From assembly GCA_021413735.1 (NCBI GenBank), contig JAIOPV010000116.1:1-64000 (forward strand): a stretch of DNA of 64,000 nt, written 5' to 3'. Positions within the stretch are counted from its first letter, which is position 1. The number at the start of each line of letters is the position of its first letter. Source of the DNA: Planctomycetota bacterium (lineage in GTDB: Bacteria > Planctomycetota > Planctomycetia > Gemmatales > Gemmataceae). The translations under genes were made by a program, and so were the position numbers. Below, piece after piece: positions 1 to 64,000 of the stretch. The notes beneath the pieces are model-generated. The model worked only from the letters and a program-made list of their open reading frames with translations, had not been told where the DNA came from and searched no databases.

Positions 1-123
1 GCGAACCTGAAACGGTATCGAAAGGCGACCCGTGGACCGAAGAAGCCGAGACCACCCCGCACCCGCTTCCCAGAAGCGAAACACATCGCCACCTCACGAC
101 TACTCAATAATGAACAAACGTGA
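1..123 (+). CDS. Transposase C-terminal end (partial, runs off left edge)
   Basis: Frame 1 is open from the first base to a TGA at 121-123 and reads as a very basic tail (NLKRYRKATRGPKKPRPP, then RTRFPEAKHIATSRLL). From memory, this Arg/Lys/Pro-rich ending with RGPKKP and a final TSRLL or TARLL is typical of IS4-type transposases in planctomycetes. Only about 40 residues are visible, so no catalytic DDE residue can be checked. The next reading frame belongs to a gene with no 5' part, which fits an insertion sequence ending here. It could instead be the tail of an unrelated basic protein. Confidence 0.5.
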   Translation, partial: ANLKRYRKATRGPKKPRPPRTRFPEAKHIATSRLLNNEQT

Positions 124-136
124 TGTGTGAAAAGGG

Positions 137-817
137 ATGGATTCGTGGGGCTATCCGAACGCCTCGCGATATGTCCGCAAGTTCCAGTCTCGCCGCAGTC
201 TGCTCGTGTGGAAGATTTACGGCGAACGGCTCGATGGGTTCAGCAATGACGACCACCCCTCGGAGAAAGCGCCCGGCAGCGGCAAGCTGTTCCACAAGGG
301 CGAAGAGATTGACCTCCAGAAGAACAAAGCCCGTGCCGATCTCGATCATCTCGGGGCCGCAATGCCGGCTTACGGTGGCAAACCCATCACGGATGAGGAG
401 CGTCGAACCATCACGCGCTGGATCGACCTCGGATGCCCGATCGACCTGGATTACGACCGCCAGAACCCGGACAAGCCCGGTCGTGGCTGGATGCTCGACG
501 ACCAACGCCCAACGCTCACGCTGGCGTTGCCGGGACCGGGAGCCAATGCCGAGTTCTCGCGAGTGCTGATCGGAATGCACGATTACGGCAGTGGCTTGAA
601 CGCCGAGAGTTTCCGCGTGACGGCCGACTTCGAGATCGACGGCGTTGCCGCTGGCGAGAATCTGTCGAACAAGTTCCAGACGAAATCGCAGGGCGTGTGG
701 GAATGGAAACTCACGAAGCCGCTAACGGACCTGAAGAACGGGAGACTCATCGTGAGCGTGCGCGACAAGCAAGGTAACGAGACGAAGATCGAGCGAACCT
801 TCCGCGTCGGGAAGTAG
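137..817 (+). pseudogene. 5'-truncated C-terminal remnant of a planctomycete HzsA-like secreted protein
   Basis: The frame is closed upstream by TGA at 128-130, and the ATG at 137 has no good ribosome-binding site. The product begins in the middle of a domain (RYVRKFQSRRSLLVWKIYG) and contains TITRWIDLGCPIDLDY, a segment I associate with the distal part of large planctomycete proteins annotated as HzsA-related. No signal peptide or haem motif (CxxCH) remains. The C-terminal 110 residues are beta-rich, like an Ig or immunoglobulin-like domain. The probable transposase tail ends 13 bp upstream, so the simplest reading is that an insertion removed the 5' part. The 226-residue frame could still be translated, but the domain architecture says remnant. 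Confidence 0.55.
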
Positions 818-837
818 CCCGGCACCGAGGTGCCGGG
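818..837. terminator. Short hairpin after the truncated gene
   Basis: Perfect 9-bp arms (818-826 and 829-837, CCCGGCACC/GGTGCCGGG) with a 2-base loop start right after the stop codon at 815-817. They lie between two convergent genes. There is no clear T-run, so termination in either direction is inferred from position only. Confidence 0.45.
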
Positions 838-860
838 TTCGCTTCATTTAGCCGGGAACG

Positions 861-1958
861 TCACGCGATGTGCGCCCCCTGGGCTTCGACATACACCGCA
901 TACAGCGATTGGCTCGCAGTCATGAACAATCGATTTCGTTTCACGCCGCCAAAGCAAACGTTGCTGCAAATCTCCGGCAACAAGATCTGACCGATTCGCG
1001 TGCCGTCCGGCGAGTAGATGTGCACGCCATCGTAACCGTCGCCCACCCAGCCCGCACCCACCCAGATGTTGCCGTCCGTGTCGCAGCGAATGCCGTCGGC
1101 GAAACCAGCCTTTTTCTCGCCCTTGATCTCCATTTCCATCGACACATACTGCTTGCCCTTGCCAACCTTCTTTCCGTCGGCGCTGAGGTCGTAGACCAGG
1201 ATGTTCTTCGGGGCCTTTTCGTAGTGCGATGAACCCGTGTCCGCGACGTACACCTTTTTGTAATCGGCGCTGAAGCAGAGACCATTCGGCTTGAACATCT
1301 CGTCGCGGCCGATGAGTTTGTCGATCTTGCCGGTCTTCGAGTCAATGCGATACACGGCCTCGTCGATTTCGAGGTCGCCCTTGTTTCCTTCATAGTGCAT
1401 CAAACTGCCGTAACCGGGATCGGTGAACCAGATGCTGCCGTCCGGGTGGACCGCCCCGTCGTTGGGAGCGTTGAACCGTTTGCCCTCGAACTTGTCGGCG
1501 AGCACCGTGACCTTGCCGTTGTGTTCGTAGCGAACGACGCGGCGGTTGCCGTGCTCGAAGGAAATCTGTCGGCCCTCGTAGTCGAAGGTGTTGCCGTTGC
1601 TGTAACCGGCCGGCTTGCGGAACGTGCTGACGTGGCCATCTTCGTCGAGCCAACGCAGTTGCCGATCGTTGGGGATGTCGCTCCACATCAGGAACTTGCC
1701 GACGCCGTTCCACGCTGGCCCTTCGGCCCACAGCATCCCCGTGTGCAATCGCTGAATCGGCGTGTTGCCGATCTTGTACTTCGCAAAGCGTTTGTCGAGC
1801 ACGACGATGTCGGGATCAGGATACCGCACGGGAGTCTTGCCGGACCAGTCGCGTGGGTGCTCAGCGAGTGCGTGTGGAACGGCGAGAGCAGTGGCTGCGA
1901 TTCCAGCGGTGGCCTTGAGCAGCGAGCGACGATCTGGAGAAAAAGGAGAGTTGTTCAT
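861..1958 (-). CDS. SMP-30/gluconolactonase-family protein, Tat-exported
   Basis: A calcium-dependent six-bladed propeller of the SMP-30/gluconolaconase/LRE family, probably hydrolysing sugar lactones outside the cytoplasm. I place the start at 1958 (MNNSPFSPDRRSLLKATAG), which gives a twin-arginine signal (RRSLLKA plus a hydrophobic stretch ending in ALA). The longer frame to 2024 adds an unlikely leader. Family metal-ligand regions are visible in order: EGPAWN, NAPNDGAVHPDGSIWFTD, KPNGLCFS and FADGIRCDTDGNIWVG, supplying the Glu, Asn, Asn and Asp expected in SMP-30. The mature part is about 335 residues, normal for the family. The substrate cannot be told from sequence. The gene stands alone, divergent from 2201-3421. 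Confidence 0.85.
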   Translation of the reverse strand: MNNSPFSPDRRSLLKATAGIAATALAVPHALAEHPRDWSGKTPVRYPDPDIVVLDKRFAKYKIGNTPIQRLHTGMLWAEGPAWNGVGKFLMWSDIPNDRQLRWLDEDGHVSTFRKPAGYSNGNTFDYEGRQISFEHGNRRVVRYEHNGKVTVLADKFEGKRFNAPNDGAVHPDGSIWFTDPGYGSLMHYEGNKGDLEIDEAVYRIDSKTGKIDKLIGRDEMFKPNGLCFSADYKKVYVADTGSSHYEKAPKNILVYDLSADGKKVGKGKQYVSMEMEIKGEKKAGFADGIRCDTDGNIWVGAGWVGDGYDGVHIYSPDGTRIGQILLPEICSNVCFGGVKRNRLFMTASQSLYAVYVEAQGAHIA

Positions 1959-2200
1959 GGCGGTTGCCCGTGGTGAGAGATTCGAGAACCTCACTACACC
2001 ACACGCGCCGCAAGCATTTCGCAAGGAGAAAATCGGTTCTTCGTACTTCTCGGGTTCCTTCGACTGCTCGCAGTCACATCTGGCGCTCGTCGGAACGAAC
2101 TGCGACCGCAGGCGACCACGGAACGCAACGCCTCGGAATCACGGAACCGACACTTCACCTCATCCCTACACTGGTAGGAACACCCCCGCGGAGCAACTCA

Positions 2201-3421
2201 ATGATCGACACCGAAGAAGAAGCACCCGACACGCTCGCACTCGACCCAGCCACGTTCGACCGCCTCCGAACAGCGCTCGCATCTGGTGGCCCCGCCGCTG
2301 CTGCCGATAAACTCATCGAAGAACTCCGCGCCGCAGAGGACTTCCAGAATCTCTTCTACGCGTTGCTCCTGAAGAAGCGCGTCGAACTCGGCGTCTCGCC
2401 GTTTCCAACCGGTCCATCGAACGAACTGCCCCCTGAAACGCACGAGCCTTACGAACAGTCGATTCGCGAAGCTGGCCGCACGATCGGCACCGCACTGCTG
2501 GAACGCCGCAAGTTTCAGCAAGCGTGGACGTTCTTCCGGATGCTCGGCGAACCCGAACCTGTGCGTGCGGCTCTCGAAGCGTTCGAGCCTGGTCCGGACG
2601 ACGACGTTTACCCCATCATCGAGATCGCCTGGCAGGGCGGGCTTCTCCCCAAGAAGGGGTTCGACCTCGTCCTTGAGCGGCACGGCGTCTGTTCCGCGAT
2701 CACGATGGTGAGCAGTTCCGACATCAGCAGCAACCCGGAACTGCGTGACTACTGCGTGAGCCGATTGATTCACGCACTGCACGCACAACTCAGCGAACGC
2801 CTACGGTCCGACCTTGCTGGTCGCGGGGGCGAAGCTCCCGCAGATGCGACAGTCGCGCAACTGGTGGAAACGTACCCCGAATTGCTCGCTGACGATGCTT
2901 ACCACATCGACACGTCGCACCTGTCGAGCGTGGTCCAGATGAGTATGAATCTCCCGCCAGGTCGCGATCTCGAACTCGCTCAGGAACTCTGTGCCTACGG
3001 GCGACGGCTTTCGATTGGGCTTCAAGCTCGCAACGACGCACCGTTCGATGACGGTTACGAGGACTATGTCGCCTACTTCAAGGTGATTGCGGGCGCACCG
3101 TTGCCGCCACGGGTGGGGAACCTCGCGGATGTCGAGGCCGGGCTCGGACGGTTCCGGGCCAAGGCCGAACGCGAGTACGCCGAAGGCAGCACCTACGCGG
3201 CGCAAGTGTACATCAACTTGCTGCTTCGCGTGAACCGGCCGTCGGAAGCGCTGGCTGCCGCGAAATCGTTCTTGCTGGCGGAAGACGAGCGGAGTTTGAT
3301 CTGCCCTGGGGTCAGCGAGTTGGCGAAGCGTGCGGGCGATTATGAGTCGATGGCCGAAGCTGCGAAAGCACGCAACGACCCCGTTGGCTTCCTTGCGGGG
3401 TTGATCGCCGGTCGGAAATAA
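2201..3421 (+). CDS. Hypothetical mostly helical protein, 406 aa
   Basis: I chose the ATG at 2201 (MIDTEEEAPDTLALD) because the longer frame from 1964 reads through low-quality sequence overlapping the upstream divergent promoter region. The product has no signal peptide or membrane segment. It is acidic and rich in Ala, Glu and Leu, with repeated helix-pair-like stretches (EELRAAEDFQNLFYALLLKK, then RRKFQQAWTFFRMLGEPEPV) that resemble TPR or HEAT-like solenoids. I know similar cytoplasmic proteins only from planctomycetes and cannot assign a function. It is monocistronic, and its convergent neighbour is the CrtI-like gene beyond a palindrome. Confidence 0.7.
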   Translation: MIDTEEEAPDTLALDPATFDRLRTALASGGPAAAADKLIEELRAAEDFQNLFYALLLKKRVELGVSPFPTGPSNELPPETHEPYEQSIREAGRTIGTALLERRKFQQAWTFFRMLGEPEPVRAALEAFEPGPDDDVYPIIEIAWQGGLLPKKGFDLVLERHGVCSAITMVSSSDISSNPELRDYCVSRLIHALHAQLSERLRSDLAGRGGEAPADATVAQLVETYPELLADDAYHIDTSHLSSVVQMSMNLPPGRDLELAQELCAYGRRLSIGLQARNDAPFDDGYEDYVAYFKVIAGAPLPPRVGNLADVEAGLGRFRAKAEREYAEGSTYAAQVYINLLLRVNRPSEALAAAKSFLLAEDERSLICPGVSELAKRAGDYESMAEAAKARNDPVGFLAGLIAGRK

Positions 3422-3508
3422 GATGACCGGGAGCGAACGAGTCTCGGGAGAACAAGCAGTCCGTCGGCATCTCATCGTTTCCGGGCGACACGCACACCCC
3501 CTCTTCCT

Positions 3509-3553
3509 CGAGCGCCAGGCGAGGGGCACGCCTCGTCCTTCGCCTGGCGCTCG
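3509..3553. repeat. Intergenic palindrome (GAGCGCC family)
   Basis: Fourteen-base perfect arms (3509-3522 and 3540-3553, CGAGCGCCAGGCGA and its complement) flank 17 bases between convergent genes. The arm core resembles the palindrome at 13422-13493, suggesting a dispersed element that may also work as a bidirectional terminator. Confidence 0.6.
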
Positions 3554-3592
3554 GGCTCGAACCCAGGTGCTTCTCCAGCACGTTATCCGAAC

Positions 3593-5050
3593 TTAACGAA
3601 GCACCGTCCGCAACGCGGCACGGGCCGCATTGTAGCCGCACATGCCATGCACTCCCGCTCCGGGTGGTGTCGAGGCGGAGCAGATCCAGATCGTCGGGTT
3701 CGGTGTCGTATACGGGTTCAGCCGTACCGTGGGGCGAGTGAAAAGCTGGCCGATCGTCATGGCTCCTCCGGCGATATCCCCACCAATAAAGTTGGCGTTG
3801 CTGTGCTGAAAGTCAGCGGGAGTCCGCACACTTCTCGCCAAAATCAGATCGCGGAATCCGGGCGCAAACCGCTCCATCTGAGCTTCAATTCGATCGGTCA
3901 TATCGACTGTGGAACCGTGGGGCACATGACAGTACGCCCAACCGGTGTGCTTCCCTGCTGGAGCACGGGTGGGGTCAAACAGGCTTTGCTGTGTGACCAG
4001 CACAAATGGTCGTTCGCAATGTTCATTCTGCCAGCAGGCTCGTTCAGATTTCGCGATCTCTTCCAGGGTTCCTCCCAAGTGGACGGTCGCCGCTCGGGCA
4101 CACTCAGCTGCCTTCCAGGGAATCGGGCCGGCTAACGCCCAGTCGAGCTTGAATGCTCCGGGACCATAGCGAAACCGTTCGAGCCTGCGTCGGAAGTTGC
4201 CTGGCAGGTGTGCTGCGGCGATGCGGCTGAGTTGGTGCGGTCCTGTATCGAAGAGAATCGCCTTCGCTGCGGGCAACTGCTTGATCGACTCGACGCGCAC
4301 GCCGGTGACAATCTCGCCACCGAGCGAACGCAGATACCCCGCCAGGGCATTACTGATCCGTTGCGAACCGCCTCGCGGCAAAGGCCAACCGACCGCATGG
4401 CCAGCCAGAGGCAGCATCAGACCGATTGCGGCTGTCGTCACGTAGTCCAGCGGCAACATCGAATGGGCAGCCATTCCTGCGAAATAAGCTCTCGCCAAAT
4501 CCTTGGAAAACCAACTGTGAGCCAGCCCCTGAGCCGAGCGTAAAGCCCGCCTCGCGAACCTCGCCATGAGCAAAGGATTTCTCGGTATCCGAAACGGCGG
4601 TCCCAGTGTCACGTCGAACAGAACATCCGATCCCGCAACGAGAGGGGCCATCAATTGCCGATACGCCTTGGCGTCGGAACCGAGTCGTTCGGCTGTTGCA
4701 TCCACCGATTGTTCGAGCAGGGCAACTCGACCATCATCGAGCGGATGGGCCAGCGCAGACGGCGGATGAATCCATTCGAGTCCATGTTCGGCCAGCGGCA
4801 ACGAGCGGAAGAACGGCGAGATGATGCCAAGCGGGTGGATGGCAGAGCAAGTGTCGTGAACAAAACCGGGCAGTGTCATTTCCGACGATCGGGCACCGCC
4901 GCCGATGGTGCTTTCAGCTTCAAGAACCAGCGTGGAACGGCCAGCGCGAGCAAGGGTGATTGCAGCGGCGAGGCCATTCGGACCCGAACCGACGATGACG
5001 GCGTCGTAGGAATTCTTAACGGCTGTGGACAACCCTACTTGTTCCGTCAC
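3593..5050 (-). CDS. CrtI/phytoene desaturase-like FAD-dependent oxidoreductase
   Basis: A flavoprotein of the phytoene-dehydrogenase-related group (COG1233 type). The N-terminus carries the Rossmann motif (YDAVIVGSGPNGLAAAITLA, residues about 14-33) followed by an Ala-Arg-Ala-Gly helix and LEAESTIGGGARS. The C-terminus has the family FAD-contact segment STPPGAGVHGMCGYNAAR. At 485 residues it has normal length. The start is GTG at 5048-5050, supported by an AAGGAG six bases upstream that overlaps the previous gene's stop. Expression therefore probably depends on the upstream pair (5054-5647, 5644-6651). There is no phytoene synthase or other carotenoid gene nearby, so the substrate need not be a carotenoid. 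Confidence 0.85.
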   Translation of the reverse strand: MTEQVGLSTAVKNSYDAVIVGSGPNGLAAAITLARAGRSTLVLEAESTIGGGARSSEMTLPGFVHDTCSAIHPLGIISPFFRSLPLAEHGLEWIHPPSALAHPLDDGRVALLEQSVDATAERLGSDAKAYRQLMAPLVAGSDVLFDVTLGPPFRIPRNPLLMARFARRALRSAQGLAHSWFSKDLARAYFAGMAAHSMLPLDYVTTAAIGLMLPLAGHAVGWPLPRGGSQRISNALAGYLRSLGGEIVTGVRVESIKQLPAAKAILFDTGPHQLSRIAAAHLPGNFRRRLERFRYGPGAFKLDWALAGPIPWKAAECARAATVHLGGTLEEIAKSERACWQNEHCERPFVLVTQQSLFDPTRAPAGKHTGWAYCHVPHGSTVDMTDRIEAQMERFAPGFRDLILARSVRTPADFQHSNANFIGGDIAGGAMTIGQLFTRPTVRLNPYTTPNPTIWICSASTPPGAGVHGMCGYNAARAALRTVLR

Positions 5051-5053
5051 GGA

Positions 5054-5647
5054 TCACTCCTTCGCCAGAAGCAGGTCAATCACGAAACAGCCCCGAACAT
5101 GCGGGCCCGCTCCTCGAAGATGGTTGAGCACAGCTTCATCTCCGCACCCGGCATCTCGAAGAGTATCGGCCAAAATCGGCATCGTAGAGAAGTCGCGAGA
5201 CTCGTAGATCTCTCGTGCGAGGGTGACAACCGCGGCCGTGAGCCACAAAGGATTGACGACGACCGGACTGAAAGGATTGCCGAAGATGTCCCGCAGCAAC
5301 CCGGCCTGGGCCATCCGCTCGGCATCGGGGTTTTGACCGCTAACCGCGCTCAGGGCGGCATTCCGTGCCGCAACTGCTGGTCGTGTCGCAGCGGCGTACC
5401 ATGCAGCTCCGTTCCCGCCTCCCCGGCAAGCCAAGCGTGCCGCTCGTAGGGCATCCGGTCCGACCTGACCGTCGGCGTATCCTTCGGCGATCTCCACGGC
5501 CGCTCGCCCAAGGTCATCCAACTGGTCCCAGATCCGGGAGGAGCAGGCGACGCCGAACAGTCGGAGCTTCCGGTCGCTGGCGGTGCCGTCCAGAAGAGAG
5601 AGCATCGGCTGCGGATCGGCACACACCAACCACTGCGCCTCGGTCAT
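5054..5647 (-). CDS. Gemmataceae-type hypothetical protein (MTEAQWL family)
   Basis: The chosen start is the ATG at 5645-5647, inside an ATGA overlap with the stop of the sialidase-like gene, implying translational coupling. The 197-residue protein begins MTEAQWLVCADPQPMLSLLD and continues SDRKLRLFGVACSSRIW. This is a module I recall as recurring in Gemmata-like genomes, usually with a CC pair where this one has CS. It is helical, acidic, and has neither a signal peptide nor a membrane segment. The function is unknown. The longer frame to 5836 is only overlap with the sialidase-like gene. Confidence 0.65.
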   Translation of the reverse strand: MTEAQWLVCADPQPMLSLLDGTASDRKLRLFGVACSSRIWDQLDDLGRAAVEIAEGYADGQVGPDALRAARLACRGGGNGAAWYAAATRPAVAARNAALSAVSGQNPDAERMAQAGLLRDIFGNPFSPVVVNPLWLTAAVVTLAREIYESRDFSTMPILADTLRDAGCGDEAVLNHLRGAGPHVRGCFVIDLLLAKE

Positions 5648-6651
5648 CGTTCGCCCTTCGTTCGCGAGATCGGCGTTCGCAAAAAGAAGACCCCGCTGCC
5701 GCCGGGTTGCTTCGCGTCGGTGTCGTAGAAGACCGTGCCGATCGTGTCCTTGTCCAGTTGCACTGTTCGCGGACATGCTCGCCCACCAATCGGGCGACCG
5801 GGGTTGTAGAACTCCACCGAGCCATCGAAGTCCCAACTCTTCCCGTCGTCACGCGAGACCACGAACCGCCACTTGTTGCCCCCAATCCCTTCACCCAGCA
5901 CCTCGCTTGCCACGAGGTAACCGTTATCGAGCGCGACCATGTCGTAGCGCCAGCCGTCGGCCCCGATCTTCGGGAACGGTGTGATCTTGTCCCACGTCTT
6001 TCCGCTGTCCGTCGAACGCTGTCCGCTGCCGCTCACGAGCGTGCCCTTCGGCGTGCGAACAATGGGAACCAGTCCGTGCTTCTGTCCGTCGGCGAACGCG
6101 GCTACTGCTTCGGTCTTCGGTGTGTAGACGAGAGTGCGGTCACTGAGCGAGAACAGCCAGGAATCGTCGGCCAGTTCGAGAATTGGGTGCCGGATCACGC
6201 TGAACGCCTCGGGGTTCTTTGGGAGGCGCTTGGGTTCGTCCCAGGTCATGCCGTCGTCGCTGCTGATGGAGAATTGCACGAACCGCGACTTCACGTTCTT
6301 GTCGTCCTTGTACCAGGTGTTCCAGGCGTGGATCACGCGGCCATCTTTCAGAGTTGTCAGCGAGCCAGGATAGATTTCGAGTTTCTCGGTGTGCTTGAAC
6401 GGCGTGGATTCGCTCCACGTTTTCCCGCCATCGGCCGAGCGAGTGAGTTGCAAGTCCTTGAAGTCTCGCTTCCCGTAGATCACGAGAACGGTGCCCTTCT
6501 TCGTGACGCACGCTGCCGGGTGAATGTGCCCACTCACGTCGCTGGCGATGCGAACGGGCTTCACTTCGTTTGTCGGATCGGCTGCAGTGCAAACGTTGGC
6601 GAGGACGAACAGGCCGAAGATCAAACTCAGCGCTCGGGTGTTGGCAGGCAT
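5644..6651 (-). CDS. Secreted sialidase-like (BNR/Asp-box) protein
   Basis: A 335-residue six-bladed propeller of the sialidase superfamily, with an N-terminal signal peptide (MPANTRALSLIFGLFVLANV, cleaved near CTA-ADP). Four Asp-boxes are visible: SADGGKTW, SSDDGMTW, STDSGKTW and SRDDGKSW. Planctomycetes carry many such proteins, often annotated exo-alpha-sialidase. A true sialidase would need the Arg triad, Tyr and Glu in register, which I cannot confirm, so cleavage of sialic acid is only one possibility. It is the first gene of a three-gene minus-strand operon and overlaps the next start by 4 bases. Confidence 0.8.
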   Translation of the reverse strand: MPANTRALSLIFGLFVLANVCTAADPTNEVKPVRIASDVSGHIHPAACVTKKGTVLVIYGKRDFKDLQLTRSADGGKTWSESTPFKHTEKLEIYPGSLTTLKDGRVIHAWNTWYKDDKNVKSRFVQFSISSDDGMTWDEPKRLPKNPEAFSVIRHPILELADDSWLFSLSDRTLVYTPKTEAVAAFADGQKHGLVPIVRTPKGTLVSGSGQRSTDSGKTWDKITPFPKIGADGWRYDMVALDNGYLVASEVLGEGIGGNKWRFVVSRDDGKSWDFDGSVEFYNPGRPIGGRACPRTVQLDKDTIGTVFYDTDAKQPGGSGVFFLRTPISRTKGER

Positions 6652-6795
6652 CGCTCAGGCTCCGGTGGGTGAGGAACTGCCGAATTGTACCCGCTGCGAG
6701 GAAGCAGGAGAATCGCTCGCCGCTTGCGGAAATCCTTTCGCACCCGCGGTCAATTGGTGGTAAACACGGATCGTACCACCTTTGGAGGAACCGCG

Positions 6796-8769
6796 ATGAA
6801 CCGAACCCTCTTCCGAATCGGTCTGGCCTTGGCGTCGGTCGGGTTGCTCTTCGGCATCAGTCGGCCCGACGAGAACGACGCACCCAAGACCGTCCCGTTC
6901 AACGCCGCCTCCGAAGCCAAGAAGCACGCACCGACCCCCGACGAAATCCTTCAAGGACTCAAAGAGTTCTACCGCAAGACCGCACGCCCTGACGGTTCGT
7001 TCCAGCCGGGCATTGATCCTGACTATCGCGGTATGTCCGACGCGGCCTACAGCGACCTCGCAGCGGTCACATACGCGGTGACCGTTCACAAGACGTTCGG
7101 TTGGAAGCTGCCACACGAGGAGAAGACGATAGAGTTTCTCCTCTCGCGTCAGAAGCCGAACGGCGACTTCTTCAATGTCGCGGGCACCGTCTCGCCGGAA
7201 TCGCCCGAAGGTCGCACTTACAACACGACGCAAGGCTTGGTCGCGCTCCACGCTCTTGGACGCAAGCCACGACATAACCCGTTGCCCGTTTTCGAGGCGA
7301 TACTGAAAGAAGACTACAAGCAGTTACCGGCGTACTCGACGAGCTTCTTCCCGTTGGCGTATCTCTGTGTGGGGCAACCGATCCCCGAGAAGGCGGATCG
7401 CGGCATTCGCGCACTGATGGTGCAAGATGATACCGGTTACTCGAACAACCACGTCGCAGCGACATTCCACGCATCGCACTACTACCGACTCGTCGGGGAA
7501 GACACGCCGCGTGCGAAGGAAATGGTCGCGCGAATCCTACGCGACCAGAAACCGAACGGCAGTTGGTTTCTGAACATGCCAGCTCGCGATCGGCATGCCA
7601 CGTTCGACGCTGTCTTCACCTTGCGACACGAAGGCAAGAACTCGCCGGAGTGTCGGGCAGCCATCAGCAAGGCAGCGGCGTGGGCTATCTCGTGCCGCAA
7701 TCCTGACGGCGGGTTCGGTCACTATCCAGGCTCCGCGTCAGACGCCGATGCGAACTACTTCCAGGTGGGTACGCTCGTGATGGCTGGCGTTCTCAAGCCC
7801 CTTGACCCGCTGCCACCCGATGCTCACCTCTTGTCGTGGGGGCATCTGTTGCCAGTTGTCGAGAAACGCGAACGCTCACCGCTATTGTCGGTCGCGCTAC
7901 CCGATTGGGTTTCGAGCGTCGCGTTCAGCCCGGACGGTGATCGACTCGCGATTGGCAGCGCCGACGGCATCGCACGCATCATCGACCCGCAAACCGGCCG
8001 CGAACTCGCGAAATGTTCGGGGCACGAAGACGTTCTCGCTGCGGTTGCGTTTCACCCGGCGGGGAAACTGCTCGCCACGGGCAGTTACGATCACGACGCG
8101 GCCATCTGGGATGCCAGCACCGGCAAACGTCTCCATCGGCTGATCGGTCATCGCGGCAGCGTCATGTCGGTTGCCTTCAGCCCGGACAAAACCACACTGG
8201 CGACCGCGAGCATCGACCAGACCATCAAGCTCTGGGATGTCGCGACAGGCCAGCTCAAGAAGACGCTAACGGGCCACAAATCGTGGGTGAATTCTCTCGC
8301 ATATCGCACGAACGGTGACTGGCTCGTTTCGGGCAGTTCCGATGGCACCATCATCGTCTGGTCCATGAAGACCGCGACTCCGATTCGCACCATCGACGCC
8401 ACGAAAGGCGAAGTGCGCTCCGTTGCTCTCTCAGCCGATGGAACCTACCTTGCCACCGGCCTTCGCTATGGCACCGTGATGATCTGGTCGATGGCGGACT
8501 GGAAGGATCCGGTCACACTCGCGGGACAGGGTGATATGTGTGCTGTGGCATTTTCGCCCAACGGCAAACTGCTGGCGACCACGGAAGGCGACTGGAACCG
8601 CGGCGGACTCGTGAAGATTCGCGACATGGCGACCGGGAACTCGGTCGGACGTTTCGAGCACACGGGCGAGATCATCTCGGTTGCATTCTCGAACGGAAGC
8701 GATGTCATCGCAACCGGCGGTGCGGACAAAACCGTTCGGCTCTGGAAGCTTGCCACGGGATCGCGCTGA
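6796..8769 (+). CDS. Squalene-cyclase/prenyltransferase-repeat domain fused to WD40 propeller, secreted
   Basis: The ATG at 6796 has GGAGG at 6785-6789, and the product begins with a signal peptide (MNRTLFRIGLALASVGLLFG). Residues about 40-345 form an alpha/alpha toroid of the prenyltransferase/squalene oxidase repeat type (SRQKPNGDFFN, RDQKPNGSWFLN, CRNPDGGFGHYPGSASDADA). The cyclase DxDD acid motif is not visible, so it is probably not a hopene cyclase. Residues about 385-657 carry seven WD40-like blades (VAFSPDGDRLAIGSADG, VAFSPDKTTLATASIDQTI, IKLWDVATG and others). A secreted scaffold or binding protein is the best inference. The fusion is unusual outside planctomycetes. It is monocistronic and ends at a strong palindrome. 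Confidence 0.8.
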   Translation: MNRTLFRIGLALASVGLLFGISRPDENDAPKTVPFNAASEAKKHAPTPDEILQGLKEFYRKTARPDGSFQPGIDPDYRGMSDAAYSDLAAVTYAVTVHKTFGWKLPHEEKTIEFLLSRQKPNGDFFNVAGTVSPESPEGRTYNTTQGLVALHALGRKPRHNPLPVFEAILKEDYKQLPAYSTSFFPLAYLCVGQPIPEKADRGIRALMVQDDTGYSNNHVAATFHASHYYRLVGEDTPRAKEMVARILRDQKPNGSWFLNMPARDRHATFDAVFTLRHEGKNSPECRAAISKAAAWAISCRNPDGGFGHYPGSASDADANYFQVGTLVMAGVLKPLDPLPPDAHLLSWGHLLPVVEKRERSPLLSVALPDWVSSVAFSPDGDRLAIGSADGIARIIDPQTGRELAKCSGHEDVLAAVAFHPAGKLLATGSYDHDAAIWDASTGKRLHRLIGHRGSVMSVAFSPDKTTLATASIDQTIKLWDVATGQLKKTLTGHKSWVNSLAYRTNGDWLVSGSSDGTIIVWSMKTATPIRTIDATKGEVRSVALSADGTYLATGLRYGTVMIWSMADWKDPVTLAGQGDMCAVAFSPNGKLLATTEGDWNRGGLVKIRDMATGNSVGRFEHTGEIISVAFSNGSDVIATGGADKTVRLWKLATGSR

Positions 8770-8832
8770 CTACTCGACTACCCGCGACTCCAGGCAATTC
8801 GGAAGCGTAGCCGAAAAGTTCTCCCAGAAAGC

Positions 8833-8890
8833 GTTTTCGCCGCTTGCGGCGTAGCGCTCCTGAGAGCGCTACGCCGCAAGCGGCGAAAAC
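8833..8890. repeat. Perfect 27-bp palindrome (GCCGCTTGCGGC family)
   Basis: Arms 8833-8859 and 8864-8890 are perfectly complementary around a 4-base loop. The element lies between convergent genes. The inner core GCCGCTTGCGGCGTAGCGC is shared with 37760-37808 and, with changes in both arms, with 48871-48928. It probably acts as a terminator and is also a dispersed repeat. Confidence 0.75.
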
Positions 8891-8908
8891 CATCCACCCA
8901 ACCCATCA

Positions 8909-10186
8909 TCACACGATCAGACTGGTGAACGGCTTCGGCTTCTCCACAATCGTAATCGGACGAGCGGTCGCCGTCTCGTTCTTCTTCGTGTGGTCGATAG
9001 CCATCAGTTCGCACACGGTCGCGAGATAGTCTTGAGCGTTCGTCGGTCGCTCTTCAACCGTTGCGCCTTCCTTGTCGGTCTTGCCGACAACCGTGCCGCC
9101 CTTGACGCCACCACCCCACATTGCAAGGCTCCACGCTCGCGGGTAGTGGTCGCGCCCGGGGTTCGCACCGCGGTTGTTGATGTTCGGCGTGCGGCCGAAA
9201 TCACCCATCCACACCACGAGCGTCGTTTCGAGCAAACCCTTGTCTTTCAGGTCAGAAACCAGCGCGGCGATGGCCGGGTCGATCTGCTCCGACAGGCTCT
9301 TCACTCGCTTGAAGTTATCCTGGTGCGTGTCCCAACCGCCGAGGCTCGCTTCCACGAACGGAACGCCCACTTCTACCAACCGACGAGCCATCACAACGCT
9401 GTCGGCGAAGCGACCCGTGCCGTACTTGGCGCGAGCAGATGCCGGTTCCGCAGCCAGATCAAATGCCTTCGCTTCCTTCGATTGCATCAACTTCACAGCA
9501 CGTTCGTAGGTCGTCTTGTGGTCGACGATCGCGTCGGCCTGATACTCACGCTGGAACGCCTTCTCCATCTTTTCGAGCAATCCGAGGCGATTGTCGAACT
9601 GTGTGCCGTTCGCGGCGGCCTTCAGATCCTCGACACCACGGTTCGGGTCAGTCACGAGCAACGGTTGGTGCTTTGGCCCGAGGAAACCGGAGCCGAAACT
9701 GCGACCGCCGATGGTGACGTAGTTCGGCATCGCGCCATCGGCCGCACCGAGTTCCTTCGAGACGATGGCGCCGAGCGCCGGATACACGAGGCCGCCCTGC
9801 CCTTCGCGGTAGCCGGTGTGGCCGTTGTATTTCGCCCGAGCGTGTGCCCCTTCCGGGGTACTCATGCCGCGAACGATGACACCGTGCTTCATGATCTCGG
9901 CGATCTTCGGCAGGTGTTCGCTGATCTCGACGCTGGGGGCGCTCGTCTTGATGGGCTTGAACTCGCCGGCACCCTTGCTGTCGGGTTTCAGGTCGAAGGT
10001 GTCTTTGTGGCTCGCACCGCCGTCCATCCACAGCACGATGCACGACTTGACTGGCTTGCGACCGCTCTCGGCGGCAGCCTTGGCCATCACCGGCAGCCAG
10101 CCGGACAGCGTCGGGGCGAACACGCCCGCAGCGGACAGTTTCAGGAAGTCGCGGCGGGTCTTCTCGGTCAGGCGGGAGGAGAACAT
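8909..10186 (-). CDS. DUF1501 sulfatase-like protein, Tat-exported
   Basis: A 425-residue DUF1501 protein, of the alkaline-phosphatase/sulfatase-like fold abundant in planctomycetes. The twin-arginine signal is at the N-terminus (KTRRDFLKLSAAGVFAPTLSG). Family segments include CIVLWMDGGASHKDTFDLKP (residues about 47-66), the GVIVRGMSTPEGAHARAKYN region, and VVWMGDFGRTPNINNRGANPGRDHYPRAW near the C-terminus, which holds the putative metal ligands. The gene lies 90 bp downstream of a DUF1549/DUF1553 gene on the same strand, the usual pairing. The pair is thought to work together at the cell envelope or in polymer degradation, but the biochemical role is not established. Confidence 0.9.
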   Translation of the reverse strand: MFSSRLTEKTRRDFLKLSAAGVFAPTLSGWLPVMAKAAAESGRKPVKSCIVLWMDGGASHKDTFDLKPDSKGAGEFKPIKTSAPSVEISEHLPKIAEIMKHGVIVRGMSTPEGAHARAKYNGHTGYREGQGGLVYPALGAIVSKELGAADGAMPNYVTIGGRSFGSGFLGPKHQPLLVTDPNRGVEDLKAAANGTQFDNRLGLLEKMEKAFQREYQADAIVDHKTTYERAVKLMQSKEAKAFDLAAEPASARAKYGTGRFADSVVMARRLVEVGVPFVEASLGGWDTHQDNFKRVKSLSEQIDPAIAALVSDLKDKGLLETTLVVWMGDFGRTPNINNRGANPGRDHYPRAWSLAMWGGGVKGGTVVGKTDKEGATVEERPTNAQDYLATVCELMAIDHTKKNETATARPITIVEKPKPFTSLIV

Positions 10187-10238
10187 GGGGTACTCGTGTC
10201 TTGGGTGGTGGGAGTGTTTCGTTTGGGTTTAGCCGCCT

Positions 10239-10269
10239 GCGGCTTCGCAGGCTGTGCCTGCGAAGCCGC
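10239..10269. repeat. Intergenic palindrome (CGGCTTCGCAGG family)
   Basis: Thirteen-base perfect arms (10239-10251, 10257-10269) with a 5-base loop lie between the two genes of the DUF1549-DUF1501 pair. The core GCGGCTTCGCAGG recurs at 45252-45300. Lying inside a likely operon, it could attenuate or stabilise the message. Confidence 0.6.
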
Positions 10270-10276
10270 AATTCAT

Positions 10277-12115
10277 TCAGCGTACCAGCGTGAATTCGCT
10301 GCTGTTCAGTGTGGCCCACAAGATGTCGCCGTAAGCGGTCATCGGGGTACCGGCCTTCGCAACGTAATCGGTGAGCATCTTCATCTCATCCGCGGTCGGC
10401 CGACGCGACAGCGTCGCAAGGTAGATGCGTTCGATGGCATCTTCGGGCTTCGTTGCGCTGCCGATCACAGTGCGAACCGCAGCGGGGTTGTTCGCGATCG
10501 CCGAGTTCATCAGTCGGAGAGCCTGCGGGATGCCAGCTTCGTAATCGACCGGGCTTGCACTCTCTGCACCCGCCAGGAAGAAGTTCACGAACTGTGCGCG
10601 AGGACCATTCGGCGTTCCCTTGGGAACTCCAGCCTTTCCGGGGCGTTCGGCTCCGCCTTTGCCGAAACCAGTGACTTGGCCGAGCGAGTCGAACAACTGT
10701 TCCGGCGACATCGCTTTCATCGCCATGTGGCTGAACTTGTACTTGTCGTCCTTGTTATCGGCGGTCGGTCGGCTGGTTCGCTGGTACGTCTCGCTCAGAC
10801 AGATCGCCTTGATGAGATACTTGAGGTCGAACTCGCCCGTGGTGCCGAGGTGCTGGGCAAGCGCGGCCAGCAGTTCCGGGTGGCTCGCCTCGTTCTCGTC
10901 AAGCATATCGTCGATGGGGTTCACGAATCCGCGGCCAAACAGGTGAGCCCAGGTGCGGTTCACGATCGCCTTCGAGAAGTACGGGTTCTCGGCAGACGTC
11001 AGCCACTTCGCGAGAAGAGGGCGGTATGGCGTGCCTTCGCTCACCTTGGGCGACTCACCACCCAGGAACTTCGCGGGCACCGTCTTCGTCGATTCCGGGA
11101 AGAAGTCTTTGACCTTGTTGCGTCCATTGCCTTCGGTCACGCCAATCTGCGTGTTGTCGCCGCCCTTGTTGGCATTCTTGGGCCGATCCACAGAGATCTT
11201 CGAGTAGAACGTCGCCATGCCCCAGTATTCAGTTTGCTTCCAGGTCGTGAACGGGTGGTTGTGGCACTGCGCGCACTGAAGCTGAATACCCATGAAGTGC
11301 TGGGCCGTCGTGTCGGTGAGCTTGTCCACGGAGCGGTTCGCGAGGAAGTAGGTCGTCGCGGGGTTGTTCTCAACGGTGCCCTCAGCCGTGACCAACGCCG
11401 TGACGAGCTTGTTCCACGGCACGTTCTTGTTGAACTCCTCCTCGAACCACTTGTGCAGCGGCTCCTTCAGCACGAAGCGATTCGCGGAATCGATCGGGAA
11501 CAGCTTGGCTGTCCAAATGTCGGCCATGCGGCGACCGTAGTGCGGATCGGCGAGCAATTCGTCGAGCAACTTCGCTCGCTTGTCGGAGTCCTTGCTGTCG
11601 AGGAATTCGCGGGCTTTATCGGCTGTCGGGATTGTGCCGGTGATGTCGAGGTAAGTGCGGCGGAGGAACTCATCGTCTGAGCAGCGCGACGACGCACTGA
11701 GCTTTTCCGCAGCGAGTTCACGAACGATTTCCGCGTCGATTAGCTTGGCAAGTTCGGCAGCGTCCTTCGTGGACCCCTTCACACTGGGAGTCGTCTTCGT
11801 CGGGGTGGCAGGCGTCGTTTTGGTTGCGGCCTTTTCGTCCTGAATCTGCTTGAGGTAGCGGGCGACTTCCGCATCGAACAGCCCCAACACGGGAGGCGGT
11901 GCCACTGGGGTGGTCGTGCCTGCGGGATTGGTTCCGGTGCCTGGGGCTCCGGGCGTCGTGTCTGCGCCTGGGGTGGCCGGGGTCATCCCTTTCTTGAGGG
12001 CTTTCTTCTGTGCCTTCTTTTGTTGCGCGGTTTGCGCGTCGGCTGTCTTGATGTCCCCAACCAGCACGGCACAGCCGGCGACCAGGGTAAACAGGGCCAG
12101 GGGTCGGAACCACAT
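10277..12115 (-). CDS. DUF1549/DUF1553 protein
   Basis: A 612-residue secreted protein with a hydrophobic N-terminal signal (MWFRPLALFTLVAGCAVLVG), a Thr/Pro/Gly linker (residues about 40-75), a DUF1549 domain (DAEIVRELAAEKLSAS through RRTYLDITGTIPTADKAREF to DPHYGRRMADIW) and a DUF1553 domain (AIVNRTWAHLFGRGF, DDMLDENEASHPELL). One CAQCHNHPF motif between them is a CxxCH that could bind haem c. I prefer the ATG at 12115 because a GAGGG lies 8 bases upstream; the ATG at 12130 has none. It precedes the DUF1501 gene, as is usual in these pairs. Confidence 0.88.
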   Translation of the reverse strand: MWFRPLALFTLVAGCAVLVGDIKTADAQTAQQKKAQKKALKKGMTPATPGADTTPGAPGTGTNPAGTTTPVAPPPVLGLFDAEVARYLKQIQDEKAATKTTPATPTKTTPSVKGSTKDAAELAKLIDAEIVRELAAEKLSASSRCSDDEFLRRTYLDITGTIPTADKAREFLDSKDSDKRAKLLDELLADPHYGRRMADIWTAKLFPIDSANRFVLKEPLHKWFEEEFNKNVPWNKLVTALVTAEGTVENNPATTYFLANRSVDKLTDTTAQHFMGIQLQCAQCHNHPFTTWKQTEYWGMATFYSKISVDRPKNANKGGDNTQIGVTEGNGRNKVKDFFPESTKTVPAKFLGGESPKVSEGTPYRPLLAKWLTSAENPYFSKAIVNRTWAHLFGRGFVNPIDDMLDENEASHPELLAALAQHLGTTGEFDLKYLIKAICLSETYQRTSRPTADNKDDKYKFSHMAMKAMSPEQLFDSLGQVTGFGKGGAERPGKAGVPKGTPNGPRAQFVNFFLAGAESASPVDYEAGIPQALRLMNSAIANNPAAVRTVIGSATKPEDAIERIYLATLSRRPTADEMKMLTDYVAKAGTPMTAYGDILWATLNSSEFTLVR

Positions 12116-12250
12116 ATCGGGAGCCCTCATCCGGTTGAGATTGAGCTGATTGGCAGCGGAATCGCGATCAGCGACCCGGTTAACTATTCAACCCATCCAA
12201 GCATGAGTGGTTCCGGTTCAAATTCCAAAGACAATTGCGTGAGAAATTGG

Positions 12251-12280
12251 TTGCGTAATAAATGAGAATTCAATTATAAC
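12251..12280 (+). promoter_or_regulatory. Candidate sigma-70 promoter for the DUF1559 gene
   Basis: TTGCGT (12251-12256) and TATAAC (12275-12280) are separated by 18 bases in an unusually AT-rich patch about 60 bp upstream of the DUF1559 start codon. This is assigned by pattern only. Confidence 0.35.
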
Positions 12281-12340
12281 GTTGTGTATCGCATGTCTTC
12301 GGTTGTCTCGTTCTCTCTCACGTCTTCTGCGGAGTGGTTT

Positions 12341-13216
12341 ATGTCATCGTCTCGGCGGTGCGGATTCACGCTGATTGAATTGCTGGTAGTCATTGCGATT
12401 ATCGCCATTCTCATCGGATTGTTGTTGCCGGCTGTGCAGAAAGTCCGCGAGTCCGCGGCACGCATGAAGTGCTCGAATAACCTGAAGCAGATGGGTATCG
12501 CCGTGCATTCCTATCACGATGTGACGGGATTCTTACCCACAGCTGGCACCGAAGTGCCCGACGACGGAACCGACAACGCTCCCGCCAATCGCGTCAATTG
12601 GGGCTGGACCTACGAGATTCTTCCCTACATCGAGCAGAGCCAACTCCAAAAGGTCACCAGCAACGCCGTGGTTCGCGCCACACCGGTACTGGTCTACGCT
12701 TGCCCGAGTCGGGGTGCTCCGCGAATCGTAAACGGCGGCCACCGAAGCGACTACGCTGGCAACGGCGGCACCAACCCGAACGTCAAACCCGGCACGAATT
12801 GCACCGGGCCGATTGTGCGCAGCCGCGGATCGAACAACGGGAACGAACCGGGAGTTTTGAAGCTCGCCGCCATTAATGATGGACTCTCGAACACAATGTT
12901 CGTGGGCGAGAAGATCATGAACACAGCCAAGACGTGTTGCGTCGATAACGAATTCTGGGCTGGCCCAGGCATCGACGGCGACATCATGCGGGGTTCCGTG
13001 GCAAACGGGTCGAGTTGGTGGACGCCCGGCCCCGATCGGCCCGACGCAACGGTGCCCGACGATGAGCATATGCGGTTCGGATCGGCTCACACCGCAGGCA
13101 TGAATGCACTGTTCGGCGACGGTGCGGTGCGATTCATCAAGTACAACGTCGATCCCATTCAGTTCATGCGAGCCTGTCACCGCTCCGACGGCGCAGTTGC
13201 GACCCTCGGCGACTAA
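12341..13216 (+). CDS. DUF1559 pseudopilin-like protein
   Basis: The ATG at 12341 follows a GGAG seven bases upstream and gives [20 protein letters not shown], a type IV prepilin leader (cut at Gly-Phe, Glu at +5) followed by the hydrophobic helix. The conserved [19 protein letters not shown] region comes next. The C-terminus carries the family signature HTAGMNALFGDGAVRFI (H-x9-DG). DUF1559 proteins number in the dozens to hundreds in Gemmataceae. They are presumed to be processed by prepilin peptidase and exported by a T2SS-like machine, but no function is known. A 51-residue lipoprotein gene follows 20 bp later. Confidence 0.92.
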   Translation: MSSSRRCGFTLIELLVVIAIIAILIGLLLPAVQKVRESAARMKCSNNLKQMGIAVHSYHDVTGFLPTAGTEVPDDGTDNAPANRVNWGWTYEILPYIEQSQLQKVTSNAVVRATPVLVYACPSRGAPRIVNGGHRSDYAGNGGTNPNVKPGTNCTGPIVRSRGSNNGNEPGVLKLAAINDGLSNTMFVGEKIMNTAKTCCVDNEFWAGPGIDGDIMRGSVANGSSWWTPGPDRPDATVPDDEHMRFGSAHTAGMNALFGDGAVRFIKYNVDPIQFMRACHRSDGAVATLGD

Positions 13217-13236
13217 TCCACACCCGGAATCTTGCC

Positions 13237-13392
13237 ATGACTCTCAGCGTTCGATTCCTCATGATCGCGCTTGCGTTAGCCGTTCTCGCTGGCTGCGGGG
13301 ACTCGACGCCAACACCAGTGCCGACTGATCCAGATTCGGTGAAGAAGTTGGAGGAATTGCAGAAGCAAGGCGGCAAGGGAGAGAAACGGTAA
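13237..13392 (+). CDS. Small lipoprotein, 51 aa
   Basis: A short ORF starting at ATG 13237, 20 bp after the DUF1559 stop and so probably co-transcribed. It encodes a lipoprotein signal (MTLSVRFLMIALALAVLAGC) with a textbook lipobox LAGC at residues 17-20. The mature peptide is about 32 residues, first Thr/Pro-rich (GDSTPTPVPTDPD) and then charged and coil-like (KKLEELQKQGGKGEKR). No fold is recognisable. Small lipoproteins directly after DUF1559 genes are something I recall from other planctomycetes, so a membrane-anchored partner is plausible. Confidence 0.75.
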   Translation: MTLSVRFLMIALALAVLAGCGDSTPTPVPTDPDSVKKLEELQKQGGKGEKR

Positions 13393-13421
13393 CCGCCGAT
13401 CAGTCACAATTTCACCAACCT

Positions 13422-13493
13422 GTTTTGTCCGAGCCCGAGCGCCAAGCGAAGTTCAAGCGTGCCCCTCGCTTGGCGCTCGGGCTCGGACAAAAC
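13422..13493. repeat. Perfect 28-bp palindrome (GAGCGCC family)
   Basis: Arms 13422-13449 and 13466-13493 are exactly complementary around a 16-base loop, between convergent genes. The core CGAGCGCCAAGCGA is one base away from the arms of the 3509-3553 palindrome. Confidence 0.75.
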
Positions 13494-13538
13494 ACCTCTC
13501 CCCTCCATTTCGGGAGGGTGTCGGAAGCCGTGACACGA

Positions 13539-14513
13539 TCAGTATTGGACAAGGTCGCCTGCATCCATCGACCCCATTGCCTGCCATGTCGGGGAAGTGA
13601 TCGAGTTGTTGATGAACCGCACCGAGCCGTCCCCGAACACGGCGTTCACGCCGCCGGTATGCCGACTCCTCGCCATGTTCACTCGCGTCGTCGTGTCGGT
13701 GTTCGCGCATGGCATCAGTGGGTCGGTATTCGCCACGGTTCCGCAGAGACCATTATCGGGCACCGAACTGTTGGGAGGGTTGATCGTCATGAAGATGCTC
13801 GGGCAATGGCTCGGGTTCGCCGAGTATGCATCGTGCCAGATGTGACCGCGAAAATCTCCATTCTGCCAAGTGCCACCACCGCCCTGGTTGTTGTCGAGTT
13901 TCGCAACGATAACCTCGGCCATCAGGAGCGTGTTGGAAGTGCCATCGCTGATTTGCGTGATCTTCGTCTCGTATGGCGTGAATACATTTCCGCTGGGGTT
14001 GGTCGCAGAGGAACTGCCGAAGATACCGCGACCCACTCCAACCATGCCAGCGCCGCCGAACGTCAGGTTGCCGTGACACACGGTGTAGTTGCCGCGTGCG
14101 GCGGGGTAACCGGTCTGGTCTGTCCACATTGCGCCGGGCCGGTCGCTGGGGCAATAAAAGACGTTCAGCGGAGTTTGCATCACGTTCCAGTTCACACCGG
14201 TAAACCAGTTAATGGTCAAGTCGTAATTCGCGACGCGGTTTCCTTCTTCAAGGTACGGCATCACGAACGGTGCCCAGTTCTGACGACACGGTTGGCTCTG
14301 CGAGAAGTATGGGAACTTGCCCTTGGTGTCGTGATGACTGTGCATCGCCAGACCCCACTGTTTCAGGTTGTTGGAACACTTCATCCTGGCCGCCGCTTCA
14401 CGAACCTTCTGCACGGCAGGCAGCAACAGACCAATCAGGATTGCAATAATCGCGATGACAACCAACAGCTCAATCAGCGTGAACGCCGTCCGGGACGAAT
14501 GACGAGGTCGCAT
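13539..14513 (-). CDS. DUF1559 pseudopilin-like protein
   Basis: The 324-residue product begins [20 protein letters not shown], a prepilin leader with an Ala-Phe cleavage site and Glu at +5, followed by [20 protein letters not shown]. The C-terminal motif [19 protein letters not shown] is present. It differs in the central half from the DUF1559 protein at 12341-13216, so the two are not a recent duplication. A GGAGG precedes the start by 4 bases. The gene is convergent with the lipoprotein and separated from it by a palindrome. Confidence 0.92.
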
Positions 14514-14858
14514 GGAGCCTCCGGTGAGAAAAACGAGAGGGAGATAATGTGCCGAAACATAACGGCAATACCCGAATGAAACGTGGATCGCGTTGCGACA
14601 TTCCGAACGACGAATCTCTTGGCGGGCATTTCAGATGGATGGCGGGTTGATCGCGTTCCTCAACTCATTGCTCCAGAATACCGCATTGCTCGCGTCGTAA
14701 AAGCAGAATTATGAAAGGAGTGTCATCTCGTTTCGCCGAAGTTCGGAGAGCGAAATTAGGCAGTCCCTTCGGGGGTGGGATTGGAGTAATATGCAGCCAA
14801 CGCCCGCCTTCGTTGCGCCTGCGAAAACACAAAACCGCGGCTTACCCGAGGTGTCGTG
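14514..14858. other. Intergenic region between divergent genes
   Basis: 345 bases with no credible gene; the long minus-strand frame across 14709-15299 lacks coding character and overlaps a better gene. It must hold the promoters of the DUF1559 gene (leftward) and of 14859-15239 (rightward). On the minus strand TTGCCG and TATCTC lie about 16 bases apart near 14537-14564, a weak promoter candidate. Confidence 0.5.
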
Positions 14859-15239
14859 ATGACCAAGTCTCTCCCGGCTGAGTTGTTTATTCCAGATGGT
14901 GTATGGTTGATCGCCTTCACCCCGCTGGGAGAGGAACTGACGGCGATCATCCGGCAAGTGGTGCGAACTGGCGAAGTCGAATCGGCATATCTTCCCGTTT
15001 TCACGTCGTTGGAAAAGGCACAGCAGGGAATCGCGTGGCTCGCTCCGAACGATCCCGATCAATTGGTCGCGTTTTCGTTTCGCGAACTGGAACGCTTCAA
15101 ACGAGTGCTCAACGCGCTTGGTCTCTTGGGGCACGCCTACATTGTCCTCGACCCCAAACCAGATCATAAAGGTGAGCGAATTACGATTCGCGATGTGGTC
15201 AAGGCGATGCAGGACCGTCTGTTGAAGCCGCCAGCCTGA
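14859..15239 (+). CDS. Hypothetical protein, 126 aa
   Basis: GAGG at 14848-14851 lies 7 bases before the ATG at 14859 (MTKSLPAELFIPDGVWLIAF), which I prefer to the in-frame GTG at 14856. The protein is cytoplasmic, without a signal peptide or membrane segment. The pattern of alternating strands and helices (LPVFTSLEKAQQGIAWLAP, then AYIVLDPKPDHKGERITIRD) faintly resembles SseB-like small domains. No motif supports a function. The neighbours are unrelated. Confidence 0.6.
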   Translation: MTKSLPAELFIPDGVWLIAFTPLGEELTAIIRQVVRTGEVESAYLPVFTSLEKAQQGIAWLAPNDPDQLVAFSFRELERFKRVLNALGLLGHAYIVLDPKPDHKGERITIRDVVKAMQDRLLKPPA

Positions 15240-15617
15240 AGGGTCTGCGCCGCTTGCGGCAGAGCGTCTCCAAAAAGCCGCTCCACACGCCCCCCGCACG
15301 TCCAGCGTTGATTTCGTGCCCCCAATCGCCGTGGCCGCATGTTCATCAATATAGTCGGTGATGGCTCAAGTTGTTTTCCGTGCCTGAGATGTGGACACGA
15401 AGAGTCGAGTCATCAATGCTCTGATGGATTTTCTTCCGGACGAGTGAAATGGTTCCGGGTGTGGGGGGTGCATGTCGCCCGGAACCAATGAGAAACGTCG
15501 AAATCGCCTCCGTTTCCTTGACGGAAGCATGAGCAACAGTCTGGAATCAAATTGCCAGTTACCCACGAGCGTGGTTCAATGCTCACAGTTCTCACGTCTC
15601 TCCCAAGGAGCTCTCCC
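15240..15617. other. Intergenic region with repeat copies
   Basis: 378 bases without a credible gene. A degenerate copy of the GCCGCTTGCGGC palindrome family sits at about 15248-15265, and a separate 60-bp repeat at 15431-15490. The upstream signals of the 15618 gene are at the right end. Confidence 0.5.
15431..15490. repeat. Dispersed 60-bp repeat, copy 1
   Basis: The stretch from TTCTTCCGGACGAGT to CGCCCGGAACCA matches, in reverse complement and with few differences, the stretch at 54950-55016. It contains an inner palindrome (GGTTCCGGG ... CCCGGAACC). There is no ORF, so it may be a REP/MITE-like element. Confidence 0.7.
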
Positions 15618-16505
15618 GTGCGTCTGCTGAATTGGCTCGTGGGCGTGTGTGCTGTCTTTGGCGTCGTTGGCCCCTCGATGGCTGCTGAACCCGTCGAACA
15701 CAAGATCATGTTTGCCGAGTACGGGAAAGGCCCGAATCGTCTGGTTGAACTGGACACGAGCGGAAAGGTGACGTGGGAACACAAGTTCCCAAGCCTCTGC
15801 GTCATTTTCCAGGTTCTGCCCGATGGGCATGTGGTCTACGCCTACGGCGGCAAGCCAACCGGAGTGCGTGAAATCGACCGCGATCAAAAGGAGGTGTGGA
15901 ATTACGAGAGCAAGTGCCCGCAAATCATCGGCAGCCGCCGCTTGGCGAATGGAAATACGCTGATCGCGGAACAGGGACCGTGTCAGGCGGTGGAAGTGAA
16001 CAAGGACGGAAAGGTCGTTCGCACAACCCCGCTGACCACGACCGAGAAGGGATATCATCTTCAGGTGCGGAACGTGCATCGGTTGCAGAACGGGAACATC
16101 CTGGCGGGGCACGAAGGTGAAGGAGCGGTTCGCGAGGTGGACGCGGAGGGAAAACTCGTCTGGGAGTACACGAAGGTTGAGAACGCCGGAGAAGCTGTAC
16201 GGCTCGCCAACGGGAACACGCTGATCGCCTGCGGAACGCAAAAGCGAATCATTGAGGTCACTCCGAAGGGCGAGGTCGTGTGGGAGTTCGGACCGAAGGA
16301 CGCTCCCGAGTTGAACCTGACGTGGATCTCCAGTCTTCAGGTGTTGAAGAATGGTAACTACGTCGTGGGCAACTTCCTCCGCGGTCAGGAAGGCAAGGGT
16401 GTTCACGCATTTGAAGTGACGCGAGAGAAGAAAGTGGTCTGGACCTTCGCCGACCACAAACTCGCGAAGTCGATTACCACCATCCGTGTTCTCGATGACA
16501 AGTGA
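15618..16505 (+). CDS. Secreted PQQ-like beta-propeller protein
   Basis: I place the start at GTG 15618, because AAGGAG (15605-15610) lies exactly 7 bases before it and the product then opens with a clean signal peptide (MRLLNWLVGVCAVFGVVGPS ending MAA-EPVEH). ATG codons further upstream at 15552 and 15579 would bury that signal. The 295-residue protein contains repeated blades with the pattern RLANGNTLIA, GKVTWEH, GEVVWEFG and LKNGNYVVGN. These resemble arylsulfotransferase/PQQ-like propellers common in planctomycetes. No catalytic residue is evident, so a binding role is likely. Confidence 0.8.
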   Translation: MRLLNWLVGVCAVFGVVGPSMAAEPVEHKIMFAEYGKGPNRLVELDTSGKVTWEHKFPSLCVIFQVLPDGHVVYAYGGKPTGVREIDRDQKEVWNYESKCPQIIGSRRLANGNTLIAEQGPCQAVEVNKDGKVVRTTPLTTTEKGYHLQVRNVHRLQNGNILAGHEGEGAVREVDAEGKLVWEYTKVENAGEAVRLANGNTLIACGTQKRIIEVTPKGEVVWEFGPKDAPELNLTWISSLQVLKNGNYVVGNFLRGQEGKGVHAFEVTREKKVVWTFADHKLAKSITTIRVLDDK

Positions 16506-16513
16506 TTCGGGTT

Positions 16514-16537
16514 GTATTCGCCACAAGCGGCGAATAC
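16514..16537. terminator. Small hairpin after the propeller gene
   Basis: GTATTCGCC (16514-16522) pairs with GGCGAATAC (16529-16537) over a 6-base loop, 8 bases after the stop codon. It contains the same GCGGCGAA edge as the larger palindromes. Confidence 0.4.
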
Positions 16538-16664
16538 CAACTTCTCGCGACCGCCATTCAACGCTCGAACTCACGTCTTGCCAGACGATTCTGCTCGATC
16601 CCTCTTCCCATTCCCCGAACGCCCTTCGCCGGGTAGGTTATCCGGTGTCATCCCGGAGACCCCG

Positions 16665-19600
16665 ATGTCTAACGAACCCGATCGCGCGATCGAGCCAGGC
16701 GCCCACTCCCCTCCGGGAGCCGCCGCCGACACCGCTCAATCGCCCTACGGCACCTTGGCCCAATCACCCGAGGATCAATTCCGAGCTGCCGCGGTTTCCT
16801 CTTCGTTCGGTGTCGCCGTGCCGGGCTTCGAGATCGAAGGCGAACTCGGTCGTGGCGGTATGGGTGTCGTCTACCGTGCGCGACAAACTGGCTTGAACCG
16901 CCCCGTCGCGCTGAAGATGGTGATCGCCGGAGCTTACTCCGATCTCACCACACGAACGCGGTTCCTGCTTGAAGCCGAATCGGTCGCGGCACTCGAACAC
17001 ACCAACATCGTGAAGGTGTTCTCGTTTGGCGAACACGACGGCCACCCCTTTCTCGCGATGGAATTCCTACCGGGTGGCAACCTCGCGGACCGCGTCAAAA
17101 CGGGCGGCCCCCTTCCCGCTCGCGAAGCGACGACGCTCATGGCGAAGGTCGCGGCAGCCGTGGCGCACGCGCACACTCGCGGCGTGGTTCACCGCGACAT
17201 CAAGCCCGCGAACGTGCTTCTGACAGCCGATGGCGACCCCAGACTCACTGACTTCGGGCTTGCGAAAGTGGGTCGCTCTGATCTGAGCGTGACCGGACAG
17301 GTGCTTGGCACTCCGGCGTACATGGCTCCCGAACAGGCAGCGGGAAGAGTCCGTGAAGTTGGTACTCCCGCCGACGTGTACGCCCTCGGTGCTGTGCTGT
17401 ACGACCTGCTCACGGGCCGCCCGCCATTCGCGGGAGATTCGGCCGCTGCGACACTTCACATGGTGTTGTCCTGCGAGCCTGAACGTTTGCGAAAGCACGA
17501 ACCAGGCGTGCCGCGCGATCTCGAAACGATCTGCATGAAGTGCCTGGAGCGGGAACCCGAGAAGCGGTATCCCACAGCACAGGCGCTTGCAGACGACCTG
17601 AACCGTTTCCTCAGCGGCGAGCCGATCACGGCGCGACCAGCCGGTTCGTTCGAGCGAGCCGTGAAGTGGGTGAAGCGTCACAAGGGTCTGTCGGTGGGCC
17701 TGTTCGTGGCAGCGATGGCGGTCGTACTTGGAGTCGGCGCATCGACGTGGTTCGGGCTGTGGGCGATGACTGAAGCCGACCGGGCGACGAACGAAGCCGC
17801 CCGCGCCACGGGCAAGGCGAATGACGAACGACAAGCGAGAGAGCAAGCGGCGCTGGCCGAAAAGCGAGCGCTCGCCGCGCTTGGTGAAGCTCAGTCGCAG
17901 CGGATCACCGCAGATCGAAGGCAGGCCGAACTTGGGTTCAGCAATGCGATGACATCGTGCGAAGAGGGTCGCGTGCAGGAAGGGTTGGAGTTGTTCGTGC
18001 AGGTGGTGGAACTCGCTGAAGCGAACGCGGCAGCCGAGGAGCCTGGCGACTCGAAGAAAGCCAAGGAGGCCGATCGCGAACTCGCGAGAGTAGCGAGACT
18101 GAATATCGCCGCATGGCAGCGTGAGTTGCCGCCGTTGTCGCGAGCATTTCCTCATCCCTCCCATGTCATGGGGGCCGAGTTTCTACCTGATGGCAAGCGG
18201 TTCGTAACTGTGAGTAGCGGGTCTCAGGCCACCCTTTGGGATGCAACAACCGGCGAGAAGATCCACAACTACATCCCGCCTCGCTCAGGCACACTAACCG
18301 TCGTATCACCGCCGTTCTGGGCCGTGGCTCCCAGCCCGAATGGAAAAATGATCGCGGTGGGTACAGGGGATGGACAGATCATCGTCTGGGATACGGACTC
18401 GCCAACTCATCGACTGGCCTTTGAAGCAGTCACGCCCGCTGCGAAAAAAGTCAACGAGACGAATGTGTTTTCGCTGGCCTTTGCACCAGACGGAACGATC
18501 TGGGCAGTCGATGGGGATGGAGGAATTCAGCAGTGGGATCTGAACGCGGAAGCCAAGCCCAAGTTACTCGCGAGGCTCGCGCCAGAGGTGCCAAAGGGAA
18601 GTAACGCTTCGATCCTGAACGTGTTCGCGCTTTCTGCCGATGGAAAGTTCGCGTACACGGGTGACCGAAGTGGTGTCGTCCGAGAATGGAAACTTGAGAC
18701 TCGAACTGCGGGACGTGTTTGGCAGACTGCTGGTTGGGTGCAAGACCTCGCAGTTTCCCCCGATGGTGCCCGCCTCGCCGCAACAGGGCCAAACACGAAG
18801 GTGCGCGTCATTGATCTCCGGGGAAACAGGGCCCCATTTGATATCGACCTTTCCGGGTCTTATGGAAATGGAGTCGCGTTCTCTGGCGAACAGCCGATCC
18901 TCGTGAGTGCTGACAACGATGGAAACATCCGGTTCTGGCACCAGGACACAGGGCAGTCCGTCGGAACTCCGATTCGGGTCGCGGGCGATCCCAGGCACAC
19001 CCGGTTTCGTGCTGGGTCGGATCAGTTGATTGTGCCTGCTGCGAATGTGGCTTATGTGTGTACGATCCCACATCCACCTCAACTCGTCACAATGGGTCGA
19101 GGTGGTCGCGTGCGTGGACTGGACATCTCCCCGAACGGAGACCGGATCGCGAGTGCCGACGATTCCTTTGTGGACATCTTCGATACGAAGACGCTCAACC
19201 CCATCCAGAACCCCGTCCGCGCCAACGGGATACCACGCGCAATCAGGTTCGATGTGAACTCCAAACGCGCACAGATCTTTCGTGGGTATATCAGCGCTTT
19301 CGATCGCGTCGTATATCCAAACGGCACGCAACCGCAGACGATTCAAGCGTTCGGGATGGGGGGGGTTCATCGAATCGACTTTGCACCGAACGGATCGACC
19401 ATGTACCTGTTGGGCGACACGCTGATTTCGCGATTCGATCCTGCGACACTGAACCTCATCCTCCCCGAACGCCCCATCAAAGACCTGCCTCCTGGGCTGG
19501 GCTTGGGTGCGCTCGCGGTGCGGCCCGATGGTGGCGAGCTGCTCATCACCACTGGCCAACGTGTCGAGTTCCTGCACCCTGAGACACTGCAACCGATGCG

Positions 19601-20024
19601 GTCGGGATGGACAGCCTCCGGCGAGATTCGAGATGCGACATACACGCGAGATGGTCGGGCCGTGCTGATCGGTCGCCGCGACAACGCGGCCGAGTTACTG
19701 AGTGCCGACACAGGCTCACCAGTGGTTCGACCAATGCCCCATGCCAGGGCCGTTGCTGCTGTCGCAGTCAGTCCCAAGGGGACCGTGTTGGCCACAGGGA
19801 GTCGTGATAACACGGCGCGCTACTGGGACACGCGGACCGGCTTACCGATTGGCCCACCGATGCGGCACCAATCGGAAGTGATCTACGTTGTGTTTGAACC
19901 AAACGGGAACCGCATGGCGACCGGCACCAGCGGCGGACACGTCCTTCTCTGGGACGCACCACCTCAACCCGCGATTGGTTCGCTTGAAGCGCTCCGCGCC
20001 CGCATCAGTCGACCAAAGCCGTGA
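16665..20024 (+). CDS. Receptor-like Hanks-type Ser/Thr kinase with WD40 propeller
   Basis: A 1119-residue protein starting at ATG 16665, after a CGGAG. The N-terminal kinase domain (residues about 55-325) has all key motifs: GRGGMGVVYRA, VALKM, HRDIKPANVLL, DFGLAK and APEQ, so it should be active. A single transmembrane helix follows (GLFVAAMAVVLGVGASTWFG, about residues 344-363), then an Ala/Arg/Glu-rich coiled coil (about 375-440). The C-terminal 600 residues are WD40-like repeats (VAVSPKGTVLATGSRDNTAR and ten or more weaker blades). The topology suggests a cytoplasmic kinase with an extracytoplasmic sensor propeller. Its targets are unknown. The gene is monocistronic and ends at a bidirectional hairpin. 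Confidence 0.9.
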   Translation: MSNEPDRAIEPGAHSPPGAAADTAQSPYGTLAQSPEDQFRAAAVSSSFGVAVPGFEIEGELGRGGMGVVYRARQTGLNRPVALKMVIAGAYSDLTTRTRFLLEAESVAALEHTNIVKVFSFGEHDGHPFLAMEFLPGGNLADRVKTGGPLPAREATTLMAKVAAAVAHAHTRGVVHRDIKPANVLLTADGDPRLTDFGLAKVGRSDLSVTGQVLGTPAYMAPEQAAGRVREVGTPADVYALGAVLYDLLTGRPPFAGDSAAATLHMVLSCEPERLRKHEPGVPRDLETICMKCLEREPEKRYPTAQALADDLNRFLSGEPITARPAGSFERAVKWVKRHKGLSVGLFVAAMAVVLGVGASTWFGLWAMTEADRATNEAARATGKANDERQAREQAALAEKRALAALGEAQSQRITADRRQAELGFSNAMTSCEEGRVQEGLELFVQVVELAEANAAAEEPGDSKKAKEADRELARVARLNIAAWQRELPPLSRAFPHPSHVMGAEFLPDGKRFVTVSSGSQATLWDATTGEKIHNYIPPRSGTLTVVSPPFWAVAPSPNGKMIAVGTGDGQIIVWDTDSPTHRLAFEAVTPAAKKVNETNVFSLAFAPDGTIWAVDGDGGIQQWDLNAEAKPKLLARLAPEVPKGSNASILNVFALSADGKFAYTGDRSGVVREWKLETRTAGRVWQTAGWVQDLAVSPDGARLAATGPNTKVRVIDLRGNRAPFDIDLSGSYGNGVAFSGEQPILVSADNDGNIRFWHQDTGQSVGTPIRVAGDPRHTRFRAGSDQLIVPAANVAYVCTIPHPPQLVTMGRGGRVRGLDISPNGDRIASADDSFVDIFDTKTLNPIQNPVRANGIPRAIRFDVNSKRAQIFRGYISAFDRVVYPNGTQPQTIQAFGMGGVHRIDFAPNGSTMYLLGDTLISRFDPATLNLILPERPIKDLPPGLGLGALAVRPDGGELLITTGQRVEFLHPETLQPMRSGWTASGEIRDATYTRDGRAVLIGRRDNAAELLSADTGSPVVRPMPHARAVAAVAVSPKGTVLATGSRDNTARYWDTRTGLPIGPPMRHQSEVIYVVFEPNGNRMATGTSGGHVLLWDAPPQPAIGSLEALRARISRPKP

Positions 20025-20072
20025 CTCCTCAAATGTTTTGAGACTCCCCTGGAGTCCATCGAATTCTTGACG

Positions 20073-20099
20073 ACGCTAGCGATCCGGGATCGCTGGCGT
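20073..20099. terminator. Bidirectional hairpin between kinase and pilin genes
   Basis: Thirteen-base arms (20073-20085, 20087-20099; one G-T pair) with a single-base loop lie between two convergent genes. This is a likely shared terminator, although T-runs are weak. Confidence 0.55.
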
Positions 20100-20202
20100 T
20101 CCTGCTTCACGTCTCGGAAATGCCAACGAGAGGGCATCGACTCAGAGCAAAATGCCCTGTTCGTTCCATACGCCAGCACCGACAACTCAGACCGAGTTCG
20201 GG

Positions 20203-20379
20203 TCAACCACCAGTCGCGGAACTCACCCGACTAAAGGTCGAGTTGGCGTTCTTGCCGATCGCCGAAATGGCAGCGATGCAGACCACAACAATGAGGGCCA
20301 ACATCACGGCATACTCGACTGCGGTCGGGCCATCTTCCCTCTTCACAAACAACACAACCGTCTTGGCAATGCTCCGCAT
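20203..20379 (-). CDS. Flp-family type IVb pilin
   Basis: Starting at the ATG at 20377-20379, with GGAG six bases upstream, the product is 58 residues. It has a basic leader (MRSIAKTVVLFVKREDGPTA), then VEYAVMLALIVVVCIAAISA and a short polar tail. The G-P-T-A-VEY context with Glu at +5 relative to cleavage, plus the hydrophobic helix, is typical of Flp/Fap pilins of the Tad system. The longer frame to 20541 is not needed. No tad genes are nearby, so assembly proteins must be elsewhere. Confidence 0.88.
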   Translation of the reverse strand: MRSIAKTVVLFVKREDGPTAVEYAVMLALIVVVCIAAISAIGKNANSTFSRVSSATGG

Positions 20380-20827
20380 CTCAGACTCCAATTCTGTAAG
20401 AATGCTGACGCTAAAGACTCTGTGCGTCTGGTTCGCGTCGGACCATAAAAGCGACGCCAGAGTATCGCGACAACTCTGTAGGTCACTCATTTCAGCCGTG
20501 CAAGCGAGCAACTGGTTTTTCTTGGCGATGTTGTCGAGCAACTCTTACAGGCTTCGCGTCTCAAACGAAACAAGTCTGCGATTCGCATCTCACAGGATGA
20601 ATCTCTCGTCCTACATCATGATCCGCGGACGTCATCGGCTCGCCTGAATTGAGAAACAAGTGGTGCCGCGCAAGGTGGAGCGCAGATTACTGCGGGAGAT
20701 GACTCGTTGCTCGTGAGAGTCCATCAAGTGCATCGAAACGAAGCGTTGTCGATCGCAGCATTTCCTCGCGATTCAGCGTAAGATCGGGACAACTCATCCG
20801 CTGAGAATCATGTCACCGGAGAAACGC
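20380..20827. other. Intergenic region between divergent pilin and sigma genes
   Basis: 448 bases with no credible ORF. It carries the promoters of the pilin gene (leftward) and of the sigma-kinase pair (rightward). I see no strong consensus promoter or long repeat. Confidence 0.5.
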
Positions 20828-21358
20828 ATGATTGATCTGACTCGTCACGAACCTGCCCTTCTGCTGTGGGCGAACTACCAGCTTCCAGGGTGGGTTCGTG
20901 GCAAACTCGATCCGGCCGACCTCGTGCAGCAGACGTTGTTGGAGGGGCTGGCTGCCGAAGAGAAACTCGTCGGTCGCCCAGATCATGAGATCCTCAGGTA
21001 TCTCCGACGGGCGTTGGCGAACAACCTCATCGACACCGCTCGGAAGTTCGCACGCAACCGGGATGATCTGTCGCCGGAAGCGATGGCCGAGTCGTCCATT
21101 CGTCTCGCCGACTGGCTGGCGGCCGATCACACCTCGCCGAGCGAACGTGCCGACCGAAACGAACGGTTTGCTCGACTGGCTGTTGCCCTCTCGGAATTGC
21201 CAGATCGGCAACGAGTCGTGGTCGAAATGCGGTATCTGCGGGGCATGAAAGTGATCGACATCGCGCAGTTTCTCGGGAAGTCCGAGGGTGCGGTGTCGAT
21301 CCTGCTCCACCGAGCGGTGATTGCGTTGCGTTGCGTGCTGACGGAACCGAACACCTGA
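20828..21358 (+). CDS. ECF-type RNA polymerase sigma factor
   Basis: A 176-residue sigma-70 family protein. Region 2 is visible in LDPADLVQQTLLEGL and EILRYLRRALANNLIDTARK (residues about 25-75). Region 4 is visible in LPDRQRVVVEMRYLRGMKVI and DIAQFLGKSEGAVSILLHRA (about 125-165), which gives the -35-binding helix-turn-helix. I prefer the ATG at 20828 because GGAG lies 6 bases upstream; the ATG at 20810 is also possible. The next gene, a kinase, begins 12 bp after the stop. Sigma/kinase pairs of this kind are characteristic of planctomycetes, with the kinase proposed to control sigma activity in place of an anti-sigma factor. Confidence 0.9.
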   Translation: MIDLTRHEPALLLWANYQLPGWVRGKLDPADLVQQTLLEGLAAEEKLVGRPDHEILRYLRRALANNLIDTARKFARNRDDLSPEAMAESSIRLADWLAADHTSPSERADRNERFARLAVALSELPDRQRVVVEMRYLRGMKVIDIAQFLGKSEGAVSILLHRAVIALRCVLTEPNT

Positions 21359-21370
21359 TTGGAGCAATCC

Positions 21371-23005
21371 ATGTCCGCTGAATCGCCCACGGACGATACC
21401 GCCGCCCACGGGATTGAGGAAGGCTACTGTCTGGTGTTGAGAGCCGAGGACTCCGGCGACTGGAAGGCGGTTGCCGACTGGCTCGCCCGAAATACCGACC
21501 ACGCCGCCGCACTCGCGGACTATCTCGCAGCGTTGCGTGGACTTCATTCCGCAACCGCACCCCTGAGAACGTTACCGGATCGAGTGGGAGCGCACCTCGG
21601 TGAGTTCGAGTTGAAGGACGAACTTGGTCGCGGCGGGATGGGCGTGGTCTATCGCGCGTTCGACAAGACGTTGAAACGCGAGGTCGCGGTGAAGTTGCTT
21701 CGCACCGGCAATGCATTTTCCGCAGCGGAATCGGCTCGGTTTCGCTTTGAGGCGGAGATGGTGGCGTCGCTTCATCACCCGAATATTGTTCCCGTCCATT
21801 CCTGTGGTGAAGCCGATGGTGTTCCGTATTTGGTGATGCCATTGATGACTGGCGGAAGCCTCGCCGCATGGCTCAAGAACCTCGGGCCTGATCGGTGTCT
21901 GCCGCCAAAGAAAGCAGCGAAGATCGCTCGTGATGTCGCTTTCGGAGTGCATCACGCGCATCAGCGGGGTCTGATTCATCGAGACATCAAACCCGCAAAC
22001 ATTCTCCTCGATCATACTGGTGCGCCGCACGTCGCGGACTTCGGACTGGCCCGGCGTGTGGACTGCACTGCGAGCAGCACCGCTGAGATCGCCGGCACAT
22101 TCTTGTACATGGCTCCGGAGCAAGGCCGAGGTGCCAAGGATCTGACCATAGCGGTCGATGTCCACGCGATCGGAGTGGTTCTGTTTGAGTTACTGACAGG
22201 CGGGGTTCCGTATGGCGGCTCCGACATTGCGAGCATCCTGCGTCGACTGACGGATGAAACCGAGCCGGCTCCTCCCGCGAGTCGATTCCGACGGGATGTG
22301 CCGACCGATTTGGAGGCGATCTGTGTCAAGTGCCTGGAGAGACGGCCTGAGGATCGTTATCTCTCGGCTCAGGCGTTGGCCGACGCGCTCGAACGCTACT
22401 TGAATGACGAACCGCAAGTTGATGCGTCTCGCCGAGGGTGGGCGACTGACCTTGCCCGCGTGGTCCGTCGTCGTGTTGATACTCCTTCGATGGCAATCTG
22501 GCCGGCGTTCTTCTGGGGTCTTGGCTCCCTCTCGGTTTCACAGGCCACCATCCAGATAGCTGTCCTCACCGATAGCCCGCTCTGGGTCGCGTATCTGGGA
22601 TGGGGGATCTACTTCGGTGGATGGCTCGTTGTGCTCTGGCTCTGCGGGCTGGCTCGGTTGCATTTGCTCACCCGAATCGAGAAGGCAGGTATTGCCCAAC
22701 ACATTGGCATGATGCTCGGCGGACTGGCTCTCATCCCCAGTAGTTTCGCAATCGATGAGTATGGACTGGCTCTGTATCCGCCCCTGATGGTGTTGATCGC
22801 TCTCGGTACGTTCGTCCAAGGTTCCTACCACTGGGGGCGATACTTCGTCCTGGGTGGCTTGATGTTCCTGCTCACTGCGATCATGTCAGTGGTCTTCGTG
22901 CGGTACTTGCCCACCGCGTTTGCTGTTCAGCAGATCACAGCGATGATCTGGGTTGGCTTCCGAACGAGAAGTTTCGACCGCGAAGCACGCACTGTTGCCT
23001 CGTGA
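21371..23005 (+). CDS. Membrane-anchored Hanks-type Ser/Thr kinase paired with ECF sigma
   Basis: The ATG at 21371 has GGAG six bases upstream. The 544-residue product starts with an acidic 75-residue segment, followed by a full kinase domain (residues about 78-345): GRGGMGVVYRAF, EVAVKLL, HRDIKPANILL, DFGLAR, MAPEQ. The last 160 residues hold four or five hydrophobic helices (SMAIWPAFFWGLGSLSVSQA, WLVVLWLCGLARLHL, LMVLIALGTFVQGSYHW, FVLGGLMFLLTAIMSVVFV), so the kinase is tethered to the membrane without a large sensor. Tight linkage to the sigma gene predicts that it phosphorylates or gates that sigma factor. Confidence 0.92.
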   Translation: MSAESPTDDTAAHGIEEGYCLVLRAEDSGDWKAVADWLARNTDHAAALADYLAALRGLHSATAPLRTLPDRVGAHLGEFELKDELGRGGMGVVYRAFDKTLKREVAVKLLRTGNAFSAAESARFRFEAEMVASLHHPNIVPVHSCGEADGVPYLVMPLMTGGSLAAWLKNLGPDRCLPPKKAAKIARDVAFGVHHAHQRGLIHRDIKPANILLDHTGAPHVADFGLARRVDCTASSTAEIAGTFLYMAPEQGRGAKDLTIAVDVHAIGVVLFELLTGGVPYGGSDIASILRRLTDETEPAPPASRFRRDVPTDLEAICVKCLERRPEDRYLSAQALADALERYLNDEPQVDASRRGWATDLARVVRRRVDTPSMAIWPAFFWGLGSLSVSQATIQIAVLTDSPLWVAYLGWGIYFGGWLVVLWLCGLARLHLLTRIEKAGIAQHIGMMLGGLALIPSSFAIDEYGLALYPPLMVLIALGTFVQGSYHWGRYFVLGGLMFLLTAIMSVVFVRYLPTAFAVQQITAMIWVGFRTRSFDREARTVAS

Positions 23006-23116
23006 ACCTGTCCGATTGACCCTTTCCTGATTTCTGTCTAACCGTTCCTTCGCAGGTGGCTTGTTGCCGCCCCCGGAGACGGTGCGCCCATTGTTTCTCG
23101 CTGAAGGAGATGTCCC

Positions 23117-24088
23117 ATGACTACCGCCGAACCAGAACGCTCCACCGATCCGATTGTCTCTGCACCGACCGCACCAACTGTGGTTGCTTGCTACTCGGTA
23201 TTCGATCGCTTCTTTCCCGCATGCGGATTCACCGATCTGACCGACGGCATCTACGAAGGCGACACGAACCGTTCTTATGAGGCTGCCCAAGCACGACAGG
23301 CAGAAGTGCTTCTCGACCGTGCCGAAGTGTGGTCCGCGAGCCGACTGTTGGACATCGGCTGTGGGTATGGACGAATCCTCAAGGCTGCCACCAACCGCGG
23401 TGCGAAGAGTTGGGGGCTTACAGTATCGCCAGAACAGGTGCGACGGAACACGAAGGCGGGACTGGATACTCGACTCCAAAACTACAAACACCTGGGGCCA
23501 GAGTGGCACCGGCAGTTCGACGCAGTGATCGCGAACGGATCACTCGAGCACTTCGCCCAGCCAGCAGACGCCGTCGCTGGCCGCGACGACGCGATCTACC
23601 AGCATCTCTTCGCCACAGTCCACCGATTGCTCGATCCGGAAGTCGTGGGCGCGAAGTTCGTGACGACTGCGATCCACTTACGCGAAAGGCCGGATCCGCG
23701 CAACTGGCTTCGTCCACCGTCTCATTTTCAGTATGGGTCGGCCGAATTCCACTGGGCGAGGCTCGCCCGATCGTTCGGTGGCTGGTATCCGGTGATTGGA
23801 CAATTGGAACGGTGTGCGGAGGGTTACTTCCGACTCGTCCACGAAGAGGATGGAACCGACGATTATCGGATCACGTCCGAGGCGTGTCTGACGGCGGTGC
23901 GGCGAATCTTCCGATCGTGGCGGTTACCACAGGTGGGATGTGCGGCGTTGCCTGTGTTGGTCCGTCGCCCTGTCCACACGATTCGGATGCTGCGGTGTAT
24001 GCTCGGCAGCGAGTCTTGGAACTGGCAGTTTCGCGGCGATCAGGCTCCAACAGTGCTCTTGAGGCAGACCTGGGAGCGTGTCGCGTGA
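23117..24088 (+). CDS. SAM-dependent methyltransferase, cyclopropane-fatty-acid-synthase-like
   Basis: A 323-residue class I methyltransferase with AAGGAG seven bases before its ATG. Motif I is LLDIGCGYGR (residues 77-86), followed by WGLTVSPEQV and later DAVIANGSLEHFAQP. The upstream TDGIYEGDTNRSYEAAQARQ matches the CFA synthase pattern that precedes the SAM site, and the SPEQ segment is typical of CFA and mycolic-acid methyltransferases. It lacks a clear N-terminal lipid-binding domain. The substrate is uncertain, but its position about 2.7 kb upstream of a large lipid synthase makes acyl-chain or lipid methylation a reasonable inference. Confidence 0.78.
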   Translation: MTTAEPERSTDPIVSAPTAPTVVACYSVFDRFFPACGFTDLTDGIYEGDTNRSYEAAQARQAEVLLDRAEVWSASRLLDIGCGYGRILKAATNRGAKSWGLTVSPEQVRRNTKAGLDTRLQNYKHLGPEWHRQFDAVIANGSLEHFAQPADAVAGRDDAIYQHLFATVHRLLDPEVVGAKFVTTAIHLRERPDPRNWLRPPSHFQYGSAEFHWARLARSFGGWYPVIGQLERCAEGYFRLVHEEDGTDDYRITSEACLTAVRRIFRSWRLPQVGCAALPVLVRRPVHTIRMLRCMLGSESWNWQFRGDQAPTVLLRQTWERVA

Positions 24089-24121
24089 CAATCACGCAGG
24101 GGATTCAGTCTCAACGCGGAG

Positions 24122-25252
24122 TCACGCACCGCGTTCGTCGAGTAACGGCAATTCACGTGGACCGCGACACTCGCGGTTCACGTATTCCTGAAAATGATAG
24201 ATGCGTTCCTCGCGTGTGCCGATCACGCCACGATGCGGACTCGCCTCCATGCCCTTCTGCACGCCGCCGTAAATCGTCCCGTCTTCCTCGACGATCTGGT
24301 GAGCGACCATGTTCGAGATCGAACGCAGCAACCGGTAGATTCCCCACGCGAACGGTCCTCGTCGATGTCCTCGAAGCGTGAACAGCATACTGCGATATCG
24401 GCACGTCCTGGGACCAGTCGGGAACACGCACTGGTTCATCCGGATCACATCGAGGAATGCCGCCGTGATGTGCGGATGACGCACGCGGTGCCAGTATTCG
24501 TTCCTCACGGGGTGCCCCAAGCGACGAACCATCCAGTTGCTCATCCGCGTCGCGATATCGTTAGGCGGCACCGTCTTGTATGACGTGAAGTTCTCGGTCA
24601 GTTCGTGCCAGGAATTCTCTTCCTCCGAGAACTCCTTGAAGGTCTTGGGGTGGACCTGCGGAATGTGGTACGACTCCAGCGAATTCTCCAGAACAACCTT
24701 CCAGTTGCACGGGAAGTCGCGTTCCCAGGTTGCCGCGTGCCGGAAGGCCCCGCCGTAACTCGGCTGCCACTGTTCCCACACCGGATCGAGCCATTCCCGC
24801 AGTGACACCCCGTTGTCACTGAGATTCACGAACACGATCTCGCCGCATGTCTCCACGCGAAATGGCCGCAGGCACGAGTTCTCGCGGTCCCACGGTCGAA
24901 ACGCCATCGCGTCGGGAATCTTCCCCGTGTGGCCGTCGGCGTTGTACTCCCAGCCGTGATATTGACAGCGGAGCTTCTCAGTGTTGCCGCGAGGTTTCTC
25001 GGTGAGCTTACTGTGCCTGTGCGGACACACGTTCAGGAACGCACGCAGCTCGCTGTCGAAGTTGCGGATGATGATGGGCGTTTCGAGCAGATCGAACGTG
25101 AGGAAATCGCCCGGTTTAGCGAGATCGCCTACCGTGGCGAGCGGATGCCACGCGGGCTGAAACAGGTGACGCAGTTCGAGGCGGTGCTGCTCCTCGGATG
25201 TGTACTGATCGGGCCGCAGCAGGTGTTGAAGGTGTGTCTGGTTGGTAAACAT
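24122..25252 (-). CDS. Rieske non-haem iron oxygenase, alpha-subunit type
   Basis: A 376-residue ring-hydroxylating-type oxygenase. The Rieske cluster ligands are C76-x-H78 and C96-x2-H99 (VCPHRHSKL and CQYHGWEY, 17 residues between). The mononuclear iron site is visible in NWKVVLENSLESYHIPQVHP. I take the start at 25252 (MFTNQTHLQHLLRPDQY), because the extra 20 residues to 25312 come from a low-complexity repeat. The NWK/ENSLESYH signature is close to the choline/carnitine/sterol monooxygenase branch. No reductase or ferredoxin gene is adjacent. It lies downstream of the S49-like gene on the same strand. An oxidative step on the nearby lipid product is inference. Confidence 0.88.
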   Translation of the reverse strand: MFTNQTHLQHLLRPDQYTSEEQHRLELRHLFQPAWHPLATVGDLAKPGDFLTFDLLETPIIIRNFDSELRAFLNVCPHRHSKLTEKPRGNTEKLRCQYHGWEYNADGHTGKIPDAMAFRPWDRENSCLRPFRVETCGEIVFVNLSDNGVSLREWLDPVWEQWQPSYGGAFRHAATWERDFPCNWKVVLENSLESYHIPQVHPKTFKEFSEEENSWHELTENFTSYKTVPPNDIATRMSNWMVRRLGHPVRNEYWHRVRHPHITAAFLDVIRMNQCVFPTGPRTCRYRSMLFTLRGHRRGPFAWGIYRLLRSISNMVAHQIVEEDGTIYGGVQKGMEASPHRGVIGTREERIYHFQEYVNRECRGPRELPLLDERGA

Positions 25253-25261
25253 CTTTTTCGC

Positions 25262-25364
25262 AGGGCGGAAGGTAGAAGGGGGAAGGCGGAAAAAATCAGC
25301 GTTCCGCACCACCAGCTGCGTCTCGGTTTTTCATCCGCCTTCTGCCCTCCGCCTTCCGCCTTGG
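25262..25364. repeat. Imperfect purine/pyrimidine inverted repeat
   Basis: A purine-rich tract of GGCGGAAGG-type units (25262-25295) is complemented by a pyrimidine-rich tract of CCGCCTTC-type units (about 25332-25361) on the same strand. The pair fills the whole gap between the S49-like stop and the Rieske start. Confidence 0.5.
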
Positions 25365-26423
25365 TTATTTTCCCCCCAACTTCTCCATAGTCAATTCTGG
25401 CTGCCAGATGGAGAGGAATGTCGGCAATTTGCTGCGGTCGAGGCCCGGCAAACTCGGCAGAATCCCACTCCCCTGAAGCGGAATGTTCGCCGTGATCGCG
25501 TAAATCGTCGTCGCGGGGTCGTTCGTTCGGCGATACAGCACCACCTCCGGTCGAACACACGTCGCCCCTGGAAAACCAAGTTGCCCCGCTGTTTGGATCG
25601 CATCATCCAGATCGCCGAGGCGATCCACCAATCCGCGTTCGACGGCCTGCTTGCCGGTGAAGATACGCCCATCGAATGCTTTCAGCGAATCCAGTTTCGG
25701 TCGCGAACGCATTAGTTCGGCCCAAATCTGTTTGTGAAGTTCGTCGGCCATCGCTTGCAGCAACTCCTGTTCCGCAGGCTTCAGCGGTCGCGCCGATGAT
25801 CCGATGTCCACGAGTTCGCCTGCCTTGATCGACTGCGGAATGACGTTGAACTGAGCCATCAAGTCCTTCAAGTTGAACAGATTGAGAATCACGCCCAAGC
25901 CACCCGTGATGGTCGTGGAACTGGCCACCACGACATCGGCCACCGACGCAACATAATATGCTCCGCCTGCCGCGGTATCCATCAGGCACGCAACAACGGG
26001 CAGCTTTGTCCGCTCCTTGAAGCGTTCCAGGTCGCGACGCATGGCGGAACAAGCTGCCACGCCACCACCCGGACTGTTGATGCGCAGCACGACCGCTTTC
26101 GTGCAGCCGTCGCACTCAATGGCGTCGAGCTTCTCGCGGAAAAGAGCCACCGGATTCTCGCCGACTGAAAGAGGTCCGACGAACGGGGTATTCAGAATGA
26201 GGCCATCGACGTCCACAATCGTCACGCGGCCATTGCCTGGGGTGCCAGATTGCACAATCACCGGCTTGACCCTACCTGCCGTCGGGCTAACCGGCGGAAT
26301 GTCGGCAGTGACGCGAGTTTCGACCGGACCATCGAACGCGACGCGATTCTGGGTGCGAATGAGAAGTCGCTGGCAGCCGCTGCCAAGGATCAGAATTGCG
26401 AGAACGACAATGGAACGACGCAT
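25365..26423 (-). CDS. S49 (SppA/Clp-fold) protease-like lipoprotein lacking the expected catalytic dyad
   Basis: A 352-residue protein with a lipoprotein signal (MRRSIVVLAILILGSGC, Cys17 modified). The SppA fold is recognisable from VVLRINSPGGGVAACSAMRR, LPVVACLMDTAAGGAYYVAS, TITGGLGVILNLFNLKDLMA, SIKAGELVDIGSSARPL and FDGRIFTGKQAVERGLVDRL. In active SppA the segment reads AASGGYY with the Ser nucleophile, and the later segment SGxxKD supplies the Lys. Here the equivalent positions are Gly153 and Val205, so proteolysis by the known mechanism looks impossible. It may be a scaffold, or a divergent enzyme. It is divergent from the large synthase and sits upstream of the Rieske oxygenase. Confidence 0.8.
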   Translation of the reverse strand: MRRSIVVLAILILGSGCQRLLIRTQNRVAFDGPVETRVTADIPPVSPTAGRVKPVIVQSGTPGNGRVTIVDVDGLILNTPFVGPLSVGENPVALFREKLDAIECDGCTKAVVLRINSPGGGVAACSAMRRDLERFKERTKLPVVACLMDTAAGGAYYVASVADVVVASSTTITGGLGVILNLFNLKDLMAQFNVIPQSIKAGELVDIGSSARPLKPAEQELLQAMADELHKQIWAELMRSRPKLDSLKAFDGRIFTGKQAVERGLVDRLGDLDDAIQTAGQLGFPGATCVRPEVVLYRRTNDPATTIYAITANIPLQGSGILPSLPGLDRSKLPTFLSIWQPELTMEKLGGK

Positions 26424-26759
26424 TTTCGCCTCGACATTCGACCCAGGACACCCGCATCACCCAAACAATCGGCGTTTCCCATCCCTCCGGTTTAACCTTC
26501 CTTTCCGGCACGGCACATGCTGTAAGGACATTCCTTCCCGAAACCGTGAGCGAGACCAGAGATGCTAACCAACGCATCTTGCGAGCAGGGTCCAAAATAC
26601 CTTAACTCTCTACACTGCCTAAATTGCCGAACCGGTCCGAAAACGCGATACTGATTGTTGGAACGGATGACCGACACCAACACCCTCGCTCAGGCATGCG
26701 AGTTTTGATGACAGCCTGAGCTTATCAGGACAAGGAGGTCCGTGACGGCGAGGAGAGTG
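26424..26759. other. Divergent promoter region before the lipid synthase
   Basis: 336 bases between the S49-like gene and the synthase, without a gene. An inverted repeat GCTCAGGC/GCCTGAGC (26688-26695, 26714-26721; loop 18) lies just before a strong AAGGAGG at 26732-26738 and could be an operator or leader hairpin. No convincing -35/-10 pair was found. Confidence 0.45.
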
Positions 26760-29700
26760 ATGGAACCGCGCGACATTATGGTTTTGAGCCCTTTGGGGTC
26801 CGATCCTGCACTTGCGATTGCCGCGAGCAGGGGCGGAGCGATTGGGGTTCTCGATCTGGAACATGCCTCACGATGGAACGCGATAGCCGGGGCGTATTCT
26901 CGGCTTGCAAGGTTTGTGGGCAACAACTTCGGGGTGCAACTCCGCGCCGATGCCGACGAACTCTTCGCAGAGATCCTCGCGAGCCAGACCAAACCTAGCC
27001 GGATCATTCTTGTCGGTGACAGTCCGACATTTGCCACGCGAATCGCTGGCCTACGGGCTGCGAAAATCGAAGTGCTGGTGTCGGTGGTTAGTCATGTTGA
27101 AGCGATTCGCGTTGCGGAACTTGGGGTTGATAGCATCATCTTGAAGGGCCACGAAGCTGGCGGGCGCATCGGTGCCGACACGTCTTTCGTGCTGATCCAG
27201 AAATGGCGGCACCACGCCGATAAGCACAAACTCACCATTCCGTATTGGGTACAGGGTGGCATCGGGCCGAACACGGCTGCGGCGTGTCTCGCCGCAGGTG
27301 CTCGGGGTGTTGTTCTCGATTCGCAGGTGCTTCTCGCTCGTGAATCGCCGCTGTCAGAGGCCGCACGTCGGCGCATTGCAGGTCTCGACGGAAGCGAAAC
27401 CGCAATTCTCGGGGCGAAGTTCGGCGAGCCATACCGCGTCTATTCGCGCCCGGATAGTAGTGCCGCGACTGAGCTGGCGAAGGACGAAGAACTCCTCATT
27501 TCGCTGGAACAATCGGTGGAGGCGAAGTGTGCGGCTTGGCGTGAAGCTGTGCGGTCTCGTATCGCGGTTGATCCGAGCGAAGGTCTCTGGCTTGTCGGGC
27601 AGGACATCGCCACGGCACCCGCGTTGGCCGCATCGGGCGTCACCGTTTCCGGAATCGTGCAAGCGATCTGCGAACGTGCCGGCAAGCAACTCGAAGCATC
27701 TCGTCGGTTGGGCCATCTCGCAGGAGGTTCGGCGCTCGCGAAGTCGCATGGCACGAAGTACCCGATTCTGCAAGGTCCGATGACCCGCGTGAGTGACACG
27801 GCCGCGTTCGCCGATTCGGTCGCCGCTGGAGGTGCGCTGCCATTCCTGGCGCTGGCGTTGCTTCGCAAGGCCGAGACGGAAAAGCTCCTCGCGGAAACGA
27901 AGGTCAAACTCGGCTCGAAGCCGTGGGGCGTGGGCATTCTCGGCTTCGTGCCCAACGAAATCCGCTCCGAGCAGATGGAAGCGATCAGGCTCCATAAACC
28001 GCCGTTCGCGATCATCGCTGGGGGTCGCCCCGATCAGGCGAAGGAACTCGAAACGCAGGGCATTCCGACGTATCTGCATGTCCCGTCGCCGGGCTTGCTG
28101 AAGATGTTCCTGAAAGATGGCGCACGACGCTTCATCTTCGAAGGGCAGGAGTGCGGCGGTCACATCGGGCCGCGAGCGAGCTTCGCTCTGTGGGAGTCGA
28201 TGGTTGCCGTGTTGCTCGAACACGTCGGCGTCAAGCCTGCGGACGATCTGCATGTGGTGTTCGCGGGTGGCATTCACGATGCACTTTCGGCAACCATGGT
28301 CGCGGCTCTGAGCGTGGGATTGGCTGAGAAGGGCGTGAAGGTCGGCGTGCTGGTCGGCACCGCGTACCTGTTCACGAAGGAAGCGGTTGCCGGCGGCGCG
28401 ATCACCGAACGCTTCCAACGCGAAGCACTCGCGTGCGGCGAAACGGTGCTGCTGGAAACCGGCCCCGGTCACGCGATTCGCTGTATTCCGACGCCGTATG
28501 CCGAGACGTTCGAGGCTGAGAAACGCCGATTGCGTTCGGAAGGCAAGAGCCATCTGGAAGTCGGCATCGCGCTTGAGCGGATGAACCTCGGACGCCTCCG
28601 CGTCGCGAGCAAGGGCGTCGATCGTTCGTCTGGCGCTGCGAACGCGAGCGGCCTCGTCGAAGTGTCCGCGGATGACCAGTTCAGTCGTGGCATGTACATG
28701 ATCGGGCAGATCGCAGCGCTTCGTGACAAGGTCACGACCATCGCGGAACTGCACGCCGAAGTTTGTGGAAAAGTCAACGAAGCCTCGGTATCCACCGCCC
28801 CGACGTCCGTCTCCGCTTCGGTCAAGGATGCGCCGCCGCCGTGCGATGTCGCCATCATCGGGCTGTCGTGCTTCTACCCAGGGTCCACGGGGCTGACCCA
28901 GTACTGGGAGAACATCCTTAACAAGGTCAACGCGGTCATCGAAATCCCAGCGAGTCACTGGGACTGGCGACCGTTCTACGACCCCGACCCCCGCGCCCGA
29001 GACAAAATGATCTCGAAGTGGGGCGGCTTCATGTCGGACATCACGTTCGACCCGCTCGTCTTCGGCATCACACCGAAGAGCATCCCGAACATCGAGCCGT
29101 TGCAACTGCTGCTGCTCGAAGCGGTGCGGCAAGCCATCGCTGACGCGGGCTACGCTAACCGCCCATTTGAGCGCGAACGCACCTGTGCCATCCTCGGCGT
29201 CGGCGGCGGCGGCATGCCGTTGTCGGTCGCGTATGGCTTCCGAACGTGTATGCCGTTGATGGATTCCATTCCCGGCGTGCCGATCAAGGCGAAGCAGATC
29301 ATCGAGCTTGGCGAAGGCATTCTCCCCGAGTGGACCGAAGACTCCTTCCCCGGCATCCTGCTGAACGTCGCTGCGGGTCGGGTTGCAAATCGCTTCAACC
29401 TCGGCGGTCCGAACATGGCGATCGACGCCGCGTGCGGGTCGTCGCTGGCGGCACTATATGCGGGCGTCCGCGAACTGAACGACGGCACAAGCGATGTCGC
29501 GATCGTCATGGGCGGCGACGCAGTGCAGACGCCATACGCCTACGTTGCGTTCTCGAAGACCTACGCACTGAGTCCGCAGGGTCGGTGTCGCCCGTTCGAT
29601 GCCGCTGCCGATGGCATCGCACTCGCGGAAGGTGTCGGAGTAACGGTGCTGAAGCGGCTCGCGGATGCCGAGCGCGACGGCGACCGAATCTACGGCGTCA

Positions 29701-32700
29701 TCAAGGGAATTGGCGCGAGCAGCGATGGCCGCGACAAGGGGCTTACCGCTCCACGTGCCGAGGGGCAGTTGCGAGCGCTTCACAGAGCGTACGCACAGGC
29801 TCGCATCTCACCGGCGAATGTCGCGTTGGTCGAAGCCCACGGCACCGGAACCGTTGTCGGGGACCAGACTGAAGCACGCGCCATCGGGCAACTCTTCCGC
29901 GAAGCGGGCGGGCAGGCTCAATCGTGTGCGCTCGGTTCCGTTAAGTCGATGATCGGGCACAGCAAGTGCGCTGCGGGTCTTGCAGGGCTCATCAAGACGA
30001 CGTTCGCTCTGTACCACAAAGTGCTACCGCCAACGCTCGTGGAGACGCCAAATCCGAAGGCGAATCTCGACGGCGGCCCGCTGTACCTGAACACGGAACC
30101 GCGGCCGTGGGTTCACGGGGCTGAACATCCGCGAACCGCAGGCGTCAGTGCGTTCGGCTTCGGCGGCACGAACTTCCATACGGTCGTGGAAGAGTACAAC
30201 GGCGACTACCTCGAACGCACGACCACTGGGTTCCGTCAGTGGCCGGCAGAGTTGTTCGTCTGGCGGCGTGCCCATGTCGCCACGATCATCACCGATGTGA
30301 AGAAGTGCCGTGATGCGATCAACGCGGGGGCGGCCCCCGAGTTGCCCGACTTCGCGGCTTCAGTGTGGCAATCGAGCAAGCAGGGGGACCGTCAACCGAC
30401 CCTCACCGTGGTTGCGACTTCGATTGCCGACCTGAAGGAGAAGCTCGACGCGGCCCTCGAAAAGCTGGCGAAACCAACGGATTCGCTCAGCGACCCACGC
30501 GGGATTTACTTCGCTACGAAGCCGCAAGCGGCTGCGAAAATTGCGTTCCTGTTCCCCGGACAGGGTTCGCAGTACCCGGACATGCTCGCTCAGACCGCGA
30601 TGGCGTTCCCCGAAGTGCGAAGTGTCCTCGACCGTGCCGAACGCACGCTTGCCAACGATCTGGAGAAGCCGTTTGGGCGGTTCATCTATCCGCCATCGTC
30701 GTTCAGCCCAGAGCACGAGGCCACGAACCGCAAGGAACTCCAACGAACGGAAGTCGCGCAGCCGGCGCTCGGGGCGACGAGCCTTGGCATGTTCAAGCTG
30801 CTCACCACGCTCGGCATCGAAGCGGACTTCTTCGCGGGTCACAGCTACGGCGAATACGCTGCACTCGCCGCCGCCGGAGCCCTCAGCGAGGCTGATCTGA
30901 TTCGCCTCTCGTATCGCCGTGGCAAGGTGATCCGCGACGCGGCAGCAAGTGCAGCTGGCGGAATGATCGCCGTCGATGGCACGCCTGAAGCCATCGAACC
31001 TGTGCTGAAGGGCATTGCGGGTGTGTGGATCGCGAATCACAACTCGCCGAGTCAGACGGTGCTCGCCGGCACCGAGGACGGCCTCAAGGCCGCGACCGCG
31101 AAGTTGCAAGCCGCGAACCTTCGCGCACAGCGAATCCCCGTTGCGTGTGGCTTCCACTCGCCGTTGATTTCAGGGGCGAAGGCTCCACTCGCGGCAGCTC
31201 TCGCCGAAGCGAAGTTCGCGACGCCTCGCAAGCCGGTGTTCTCGAACACCACGGGGGTACCGCACGGTTCCGAACCTGCCGCGTTCGCCGCGCAACTTGC
31301 GGAGCATCTCGTTTCGCCGGTGAAGTTCTCGGACGAGATCACGGCGATGCACGCTGCGGGTGCGCGAGTGTTCGTCGAAGTCGGCCCGCAAGCCGTGCTG
31401 ACGGGCCTGACAACGCAGATCCTCGCGGGCAAGCCGCACCTCGCGATCGCGTCCGATGTGAAGTCGCGTCCGGGGTTGGTGCAACTTGCACACTTGCTCG
31501 GTCAGTTGCTCGCGGCTGGGGTGCCGGTTCGCCTCGACCGGCTCTTCCAGGGTCGCGGGATCCAAGCGTTCGAGATCGCGAAGCTTGGCCCTGATACCGG
31601 CAAGCCGAAGCTCGCACCGACAACGTGGGTTGTGAACGGCGTTCGCAGCCGGCCCCTGAATGGCCCCGAACCGCGTTTGCTCGGGCAGAACCTGTCGGGC
31701 ACGAAGCCCGTCGTTGTTCCAGCGAAACCAACGCCAGCGCCCGCATCCTCTGCACCAGCAGCACCGAGCAAGTCGGTCCCGAGCCCGACCGCAGCCACCG
31801 CTCGACCCGAACCAAAACCCGTTCCCCGCCCTGCTCCTTCAACGCCCATACCTCCAACTTCCCAGCCCGTTGTCCCCGGGATTACCAGACCAATGAGTAC
31901 TCCTCCCGAATCGATACCCACGCTCACGGCCTCGTTGACCAACGGGACGCATTCTCATCCTGCTCCCGACGGCGCCGCGGCCGTGATGATGCGGTTCCAG
32001 GAAGTGATGGGTCGCTTCCTCGATACACAGCGAAGCGTCATGCTCGGTTTCCTCGGGTCGAACGGCGCTCCGTCGAGCAATACAACGGTCGATTCGGTCG
32101 CGCGACCAGTCACACCGACGCCAGCAGCGGCTCCGGTGGGAACACCCGCACCAACCGCGAACGGTCACGTTTCACCGGTGGCGGCTCCCGCAACCAATGG
32201 CAAGCACACGAGCGAACTCGTGAAGGCGGTCGCTCCGGCGGGTGCGAAGCTCGACCGCGAAACGCTTCTTGCACGGCTGCTCGATCTCGTCAGCGAACGC
32301 ACCGGCTACCCCAAGGAAGCTCTGAGCATCGACCTCGATCTCGAAGCCGATCTCGGAGTCGATTCGATCAAGCGAGTCGAGATCCTCGGAACGCTCGCGG
32401 AGTCGATTGGTCCTGGCGACGGCGGCAAGCAACCGAACCTCGAGATGGAGAAGCTCTCCGTCATCAAGACGCTGCGTGCCATCGCCGATTACGTGATGGA
32501 AGTGATCGAGGAAAAGGACGAGCCCGACGCTCCGCCCGCACCGTCACTGAACGGTTCGCACGCGAAGGTGCTAACCGTGGTTCCCGAGCGAAACGGCGAC
32601 CTGCACCCGGGCGCCCGGCAAGGTGACGTGCAACGGCTCGTGGTGCGACTCATCGACGCTCCACTGCCCGTGCGGCCGAGCTTCGCACAACCAGCGGGCA

Positions 32701-34232
32701 CAATCCTGCTCACCGACGATTGCAGGGGTACGGCCCGCGAACTCGCCGATCGCCTCGCGGAACTCGATGTGAAGACCGCTCTCATCCGCATGGCCGACGG
32801 TTCGACGGTTCCGGAAGGTGTGTTCGCTGCCGATCTCACCGATCCCGCGGCGGTCACGGAGTTGCTCGGGCGCATTCACACGACGTGCGGCCCGGTGTCG
32901 GGGCTGATTCACCTGTTGCCGTTGGCCGAGCCTGCCGACTCGGAAACGGACGAGCAGCGAATGCGACGAGAAGTGAAGTCGCTGTACTTGCTCTCGCGTG
33001 GGCTCGAAACCGATATCCGCGCGGCTGGCAAAGCTGGCAGTGCGGTGCTACTCGCCGTCACCGCGATGGGCGGGCAGATGGGCTTCGGTGATGCGTTGCC
33101 CGAAGACTTCTTCGCGGGGCACGGCGGCGTCGCCGGCTTCACGAAGTGCCTCGGCTACGAATGGCCAGAGGTTACGGTGCGGGTCGTGGACGTCGACGGC
33201 GAAACCCCTGCGACGCATCTCGCCGAAGACTTGCTCGCGGAACTCGGCGATCCCAAGGGTGCATTCGAGGTTGGCCGGGCCGGTGATCGCCGCGTGACGT
33301 GGCAAGTCGAGCCAGGACCGCTTGCGAAGGAAGATGCTGCCGTGGAGTTGGGCCCAGATTCGACGGTGCTGATAACTGGCGGTGCTCGCGGAATCACGGC
33401 GAAGGTCGCACTCGAACTCGCAACTCGGTACAAGTCGAAGCTCGTGCTGGTCGGCAGTTCGCCGGTGCCCGCAGAGGAAACGGCCGACACGCTGGGGCTG
33501 ACGTCGCAAGCCGAAATCAAGGCCACGTTGTTGAAGCGTCAGCCAGACGTGAAGCCTGCCGTGATCGAAGCCGCGTATCGCCGACTGCTCAAGGATCGCG
33601 AGATTCGCGGCAACCTCGACGCGATTCGCAAGGCTGGCAGCCAGGTCGATTATCGTGCCGTGGATGTTCGCGATGCGGCGGCGTTCGGCGGGTTGCTCGA
33701 CGAACTGAAAGCGGCTGGCGGCATCGCGGGTGTAATCCACGGGGCGGGTGTCATCGAGGACAAACTGCTTCGCGACAAGACCCCGGAATCGTTCGACAAG
33801 GTGTTCGGCACCAAGGTTGACAGTGCGATGACACTCGCACGCCATCTCGATCCGGAGAAGCTGAAGTTCCTGGCGGTTTTCGCGTCGATCACGAGTCGTT
33901 ACGGCAATCGTGGGCAGTCCGACTACGCCGCCGCGAACGAAGTGCTGAGCAAGCTGGCGTGCGATCTCGACCGTCGCTGGCCGGGTCGCGTCGTGTCGGT
34001 TGCGTGGGGGCCGTGGTCCGAGATTGGCATGGTCGCTGATCTGGAGAAGCACCTCGTCGCACGCGGCTTAAAGCTGATCGAGCCTGCTGTGGGTGCGGGC
34101 TTCGCAGTGGATGAAGTGATCTACGGCACGAAGGGCGAACCCGAGGTGCTCATCGCGGGCGGAACGGAACACGCTCGACCGGGGGCCGCTGCGGCTTCGA
34201 CCGCCGAACCGGTCGCAGTGGGGGCTCAGTGA
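26760..34232 (+). CDS. Multidomain PUFA/HglE-type lipid synthase: (PfaD-like)x2-KS-AT-ACP-KR
   Basis: A 2490-residue megasynthase. Residues about 1-235 and 320-635 are tandem PfaD/nitronate-monooxygenase-like flavin TIM barrels (KGHEAGGRIG; FEGQECGGHIGPR). They probably act as the enoyl reductase, with only the second keeping the GGH histidine. KS spans about 694-1150, with Cys892 (DAACGSSL), His1027 (EAHGTGT) and His1067 (MIGHSKC). AT spans about 1258-1560, with Ser1362 (GHSYGE). A Pro/Ala linker leads to a single ACP with Ser1869 (LGVDSIKR). KR spans about 2195-2460 (LITGGARGI, with Ser and YAAAN). Starts at GTG 26742 or 26757 are possible; I chose ATG 26760. Known PfaA has several ACPs and no reductase at its N-terminus. 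The partner gene begins 3 bp later. Confidence 0.9.
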   Translation: MEPRDIMVLSPLGSDPALAIAASRGGAIGVLDLEHASRWNAIAGAYSRLARFVGNNFGVQLRADADELFAEILASQTKPSRIILVGDSPTFATRIAGLRAAKIEVLVSVVSHVEAIRVAELGVDSIILKGHEAGGRIGADTSFVLIQKWRHHADKHKLTIPYWVQGGIGPNTAAACLAAGARGVVLDSQVLLARESPLSEAARRRIAGLDGSETAILGAKFGEPYRVYSRPDSSAATELAKDEELLISLEQSVEAKCAAWREAVRSRIAVDPSEGLWLVGQDIATAPALAASGVTVSGIVQAICERAGKQLEASRRLGHLAGGSALAKSHGTKYPILQGPMTRVSDTAAFADSVAAGGALPFLALALLRKAETEKLLAETKVKLGSKPWGVGILGFVPNEIRSEQMEAIRLHKPPFAIIAGGRPDQAKELETQGIPTYLHVPSPGLLKMFLKDGARRFIFEGQECGGHIGPRASFALWESMVAVLLEHVGVKPADDLHVVFAGGIHDALSATMVAALSVGLAEKGVKVGVLVGTAYLFTKEAVAGGAITERFQREALACGETVLLETGPGHAIRCIPTPYAETFEAEKRRLRSEGKSHLEVGIALERMNLGRLRVASKGVDRSSGAANASGLVEVSADDQFSRGMYMIGQIAALRDKVTTIAELHAEVCGKVNEASVSTAPTSVSASVKDAPPPCDVAIIGLSCFYPGSTGLTQYWENILNKVNAVIEIPASHWDWRPFYDPDPRARDKMISKWGGFMSDITFDPLVFGITPKSIPNIEPLQLLLLEAVRQAIADAGYANRPFERERTCAILGVGGGGMPLSVAYGFRTCMPLMDSIPGVPIKAKQIIELGEGILPEWTEDSFPGILLNVAAGRVANRFNLGGPNMAIDAACGSSLAALYAGVRELNDGTSDVAIVMGGDAVQTPYAYVAFSKTYALSPQGRCRPFDAAADGIALAEGVGVTVLKRLADAERDGDRIYGVIKGIGASSDGRDKGLTAPRAEGQLRALHRAYAQARISPANVALVEAHGTGTVVGDQTEARAIGQLFREAGGQAQSCALGSVKSMIGHSKCAAGLAGLIKTTFALYHKVLPPTLVETPNPKANLDGGPLYLNTEPRPWVHGAEHPRTAGVSAFGFGGTNFHTVVEEYNGDYLERTTTGFRQWPAELFVWRRAHVATIITDVKKCRDAINAGAAPELPDFAASVWQSSKQGDRQPTLTVVATSIADLKEKLDAALEKLAKPTDSLSDPRGIYFATKPQAAAKIAFLFPGQGSQYPDMLAQTAMAFPEVRSVLDRAERTLANDLEKPFGRFIYPPSSFSPEHEATNRKELQRTEVAQPALGATSLGMFKLLTTLGIEADFFAGHSYGEYAALAAAGALSEADLIRLSYRRGKVIRDAAASAAGGMIAVDGTPEAIEPVLKGIAGVWIANHNSPSQTVLAGTEDGLKAATAKLQAANLRAQRIPVACGFHSPLISGAKAPLAAALAEAKFATPRKPVFSNTTGVPHGSEPAAFAAQLAEHLVSPVKFSDEITAMHAAGARVFVEVGPQAVLTGLTTQILAGKPHLAIASDVKSRPGLVQLAHLLGQLLAAGVPVRLDRLFQGRGIQAFEIAKLGPDTGKPKLAPTTWVVNGVRSRPLNGPEPRLLGQNLSGTKPVVVPAKPTPAPASSAPAAPSKSVPSPTAATARPEPKPVPRPAPSTPIPPTSQPVVPGITRPMSTPPESIPTLTASLTNGTHSHPAPDGAAAVMMRFQEVMGRFLDTQRSVMLGFLGSNGAPSSNTTVDSVARPVTPTPAAAPVGTPAPTANGHVSPVAAPATNGKHTSELVKAVAPAGAKLDRETLLARLLDLVSERTGYPKEALSIDLDLEADLGVDSIKRVEILGTLAESIGPGDGGKQPNLEMEKLSVIKTLRAIADYVMEVIEEKDEPDAPPAPSLNGSHAKVLTVVPERNGDLHPGARQGDVQRLVVRLIDAPLPVRPSFAQPAGTILLTDDCRGTARELADRLAELDVKTALIRMADGSTVPEGVFAADLTDPAAVTELLGRIHTTCGPVSGLIHLLPLAEPADSETDEQRMRREVKSLYLLSRGLETDIRAAGKAGSAVLLAVTAMGGQMGFGDALPEDFFAGHGGVAGFTKCLGYEWPEVTVRVVDVDGETPATHLAEDLLAELGDPKGAFEVGRAGDRRVTWQVEPGPLAKEDAAVELGPDSTVLITGGARGITAKVALELATRYKSKLVLVGSSPVPAEETADTLGLTSQAEIKATLLKRQPDVKPAVIEAAYRRLLKDREIRGNLDAIRKAGSQVDYRAVDVRDAAAFGGLLDELKAAGGIAGVIHGAGVIEDKLLRDKTPESFDKVFGTKVDSAMTLARHLDPEKLKFLAVFASITSRYGNRGQSDYAAANEVLSKLACDLDRRWPGRVVSVAWGPWSEIGMVADLEKHLVARGLKLIEPAVGAGFAVDEVIYGTKGEPEVLIAGGTEHARPGAAAASTAEPVAVGAQ

Positions 34233-34235
34233 CGC

Positions 34236-37200
34236 ATGGTTGTCACCGTTACCGCACCGGCACCACAGGACGCCGCACTCACCACCGGATGGGATAGCGA
34301 GGCGTTCGTCCTTCAAGGGGCCGACCGTGCAGAGTTGCGCGAACGTGTCCTCACGCTCGCCAACACCGTCGAACGGCAAGCCGGGATATCGCTTCAAGAG
34401 ATTGCCGTTCGCCTTGCCGTCGAACTACGACCAGGTGGTTCGCGGCTTGCGGTCGTCGCGAGTTCCAGTCCGGATCTCGTCACGAAACTGCGACGTGCTG
34501 CGGATCGGCTTGCCGATCCCAAGTGCAAGCAAATCCGCGACACGAACGGTCTCTATTTCTTCGAACAACCGCTCGCATTACAGGGCTCACTCGCCCTGAT
34601 TTTCCCCGGCGAAGGCGCTCAGTATCCGGGGATGCTCGCGGACCTGTGCGGCGTCTTCCCAGAAGTCGAAGACACCTTCTCATGGTGCGATCGGCTTGCC
34701 GCCGATGCCGGTCGTGCTTCGCTGCGGAACATCCTGCATCCGACTCCGGAAGAGACCGTCGCTGCGGAAGCGGAACTGCGGAAGCTAGGGCCTTCGATCT
34801 TCGGAGTGCTGCTCGCCGATCTCGCTGTGACGCGGGTTCTGCAACGGCTCGAACTGCCGGTGTCGGCGATTGCCGGTCACAGTGCGGGCGAACTCGCTGC
34901 GTTGCTCGCGGCCGGTGCCTTGGACTCCGAGACGATGCTCGGGCCGAGCCTTGTCGAGATCATGGATCTAATGCAGCAGTTGGAAGAGGAAGCGGGCGGG
35001 CCGGAAGTTGCGTTGCTCGCGGTTGGTGCCGGGCGTGCGGTGGTCGAAGAAGTGACCACGAAGGTTGCCCCCGGCGTGATTGTCGCGATGGACAACTGCC
35101 CGCATCAATCGGTGGCAGTCGGACCAAGTCATCTCATCGCGGCAGTCGAATCCGCACTTCTTGAACGCGGATTGGTTTGCGAGCGGTTGCCGTTCCGTCG
35201 ACCATATCACACGCCGATGTTCGAGCCGTGGATGGGGCGGTTCCGTGAACTGTTCGCGGGCATCCCGTTCCATCAACCGCACACGCCGATCTACTCGTGT
35301 TCAACAGGGGCGAGGTTCCCAAATGATCCTCCCTCAATCCGCGAACTGACGGTGAACCACTGGGTTTCGCCTGTCGAATTCACGCGGATGATCGAGACGA
35401 TGTACGCTGACGGCGTCCGGATTTTCGTGGAAGCTGGGCCGCGTGGCAACCTCTCGGCGTTCACTGAAGACGTGTTGCGAGGCAAGCCGTGCGCTGTGAT
35501 TCCGGCAAACGTGACTCGCAAGAGTGGCCCCACACAGATCAATCACCTCGTCGCGCAGTTGGCAGCGCATCATGTGCCGATGAATCTGGTGAACTTGCAC
35601 GGCTCGCTTGATTTGGCGAGTGGGGGACGTGACTCCCCGGTTCAAGTCGCTCACGTGGAGAACAGGGGAGTCACGTCCCCCGCTCGCCAAGACACCGTCG
35701 CCATCATGGACGGCTACCTCAGCGTGATGGAGCAATTCCTCGACACACAACGCGAGGTCATGGAAGCGTTCCTGTCGGGACGGCCGGCACACGTCACCAT
35801 CCCGCAAGAGTTGTTCGCGTTCCCCGACTTCACGCCACAAGTTGACCAGCAACCGCCCACCACCAGCCATCAACAGCCCCCCGAGTTCTGCTTCGTCGGT
35901 GATGTCGTCCATCACGAACTTGGGCGTGAAATCATTCTTCGTCGCACGCTCGATGAACGCGAAGACATTTACGTCGACGACCACACACTTGGCGGTCGCG
36001 GTGTCAGTCGCGTCGATCCGGCACAGAACGGTTTGCCGGTGCTGCCGATGACGTTCAGCCTCGAAGGGATGTCGGAAGCGGCGACACTGCTCGCGCCGGG
36101 CAAGGTCGTGATCGCCCTCATGAATGTGCGGCTCTATCGTTGGGTGCCTTACGATCCCGAGCCAACGACGTTCGAGATTCGGGCGTCTGTCACCTCAATC
36201 GACGAGCAAACGGGCGTGGTCGAAGTGCGGGCGAACGTCCGCGACCTCAGCAACTCGTTCCTTCAAGATGGTGCGAACAAGCCTTCGTCGGAAGCGACCA
36301 TCGTTCTCGCGGATCGTTACCCCGAACCGCCCGAGCCGCGTCCGTTCGTGCTGACAGAAGAGATTCCGTGCAAGGCAACGGTCGAAGAACTTCGCCGGAA
36401 TATGTTTCACGGGCCACTGTTCCAGATGCTCCGTTCCCTCGACCGTTACGGCAAAGAGGGCATCGAGGGAACGCTAGAGGTACAAGGGCGTGACCATTGG
36501 TTCCGCTCTAACGCGAACCCGCGAGTGGTCATCGACCCCGTTCTCGTGGATGCCGCCATGCACATCCTCGGGGCGTGGCACCTCGAACAGCCAGACTGGT
36601 CTGGCCGAATTCTTCTTCCGATTGGAATGCAGAGTCTGGAGTTCTTCGGTCCGATTCCTGAGATCGGAAGCAAGCTGTTGGTTCGCGGGTACAACGAGGA
36701 AGAAACCGCCCGCCAAGCCCGGCACGGCGTCGAGCTGTTCGGCACCGATGGCCGACCGTGGTTCCGCCTCACGGGTGCGTCGTACTGGCGGTTTTACCTG
36801 CCGTTCGGCGACGTGAACTTCTTCGGGCCGAAGGACCAATACTTCCTGTGCAGCCGCGTTCCTGAAGCCGAGGTGAGTGACGCCAGCCGCTGCTACTTCC
36901 TCGATCCGCCGCTCGACCTGCAACAACCGGTGCTGCGTGCGTCGGGGATGCGGGTCACGATGACGCCTCGCGAAATGGCGAGTTTCCAGTCCACGGAACT
37001 GGATGAAGCGGCGAAGTCGGATTGGTTCTTCTCGCGACTTGTGTCGAAGGATGCGGTGCGGTCGCTGTGGAACACGCAGCAAGAGGGCGGCACATTCCCA
37101 GCCGACATGGAAACGGATGTGGTAGGAGATCGGATCGTGTGCCGACCGCGTGATGCTGCGACCACTGACAAGTACCCGCCCGTCGCGACCGCCATCGTGA

Positions 37201-37478
37201 AGGGCAAAGTGGCGGCATTCTCGGCCTTCGCGGAACAGCTCGGCATCGGCATGGTGTTGGTGAAGAAGGGCGATGCGGAATCGACGCTGCGGGTGGAGGC
37301 TGCTCAGCTCGCAGTCGCGGATGCGTTGAAGATTCCGGCTGACGGGTGGCGGGTCGAAGTGGGCAAGAAGGCCGGTCAGTTGCTCGTGACGCACGCGGGC
37401 AAGAAACTGCGAGTGCAGACCGCACGCCAGAAGGACGCGATCATCGCGACGACGATTTGCGAGATCGATCCCGCATGA
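34236..37478 (+). CDS. Lipid synthase partner: AT-dehydratase-degenerate PPTase-like domain
   Basis: A 1080-residue protein starting 3 bp after the previous stop. The acyltransferase spans about 115-430, with Ser216 in GHSAGE and PYHTPMFEPW later. A polyketide-type double-hotdog dehydratase spans about 545-880, with His583 (DDHTLGG) and Asp772 (VLVDAAMH) as its catalytic pair. The end (about 925-1050) reads DWFFSRLVSKDAVRSLW and FPADMETDVVGDRIVCRP, the pattern of a 4'-phosphopantetheinyl transferase. Its SHS-like and GIDLE-like active-site segments are replaced by PPVATAIVKG and LGIGMVLV. A 26-codon palindrome lies in the linker after AT. It supplies loading and dehydration activities missing from the first synthase. 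Confidence 0.87.
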   Translation: MVVTVTAPAPQDAALTTGWDSEAFVLQGADRAELRERVLTLANTVERQAGISLQEIAVRLAVELRPGGSRLAVVASSSPDLVTKLRRAADRLADPKCKQIRDTNGLYFFEQPLALQGSLALIFPGEGAQYPGMLADLCGVFPEVEDTFSWCDRLAADAGRASLRNILHPTPEETVAAEAELRKLGPSIFGVLLADLAVTRVLQRLELPVSAIAGHSAGELAALLAAGALDSETMLGPSLVEIMDLMQQLEEEAGGPEVALLAVGAGRAVVEEVTTKVAPGVIVAMDNCPHQSVAVGPSHLIAAVESALLERGLVCERLPFRRPYHTPMFEPWMGRFRELFAGIPFHQPHTPIYSCSTGARFPNDPPSIRELTVNHWVSPVEFTRMIETMYADGVRIFVEAGPRGNLSAFTEDVLRGKPCAVIPANVTRKSGPTQINHLVAQLAAHHVPMNLVNLHGSLDLASGGRDSPVQVAHVENRGVTSPARQDTVAIMDGYLSVMEQFLDTQREVMEAFLSGRPAHVTIPQELFAFPDFTPQVDQQPPTTSHQQPPEFCFVGDVVHHELGREIILRRTLDEREDIYVDDHTLGGRGVSRVDPAQNGLPVLPMTFSLEGMSEAATLLAPGKVVIALMNVRLYRWVPYDPEPTTFEIRASVTSIDEQTGVVEVRANVRDLSNSFLQDGANKPSSEATIVLADRYPEPPEPRPFVLTEEIPCKATVEELRRNMFHGPLFQMLRSLDRYGKEGIEGTLEVQGRDHWFRSNANPRVVIDPVLVDAAMHILGAWHLEQPDWSGRILLPIGMQSLEFFGPIPEIGSKLLVRGYNEEETARQARHGVELFGTDGRPWFRLTGASYWRFYLPFGDVNFFGPKDQYFLCSRVPEAEVSDASRCYFLDPPLDLQQPVLRASGMRVTMTPREMASFQSTELDEAAKSDWFFSRLVSKDAVRSLWNTQQEGGTFPADMETDVVGDRIVCRPRDAATTDKYPPVATAIVKGKVAAFSAFAEQLGIGMVLVKKGDAESTLRVEAAQLAVADALKIPADGWRVEVGKKAGQLLVTHAGKKLRVQTARQKDAIIATTICEIDPA
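35613..35690. repeat. In-frame palindromic insert inside the synthase gene
   Basis: Arms 35613-35638 and 35665-35690 are 26 bases each with one mismatch, around a 26-base loop. The total of 78 bp is exactly 26 codons, adding residues about 460-485 (GGRDSPVQVAHVENRGVTSP and neighbours) between AT and the linker helix without a stop or frameshift. Confidence 0.8.
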
Positions 37479-37753
37479 GTCGCACCACCGAGCAACTGTA
37501 CGCCGACCTCGCCACAGTAATGGCAACTGCCTTCCCTGATCGTGATATCTCCGTGACAGTCGGCCCCGAGACGCGTGTGTTCGCCGACCTCGGAATGGCG
37601 TCGATCGAACTGATCGTGCTGGGTGAGCGATTGGAACAGTTCTACGGAGGAAAGTTGCCGTACGGGCCGTTCCTCGCGGGGCTGCGAAAGCAAGGGGCCG
37701 AGGATCTGGAACTCGGCAAACTCGTTGAGTTCCTGCAATCGCATGTGAAATGA
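37475..37753 (+). CDS. Stand-alone acyl-carrier-like protein
   Basis: A 92-residue protein whose ATG overlaps the partner synthase's TGA (ATGA at 37475-37478), indicating translational coupling. The carrier motif is FADLGMASIELIVLGERLEQ, so the phosphopantetheine Ser is present while the usual preceding Asp is Ala. I recall the M-A-S-I variant in other free-standing carriers of the same type. The remainder is a four-helix bundle pattern (LYADLATVMATAFP at the front, DLELGKLVEFLQSH at the end). It probably shuttles starter or finished acyl chains to or from the synthase. Confidence 0.82.
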   Translation: MSRTTEQLYADLATVMATAFPDRDISVTVGPETRVFADLGMASIELIVLGERLEQFYGGKLPYGPFLAGLRKQGAEDLELGKLVEFLQSHVK

Positions 37754-37759
37754 TGGAGT

Positions 37760-37808
37760 CGCCGCTTGCGGCGTAGCGCGTTCTGAGAGCGCTACGCCGC
37801 AAGCGGCG
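37760..37808. repeat. Palindrome (GCCGCTTGCGGC family) within the lipid operon
   Basis: Perfect 20-bp arms (37760-37779, 37789-37808) with a 9-base loop. The core is the same as at 8833-8890. It lies between the carrier and hydrolase genes, all on one strand, so it may partly terminate transcription or stabilise the upstream message. Confidence 0.7.
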
Positions 37809-37825
37809 TAGAAGACGGAGATGCA

Positions 37826-38689
37826 ATGCCCGATGTTGTAGTCAACGGAACACGGCTCTTCTATCAGCAGTCCGGCGAGGGCCCGGATGTCGTGCTGATT
37901 CACGCCGTCACAAGCAATCAGGCCGTGTGGGTCTTCACCGGGTTGCCCGACGCCATCGCAGCCGAGGGGTTCCGCGTCACGACCTACGATCTGCGTGGGC
38001 ACGGTGCCAGCGATCGACCACCCACAGGCTACACGTCCGCTCAGATGGCCGACGACTTCCGGGCATTGCATGCCGAACTCGGACTGAAACCCGCGTTCGT
38101 CGTGGGGCACAGCTTCGGCGGAGTGATCGGCATTCACACGGCGTTGCTGCACCCAGAGTGCGTCGAAGGTGTCATTCTCTCGGATTCGTTCTTCCCCGGA
38201 TTGCGGCACGTCGAACCGAACTTCGGCCGTTCGAATGTATGGGTCGATCTGCAAGCCACGTTCAACGAGGTCGGCGTTGACCTTGGCGAAACGGTGAACT
38301 TCACCAGACTTTTTCAGGCGAGCGCGACACTCACGCCTGAACAAACCAAGGCACTCGAAACCCTTGTTGGCCCAATCGGTCGCGGCTGGCTGCGGCAACT
38401 CCCGCTGCTCGCGCAAACGACCTGCGGCGACGAAGTGCTTGCCGAGGCTGGGCTGACGGCTGAGAAGATCGCATCGGTTACGCGGCCCGTGATCGCACTG
38501 TACGATGAGTTCTCGCCGTTCCTCGCGACGTGTCGGTGGCTTGAGCAGCACATGCCGAACTGCACGGCCGAGATCATCCCGGAAGCGAAGCACCTCGCGG
38601 TTGTGGAGAACACCGTTGCGTTCACCGCGTCCGTCATCGGACACCTGAAACGGCTCGCCGCCCCGACGGGATTGCCGCTCACCGTTTGA
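37826..38689 (+). CDS. Alpha/beta hydrolase (possible releasing thioesterase)
   Basis: A 287-residue alpha/beta-hydrolase. The catalytic triad is readable: Ser in VVGHSFGGVIG, an Asp in ALYDEFSPF, and His in PEAKHLAVVENT. The oxyanion region is LIHAVTSNQAVW, and the DLRGHGASDRP turn is typical of the family. It has no signal peptide, so it acts in the cytoplasm. Placed directly after the synthase and carrier genes, release of the product from the carrier is a sensible inference. The family is broad, and an unrelated esterase cannot be excluded. Confidence 0.82.
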   Translation: MPDVVVNGTRLFYQQSGEGPDVVLIHAVTSNQAVWVFTGLPDAIAAEGFRVTTYDLRGHGASDRPPTGYTSAQMADDFRALHAELGLKPAFVVGHSFGGVIGIHTALLHPECVEGVILSDSFFPGLRHVEPNFGRSNVWVDLQATFNEVGVDLGETVNFTRLFQASATLTPEQTKALETLVGPIGRGWLRQLPLLAQTTCGDEVLAEAGLTAEKIASVTRPVIALYDEFSPFLATCRWLEQHMPNCTAEIIPEAKHLAVVENTVAFTASVIGHLKRLAAPTGLPLTV

Positions 38690-38707
38690 TACGCGAACTA
38701 ACCAAAC

Positions 38708-39892
38708 ATGCACTTTGCGACGTTTATCCTGAAGAACCTCACCAGGCGACCAACCCGAACGGTACTCACCGTTCTCGGCTTGGCCGTCTCGGTCGGGAGT
38801 ATGATCGCGCTGCTGGGTATCAGCGAGAATTTCCGCGAGTCGATGCGCGACACCTTTGAGAAACGCGGCGTCGATCTCGTTAGCGTCGCGAGCGGTGCAT
38901 CGGATCAGCTTTCGAGCGAAGTTGATGAAGGCATTATCGACAAGGTGCGTGCGATGCCGGATGTCGCGGGGGTGGATGCCGCCTTGGTCGAACTCAGCGA
39001 GATGACACTGCGCGAACCACGCGACGAAAACGACACGCCGCCGAGTTCGCAAGTTCTCGTCCAAGCCTGGCTGCCGGACAACTTCGGGTACGACGACCTC
39101 GAAATCCGGTCTGGTCGCAAGCTGACGCCGGAAGATGCGGGGCAGTTCCGGTGCATGGTCGGCTACAAATTCGCCGAGAACAACAACAAGAACGTCGGCG
39201 ACACAATCACCGTTCTCAGGCACAAGTTCACGATCGTCGGCGTCTTCAAGAGCTTCAATCTCTTCGAAAACGGCTGCATCATCACGGTGCTGAAGGAGTA
39301 TCAGGAACTCTCCGGGCGGAAGAATAAAGTGACAGGGTTCTCACTGCGTGTGAACAAGACATCGCAGAATCCCGACGAGGACGTGGAACGAGTGCGGCAG
39401 CGGATTCTTTCCCTCACGGACAAGGACGGCAAGCCGTTTCGTGTGTCAGTCGAGCGACCGCAGAAGTACCTCAATGACGCGGTTCACATCAAGATCACGA
39501 AGGCGATGGCGTGGCTGATTTCGGCCGTCGCGCTGTTCATCGGCGTGATAAGCATGTTGAACACGATGGCCATGTCGGTGTTGGAACGCACGCAGGAAAT
39601 CGGCATCTTGCGAGCGGTCGGCTGGCCGCGTGGTCGCATCGTTCGGATGGTGCTTGGCGAGGCAATCTTTCTTGGCATGGCGTCGGCGTTCGTCGGCACA
39701 ATCGGCGCGGTCGCCACGACGTATCTGCTCGCGATGTCGCCAAAGGTGAACGGCTTCATTGAGGGCGGAATTGCTCCGTGGATCATCGTGCAGGGTTTTG
39801 CCATCACCATTGTGCTGGGTTTAATTGGCGGGGCGTATCCCGCGTACCGTGCCGCCCGCCTGATGCCCACCGAGGCCATCCGCCATGACTGA
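38708..39892 (+). CDS. ABC transporter permease, MacB/FtsX/DevC-like
   Basis: A 394-residue permease with one N-terminal transmembrane helix (RTVLTVLGLAVSVGSMIALL), a 220-residue periplasmic MacB-type domain, and three C-terminal helices (WLISAVALFIGVISMLNTMA, LGMASAFVGTIGAVATTYLL, WIIVQGFAITIVLGLIGGAY). The cytoplasmic loop VLERTQEIGILRAVGWPRGR is the classic FtsX/MacB segment, and the end YPAYRAARLMPTEAIRHD is family-typical. This class moves lipids, lipoproteins or lipid-linked products by mechanotransmission rather than by a channel. Its stop overlaps the ATPase start by 8 bases. No membrane-fusion protein gene is adjacent. Confidence 0.9.
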   Translation: MHFATFILKNLTRRPTRTVLTVLGLAVSVGSMIALLGISENFRESMRDTFEKRGVDLVSVASGASDQLSSEVDEGIIDKVRAMPDVAGVDAALVELSEMTLREPRDENDTPPSSQVLVQAWLPDNFGYDDLEIRSGRKLTPEDAGQFRCMVGYKFAENNNKNVGDTITVLRHKFTIVGVFKSFNLFENGCIITVLKEYQELSGRKNKVTGFSLRVNKTSQNPDEDVERVRQRILSLTDKDGKPFRVSVERPQKYLNDAVHIKITKAMAWLISAVALFIGVISMLNTMAMSVLERTQEIGILRAVGWPRGRIVRMVLGEAIFLGMASAFVGTIGAVATTYLLAMSPKVNGFIEGGIAPWIIVQGFAITIVLGLIGGAYPAYRAARLMPTEAIRHD

Positions 39893-40580
39893 CGGCCCCG
39901 CTGGTCAACTGCTCTTCGCGTCGGACGTTCGCAAGACGTATCCCGATGGTGCGGTCCACGCACTGAACGGTGTCACGCTCGGCGTGCGCGAAGCGGAACA
40001 CGTTGCCATCACAGGACCGAGCGGCTGCGGCAAATCGACGCTGCTGAATCTGCTCGGCGTTCTCGACCGCCCAGACTCGGGCGAAGTCTTCTTTCGTGGC
40101 GAAGCACTCTCGACGCGGCGAGATCTCGACCGTTTCCGCGCCAGGCAGATCGGCTTCGTGTTCCAGTCATTCTTTCTGCTGCCGACGCTGACGGCTCGCG
40201 AGAACGTGCAAGTGCCGATGTTCGAGGGAATGCCCTTGTCGGCTCGCGAACGAGCGAAGAAAGCCGACGGCTTGCTTGAACTGGTCGGCATGGAAAAGCG
40301 GGCGGGTCATCGACCGATGCAGCTTTCCGTGGGTGAACGGCAACGGGTCGCGTTGGCCCGTGCGTTGGCGAACGATCCGGCGTTGTTGCTGGCTGATGAG
40401 CCGACGGGGAATCTGGATTCGGAGAACGCTGTTCGCGTTCTCGATTTGCTGACGATGCTTCAGAAGGAACGTCGGCTGGCGTTGTTGGTAGTCACGCACA
40501 GCGACGATGTTGCCCGTCGTGCGGATCGCGTTGTGCGAATGAAGGATGGCCGCGTGTTGGACGACGGTACCGCACGCTGA
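39885..40580 (+). CDS. ABC transporter ATPase, MacB/LolD/DevA-like
   Basis: A 231-residue ATPase with Walker A GPSGCGKST (residues about 45-53), a Q-loop region FVFQSFFLLPTLTARENV, signature LSVGERQRVALARAL, Walker B LLLADEPTGNLDSEN, and a switch His in VTHSDDVARRADR. The signature Ser-Val-Gly-Glu in place of Ser-Gly-Gly-Glu is a mild variant. It overlaps the permease gene and is surely its partner. A stop follows immediately before the convergent gene at 40586, so the lipid operon ends here. Confidence 0.93.
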   Translation: MTDGPAGQLLFASDVRKTYPDGAVHALNGVTLGVREAEHVAITGPSGCGKSTLLNLLGVLDRPDSGEVFFRGEALSTRRDLDRFRARQIGFVFQSFFLLPTLTARENVQVPMFEGMPLSARERAKKADGLLELVGMEKRAGHRPMQLSVGERQRVALARALANDPALLLADEPTGNLDSENAVRVLDLLTMLQKERRLALLVVTHSDDVARRADRVVRMKDGRVLDDGTAR

Positions 40581-40585
40581 CGCGA

Positions 40586-41455
40586 TTATTTCGCCAACTT
40601 CGCCCATTCTTTCCGCATGTTGCGAACGCTGATCTGCACCGCTGTCGGCAGCTTTGAGCGCAGCAAGTTCGCGCCGTCGAACCAGCCTTCAGGTTCGACG
40701 AAGATCACGTGCTGCTCGCAGAACAACGCCCCGGCTGGCTCCGCCAGCTTCGTGATCTTCAGGTAGAAGACCGCCCCCGCCCACAGCGTCGCCGGCCCGA
40801 GCTTCGGCGCTTCGCCCCCCTTCGTGATCGACTGCCACTGATTCGGGAAATCCTTGTCGTCCGCGAATCGTGGGTCGATCTCGCCAGCCACCACGACCGA
40901 ATCGGCGTTGCGTGTCCACATCGTGCGGCCTGTTGCCTTGAGATGCACCTTATCGAGGAAGTCGAACTCCATCTGGCCGAAGCCTTCCTTTTTCGGATCA
41001 GCAATCACGATCTTGCGCTTCTGCAAATCAGCGGCGTTCAGTGCCTTGGCTTGACCATTGCCGCGACCGGTGTTCATCAACCGTTCGAGGAACTTGTCGT
41101 CGTCGAGCGCTTTGATGTCACCATACGCCAGGAACCACACATCCACCGCACGCGGCGGCGATTTCGCGTCTCCACCCTTCAGGTCACGGATTTTGATGAG
41201 TTCACGCGCGACGACGGAATTCTCAGTGAATAGATCGTAACGGTAATCATCTTTGATGAGAGCTTCGATGGTTGCCTTCTGCTTCGCGGCGTCGAGCCCA
41301 TCCGGCATCGTCGGCGCGGGGAGTTTCACCTTGTCCTTGGGTCCGACCGCGAAGCCCGTTTCAAGCAGCGACTTGAACAGCGGGTTGTTCGCCTCGTGAG
41401 TCGCTGGCTCGGGTGGTGCGCCGAGTGTCGTGGCCAAGACAATGAAGGTGAACAT
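40586..41455 (-). CDS. Secreted planctomycete hypothetical protein, 289 aa
   Basis: It starts MFTFIVLATTLGAPPEPATH, a short signal peptide, followed by a mixed alpha/beta protein. Landmarks are AVDVWFLAYGDIKALDDDKF, ALNAADLQKRKI, FGQMEFDFLDKVHLKATGRT and EPEGWFDGANLLRSKLPTAV. No domain I know matches. Similar proteins with the same middle section occur, as I recall, only in Gemmata-like genomes. It is convergent with the exporter ATPase and only 5 bp away, so it is not part of that operon. Confidence 0.65.
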   Translation of the reverse strand: MFTFIVLATTLGAPPEPATHEANNPLFKSLLETGFAVGPKDKVKLPAPTMPDGLDAAKQKATIEALIKDDYRYDLFTENSVVARELIKIRDLKGGDAKSPPRAVDVWFLAYGDIKALDDDKFLERLMNTGRGNGQAKALNAADLQKRKIVIADPKKEGFGQMEFDFLDKVHLKATGRTMWTRNADSVVVAGEIDPRFADDKDFPNQWQSITKGGEAPKLGPATLWAGAVFYLKITKLAEPAGALFCEQHVIFVEPEGWFDGANLLRSKLPTAVQISVRNMRKEWAKLAK

Positions 41456-41517
41456 GGACGCACTCGGGGTGTATGACGCATTGGTGAACGAGACTGCATC
41501 TCTATCTTAAGAGACGC

Positions 41518-41895
41518 ATGGAAACCTCGCAGCCAATTCCGCCCACGTCGAACCTCATTCCGCTTGCGGGGTCACGCCCACTGTTCCCCGAGGAAATCCG
41601 CACCAAGGTCGCTGACGGGGCGAAGCTCGTTCGCTTCGAATTCTGCGTGTCGGCGCTGGTGTTCACGATCCGTCGTCAGTCGCCCGTATACCTCACGTTG
41701 TCGTGGCAAGAACGCTACCTTCGCGGTATCTGGTACAGCCTCGTCGCTCTGCTGCTCGGGCCATGGGGCGTGCCGTATGGCGTCATCTGGACGCCCCGAG
41801 CGATCTGGGTGAACCTCACTGGCGGCGTTGATGCCACGTCGGAAGTGTTGGCCTGGCTCGATGCGCGTGAGAAGCAAGGCCCGTCGTCGGCATAA
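41518..41895 (+). CDS. Hypothetical small membrane-associated protein, 125 aa
   Basis: It begins METSQPIPPTSNLIPLAGSR at ATG 41518, 63 bp from the divergent gene. A moderately hydrophobic stretch (IWYSLVALLLGPWGVPYGVIW, split by Pro and Gly) may be one membrane helix or hairpin, following a strand-rich region (FCVSALVFTIRRQSPVYLTL). No function is assignable. The gene stands alone. Confidence 0.6.
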   Translation: METSQPIPPTSNLIPLAGSRPLFPEEIRTKVADGAKLVRFEFCVSALVFTIRRQSPVYLTLSWQERYLRGIWYSLVALLLGPWGVPYGVIWTPRAIWVNLTGGVDATSEVLAWLDAREKQGPSSA

Positions 41896-42031
41896 TCGGC
41901 TCTTTACGACCGCGATAACCCGCGCTCACGGCAGGTCCGGACGCACGTTCCCCAAACTGCCACGCATCCTCGTCTCGCAGCCATCGCACCACTGGTTATG
42001 ATTGAATTTGCATGGCGAAGGGGGAATTGGT

Positions 42032-42970
42032 GTGCGTGTGCTGAAGGCGATGGCGGGCGAAGTTTTGGATCTGGCGTTCAGCCCGGACGGGCGGGCGTTG
42101 GCGGCGGCCGTGCCCGCGGGGTACGACCAGGTCTTTCTCTGGAATCTGGAATCTGGTGCCCCCACCCCTGTGCAAATCGAGATCGAAGGCGACTACAAGG
42201 GCGGTCTCGGCTTCTCGCCCGACAATCGCCGTCTCGGCTGGCTCGAACCCGCCCGTCGCGGCACCTACGACCGCGACGAACGCGAACTCTCGTACACGTC
42301 ACTCGACGCGATCAACAACAACAACACGCTCCGCGTTACGCAGAGTGCCGACGGCTCGCGACTCATTTCGCAGCACGGCCTCCCCAATCACTGCCTGCAG
42401 GGCTGGCGAGCACTGGGCGACGAGTGGATTCGTTCGTGGTCGATTTCAACTGAAGAATTGGCCGTCGAAAGCGTGACTCTCTCCGAAGATGGCCGCCAAT
42501 TCGCAATGCTGACGCGACCAGCAGTCGGTGAGAAGTGGCAGCAGGGGCCGCGACGAGTCGAAGTGCGGGACACGACGACTGGCATGCTCCGAGGGGTTGG
42601 CGAGTATCCGTACAACTACGCCGAGCCGCTGTTGTTCTCGCCCGACGGTCGGCAACTTGTCGGCTTCAATGACATGACGCTGCTCGCGTGGCCGGTGCCT
42701 GAAGTCGGAACACTGGGCACACCTCGACGGATCCACAACGACAACCGCAAGCAGTTCACGGCGCTGGCGTATCACCCGTCGGGCGACCGGCTGTACGCCA
42801 CGAGCAACGACACGACGGTTCACGTTTTCGACACGGCGAACTGGAACTGGGTTGGTCGCTTCACCTGGCAACTCGGTAGGCTGAAAGCGGTGGCTGTGAG
42901 TCCCGACGGGATGCTCGCGGCAGCGGGCGGCGACAAAGGCGATGTGGTGATCTGGGACGTGGACGGGTGA
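42032..42970 (+). CDS. WD40-like beta-propeller protein, cytoplasmic
   Basis: I place the start at GTG 42032, because AAGGGGGA lies 6 bases upstream and the propeller begins immediately (VRVLKAMAGEVLDLAFSPDG). A TTG at 42002 would add ten residues without a ribosome-binding site. The 312-residue product has WD40-type blades (LAFSPDGRALAAAV, LGFSPDNRRLGWL, LLFSPDGRQLVGF, LAYHPSGDRLYAT, VAVSPDGMLAAAGG) and ends VVIWDVDG. It has no signal peptide. It is probably a protein-binding scaffold, with the partner unknown. Confidence 0.78.
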   Translation: MRVLKAMAGEVLDLAFSPDGRALAAAVPAGYDQVFLWNLESGAPTPVQIEIEGDYKGGLGFSPDNRRLGWLEPARRGTYDRDERELSYTSLDAINNNNTLRVTQSADGSRLISQHGLPNHCLQGWRALGDEWIRSWSISTEELAVESVTLSEDGRQFAMLTRPAVGEKWQQGPRRVEVRDTTTGMLRGVGEYPYNYAEPLLFSPDGRQLVGFNDMTLLAWPVPEVGTLGTPRRIHNDNRKQFTALAYHPSGDRLYATSNDTTVHVFDTANWNWVGRFTWQLGRLKAVAVSPDGMLAAAGGDKGDVVIWDVDG

Positions 42971-43003
42971 AGGTGGGGTGTGTGGTCGCCTCACCTGCGA
43001 CAC

Positions 43004-43034
43004 AAAAAGACGGCCGCCCCCGTTGGGGCGGCCG
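43004..43034 (-). terminator. Rho-independent terminator of rpsA
   Basis: On the minus strand a perfect 10-bp GC stem (43025-43034 with 43011-43020, loop 43021-43024) is followed by TC and five T's (43004-43008). It sits 20 bases after the rpsA stop. It also lies just past the convergent 42970 stop, so it may serve both genes. Confidence 0.85.
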
Positions 43035-43054
43035 CTCAACGATTCGGAAACAAC

Positions 43055-44974
43055 TCACTCTTTCTTGTCGCCCGGGAGCGAGAACAGCGGACCAGCGGTG
43101 CCCGTGCCGCCACGAAGCCCGCCCTTCTCTTTTTCCTTTTCCTTGTCCTTCGGCTCTTTAGGTTCCTTCGGTTCCTTTGGTTCCTTGGGAGCCTTCTCGG
43201 CCTTCTCCGTCTTCTCAGCTTTTTCAGCCTTCTCGGGCTTCTCAGACTTCTCTTTCTCAGCTTTTTCAGCCTTCTCGGCCGCTTCCATCTCGTCGGTCGG
43301 CATGTCAGGGATGATGTCCGGCACCAAGCCGTCGTCCACGTTCTTCATGCTCAGACCGATCTTACGGTCCTTCGCATCAACACGCAGAACCTTGACGTCA
43401 ACCTCGTCGCCAACCTTGACCACTTCCTCGGGGCTTTCGATCTTCGCATCGGAAAGCTCAGAGATGTGCAGAAGCCCTTCGAGGCCAGGTTCCAGTTCCA
43501 CGAACACGCCGAAGTTCGTGAGCTTGGTGACCTTGCCGTGACTCTTCTGGCCCGGGGTGAAGCGTGCCGGGATGTCGGTCTCCCACGGATCGCTGCCCAT
43601 CTGCTTGAGGCCGAGTGCGACCCTTTTGCGTTCCTGATCCACCGACAGCACGACGCAGGTGAGCTTCTGGCCCTTCTGCACGACTTCGGAAGGATTCGAC
43701 ACCTTGCGCACGTAGCTCATGTCGCTGACGTGGAGGAGACCGTCGATTCCCTCCTCTATTTCGATGAAGGCCCCGTAGTTCGTCAGGTTGCGAACCGTGC
43801 CGGTGATGATCGTGCCCGGCGGGTACTTCTTGGCGACTTCGCCCCAAGGGTTCGCCTGGCACTGCTTCATGCCGAGCGAGATTTCCTTCTTGTCGTGGTT
43901 GATGTTCAGAACCTGAACCTCGACCTTGTCCCCTATTTGGACGAGTTCCTTCGGATCGGCGATCCGCTTCACCCAGCTCATTTCGCTGATGTGAACGAGA
44001 CCTTCGATACCGGGCTCCAGCTTGACGAACGCCCCATACGGCATGATGTTGACGACTTCGCCATTGTGCCGGCTGTTGATCGGGTACTTCGTCTCGATGT
44101 TCTGCCACGGGCTTGGCGTCTTGTGCTTCAGCGACAGGGCGATCTTTTCCTTCTCACGATCAATGTGAAGGATGTAGATCTCGAGTTCCTGATCGATCTG
44201 AACGACGTCGCGTGGGTTCGTGACGCGGTGCCAGCCCATGTCGGTGATGTGCAGCAGGCCGTCGATGCCGCCAAGGTCCACGAACGCGCCGAACTCGGCG
44301 ATGTTCTTGACGATACCCTTGCGAATCTGGCCGACTTCCAGCTCCGACAGGAGCTTGTCCTTCTGAATCCGTCGACGATCCTCGATGAGCTTGCGACGGC
44401 TGACGACGATGTTACGCCGTTGTTCGTCGATCTTGAGGATGACGCACTCGATGGTGCGGTCGAGGTATTCGTCGATGCTCTGCGGACGGCGGATATCAAC
44501 CTGCGACGCCGGCAGGAACACGTTCACACCGATGTTGACCAGCAATCCGCCCTTGATCTTCTTGAGCACCTTTCCGGAGACAACGTCCCCTTCCTTGTGC
44601 TTGGCGAGGATTGCGTTCCATTCCTTCTGACGCTTGGCTTTGCGGTACGAGAGCGCGATGGTGCCGTCTTCGCCTTCGACCGTTTCGAGCAACACTTCAA
44701 CGGTGTCACCGGCCTTGGGTGGCGGAGCGTCGGAGCCTTCTTCACGCCATTCGTCGATCTTGATGACGCCTTCGGACTTGTAACCGATGTCGATGACGAC
44801 ATCATCTCCTCGGATCTCGAGGACCTTGCCGGTTACGATCTTGTTGGCTTCGTAGTCTTGATCTTCGCGGCTGACCCATTCCGCGATTTCGAGATTGAAG
44901 ATGTCGTCGGATGCTTGGAGGTCTTGGTCGTCTACTTGGGCATCGAACTGTCGGAGGAGATTGCGGTTGACCAT
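43055..44974 (-). CDS. rpsA: 30S ribosomal protein S1
   Basis: A 639-residue protein with six S1 (OB-fold) repeats. The first two are divergent, ribosome-binding-type repeats ([40 protein letters not shown]). Four canonical RNA-binding repeats follow, each with an FGAFV/YGAFV core ([80 protein letters not shown]). S1 binds mRNA upstream of the start and helps initiation on weak Shine-Dalgarno messages. The last 90 residues or so are an unusual Lys/Glu/Pro repeat tail ([18 protein letters not shown], then KEPKEPKEP units). The gene is monocistronic with a clear terminator. Confidence 0.96.
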
Positions 44975-45326
44975 AATTGGGGGTGTGGGTTGCCCGGATT
45001 GCCGGGTGCGCGGCGAGCCTATTCCGAGTTCTCGAAGGCGAGCCTGTTCCGGCTTTGCGGAACCGGGCGAGACTCCAAGACGAATCGGGCGAGACTCGCA
45101 CAGGGGGTTTAGGGTTCACTTCAGCCCCGGCCGTCAGACGCGAGCGGCATCGTCGGGAAGGAAGTTTGGGAATTGTAGCGAGGGTGTGAAACCGGCAACA
45201 GGTCAACCAGGAAATTGAGCGGGTTGTAACGATTCGTTACATTTGTGAGAGGCAGCCGCTTGCGGCTTCGCAGGGCGTGGCCTGCGAAGCCGCAAGCTGC
45301 TATTACCAGAACGGATGGTGCCCAAA
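44975..45326. other. rpsA upstream region with promoter candidate and palindrome
   Basis: 352 bases without a credible gene. On the minus strand TACAAT (45172-45177) is a good -10, but the -35 options (TTGCCG at 15 bases, TTGACC at 23) are badly spaced. A palindrome of the CGGCTTCGCAGG family lies at 45252-45300 (arms about 23 bases, with one or two mismatches), next to the stop of the following gene. Confidence 0.5.
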
Positions 45327-47342
45327 TCAGAATCCAAGCGCGAAGCTCAGGAAGCCCGCGAAGATCACCGGTTCCAGCCCGAGCACTTCCAACGGCACAC
45401 TCAACGACTCGTTCGCCTCGATACGCACCGTCTTCCCGTCGTCGCGAATCACCGTCAGGTTCGGGAACAGGTGCTTGCTCAACTCGTGACCGTTCGGAAT
45501 CAGACCGATATCGAGCGGGTCATAGTCGGAATCGCCGTTATCGCGGAATGAGTTGCGAAGGCCGAACGCACCGAAGAACTGCGGGCCGATGCAGCACAGG
45601 TTCTTCACCGTGGTTGTCGGGTCGCAGTATTGCAACGAGCAACCATCCTTTGGCAACTTCGCGATCCGAGCCGCCGTAATCGCGTCCGGCTTCCACGATG
45701 GCAAATCGCCCTTCGCACGCAGAACCAACCCCTGCACGCCTTGCGGGTTCACCGAGATAACGAGCCAGTCGCCGACGATGGCATACGTTGGGACCACGAT
45801 GCCGAACCCACGCGAGTACAGTTCGCGGATTTCGACGCCACGAAGCGTCTTCTTGCGAACCTTCACCGGGGCGCTAATCAACGTCTCGATGCCCTGGTTC
45901 ACTCGGTCAGCCAGTGCCTTCGCCTTTGCGGGATCTTTGAGCGAGATGCAGACGACCGTGCCGAAAATCGAGAGCCCTTCGTTCGGGCTTTGATACACAA
46001 CGACCTTGTCTCCCAGGCACGGCAACAGGTCATCCTTCACGCTCATGCCGAGGAGTTTGTCGAAGTCCTTGGCGAGTTCTTCGCGATGGAGGCGAATCTT
46101 CTCTGCGGGGTTCTTTCGGCTATCCTCATCATCGTCGCGCTGATTGAAACTCGACAGCGCTTCCACCAACCCGAGACTTGCATCGTAGAAGCTGCCCGCA
46201 TCAACACGGACCGCGACGAATCGCGACACATCGGCCGGCAACGGTGGCAAGTCCGAAAGCCCAATCGGGTCGCGTTTCAGAATCTTCGCGAAGCCCTTTC
46301 GTTCGCCAGGCAGGTCGATCTCCCAAATGGCACGGAACTCTTTGCCGTCATAGCCGCAGTTCATGACGATCGCTTTCAGATTGCCGAGGCCAAGGTCATC
46401 GAGGCGTTCCTTCAACCCAGGCACGAACGGCCCAAGAAGACTCTTGGCCATCGAAACAACTCGGCCAGTATCGGCGAAGCCGCGTGCGACCGAAGTGAAC
46501 GCAGGCTTCGCGGAGCAACGAGTGAGCAACGGATGTGCGGTCACGCCACCCTTCGCGGCATTCGCCACGACGTCTGCGACCGCTGCTTCGGGTTTCTGTG
46601 ACCCGATGTACAGAACGAAGTGCTTCCCCTCGACCCACCACGCCATCTGTACCGAATACGAGGCGGTGTCGTACTCCGGCCCGGATCGGCCTGGCCGGTC
46701 TGGAAGGCTTGGGCCGTTACCGGCCTTCAGTTTGAAGCCCTTGCGACTGCCGACCGCGAACGGTTCGATCTTGCCCTCGCCAGATTGAAGCATCAGGCGA
46801 AGCGTCGCGAAGAGCGTTTCGGATTTGTCGCCGACATCGGGAATCACGACGAGGACTTGCACCGTTGGCATCAACGCATCCGGGCCGGGCATTCTTCCGC
46901 CGAGCAAGCCGCCGAGAGCCGAGCCGAGTCCCTTGAGTGTCGGAGCTGGCTCGCGAACTTCCGCTCCGACAACGACGCCCTTGTCGGCGAGCAGATCGAC
47001 GAGTTTGGAAGCGTTCTTGAGGTCGGCGAGGTTCGCCTTGAGTTCCTTCGGCGGTTTGCCGTCGAGTAATGGTTCGGCGAGCAGGCTGTTCCCGATGAGT
47101 TTCGGCACCTTCGCAAGCAAGGCACGAATGCTATCGCCGCTTGGTCCGGCCATGAGCGGCCCCCAGAACGATTTCTGATAGGTGTCTGCGTGTGCGGTGA
47201 TGCCGTCCCAGCGCACATAGAGTTGCGACGTCGGCGACAGGAGTTTTTCCGGGACGTCGCCGGACGCGGCAACGGGTTCGGCTGCATGAGCCGAAGTCGT
47301 GATCGTGAAACCGAGGAGAGTGAGCGCAAGAAGTCGGGACAT
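45327..47342 (-). CDS. Large secreted planctomycete hypothetical protein, 671 aa
   Basis: The start at 47342 has GAGG seven bases upstream and gives a good signal peptide (MSRLLALTLLGFTITTSAHA, cut before AEP). The longer frame to 47531 would hide it. The mature protein has LSPTSQLYVRWDGITAHADT near the front, a Gly-rich segment (LGSALGGLLGGRMPGPDAL), and a repeated pattern of Phe/Val strands with DLPPLPADVSRFVAVRVDAG. A hydrophobic C-terminal stretch (VLGLEPVIFAGFLSFALGF) could anchor it. I recall homologues only in planctomycetes, annotated as hypothetical. It is divergent from the HEAT-repeat gene, about 200 bp away. Confidence 0.68.
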   Translation of the reverse strand: MSRLLALTLLGFTITTSAHAAEPVAASGDVPEKLLSPTSQLYVRWDGITAHADTYQKSFWGPLMAGPSGDSIRALLAKVPKLIGNSLLAEPLLDGKPPKELKANLADLKNASKLVDLLADKGVVVGAEVREPAPTLKGLGSALGGLLGGRMPGPDALMPTVQVLVVIPDVGDKSETLFATLRLMLQSGEGKIEPFAVGSRKGFKLKAGNGPSLPDRPGRSGPEYDTASYSVQMAWWVEGKHFVLYIGSQKPEAAVADVVANAAKGGVTAHPLLTRCSAKPAFTSVARGFADTGRVVSMAKSLLGPFVPGLKERLDDLGLGNLKAIVMNCGYDGKEFRAIWEIDLPGERKGFAKILKRDPIGLSDLPPLPADVSRFVAVRVDAGSFYDASLGLVEALSSFNQRDDDEDSRKNPAEKIRLHREELAKDFDKLLGMSVKDDLLPCLGDKVVVYQSPNEGLSIFGTVVCISLKDPAKAKALADRVNQGIETLISAPVKVRKKTLRGVEIRELYSRGFGIVVPTYAIVGDWLVISVNPQGVQGLVLRAKGDLPSWKPDAITAARIAKLPKDGCSLQYCDPTTTVKNLCCIGPQFFGAFGLRNSFRDNGDSDYDPLDIGLIPNGHELSKHLFPNLTVIRDDGKTVRIEANESLSVPLEVLGLEPVIFAGFLSFALGF

Positions 47343-47542
47343 GAGCGTTCCTCGCGTGTGATGTGAATATGCACGCTGTTTGTCAGGGTAACCGTTCTTG
47401 TGCCCGCAGGAAATGGGCGACGTTCGAGATGGAGCATTTTCAGGCTGGACCGTAACCCTTCCGCGTCTGGCCCATTGCGGTCGCCAACGCGGCGGGTATC
47501 TTGTGTGTTGTGATAACTGGGAAGAGTTCACCGAGGTTCGTC

Positions 47543-48868
47543 ATGATTTCAAGAGCTCTCGCCGCGTTTGCCCTCTCCGCCTTGCTCGCTGCAACCATGT
47601 CGAGTCAAGCGCAGGATCCGAAAGAACCCACCAAGCCGAGGTTTGAGTGGCCTCTGAAGATTGGCGAAAAAGACCTGAACACCTGGCTGAAGGATCTGCG
47701 GGATCCGGACCCAGCGATCCGGGAAGCCGCTCTCAAGACAATCCCCGGCTTCGGTCCTGATGTCACCAAGAAACAGGCGAGCAAGGCAATCCTCGCGCGA
47801 ATGAAATTGCCGAGCGAAGGAGGCGAACCTGATCCGGGCGTGCGAATCAGCCTGTACGATACGGCAGCGCTGATTGGGTTCGACGAACCAAAGGATGAAA
47901 CGGAGGCGATCCGGCTGCTGGCCGAGACGGTCGATAAGAGCGTATCGGGAAGTCACGGTCGCTTGCACGCTGTTCAAACAATCGCGTCGCTTGGGCCGAA
48001 AGCCGAGCCATACATCAACCTGTTGACTGGCCGCGCGATCGAGGATGCTTCTTACGAGACTCGCCGAAACATTGCTCGCTGTCTCGGTCAGGTTGCCCTG
48101 AATCCAACCAAGGGGCCGAACCCCAAGGCGCTCAACGCTCTGGCGGGAACTCTGGCGAAAGATATTAGCGTCGCCGTGCGAATGGAAGCGCTTCAGGCGC
48201 TCGTGATGCTCGGGCCGCCGTGGGCTGGCCCGGCCCCAGCAGGAGGGAAGGGGCCACCACCGATTAATCAGAAGGCGGCGGACTTCGTGGCCGAAGCGAT
48301 GCGGACCCGCGTTCACAAGGGCATGGCGAAAGGTGCGGAACTCGACAAGCAACTCGAAATCTGGTGCCGGGTCGTGCTGATGCGGTTCGATCCGAAGGAA
48401 ATCAACGACGAGAACTTCACCGCGATCGCGAGACACTGCGCGGCCCCGGACGCTGGCCCCAAGATACAAGCTCTGCAAGCTCTCAACATCTTCGGTGAGC
48501 AGGCCGGTTCAAAGGTCGATGCCGTCGTGGGCGTTCTTGAGGACGATGACGCGCAGGTGTTGAGTGTCGCCATCGCAACGCTCGCTTCGATGGGCGTCAA
48601 GGGACAAGGAGCGATTGAGAAGCTGACAGAGTTGGAAAAGAAGTGGGAGATGCGGCGGCAGGAGCAACTCACCAAGAACCTGAAGGATAAGAAGTACGCC
48701 GAGGCTTACGACAAGTTGGAGCAGAAGGAGAAGGATCAGGTGATCGCGGCGATGCCGCAGGAGCAGATTCGATCGTCGCTGGCGAACGCGATCAAGTGGA
48801 TCAAGGCATCGAAGCCCGGCATGCCCGGCGGCGAAATGGCCAAACCACCAGAGCCAGAAAAGAAGTAG
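47543..48868 (+). CDS. Secreted HEAT-repeat protein
   Basis: A 441-residue protein from ATG 47543 (GAGG six bases upstream) with signal peptide MISRALAAFALSALLAATMS. Helical HEAT-like repeats follow: WLKDLRDPDPAIREAALKTI, YETRRNIARCLGQVAL, ISVAVRMEALQALVMLG, PKIQALQALNIFGEQAGSKV, DDAQVLSVAIATLASMGVKG. A charged helix (TELEKKWEMRRQEQLTKNLK) and a Pro-rich end complete it. HEAT solenoids bind proteins, and planctomycetes export many of them. No enzymatic motif is present. Confidence 0.82.
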   Translation: MISRALAAFALSALLAATMSSQAQDPKEPTKPRFEWPLKIGEKDLNTWLKDLRDPDPAIREAALKTIPGFGPDVTKKQASKAILARMKLPSEGGEPDPGVRISLYDTAALIGFDEPKDETEAIRLLAETVDKSVSGSHGRLHAVQTIASLGPKAEPYINLLTGRAIEDASYETRRNIARCLGQVALNPTKGPNPKALNALAGTLAKDISVAVRMEALQALVMLGPPWAGPAPAGGKGPPPINQKAADFVAEAMRTRVHKGMAKGAELDKQLEIWCRVVLMRFDPKEINDENFTAIARHCAAPDAGPKIQALQALNIFGEQAGSKVDAVVGVLEDDDAQVLSVAIATLASMGVKGQGAIEKLTELEKKWEMRRQEQLTKNLKDKKYAEAYDKLEQKEKDQVIAAMPQEQIRSSLANAIKWIKASKPGMPGGEMAKPPEPEKK

Positions 48869-48870
48869 TG

Positions 48871-48928
48871 GTTTTGCCGCTTGGGGCGTAGCGCTCTCGG
48901 TGAGCGCTACGCCCCAAGCGGCGAAAAC
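48871..48928. repeat. Palindrome (GCCGCTTGGGGC variant)
   Basis: Arms 48871-48896 and 48902-48928 pair with one bulged base over a 5-base loop. Compared with 8833-8890, the same change (GCTTGCGGC to GCTTGGGGC) appears in the left arm and its complement in the right arm. It lies between convergent genes. Confidence 0.7.
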
Positions 48929-48932
48929 ATTC

Positions 48933-50141
48933 CTACACGACTCGACTGATGATGCACTTCAAGTACCCAGATTCGCGGCACGAAATCGCGACCGGGTGAT
49001 CCGGTGCCGGTCCACGGCGTTCCAGAACTTGCAGATCACGCCGCGATTCCGACGCAACCTGTCCGATCAACTCTTCCAAATCCTGCACGCCAATCAGCCC
49101 CGTACAGCAACACGACACCAACACGCCATCCTTCGCGAGCAACTTCATCGCGAGATGATGCAATCGGCGATAGCCCTTGATCGCGTCCGGCAGCGAAGCA
49201 CGGTTCCGTGCGAACTTCGGTGGATCGAGAACCACCACGTCGAACTGCCGACGAACCGCGACCATTCCTGTCAGGTGCTTGAACACGTCGGCACAGTCGA
49301 ATCCGATGTTGGTCAGTCCGTTCGCCGCGACATTGCGACGAGCCAGTTCCAACGCCGGCTCGGAGCCGTCGACGCCCAGCACTTCCGCTGCGCCGGCCTT
49401 CGCCGCGTAGAGTCCGAAGCCGCCGCTGTAGCAGAACGAATCCAGCACGCGCTTCCCCGGACACAGTCTTGCCACCGCAACGCGATTATCGCGTTGATCG
49501 AGGTAGTAACCAGTCTTTTGGCCTTCAGTGAGGTTCACGCCGATTCGCAAACCGTTCTCGACGATGCTCAGATCGGCGGGCGGCGGTTCGCCCCACAGCG
49601 TGCCGTCGTGCAGCTCGATGCCTTCGAGCTTGCCGATACCCTTCTCGGTGCGGAGGTAGATGCCTCGCGGTTGAAGCAACTCACGCAAGCCGCCGATGAT
49701 CGCTTCCTGTCGCTTGGCGAGACCGAGGGCCGTGAACTGCACCGCGAGCCAGTCGCCGTACTTGTCCACGACCATGCCCGAGAGGAAATCCGATTCGCTG
49801 AACACGACGCGATAGCCTGCGTCGGGGCCGCCGAATTTCAGGATGTCGTGACGAAGCCGGACAGCCCGTTCGAGTCGATCACGGAAGAACGCCGTGTCGA
49901 GGGGAACGTCGGGTTCCCAGTTATAAAGGCGAACGCGGATTTTCGACAACGAATTGAACAGCCCGCGTGCGACGAACTTCCCAGTGTGCGAAACGAGATC
50001 GACTTCGTCGCCATCAGCGGGTGTGCCTTCGACGCGGTCAATGGCTCCGACGAACACCCACGGGTGCCTCGCGAAGAACGGCTGCGCACGCTTGGGCTTC
50101 AGAAAAACTTTTGCAGTCGTGTTTGTGGTCGCGGTCGTCAT
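48933..50141 (-). CDS. rlmI: RlmI/RlmK-type 23S rRNA cytosine methyltransferase
   Basis: A 402-residue class I rRNA large-subunit methyltransferase. An N-terminal PUA-like domain (VFLKPKRAQPFFARHPWVFV) is followed by the EEHD-like linker region and a Rossmann domain. The motifs are VLDSFCYSGGFGLYAAKAGA (SAM binding), GVDGSEPALELARRN, FDVVVLDPPKFARNRAS (motif IV) and VSCCCTG for the catalytic Cys region. The E. coli RlmI (about 396 aa) makes m5C1962 in 23S rRNA, and length and motif order fit. RlmI paralogues are hard to separate by eye. It is flanked by strong palindromes on both sides. Confidence 0.85.
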   Translation of the reverse strand: MTTATTNTTAKVFLKPKRAQPFFARHPWVFVGAIDRVEGTPADGDEVDLVSHTGKFVARGLFNSLSKIRVRLYNWEPDVPLDTAFFRDRLERAVRLRHDILKFGGPDAGYRVVFSESDFLSGMVVDKYGDWLAVQFTALGLAKRQEAIIGGLRELLQPRGIYLRTEKGIGKLEGIELHDGTLWGEPPPADLSIVENGLRIGVNLTEGQKTGYYLDQRDNRVAVARLCPGKRVLDSFCYSGGFGLYAAKAGAAEVLGVDGSEPALELARRNVAANGLTNIGFDCADVFKHLTGMVAVRRQFDVVVLDPPKFARNRASLPDAIKGYRRLHHLAMKLLAKDGVLVSCCCTGLIGVQDLEELIGQVASESRRDLQVLERRGPAPDHPVAISCRESGYLKCIISRVV

Positions 50142-50158
50142 AAAAATCCCGCCACATC

Positions 50159-50231
50159 GTTTAGCGTCAGCCGCAACGCGGCTGCGCCCCCAACGTGGGA
50201 AGGCGCAGCCGCGTTGCGGCTGACGCTAAAC
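50159..50231. repeat. Perfect 30-bp palindrome
   Basis: Arms 50159-50188 and 50202-50231 are exact complements around a 13-base loop. This is the longest perfect hairpin in the window. It lies between two same-strand genes, RlmI-like and the response regulator, so it should uncouple or attenuate them. Confidence 0.8.
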
Positions 50232-50262
50232 GCATTTCGTGTTTCGTATTCGATGTTGCGAG

Positions 50263-50691
50263 TCACAGTCCCTGCTGCACGCGGCCGATGTAGGTGAGGG
50301 CACGTTCGATATCGTTTGGCTTTTCGCGGCTTTCGAGCATCGCACGAATTCGCAGCAGTAACTCGGTCTTGTTGATCGGCTTCGTCAGGAAGTCGTCGGT
50401 GCCGGCTTCGACGGCGGTTTCCACATCGTTCGCCTGATCCAACGCGGTGACCATCAGGACGGCGATGTCGCGAGTCGCGGCGTCGGCGCGAAGTCGGCGA
50501 CACACCTCGAAACCGCTCATCTTCGGCATCATCACGTCGAGCAGAATCAGCGTCGGCTGCCACGAGCGGGCAGCGGCGAGCGTGTCTTCGCCGTTGAACA
50601 CGACCTTTGTCTCGTAGCCGGTGCCGTCGAGGTGGGCTTCGAGAAGGTCGGCGTTGGGGGCGTTATCGTCGGCAATCAGAATGCGTGGCAT
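50263..50691 (-). CDS. Single-domain response regulator (CheY-like)
   Basis: A 142-residue receiver-only protein from ATG 50691 (GAGG nearby). It has the acidic pair (LIADDNAPNADLLEAHL), the phospho-acceptor Asp in LILLDVMMPKMSGFEVCRRL, the Thr in VLMVTALDQANDVE and the Lys in FLTKPINKTELLLRI. There is a 20-residue C-terminal extension (IERALTYIGRVQQGL) but no output domain. It probably acts by protein contact, like CheY or DivK. No histidine kinase gene is in the window. Confidence 0.92.
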   Translation of the reverse strand: MPRILIADDNAPNADLLEAHLDGTGYETKVVFNGEDTLAAARSWQPTLILLDVMMPKMSGFEVCRRLRADAATRDIAVLMVTALDQANDVETAVEAGTDDFLTKPINKTELLLRIRAMLESREKPNDIERALTYIGRVQQGL

Positions 50692-50768
50692 GGTTTCCTC
50701 ACGGGTCTTACCTCGCATTATATCGGCTCGATCCGCGACACTTTCCGGAAGCGTGCTAATCTTGTTTC

Positions 50769-51788
50769 ATGCGAGTGATCCTGAACCCCAAGCACGAAGC
50801 CCACGCACCGCCCGGCGAGATCGAAAACGGGCTCCTCATCCCGTGCTACGAATGCCCCGCGAGGCTGACCGTAATCCGCACGGCTCTTGAAACGGCAGGC
50901 GGCCACACCTTCGAGGAACCGCCCGTTTGTTCCGAGGATGCGATTGCGACGATCCACGATCCGGCGTACATCACGTACCTGCGTGAAACGGCTGCCGAGA
51001 TTCGACGGGCACGCGGCAGCACCCCGAAGGTGCAGTTCCCGACGGTCTTCCCCTACGGACCAAACCCCCGAGCCGGCGGCAATCGTGCGCTGCGTGGACG
51101 GTTCTGCTTCGACACCTACACGCCGATCCTCGGTGCGACCTTTGCCGCGGCACTCGGAGGAGCATCCGCGTCACTTCACGCAGCGGAGTTAGTTGCGGCC
51201 GGAACTGCACGGCAGGTGTACGTTCTGACGCGGCCACCGGGGCATCACGCGGAACGCGACCGTTGCGGCGGCTACTGCTACTTCAATCATGCTGCACTCG
51301 TGGCAGAACGATTGTCGAAGCTCGGTCGCGTTGCGATTCTGGACATTGACGTACATCACGGTAATGGGGCACAGCATCTCTTCTACGAACGCGGCGATGT
51401 TCTGACGGTGTCAGTTCACGGCGACCCTGCGGGGCTGTATCCATTCTTCTCGGGCTACGCCGACGAAACCGGAACTGGTGCAGGTCTCGGAGCGAACGTG
51501 AACCTGCTATTGCAGCCTGGCACGGGCGTGAAGGAATACCGCCCAGCGTTGTTTGCTGCGCTCGACGCAGTTCGAACGTTCGCGCCAGCGTTTCTGGTGC
51601 TGCCGTTCGGAGCAGACACTCACGAAGCAGACCCGATTGGCGGTTTCAAACTGCCGACGCCGTTCTTCCGTGAGATGGGTGCTGCGGTCCGGGAACTCGG
51701 ATTGCCGACGGTGACAACTCAGGAAGGCGGCTACAACCTCGACGTAATCGGCCCGTGCATCGCGGAGTTTCTGAAGGGGTTTGAGTGA
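50769..51788 (+). CDS. Class II histone-deacetylase-family amidohydrolase
   Basis: A 339-residue zinc deacetylase of the arginase/deacetylase fold. Motifs: VYVLTRPPGHHAERDRCGGY with the His pair, VAILDIDVHHGNGAQHLFY with zinc Asp and His, VSVHGDPAGLYPFFSGYADE, LPFGADTHEADPIGGF with the second zinc Asp, and TTQEGGYN. The RPPGHHA/DIDVHHGNG set plus the Phe-rich PFFSGY loop fits the acetylpolyamine amidohydrolase/class II HDAC branch. The substrate could be acetylated polyamines or protein lysines. It is divergent from the response regulator by 77 bp. Confidence 0.92.
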   Translation: MRVILNPKHEAHAPPGEIENGLLIPCYECPARLTVIRTALETAGGHTFEEPPVCSEDAIATIHDPAYITYLRETAAEIRRARGSTPKVQFPTVFPYGPNPRAGGNRALRGRFCFDTYTPILGATFAAALGGASASLHAAELVAAGTARQVYVLTRPPGHHAERDRCGGYCYFNHAALVAERLSKLGRVAILDIDVHHGNGAQHLFYERGDVLTVSVHGDPAGLYPFFSGYADETGTGAGLGANVNLLLQPGTGVKEYRPALFAALDAVRTFAPAFLVLPFGADTHEADPIGGFKLPTPFFREMGAAVRELGLPTVTTQEGGYNLDVIGPCIAEFLKGFE

Positions 51789-52117
51789 TGTTCACAGTCG
51801 CGTTCGGCGAGAAAATGTGTTTGGGCGAGAGGGCCGCGTTCACGGTGGCGACCAGACGGAGACGGCTGATTTCGTGAGCTGCTCCATCTTCGGCGAACAG
51901 CGGGGCGAACGAAGCTCGGGGCCGTGACTTGGCGAGTTGGGAATTCAAGGGACTGCCAGGGCGGCTGGTCACAGCTGCTTTCGTTGAGGCGGAAGCAGTT
52001 TGGGCACAACCGCGGATCCAACCACGGCGAAAGCAGCAGCGAAGGCACCGGCAACTCAGAAATGGCAGAAGCCGCAAGCTCCTAATGTGCAAGGAACTTG
52101 CGGCTACTTTTGCAAAG
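51789..52117. other. Intergenic region between deacetylase gene and tRNA
   Basis: 329 bases. Frames overlapping it on the minus strand look non-coding (Arg/Ser-rich, without a start signal). The only structure is the inverted repeat at 52070-52105. Confidence 0.5.
52070..52105. repeat. Inverted repeat beyond the tRNA 3' end
   Basis: Arms 52070-52083 and 52092-52105 (AGCCGCAAGCTCCT and complement, one mismatch) are separated by 8 bases. On the minus strand it lies 13 bases after the tRNA, consistent with a transcription terminator, and a short T-run partner lies at 52107-52111. Confidence 0.5.
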
Positions 52118-52190
<73 letters not shown>

Positions 52191-52400
52191 AACGAGATCA
52201 GTATTCTGGTGGTTTCCACGTCACCCTTCAAGGGGTGATCGCAGGAAAATCTCCACCACACCCAAACTGACACGATTTGACCCGACAGGTTCACGCTCAA
52301 CGCACTCTCCCAAAGCGAACCGAGACATACGAACGCCCGTCTCCTAGCATGTCCCGAACCGGTCGGAGGCAACTCCCACCCGCACGCACAAGGTTTTGAC

Positions 52401-54920
52401 ATGCTCGTTCCGCTCTCCTGGCTCCGCGAATATGTTCCCGTTGCCGATGCTGCCCACATCATCGAGCGACTCACCATCGCCGGGCTTGAATCCGCTGGCG
52501 TCAAAGTGTTCGGCGTCGGCGTGCCAGCCGGTATTCCCGTGAAGCCCGAAGACGCGGGCCTCGTCTGGGAACGCGACAAAGTCATGGTCGCCAAGGTCAT
52601 CGAAATCACCAAACACCCCGAAGCCGACAAGCTCAAACTCGTGAAGCTCGACTATGGGGCCAGCGAACCGAAGACGGTCGTTACGGGGGCACCGAACATC
52701 GCGCCCGGCCAGTCCGGCATGAAGGTCGTGCTCGGTCTTCGCGGTTGCCGATATCACCTCGCCGACAAGGACGGCAAGAAGACCACCGTGACGCTGGAAC
52801 CGAAGGCACTTCGCGGCATCATGAACGATGCGATGTGCATGTCGAACTATGAACTCGGCATCTCCGACGAACACGAAGGCATCATCATTCTCGACGACAC
52901 GGACCCCGCACCCGGAACCCCCGTTGCCGATTTGCTTGGCGAAATCGTCGTCGAGCTCGACATCCTGCCGAACATGGCTCGCTGTCTGTCGATGATCGGC
53001 ATCGCACGCGAAGTGGCGGCACTCACGGGCGCGACTGCAAACATCCCGGAGCCGAAAGTCGAAACGGTCGCCGAGAAGATCGACGGGAAGGTCGCGGTCG
53101 TGATCGCCGATCCGAAGCTGTGTCCGCGGTACACGGCAACCATCATTCGCAATGCGAAGGTTGGGCCATCGCCACGCTGGATGGGTTCGCGGCTTCAGTA
53201 CGCGGGCATGCGGCCGATCAACAACGTCGTGGACATCACGAACTATGTGATGCTCGAATACGGTCAGCCCTTGCATGCCTTCGACTACGACGTGCTGGTA
53301 CGCCGTGCTGGCGGCAAAGCACCCACGATCACGATTCGCCCCGCAACCACCGGCGAAAAGCTGAAGACGCTCGACGGCCAGGAACGCGAACTGTCGCCCG
53401 ATAATCTCGTGATTGCAGACGGGGTCGGTGCGATTGCACTCGCGGGCGTGATGGGTGGTGGTGAGACCGAAGTCACCGCCGACACGAAGACGATTCTGCT
53501 CGAATCGGCCGCGTTCGATTTCGTCAGCGTTCGTAAGACCGCCAGGCAGTTCAACCTCTTCAGCGAAGCCAGCACAAGGTTCAGTCGAGGCATTCACCCG
53601 GAACTCGTGAAGCCCGCAGCCACTCGTGTCGCGGGCTTACTCCGAACCTGCGCCGGCGGCGAAGTGCTGGCGGGGACGATCGACAACTATCCCGCACCGC
53701 CAGCACCCCAGGTGGTTGAGTTGCGTCGCTCCGAGATCGCACGACTGCTCGGGTTCGATGTGCCGACTGCCGAGGTTGAACGCGTGCTGACGGCTCTCCA
53801 GTTCACGCTGAAGCCCGAGACGTTCGGCTGGACCGTGACCGTGCCGCGAACACGCCTCGACATTCAGGCAGGGGCCGCCGATCTGATCGAGGAGCTGGCT
53901 CGCGTCTTCGGGTACGACAAACTGCCCGAGCGGTTGTTGCCGTTGGAGCTGCCGGAACCGAAAGGTAATCGTTCGCTCGAACTCGAAGACAAGGTGCGTG
54001 ATCTGCTCGCCGATCAGGGCTTGCAGGAAGCAATCACGTATTCGCTGAGTAGTGCGGAAGCCGAGGCGAAACTACAATCGACGCAAGTAGTGGCACATGT
54101 GGGGCTGCTTAATCCGCTGTCGCCGGAGCGGTCGGTGATGCGGCGAACGCTGCTTCCGGGGTTGCTCGGTGTCGTGCAGAAGAACCTCGAAGCCACCGAC
54201 AGCATCGCCATGTACGAACTCGGCTTCGTGTACATTCCGAAGGCCGGCGAGCGGTTGCCAGACGAGCCGCGTCAGGTCGTCATTGTGCTGTGCGGGCGCC
54301 GGACACCAACCGCGTGGGACGATCCGCAGGGCGTGAAACCGTGCCAGTACGATTTCTTCGATCTCAAGGGCGTGGTCGAATCGCTGGCGACGGACCTGCA
54401 CCTTCCGGGGGTCACGTTCTCGCCAGCGAAAGCGACGTCGTGGCTCCATCCGATGCGGGCGGCGGAAGTCAGCACGAACGGCAAGGCGGTCGGCGTGTTC
54501 GGCGAACTGCACCCCAAGGTCGCGGCGAGTTTCGGCCTGGGCGAGCGTGCCGTGCAGGTTGCCGAACTCGATCTCGAAGCGATTCTCTCACTGGTGCCGG
54601 ATCGCTTCCCGTACAAGCCATTCTCGACGTTTCCGCCTGCAAAGCGAGACGTGGCTGTGGTCGTGCCTGCTGAAACGCCTGCCGAGAAGGTGCTGGCCGA
54701 GATTCGCGCCGGCGGCGGCGAACTGCTGACTGCTGCCGAACTGTTCGACGTGTACACAGGCGAGGGCATTCCGGCTGGCACCAAGAGCATGGCGTTCGCG
54801 TTGACGTATCAAGCACCCGACCGCACGCTCGGCGAGAAGGAAATCGGCAAGGCACACGAGAAGGTTGAAGGCCGATTGCGGCACGTCTTGAAGGCACAGA
54901 TTCGCGGCAAGGATGCGTAG
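52401..54920 (+). CDS. pheT: Phenylalanyl-tRNA synthetase beta subunit
   Basis: An 839-residue bacterial-type PheT. Domains in order: an N-terminal B1 domain (MLVPLSWLREYVPVADAAHI); a tRNA-binding EMAP-like domain (VMVAKVIEITKHPEADKLKL, about residues 53-165); B3/4 editing region (MRPINNVVDITNYVMLEYGQ, LHAFDYD); B5 domain (VVELRRSEIARLLGF); catalytic-like core (YSLSSAEAEAKLQ, NPLSPERSVMRRTLLPGLL); and C-terminal ferredoxin-fold anticodon-binding domain (FSTFPPAKRDVAVVV through AFALTYQAPDRTLGEKEI). It pairs with PheS to charge tRNA-Phe. pheS is not adjacent, unlike the usual pheST operon. The start at 52401 is standard for the family. Confidence 0.96.
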   Translation: MLVPLSWLREYVPVADAAHIIERLTIAGLESAGVKVFGVGVPAGIPVKPEDAGLVWERDKVMVAKVIEITKHPEADKLKLVKLDYGASEPKTVVTGAPNIAPGQSGMKVVLGLRGCRYHLADKDGKKTTVTLEPKALRGIMNDAMCMSNYELGISDEHEGIIILDDTDPAPGTPVADLLGEIVVELDILPNMARCLSMIGIAREVAALTGATANIPEPKVETVAEKIDGKVAVVIADPKLCPRYTATIIRNAKVGPSPRWMGSRLQYAGMRPINNVVDITNYVMLEYGQPLHAFDYDVLVRRAGGKAPTITIRPATTGEKLKTLDGQERELSPDNLVIADGVGAIALAGVMGGGETEVTADTKTILLESAAFDFVSVRKTARQFNLFSEASTRFSRGIHPELVKPAATRVAGLLRTCAGGEVLAGTIDNYPAPPAPQVVELRRSEIARLLGFDVPTAEVERVLTALQFTLKPETFGWTVTVPRTRLDIQAGAADLIEELARVFGYDKLPERLLPLELPEPKGNRSLELEDKVRDLLADQGLQEAITYSLSSAEAEAKLQSTQVVAHVGLLNPLSPERSVMRRTLLPGLLGVVQKNLEATDSIAMYELGFVYIPKAGERLPDEPRQVVIVLCGRRTPTAWDDPQGVKPCQYDFFDLKGVVESLATDLHLPGVTFSPAKATSWLHPMRAAEVSTNGKAVGVFGELHPKVAASFGLGERAVQVAELDLEAILSLVPDRFPYKPFSTFPPAKRDVAVVVPAETPAEKVLAEIRAGGGELLTAAELFDVYTGEGIPAGTKSMAFALTYQAPDRTLGEKEIGKAHEKVEGRLRHVLKAQIRGKDA

Positions 54921-55310
54921 CCGTTGATTGAACCGCTTTTCTACCTGGGCGTGAAAATGGTTCCGGGCGACATGCACACCCCTCCCCGGAACCAAATAAC
55001 TCGTCCGGAAGAAAGATCGTTATCGTAATTACAACTGTCAATCCAAACACGCCTTGCATCGAATCTAGCGCAATACATGAATTGAATCCACGTCCGGAAA
55101 GTGCCCAGATTAACACCGGAGATGCACTTTCTCGCACTTTGGCGAGACATGAAATCGCTCTCCACGTTACTCCGGAACACCGCAAGCAGCGAAAATCAGC
55201 ACTTCGCCTGTCAGCGAAAATCTCACGTCTTCTGGGATCTCCCGTCCCCGATTGACGAACCAGGGTTATACTGATCGGTTGACACGCTCGGATTCACCCG
55301 AGGCAACCTG
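54921..55310. other. Intergenic region before ppk1
   Basis: 390 bases with no credible gene. It contains copy 2 of a dispersed 60-bp repeat at 54950-55016. Near the right end TATACT (55267-55272) is a possible -10, but no -35 at proper distance is visible. Confidence 0.5.
54950..55016. repeat. Dispersed 60-bp repeat, copy 2 (inverted)
   Basis: The reverse complement of this stretch matches 15431-15490 nearly throughout, including the outer CTTCCGGACGAGT and the inner palindrome GGTTCCGGG/CCCGGAACC. The middle of the loop differs slightly, as expected for diverging copies. Confidence 0.7.
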
Positions 55311-57623
55311 ATGCAGCCGTCCGCTCCGAATCTCGACGACCCCGCTTTGTACCTCAACCGCGATTTAAGCTGGTTGGAGTTTAACCGCCGCGTTCTCGAA
55401 GAAGCGCAAGACGCAACTGTTCCGATGCTCGAACGCTTGAAGTTCCTCGCGATCTTCAGCTCGAACCTCGATGAATTCTTCATGGTTCGCGTCTGCGGCA
55501 TCCAGCAGAAGGTGCAGGCGGGCATCCCCACCGGTTCCGGGGCCGATCAGACATCGCCGGCGCTGCAACTCGACCTCATCAGGCAAACGGTTCGCGATCT
55601 GGTTGCGTCCGAGTATCGCTGCCTCACGGCTGAAGTGCTTCCCGCACTGCTCGAACGCGGAATCGTGATTCGCACTGCCGCCGAACTCACCGAAGACGAG
55701 CGAAAGCACACCCGCGAGTTGTTCCGTCGCGAAATTTTCCCGATCCTGACGCCGCTTGCCACGGACCCGGCCCACCCGTTCCCGCACTTGCTGAACAAGT
55801 CGCTGAACGTGGCTGTCTCGCTGCGTCGGCCCGGTGATGTTGACACCCTTTATGCCGTCGTGCAGGTTCCAGGTGTAATGCAACGGTTTGTGCCATTGCC
55901 CGCCGTGACTGCGCCTGTGGTCGCGACAAAGACAGAGGCGGCCGTTCCCGAGGACAAGGCGAAATCGAAGCCGGCAGCCACAGCCACATCTGCAAGTGGG
56001 GATTCCGCCGTGGTCCCCGTCCCCGCCACCACGTCTCCACTATCTCCCACCGTTCACAGCTTCGTTCCGCTCGAAGACGTTATCCGGATGCACCTCTCCG
56101 ACCTGTTCCCAGGCATGGAACTCGGTCGTGCTGCGTCGTTCCGACTGACTCGCGACAGCGAATACGAACTCGATGACGAAGTTGATGATCTTCTGGAAGA
56201 AATCGAAGCACACGTTCGAGCACGGCGGCGAGGGCAGCCGGTACGACTGGAGATCGAGGCTGGCGCGCCGCAGGACATCGAGCAATTCCTGACCGAAGGG
56301 TTGCGGCTGAACCCCGCTGATGTGTACCAGATTCCTGGGCCGCTCGACCTCAGCGGGCTGTTCCAGATTTGCGGCGTGCCGGGGTATCCCGAACTGCGAG
56401 ACACGCCGTTTGTACCGTTCCCGGTGCAGGCGTTCGCGGCGTCGCCCGCACCGTGGCCGGCCATCCGCGCCCGCGACATCCTCATGTATCACCCGTATGA
56501 GTCGTTCTCGCCGGTGGTCGAGTTCATTGAGGCCGCCGCGAACGACGAACGGGTGCTGGCCATCAAGCAGACGCTTTATCGCACGTCGAGCGACTCACCG
56601 ATTGTGCGGGCACTGCAGAGAGCCGCTGACCGTGGCAAACAGGTGACCGCCGTGATCGAGCTGAAGGCTCGCATGGACGAAGAGCGAAACATCATCTGGG
56701 CGAAGGAACTGGAAAAGGCCGGCGTTCACGTCGTGTTCGGATTCGTCGGCCTCAAGACGCACTGCAAGGTGGCGCTCGTGGTGCGGCGCGACGAAGACAA
56801 CACCATTCGACGCTACGTTCACCTTGCGACGGGCAACTACAACCCGCAGACGGCCCGCGTCTACACCGACATCGGCCTGTTCACCGGCAACAGCGAATTC
56901 GCGGATGACGTGTCGGCGTTGTTCAACTACCTCACGGGCTACGCCGAGTTGCCGCAGTGGCGAAAGCTGCTCGTGGCACCGTCGCGATTGCAAACGGTGA
57001 TGATCGAGAAGATTGAACGCGAAGCCACAAATCAGCGAGCGGGCAAGCCGGCGCGGTTGCTCGTGAAAGTAAACGGCATCCTTGAGCCCGCAGTGGTGAA
57101 GGCACTGTATCGAGCGAGTCAGGCCGGCGTGAAGATCGACATTTGCTGTCGCGGCATCTGCTCGTTGCGGCCGGGCGTTCCGGGGGTCAGCGACACGATT
57201 CGCGTGACGTCGGTGGTGGACCGCTTCCTCGAACACACCCGCATCTTCTACTTCGAGAACGCGGGCAACCCCGAGGTGTACGTCGGCAGCGCCGACTGGA
57301 TGGACCGCAACCTGAGTCGGCGTGTGGAGGTGGTGTTCCCGATTGAGCAGCCTGAACTGAAACAGCGAGTGATCGACATCCTGAAAGTGGCGCTCGCGGA
57401 CAACATGAAGGCTCGCGAGTTGCAACCCGATGGAACGTATCGGCGTGTGAAGCCGGGTGAAGGTGTGCCGCCGTTGCGGAGTCAGCAGCGGTTCATGGAG
57501 ATGGCAGCGGAAGCGGGCAATCGTGCCGCAGTGCAGCCTGCCGCGGAGGCGCCTGTCGTTGCGAAGCAACGGGTCGCCAAGCGAGGGCAGCGAGACAAGG
57601 GCCAGGGTCGCCGCGGAACGTGA
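55311..57623 (+). CDS. ppk1: Polyphosphate kinase 1
   Basis: A 770-residue PPK1, which reversibly polymerises ATP gamma-phosphate into polyphosphate. The N-domain opens LYLNRDLSWLEFNRRVLEEA, with SSNLDEFFMVR soon after. The phosphorylated His is His484 in LKTHCKVAL, and the second active-site His is His642 in FLEHTRIFYF. The mid-region ILMYHPYESF and LKARMDEERNIIWA is family-typical. There is an unusual Ala/Pro/Thr insertion at residues about 199-248, before the LEDVIRMHLSDLFPG segment. The basic, Gln/Arg-rich tail of some 40 residues is also extra. It is probably monocistronic. Confidence 0.95.
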   Translation: MQPSAPNLDDPALYLNRDLSWLEFNRRVLEEAQDATVPMLERLKFLAIFSSNLDEFFMVRVCGIQQKVQAGIPTGSGADQTSPALQLDLIRQTVRDLVASEYRCLTAEVLPALLERGIVIRTAAELTEDERKHTRELFRREIFPILTPLATDPAHPFPHLLNKSLNVAVSLRRPGDVDTLYAVVQVPGVMQRFVPLPAVTAPVVATKTEAAVPEDKAKSKPAATATSASGDSAVVPVPATTSPLSPTVHSFVPLEDVIRMHLSDLFPGMELGRAASFRLTRDSEYELDDEVDDLLEEIEAHVRARRRGQPVRLEIEAGAPQDIEQFLTEGLRLNPADVYQIPGPLDLSGLFQICGVPGYPELRDTPFVPFPVQAFAASPAPWPAIRARDILMYHPYESFSPVVEFIEAAANDERVLAIKQTLYRTSSDSPIVRALQRAADRGKQVTAVIELKARMDEERNIIWAKELEKAGVHVVFGFVGLKTHCKVALVVRRDEDNTIRRYVHLATGNYNPQTARVYTDIGLFTGNSEFADDVSALFNYLTGYAELPQWRKLLVAPSRLQTVMIEKIEREATNQRAGKPARLLVKVNGILEPAVVKALYRASQAGVKIDICCRGICSLRPGVPGVSDTIRVTSVVDRFLEHTRIFYFENAGNPEVYVGSADWMDRNLSRRVEVVFPIEQPELKQRVIDILKVALADNMKARELQPDGTYRRVKPGEGVPPLRSQQRFMEMAAEAGNRAAVQPAAEAPVVAKQRVAKRGQRDKGQGRRGT

Positions 57624-57892
57624 GAAGGCACTTGAATGCGGGTTGCCCATCAGTCTGCGACCGCTGGGTCTCCCATCAGAGAACCAGCAGGCGTTCCTAA
57701 CGTTCCCGGCTCGCCAAAATGCCACTTGACAACAGCAACAGCATTCCGAATTCCCGCTTCCTTCTGCCAGTTGTCCGTGCCCGATTTTGGCTTCCCCTGC
57801 TTCCCGTCTGTTCGCCCGTGGGGTGCCCGATTCAATCCGGAAACCTCATCTTTCCAGTGACCCCGACGCGGTCTGGTATTAACATATTCCAC

Positions 57893-59461
57893 ATGACCGC
57901 GGCACGTGTCGGGAACTGGTATCTGGAAGCGGAGATCGGCCACGGGGCCATCGGCATCGTGTACCGTGCTCGCGGATACGATGAGCCGGATCGTCACGCC
58001 GCCGTCAAGGTATTCACCGCACCGAACACGCAAGACCCCGCGTTCGTGCAAAAGTTCGCTGCCGAGATGCTGCCGTTGCAACGGCTCGACCACGCAAACA
58101 TCGCGAAGTTTTACGACAGCGGCACCCACGGCGGGCTCGCGTTCGTGGCGTGTGAACTGGTCGAAGGGACGGATTGTGCAAAGCAGCTGGAAGCCGGTCG
58201 GCGACCGTGGCGCGAAGTGCTTTCGATAGCGGTTCAAGCTGCCCGAGCGTTGAAGCATGCCCACAACCGCAATGTGCTGCATCGCGATCTGAAGCCAGCT
58301 CATCTGATGCTGACGGCCGACGGCACGCTCAAGGTTCTCGGATTTGGGCTGGCAAAGGTGATCGCGGCGGTTCCATCGAGTCCGATTTCACCGATTGGAT
58401 CGGCTGCGTATACCGCCCCCGAAACGGCGAGCGGAAAACCGCTGACACGACGAAGCGACTTATATTCGCTCGGCGGTGTACTCTATACTCTCGTGACCGG
58501 ACGACCGCCGTTCGCTGCTGTCTCGTTGGTCGAGTTGATGCACAAGCAGTGCTACACACTCCCGGAACGACCGGCGATGTTGGTTCCGGATCTGCCCCCG
58601 GAACTCGACGAATTCATCTGCGTTCTGCTCGACAAAAACCCAACCCGGCGACCCGCGAGCGCAACTGGAGTGTTAGAGGAACTGGAGCGGATTCGTGGTA
58701 AACTGGAGCGCAAGGGCGAACGGATCGAGTGGCCCGCGAAGCTGACGCCAGATACCGCTGAGGTCGCAGCATTACCTGCGCTGCTTGGTGCGGCGGAAGG
58801 CGAGACCGAGGCGGAACACCAATCACGCCCGTTGATGTCGCGGCCGATTGTGGTGCTTCCGCTGCTGGCGTTGGTCGTGACGGGTTTGATCCTGGCGTTC
58901 GCATGGCCTTCCCCAACGGCGAGTGAGTTGTACGCCGAGGCCCGGCCGCTGTTGGAATCTGAGAACCCCGACGACTGGGACACGGCGATTACGAAGTATC
59001 TCGATCCGCTGAGCCAGAAGTACCCGGACCGGTACGTTGAGGAGATCGCCGCCGCGAAGACTCGCTCCAAGGATCGTCGGGAACTGCGGCGAGTTCTGGC
59101 GGAAGGTGCGAAAGTCGATCCTCGATCGGATGCTGAGAAAGCGTATCTTCGCGGATTGCGGCTCGTGCAGGCAGGCGATCCGGATGCGGCCCGGCGAACC
59201 TGGCAAGCGTTGACGGTCGTGTTTGGGCCGGTACCGCCGGAAAGCCGTTGGGTTGAACTCGCTCGCGTCGGACTTGTGGCTCTCGACCGCCCAGAGAATC
59301 GCGGCACACGCGCCCCGCCTGATCGCCTCGCGTTGCAAACGGCGCTGGCAGAGGCGAAGCGACTCAATGCTGCGGAACGAGCGTCAGCTTTCCGAACATT
59401 GGAAGAGTTATTCCGAGACGATCCGGCGGCGTTGGAATTGATTCGCGCGACTCAGAAATAA
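57893..59461 (+). CDS. Membrane protein with Hanks-type pseudokinase domain
   Basis: I start at ATG 57893, where the domain begins directly (MTAARVGNWYLEAEIGHGAI). The 522-residue protein has a kinase-like fold (residues about 8-270): a Gly loop, AAVKVF with Lys, and HRDLKPAHLML. The catalytic-loop Asn is replaced (His137), and the DFG motif is GFG (KVLGFGLAK, Gly150 in place of Asp). Loss of both magnesium ligands argues against normal phosphotransfer. One transmembrane helix follows (PIVVLPLLALVVTGLILAFA, about residues 320-339), then a 180-residue helical, TPR-like extracytoplasmic part (SENPDDWDTAITKYLDPLSQ). An active kinase-like gene follows 93 bp later. Confidence 0.85.
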   Translation: MTAARVGNWYLEAEIGHGAIGIVYRARGYDEPDRHAAVKVFTAPNTQDPAFVQKFAAEMLPLQRLDHANIAKFYDSGTHGGLAFVACELVEGTDCAKQLEAGRRPWREVLSIAVQAARALKHAHNRNVLHRDLKPAHLMLTADGTLKVLGFGLAKVIAAVPSSPISPIGSAAYTAPETASGKPLTRRSDLYSLGGVLYTLVTGRPPFAAVSLVELMHKQCYTLPERPAMLVPDLPPELDEFICVLLDKNPTRRPASATGVLEELERIRGKLERKGERIEWPAKLTPDTAEVAALPALLGAAEGETEAEHQSRPLMSRPIVVLPLLALVVTGLILAFAWPSPTASELYAEARPLLESENPDDWDTAITKYLDPLSQKYPDRYVEEIAAAKTRSKDRRELRRVLAEGAKVDPRSDAEKAYLRGLRLVQAGDPDAARRTWQALTVVFGPVPPESRWVELARVGLVALDRPENRGTRAPPDRLALQTALAEAKRLNAAERASAFRTLEELFRDDPAALELIRATQK

Positions 59462-59488
59462 TTCGAACAATGGTAATTCGTGGAGCGT

Positions 59489-59533
59489 CGGCCCCAACGG
59501 GCTGCGCACCAAGAGCGCAGCCCGCTGGGGCCG
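59489..59533. repeat. Intergenic palindrome between the two kinase-like genes
   Basis: Nineteen-base arms (59489-59507, 59515-59533) with one mismatch and a 7-base loop lie within the 93-bp gap between same-strand genes. It may separate their expression. Confidence 0.65.
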
Positions 59534-59554
59534 TACCACACCCCCGATTGCCCA

Positions 59555-61210
59555 ATGGCCACTCCCATAGCATCCGTCCGTGATTTCTGTGGTCTCCTCG
59601 CCAAGAGCAAACTGCTCCCTGTCGATGAGGTCGAAGGCGTTCACAAACGGTGGCGCGAGGAAATGCACGGCAACGATGAGCAGGTGGATCAGTTCCGCAA
59701 GTTCCTGATTACGCGCAAGTTCCTGACCGACTGGCAAGCGTACATGGTGCAGCGGGGCCGATCGGACGGCTTCTTCATCGGTGCATACAAGATTCTCGAC
59801 CGCATCGGCAAGGGGCAGATGGGCGGCGTTTACAAGGCCGTTCACACGCTCGGGCAGCTTGTCGCGCTGAAGATTCTGCCGTCGTCGAAGGCGAAGGACC
59901 AACACGTTCTTGGTCGGTTCCAGCGAGAAGCGAGGTTGCTCACGCAACTCGATCACCCCAACGTCGTGCGCTCGTATCAGTTTGGCGAAACGAGCGGTGT
60001 TCACTTCATCAGTATGGAGTTTCTGGAAGGCGAAACGCTCGACGAGATTCTCGTTCGGCGAAAGCGGCTTCCGTGGGGAGAAGCGGCACGGGTCATCCAT
60101 CAGGCGTTCGGCGGGCTCCAGCACCTGCACGAGAAGCGGATGGTTCACCGCGACCTCAAACCCGCGAACTTGATGCTCATCCCGGAGCCAGCACCCGGAA
60201 AGGACACGACCTGGGATGCGACTGTGAAAATCCTCGACATTGGCCTCGGTCGCGAACTGTTCGACGAAAACGTTCCCGAAGGCCAGATTGAGACGCAACT
60301 CACCATCGAGGGTTCGGTTCTCGGCACGCCGGATTATCTGGCACCTGAGCAGGCCAAGGACGCCCGCAGTGCCGATGTTCGCGCCGATATCTACAGCCTC
60401 GGCTGCGTCCTGTACCACTGCCTGACAGGTCGGCCGCCATTCCCCGAAGCCAACATCATGACGCAGATGTTGATGCACGCGACGGAGAAGCCAGCCGCGT
60501 TGGCGACGCTGGTTTCGGATCTCCCGGCCCGGCTTCAGGGCGTGATGGACAAGATGCTCGCGAAGTCTCCCGCAGATCGCTATCAAACACCGGAGGACGC
60601 TGCTGAGGCGCTCAAGCCATTCGTCGGGACAGGTCCCGCTCCGGCAGCGGCTTCGGTAGTGCCAGCGTACAAGGCGTGGCTGGAGAGCGAATCGCAATTT
60701 GAACCGACGTCGAAGATGCCGGCTGCCCCACAACAGCCAATCAAACCCTCGGCGGGCGGTTCCGGAGCCGGTCGAGCCGCAGGGAGCGGAAGCGTTCCCA
60801 TGTCCGCAGTGAAGCCGGGAACGGGCGCTGCTCCGGCACTGCCATCGAAGCCTGGCACCGGGGTTGCTCCGGCTGTGTCAGCAAAGTCTGGGGCTGGTTT
60901 GCAAGCGTCTTCCGTGGCGAAGCCAGCTCCGCCGCGAACGGGCAAGCTGCCGAAAGCACCACCGCCTCCGCGTCCTGCGATGGAGGAAGTGGAAGTGGAG
61001 TTAGTGGTGGAACAGTCCCCTGCTCCGATGTATTTCCCACCGCCCGAGCCTGTTCAAGTTCTGCCACCAGAGCGAGCGCTTTCGGAACTCGACCGTCGCG
61101 ATTGGATGATGTTGGCGTTTGGTGCGACGGGGGTGCTGTTCGCGGTCGGGTTGGGTTACGGCCTCGCCCGGATTGTTCGCAAGAAGTCCGAGGAACCTGC
61201 GGAAGAGTAA
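59555..61210 (+). CDS. Hanks-type Ser/Thr kinase with C-terminal membrane anchor
   Basis: A 551-residue protein from ATG 59555. The first 85 residues are a helical domain (FCGLLAKSKLLPVDEVEGVH, FLITRKFLTDWQAYMVQRGR) seen before planctomycete kinases. The kinase domain follows (about 88-355): IGKGQMGGVYKA, VALKIL, HRDLKPANLML, and DIG in place of DFG (KILDIGLGREL), which still keeps the Asp. The remainder is an Ala/Pro/Gly-rich linker (about 400-500) with near-repeats of KPGTGAAPALPS type. A single C-terminal transmembrane helix (WMMLAFGATGVLFAVGLGYG) anchors it tail-first. It is likely active. Confidence 0.9.
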   Translation: MATPIASVRDFCGLLAKSKLLPVDEVEGVHKRWREEMHGNDEQVDQFRKFLITRKFLTDWQAYMVQRGRSDGFFIGAYKILDRIGKGQMGGVYKAVHTLGQLVALKILPSSKAKDQHVLGRFQREARLLTQLDHPNVVRSYQFGETSGVHFISMEFLEGETLDEILVRRKRLPWGEAARVIHQAFGGLQHLHEKRMVHRDLKPANLMLIPEPAPGKDTTWDATVKILDIGLGRELFDENVPEGQIETQLTIEGSVLGTPDYLAPEQAKDARSADVRADIYSLGCVLYHCLTGRPPFPEANIMTQMLMHATEKPAALATLVSDLPARLQGVMDKMLAKSPADRYQTPEDAAEALKPFVGTGPAPAAASVVPAYKAWLESESQFEPTSKMPAAPQQPIKPSAGGSGAGRAAGSGSVPMSAVKPGTGAAPALPSKPGTGVAPAVSAKSGAGLQASSVAKPAPPRTGKLPKAPPPPRPAMEEVEVELVVEQSPAPMYFPPPEPVQVLPPERALSELDRRDWMMLAFGATGVLFAVGLGYGLARIVRKKSEEPAEE

Positions 61211-61469
61211 CGAACGTCCGTGTGAGGGAATGTTGAGTCGGGTTCGATGTCTTCGGAGTCTCCAAGACCGAGAAACACCTGCAACGGTAGTTGTGGGATC
61301 CATTGAACTCGGGTTGGGGCATCGTCCAGACATGAAAATCAGGCTCTCCGCAATCCTCTGGAAAAGATCGGTTGAACGGGTATCGCCCCACTGCCACAAA
61401 CTTGCGAATCAACAACTTCCCAGCAATTTCTATCCCTGCGTCTGCACACCGACACTCTTTCCCCGTTTG

Positions 61470-64000
61470 ATGCCCACCATGCGATACGTCGTCTGCCTCA
61501 CCTTCGCTTTCTCCGGGTCCATAGTTCGCGCGGACGACACCCCAAACTTCAACAGGGACGTCCGTCCAATTCTCGCGGACAAGTGCTATCACTGCCACGG
61601 GCCGGACGAGAAGCATCGTAAGGGTGACCTCCGGCTCGACACCGCGACGGGGGCGGCAGCCGTGGTCCGTGGCGCGAAGCCGGGCGAGTCCGAGTTGGTC
61701 CGACGGATAACGTCGACCGAGGCGGGCGAGCAGATGCCGCCGCGGAAGTCCAACTTCACGAAGAACCTCACCCCGAAGGAAATCGCCACCTTAAAGGCCT
61801 GGGTCACCGCCGGCGGGAAGTACACGAACCACTGGGCATTCGACCCACCAAAACGAGCCGCCGCCCCCAGCACGAAGCACCCGACACGCAACGACATTGA
61901 CAAGTTTGTCTTCTCGCGATTGGAGAAGGAGGGGCTCACGCCGTCGTCGGAAGCGGACAAGGCCACGCTCCTCCGCCGGGTGACACTGGATCTCACCGGA
62001 GTCCCACCGACACTCAAGGAACTCGACGACTTCCTCGCAGATGCGTCCCCAACTGCCTACGAAACCGTCGTTGATCGACTGCTGAAGTCACGACGGTACG
62101 GCGAGCGGATGGCCGTCGCATGGCTCGACCTCGCCCGCTATGGTGATTCCAGTGTCTACCATGCCGACGGGCCACGGGACATGTGGGCGTGGCGTGACTG
62201 GGTCATCCGGGCGTTCGAGGAGAACAAGCGGTTCGATCAATTCACGATCGAACAGATTGCGGGCGACCTGTTGCCGAACGCGACCCGGGATCACAAGGTC
62301 GCATCTGGGTTTAACCGGAACCACGCCACGACCGATGAAGGCGGCGTCATCCCCGAGGAATTCCGCGTCGACTACGTCGTCGATCGCGTCAAGACCGTGT
62401 CGAGCACCTGGCTCGCTCTCAGCGTCGAGTGCGCTCAATGTCACGACCACAAGTACGACCCAATCTCGCAGCGAGAGTACTACCAGTTCTACGCCTATTT
62501 CAACAACACCCGCGACCCCGGGATGCAGACCCGAAACGGAAATCAGTCCCCGACGATCGACGTGTTCGACCCCGACCTGGAATCGAAACGTGAAACCGCC
62601 AGGGTCGCCCGCACCGAGGCCGAAAAACAACTCACGGAACTGCGGGTCAAAGCGGTCGCCGGGAAGCCGTTCGCCGACTGGCTTGCGAAGCAGAAACCAC
62701 CCGCCGGCTTAACCGCCCCCTCGGCGGAACTGGCACTGTTCTTCCCGTTCGACGAAACCGACCGCGCGACTGCGTTCGATTACCTGGGCGGCACCGCCGT
62801 ACCGATCACCGGGAAAGCTGCTGAGGCGAAACGACCGACGGGCCACGGGTTCGCGATTCCTGGCAACGCCGTGTACCGCGTCTCCCGCGATCCGGAACTC
62901 GACCGGGACACGCCGTTCACGTTCGCCGCGTGGGTGAAGCTACCCGCGAACGGCGGCGGGTTCCTTCTCACCAAGATGGACCCCGACCCGACATACCGCG
63001 GTTTCGACCTCGGATTCGACGGCCGCAAGCCAGGGCTGCACCTCATCCACAAGTGGGCCGACAACGCACTCAAGGTCTACAGCAAGAAACCGATCACTGC
63101 GGACACCTGGCAGCACATCGTCATCACGGCCGACGGTACCGGCAAGGCCGCTGGTATCCGGATCTACGTCGATGGCGAACGTCAGGAAGTCGATGTCCAC
63201 AGCGACACTTTGACCGCCTCGGCGAAGACCACGTCCCCGGTGCGGCTTGGCTCTCGAACCGACGGTGGTGGCTTCAACGGGTTGGTCGATGCCCTTGCCA
63301 TCTACCGTGGGGTGCTGACCCCCGATGACGTGAAACAAGCGTCCATCGACCCGATTACGAGGTTATTCGCCGTTCCCGCCGAGAAGCTCACGCCGAATCA
63401 GAAGGTTGTGCTTGCCGAGCGATTCCTGCGTGAGACCGATGCCGGGTTCCGCAGTCGCCTGGTGGCGCTCGCCAAGCGGTTCGACGAGGAACGCAAAGTC
63501 GAGTCCAACCGCGGCACTGTCATGGTCATGGAAGACAACCCACCGGGTCAGATGCGGCCGACATTCGTTCTCAACCGCGGGCAGTACGACCAGCCATTGA
63601 AGGATCTTGCAGTCAAGCCCGGGGTGCCAGCCGCACTTGGGGATCTTCCCACCGGCGCTCCCGCAAACCGCCTCGGCCTCGCCAAGTGGCTCGTTCGCCC
63701 GGACCATCCGTTGACAAGTCGCGTCGCCGTGAACCGTCTCTGGCAGGCGTTCTTCGGCGATGGTCTGGTCCGCACCACCGAAGACTTCGGCATCCAGGGG
63801 GCATCGCCGAGCCACCCCGAATTGCTCGACTGGCTTGCGGTCGATTTCGTCGAGAGCGGCTGGGACGTCAAACGGGCTGTGAAGCAGATCGTCACGTCCG
63901 CGACCTACCGGCAGGCTTCGCGAATCGCACCCGAACTGCGCGAGAAAGATCCGGAGAATCGGCTGTTCGCTCGCGGTCCTCGTTTCCGTCTGCAAGCCGA
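61470..64000 (+). CDS. PSD1-type cytochrome c/DUF1549/LamG/DUF1553 protein (3' end outside window)
   Basis: The frame from ATG 61470 (or 61479, MRYVVCLTFAFSGSIVRA) stays open to the edge, about 843 residues. After a signal peptide come a c-type cytochrome domain with CYHCHGPDE (residues about 44-52), MPPRKSNFTK near the Met ligand, then DUF1549 (RRVTLDLTGVPPTLKELDDF, RRYGERMAVAWLDLARYGDS) with another CAQCHDHKYDP haem-type motif. A LamG/concanavalin-like domain follows (FTFAAWVKLPANGGGFLL, WQHIVITADG, GFNGLVDALAIYRG), and DUF1553 (SRVAVNRLWQAFFGDGLV, EDFGIQGASPSHPELLDW). The LamG module may bind polysaccharide. A DUF1501 gene would be expected just downstream. Confidence 0.92.
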   Translation, partial: MPTMRYVVCLTFAFSGSIVRADDTPNFNRDVRPILADKCYHCHGPDEKHRKGDLRLDTATGAAAVVRGAKPGESELVRRITSTEAGEQMPPRKSNFTKNLTPKEIATLKAWVTAGGKYTNHWAFDPPKRAAAPSTKHPTRNDIDKFVFSRLEKEGLTPSSEADKATLLRRVTLDLTGVPPTLKELDDFLADASPTAYETVVDRLLKSRRYGERMAVAWLDLARYGDSSVYHADGPRDMWAWRDWVIRAFEENKRFDQFTIEQIAGDLLPNATRDHKVASGFNRNHATTDEGGVIPEEFRVDYVVDRVKTVSSTWLALSVECAQCHDHKYDPISQREYYQFYAYFNNTRDPGMQTRNGNQSPTIDVFDPDLESKRETARVARTEAEKQLTELRVKAVAGKPFADWLAKQKPPAGLTAPSAELALFFPFDETDRATAFDYLGGTAVPITGKAAEAKRPTGHGFAIPGNAVYRVSRDPELDRDTPFTFAAWVKLPANGGGFLLTKMDPDPTYRGFDLGFDGRKPGLHLIHKWADNALKVYSKKPITADTWQHIVITADGTGKAAGIRIYVDGERQEVDVHSDTLTASAKTTSPVRLGSRTDGGGFNGLVDALAIYRGVLTPDDVKQASIDPITRLFAVPAEKLTPNQKVVLAERFLRETDAGFRSRLVALAKRFDEERKVESNRGTVMVMEDNPPGQMRPTFVLNRGQYDQPLKDLAVKPGVPAALGDLPTGAPANRLGLAKWLVRPDHPLTSRVAVNRLWQAFFGDGLVRTTEDFGIQGASPSHPELLDWLAVDFVESGWDVKRAVKQIVTSATYRQASRIAPELREKDPENRLFARGPRFRLQA

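Follow-up and report, generated by a model that had tools for sequence, protein, structure and literature searches.

A candidate lipid synthesis and export locus in Gemmataceae: ArsA-related synthase genes among Lol/MacB-like ABC genes and a secreted protein of predicted START fold

What might a locus make and move in which the genes of a multidomain synthase run directly into those of an ABC exporter? The question is raised by a window of 64,000 nucleotides, the whole stretch of DNA analysed here, from a planctomycete of the family Gemmataceae. The open reading frames and domains listed in an earlier note on this DNA were confirmed at their coordinates (Table 1), and the compact one-strand operon described there was borne out by our check of frames, domains and gaps: positions 26742-40580 carry, all on the plus strand, the order A-B-ACP-hydrolase-permease-ATPase, with intergenic distances of 3 bp (A/B), -4 bp (B/ACP), 72 bp (ACP/hydrolase), 18 bp (hydrolase/permease) and -8 bp (permease/ATPase). 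The synthase genes occupy the interval between the permease gene and the gene for an S49-like lipoprotein, a flanking gene already recognised and real by its PF01343 match, which is divergent from A at a distance of 318 bp. At the other end, the ATPase gene converges with a START-like gene across a gap of 5 bp. This secreted protein had been overlooked, as had the PPTase-like C-terminus of B.

Table 1. Genes of the locus and the evidence on which each assignment rests
Feature	Position	Strand	Basis
CMAS-like methyltransferase	23117..24088	+	domain search
Rieske oxygenase	24122..25312	-	domain search
S49/SppA-like lipoprotein	25365..26423	-	PF01343; alignments to solved SppA and 26 relatives
Synthase A, fused pfaD-pfaA type, 2496 aa	26742..34232	+	Pfam, TIGR02813, catalytic motifs, KS tree
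Synthase B, 1080 aa	34236..37478	+	Pfam, motif alignments, hhalign of C-terminus
Free acyl carrier protein, 92 aa	37475..37753	+	PF00550 (E 0.022, below cut-off); position; frame
Alpha/beta hydrolase	37826..38689	+	PF00561 (E 4e-23)
MacB/LolC-like permease	38708..39892	+	PF12704, PF02687; hydropathy
ABC ATPase, nearest LolD	39885..40580	+	profile scores
START-like (helix-grip) protein, 289 aa	40586..41455	-	predicted model, fold matches, co-occurrence

Synthase A consists of two FabK/NMO-like barrels, the second of them the ER barrel, followed by KS, AT, ACP and KR, with the catalytic motifs retained and a single ACP detected by Pfam. The first barrel has GGR where ER enzymes carry GGH, and the second has GGH; in the related locus L062 the second barrel is without its His. 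Against the PfaA model (TIGR02813, cut-off 1010.1 bits) A scored 1047.7 bits, compared with 1093.8 for Azotobacter ArsA, 1368.2 for a second cluster of the same genome (C70) and 1750.4 for an HglE-like protein of Fischerella. In the KS tree, A belonged to one clade with Azotobacter ArsA and the actinobacterial fused-pfaDA synthases (support 98/98). This clade stood beside, but outside, a 99/99 HglE/PfaA clade in a tree whose HglE rows are Fischerella proteins so named from their size and KS-CLF neighbour and which holds no canonical gammaproteobacterial PfaA reference; the sister relation itself had support of 87/60. A PfaB search of 274 genomes gave two above the cut-off, one of which supplied the PfaC-type KS for the tree, and the enediyne and modular rows are single, long-branched and loosely placed. 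The N-terminal barrels, the KS-AT-ACP-KR order and the KS clade together identify A as a synthase of the fused pfaDA type, and the hallmarks of the PfaA type are absent, there being no tandem ACPs and no PfaC-type KS-CLF partner (B has no KS). A modular type I PKS was rejected, as the KS grouped with the pfaDA-type rows and not with the one, long-branched modular row. The earlier note was therefore right about a lipid-type synthase; its PUFA/HglE label stands as far as the PfaA model is concerned and fails on the KS clade, and the domain set that it regarded as split differently is as stated, but in a layout already known from ArsA and the actinobacterial proteins. In the case of L107, titled Gemmataceae, the tree places A on the side of the actinobacteria and outside the window's clade.

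Synthase B contains an AT (GHSAGE), a double-hotdog DH (PS-DH) that keeps its His and Asp, and a vestigial PPTase that aligned with intact PPTases (hhalign 99.0%, E 7e-18) and has lost the catalytic motifs. The active KS and/or PPTase of fused-pfaDA partners is thus missing. In an alignment of 44 full-length KS domains of B proteins, from which some ten further rows were left out, the active-site Cys was present in 42 and replaced by Ser in two, L108 and L075, which also have no HGTGT motif; the KS is reduced to fragments in L058 and L047, and Gemmata-type B proteins have none at all. Judged from these alignments, what is new here is reduction: a B without KS, whose exporter-linked cousins have a Cys-to-Ser or eroded KS, and a PPTase remnant without motifs, so that one synthase type displays stages from an intact second KS down to total loss. 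Since the PPTase of B has no catalytic motifs, the ACPs would have to be charged by a stand-alone PPTase encoded elsewhere, and the genome contains two.

The free ACP takes the position of an annotated acyl carrier protein gene in Streptomyces plasmids, which share the order A-B-ACP-hydrolase, and the alpha/beta hydrolase is likely a release or transfer enzyme. Of 58 genomes compared with the window's own, 23 have a B of this clade; a hydrolase at E<=1e-40 was found in 22 of these and in not one of the other 35. Within the best 80 of 577 confirmed matches, ACP-hydrolase followed the synthase genes in 37 loci, with a glycosyltransferase next in 26 of these (L074, alike in length and match, is apparently the same contig as G014:C2 and was not counted separately), while Singulisphaera acidiphila (L108) and L075 have hydrolase-SDR-MT-MT-permease-ATPase. 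For the A-B-ACP-hydrolase clusters we saw no known product.

Conserved linkage between synthase and ABC genes in related genomes, on which the earlier note had staked its reading, was found. B was present in all 18 congeners searched, and in 16 of the 19 genomes of the genus, the window's own included, B, hydrolase and permease lay in order on a single contig, which is beyond chance; one genome, G005, is a true exception, with the synthase apart from the hydrolase, permease and ATPase genes. The linkage is kept through the genus and also beyond it, in G028, G030, G034, G057, L108 and L075. The other two flanking genes named earlier are real as well. The Rieske oxygenase, in 9 of 30 related loci and in seven of 12 genomes viewed further upstream, is a frequent though not universal neighbour in the genus. 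The methyltransferase is present in the window but not conserved with the block: it was found in none of the 30 loci and, because the first stretches compared were 20 kb long and ended near its position, 12 genomes were viewed a further 10-12 kb upstream, again with no occurrence, and it was rejected as a member of the conserved unit.

The permease carries MacB_PCD and FtsX domains and, by hydropathy, four hydrophobic segments, the first two of them separated by a large domain. All profile scores fell below their cut-offs: 59 against 966 bits for MacB and 56.9 against 362.45 bits for LolC/E in the permease, and 218.1 against 307.75 bits for LolD and 180.3 against 295.8 bits for DevA in the ATPase. 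Of the MacB/DevCA-like exporter proposed earlier, the permease domains remain, whereas the MacB and DevA cut-offs were missed and none of the genes of the block encodes the adaptor of a DevBCA-type exporter; nor do the scores against the NCBIfam LolD and LolC/E models place the pair in LolCDE. ABC genes also adjoin ars-type synthases in Azotobacter, Beijerinckia and Methylosinus, but the permease is only distantly like those exporters (20-25% or short matches, none to that of Beijerinckia) and therefore does not represent the same transporter; orthology was rejected.

The S49-like lipoprotein is probably non-proteolytic, as the alignment shows Gly where the catalytic Ser would stand in 23 of the 26 rows that could be read, with Ala in one and Ser in two (L058 and L047). 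The aligned Lys column has no Lys in any row; these are the columns that we take to be the catalytic ones of SppA.

For the START-like protein there was no sequence family match: Pfam gave nothing for the window protein, the best hit of a PDB profile search had E 0.69, and 28 START-like members yielded two single, chance-level Pfam matches. The N-terminus is signal-peptide-like by hydropathy. Its predicted model (pLDDT 89.9) aligned with STARD5 over 182 residues (Z 12.6, rmsd 3.3), the first non-START row of the fold search had Z 9.6, and Foldseek and VIA both matched START domains; the helix-grip fold occurs as well in enzymes and receptors, which appeared in lower rows. The protein is thus predicted to adopt a START lipid-transfer fold. 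Outside the genus the gene was found in 12 of 13 permease-bearing genomes and in none of 27 without the permease, and in G601 it adjoins the permease; in 16 of 18 congeners it is on a different contig or more than 140 kb distant.

From the domains, the kept and lost motifs, the clade, the gene order, the START-like predicted fold and the co-occurrence of the module, all demonstrated by sequence or model, we infer a product class, a direction of transport and a carrier role for the START-like protein. The explanation that we prefer, and hold at about even chances, is a secondary lipid synthase of ars/type-M-like kind that sits inside a Lol/MacB-like module for lipid export, in which the START-like protein is the carrier. 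A and B would jointly form a type I iterative FAS/PKS of a secondary-lipid operon of the ArsA or fused-pfaDA kind, extending the chain with the KS and AT of A on the ACP of A and reducing it in every round with the KR of A, the DH of B and the second barrel of A, to give an acyl chain that is long and mostly saturated. Its release or transfer may fall to the hydrolase and the free ACP. The ABC pair would draw the product, or a lipid derived from it, out of the inner membrane, and the secreted START-like protein would receive it and carry it through the periplasm, with the S49 lipoprotein as a putative, non-proteolytic partner. A synthase inside a group of exporter and START-like genes suggests an unrecognised outward lipid route through the envelope. 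More tentatively, Planctomycetes might possess a further Lol-like route: a MacB/Lol-type ABC pair would extract a lipid from the inner membrane, a secreted START-fold protein would take the place of LolA as periplasmic carrier, and a non-proteolytic S49 lipoprotein would be the partner. In the genus and some relatives, Singulisphaera among them, a secondary lipid synthase with a single KS, or with a dead second one, would have been built into that route.

The exporter module is wider than the synthase, as permease, ATPase and S49 gene also occur without it, and this bears on another, less probable but quite possible account, namely that exporter, S49 and START-like proteins serve general Lol-like trafficking of envelope lipids or lipoproteins and that the synthase simply came to lie between the S49 and permease genes, sharing their transcription, not their substrate. 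The permease was present without this synthase in 8 of the 13 permease-bearing genomes outside the genus, so its substrate need not be the synthase's product. Synthase-less permeases were found in G021, G022, G023, G024, G029, G033, G042, G049 and G601, and the S49 gene adjoins them in G023, G024, G033, G042, G049 and G601. In G601, a member of another family that came from a screen in which, for many genomes, only part of the first-look candidates were scored, the S49 gene is divergent from START-like-permease-ATPase and no A or B domain was matched within 20 kb. The likeness of the ATPase to LolD and a permease tree in which synthase-bearing and synthase-less permeases interleave, weakly, point the same way. 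Against this, the short gaps from hydrolase to permease and from permease to ATPase, and the order kept in the genus and in the six relatives beyond it, argue for joint function of synthase and exporter.

The earlier note's own comparison, in which a synthase of HglE type makes a heterocyst-type glycolipid and a DevBCA-like system exports it, does not hold for the nearest relative and is improbable as an explanation. Hgl islands do pair a PfaA-related KS-AT synthase with ABC genes (hgdBC, in the available part of PMC11804610), and A passes the PfaA model as the presumed HglE of Fischerella does, but the KS lies in another well-supported clade, so that HglE-type membership was rejected, the DevA cut-off was missed, and the block is without a KS-CLF-AT protein, adaptor or glycosyltransferase. 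That the locus makes a small-molecule polyketide, with the ABC pair as a MacB-like self-protection pump, would agree with the permease domains; we consider it very improbable, given a permease so far below the MacB cut-off, a KS that groups with lipid-type synthases, and a B found in every congener searched, unlike the usual patchy antibiotic cluster. Least probable of all is that START-like protein and exporter move sterols. Some Gemmata make sterols, and sterols are among the lipids that START domains bind, but squalene epoxidase had no match in the window's own genome or in nine others that bear the START-like gene (G003, G008, G010, G013, G014, G028, G030, G034 and G057), which makes sterol transport unlikely for the family as a whole.

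The preferred reading, a secondary lipid synthase within an export module, has known counterparts on both sides. Azotobacter ArsA/ArsD (Type P in the available text of Shulse and Allen) is alike over the full length of A, falls in the same KS clade, and has a partner with DH and PPTase and ABC genes nearby; the window block differs in having no type III PKS, a non-orthologous exporter, a B that has one more AT and only the remains of a PPTase, and the added free ACP and hydrolase. The actinobacterial clusters of fused pfaDA and [KS-AT-DH-PPT] have the same gene order, with the KS and PPTase motifs lost in the window's B and an exporter instead of a glycosyltransferase/methyltransferase; they are probably Type M of Shulse and Allen, an equation based on organism lists and a remark on fused genes in the accessible part of PMC13291983. 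Pfa synthases, C70 included, share the passed PfaA model and differ from the window's single detected ACP, absent KS-CLF and fused ER. LolCDE-LolA resembles the exporter in its FtsX-type permease, in the nearest relative of its ATPase and in a secreted carrier-like protein; the window differs in scoring below all Lol cut-offs, in its single permease gene and in the predicted fold of the candidate carrier. That protein shares its predicted fold with CERT and STARD4/5, but it is bacterial, with a signal-peptide-like start and without a sequence family match.

Among the literature matches listed for Gemmata, START, lipid transfer, ABC and secondary lipid, no title concerned this locus, and those listed for LolA/LolCDE included no planctomycete; for hglE-KS in planctomycetes, the available portion of PMC13190842 gives cluster counts only. 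The locus bears on lipid delivery to the outer membrane and on the oddness of planctomycete envelopes, and it offers both a small candidate system for transport, which includes a START-like secreted protein, and a lipid synthase that is found throughout the genus. Tools for genome modification exist for members of the Gemmataceae, according to the accessible text of PMC12078418.

We favour reading the locus as an ars/pfaDA-type synthase of secondary lipids, nested within a lipid-export module. The window occupies positions 1-64000 of contig C63 in a 9.8-Mb draft genome; an ORF check bore out the genes at the positions in the earlier note, and recomputed intergenic gaps spanned the same -8 to 72 bp. 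Pfam searches placed two FabK/NMO-like barrels, a KS, an AT, one detected ACP and a KR in synthase A, and an AT and a polyketide-type double-hotdog DH in synthase B. Upstream of the locus lie a Ser/Thr protein kinase gene and, before it, a sigma-factor-like gene.

Features of the window and of compared loci
Feature	Position	Strand	Basis
Sigma-factor-like gene	20810-21358	+	by eye
Ser/Thr protein kinase	21359-23005	+	
CMAS-like methyltransferase	23117-24088	+	Pfam
Rieske oxygenase	24122-25312	-	Pfam
S49 peptidase family (SppA-like lipoprotein)	25365-26423	-	Pfam
Synthase A	26742-34232	+	Pfam
Synthase B	34236-37478	+	Pfam
Free ACP	ATG at 37475, 4-base overlap with stop of B	+	reading frame
Alpha/beta hydrolase	37826-38689	+	Pfam
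MacB_PCD/FtsX permease	38708-39892	+	Pfam
ABC ATPase	39885-40580	+	Pfam
START-like gene	40586-41455	-	
PUFA-type cluster, same genome	G000:C70 ~42000-57000 (L064)		
Extra permease-like match	L041 16976-17539; L054 14004-14627; G006:C611:1167-1763		
ABC genes beside ars-type synthases	L069 28753-31741; L070 24324-28645; L086 22113-23827		

The synthase had been likened to PUFA and HglE enzymes, and a KS phylogeny including PfaA and HglE upheld the lipid-synthase grouping, with ArsA of Azotobacter, but placed it outside the HglE/PfaA clade. In this 76-row tree, ArsA and actinobacterial and planctomycete rows formed a fused pfaDA-type A clade (98/98), HglE and PfaA rows formed a separate one (99/99), and the sister relation of the two received just 87/60. 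Window A belongs to a 17-row planctomycete clade (100/98), in which the exporter was seen at all loci whose contig extends far enough. Window A narrowly passed the NCBI PfaA model (1047.7 versus a cut-off of 1010.1 bits), much like Azotobacter vinelandii ArsA (1093.8); the presumed Fischerella HglE, our own assignment of a 1796-aa frame adjoining a KS-CLF protein, scored 1750.4 and the other synthase of the window's genome 1368.2.

The domains are split as the earlier note described, but the layout is already known. Beijerinckia plasmid pBIND02 carries A, two type III PKS, a DH-PPT protein, a glycosyltransferase, an ABC permease, an ATPase and an adaptor, and Streptomyces plasmids carry A, B (KS-AT-DH-PPT), ACP, hydrolase, glycosyltransferase and methyltransferase. 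Among the best 80 of 577 matches, ACP and then hydrolase follow the synthase in 37 loci, with a glycosyltransferase next in 26 of these and then a methyltransferase too in 16; many of the other loci stop at contig ends. In excerpts of the literature, Beijerinckia is a Type P organism and Renibacterium falls in Type M (Shulse and Allen 2011, PMC3098273), and a fused pfaDA with pfaBC-PPTase is closely like an uncharacterised Renibacterium cluster (a 2026 paper, PMC13291983); from these organism lists and the Renibacterium likeness we infer the types of our loci. The window's genome has a second, PUFA-type cluster on contig C70, with 2317-aa pfaA-like and 2254-aa KS-CLF-type proteins, which is probably Type I, a type listed for Gemmata obscuriglobus in the excerpted Shulse and Allen paper (PMC3098273).

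The catalytic residues of A (KS Cys-His-His, AT Ser, ACP Ser and those of the KR) are intact in the window and all readable rows. In barrel 2, the xEAGGH-type motif, with the His proposed as catalytic in ER barrels (excerpt of PMC13311796), occurs in the window and every readable row except L062, and barrel 1 has Arg or another residue at the His position in every readable row. This fused pair with one barrel altered resembles, by likeness alone, the thraustochytrid ER heterodimer, both domains of which bind FMN (same excerpt, PMC13311796). B, which has no KS in the window, retains GHSAGE as its AT motif, and its DH keeps both His and Asp. Its C-terminus alone gave no significant Pfam match; a 17-row profile of it matched a 19-row profile of intact PPTases (99.0% probability, E 7e-18, 201 columns). 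The PPTase motifs SxAH, GxDxE and WxAKEA are absent from 17 distinct B proteins aligned (18 rows, L074 repeating L039; L055 and L046 belong to other genera), present in L056 (G030) and partly retained in L058 and L075; the window's genome has two stand-alone PPTases, on contigs C16 and C180. Judging from the synthase family, A and B would make a long acyl chain, and the KR, DH and motif-intact ER suggest a mostly saturated one.

The active-site Cys is present in 42 of 44 full-length B KS domains aligned, some ten further rows having been left out. The other two come from exporter-linked planctomycetes, Singulisphaera acidiphila (L108) and L075; they have Ser, and HGLGV or HGLGL versus the HGTGT or HGTAT of most rows. 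The KS is reduced to fragments in two more members of their clade, L058 and L047, and the B proteins of the genus and of genomes G028, G030 and G034 begin within the KS-AT linker. This alignment strengthens the case for loss of the B KS. Across B proteins the PPTase state is decoupled from KS loss: G030 has an intact PPTase though its B lacks a KS, and L048 (G053) and L057 (G057) have a degraded one though their KS has the Cys. The latter two are a second, distinct locus of the same kind, with an SDR gene and, in L057, a glycosyltransferase-like gene; no exporter match was found within the stretch examined, and G057 carries both locus kinds.

The proposed linkage of synthase and ABC genes proved to be conserved among relatives. 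In 16 of 19 genus genomes (18 relatives and the window's own; G006 is counted by the C-terminal part of B), a single contig carries B, hydrolase and permease in this order, and all 14 genus loci read from end to end also have the ACP between B and hydrolase and the ATPase after the permease. Contig ends interrupt the block in G003; hydrolase and permease were not found in G015 (68% complete); and G005 is a true exception, with more than 16 kb after the ACP lacking hydrolase and permease, which sit together with the ATPase on another contig. Outside the genus the block is retained in G028, G030, G034, G057 (L058), Singulisphaera L108 and L075, in all except G028 with hydrolase and permease separated by SDR and methyltransferase genes, an arrangement also found, interrupted by a contig break, in G044. 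G002, G010 and probably G006 have an extra partial permease-like match in the interval from hydrolase to permease.

All three flanking genes of the earlier note are present, and the S49 gene lies upstream of A and divergent from it in every genus locus showing that side. The Rieske gene recurs in 9 of 30 related loci and in 7 of 12 genomes with a longer upstream view; the methyltransferase recurs in none of either set, which rules it out of the conserved unit, a conclusion strengthened by the longer views.

Outside the genus, clade permeases share 35-54% identity with the window permease over nearly full length. The exporters of ars loci share 20-25% identity or short matches with it and were rejected as the same transporter; given this weak likeness, it seems that these synthases were paired with an ABC exporter on more than one occasion. 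The hgl islands also pair a synthase with ABC genes (hgdBC; excerpt of PMC11804610). ABC genes beside ars-type synthases in L069 (with adaptor), L070 (adaptor and TolC) and L086 suggest dedicated export of ars-type lipids too.

The permease (E<=1e-30) occurs in 13 of 40 genomes outside the genus, 8 of them without a B of the window kind and without its hydrolase. S49 is back to back with permease-ATPase in synthase-less G023, G024 and G042, collinear with them in G049, and close to permease, ATPase and START-like gene in G033; in G021, G022 and G029 the stretches around the permease, some ending at contig ends, gave no S49 or ATPase match. In G601, of another family, S49 and the START-like-permease-ATPase genes are transcribed divergently, and 20 kb of sequence gave no A- or B-domain match. 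Given these synthase-less loci, the synthase lies between S49 and permease of a wider unit; in the permease tree, rows with and without the synthase intermingle, the deep nodes being weakly supported. Linkage of synthase and exporter suggests that the acyl product is exported, and the main rival to a synthase nested in its own export module is that the module serves another lipid or lipoproteins. S49 N-termini are lipobox-like where the start is readable, and the protein aligns to SppA of B. subtilis and E. coli, which we take to be the organisms of the reference structures. Gly occupies the Ser column (AASGG motif) of the presumably catalytic columns in 23 of 26 readable rows, with Ala in 1 and Ser in 2 (L253 is unreadable), and the protein is probably not an active protease.

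The synthase alone is a modest variant; the surprising part is a secreted START-like protein tied to the ABC exporter, even without the synthase. Overlooked in the earlier note, this 289-aa protein had no Pfam, NCBIfam or convincing PDB sequence match, and its family, without a Pfam name, is linked to the permease by co-occurrence. The gene is found in 18 of 18 congeners and 12 of 40 other genomes, all 12 being among the 13 that have the permease and none among the 27 that lack it (Fisher p 2e-9, an overstatement given the relatedness of the genomes). In a 294-genome phylum sample, its first-look candidates partly scored, the START-like profile (E<=1e-10) matched only the window's genome and G601, the best two permease matches, and none of the 27 genomes whose permease matches were weaker (E 9e-56 to 8e-31). 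Modelled from 28 rows with AlphaFold2, the protein had a mean pLDDT of 89.9. Foldseek ranked START domains first (best E 2e-6; first ten TM by query 0.38-0.46, rmsd 8-14), and VIA-align gave Z 12.6 and rmsd 3.3 over 182 residues against STARD5, with START domains filling rows 1-38 and other helix-grip proteins at Z 9.6 and below. By hydropathy, 26 of 28 rows have a hydrophobic, signal-peptide-like N-terminus. The predicted fold and co-occurrence with the permease suggest that the protein may carry lipid. In 16 of 18 congeners its gene and the exporter are on different contigs or more than 140 kb apart. The two are close together in the window's genome, G010, G016 (~4 kb), G028, G033, G034 and G601; in G044 and G057 and in loci L076, L090 and L094, the gene lies at the opposite end of the synthase.
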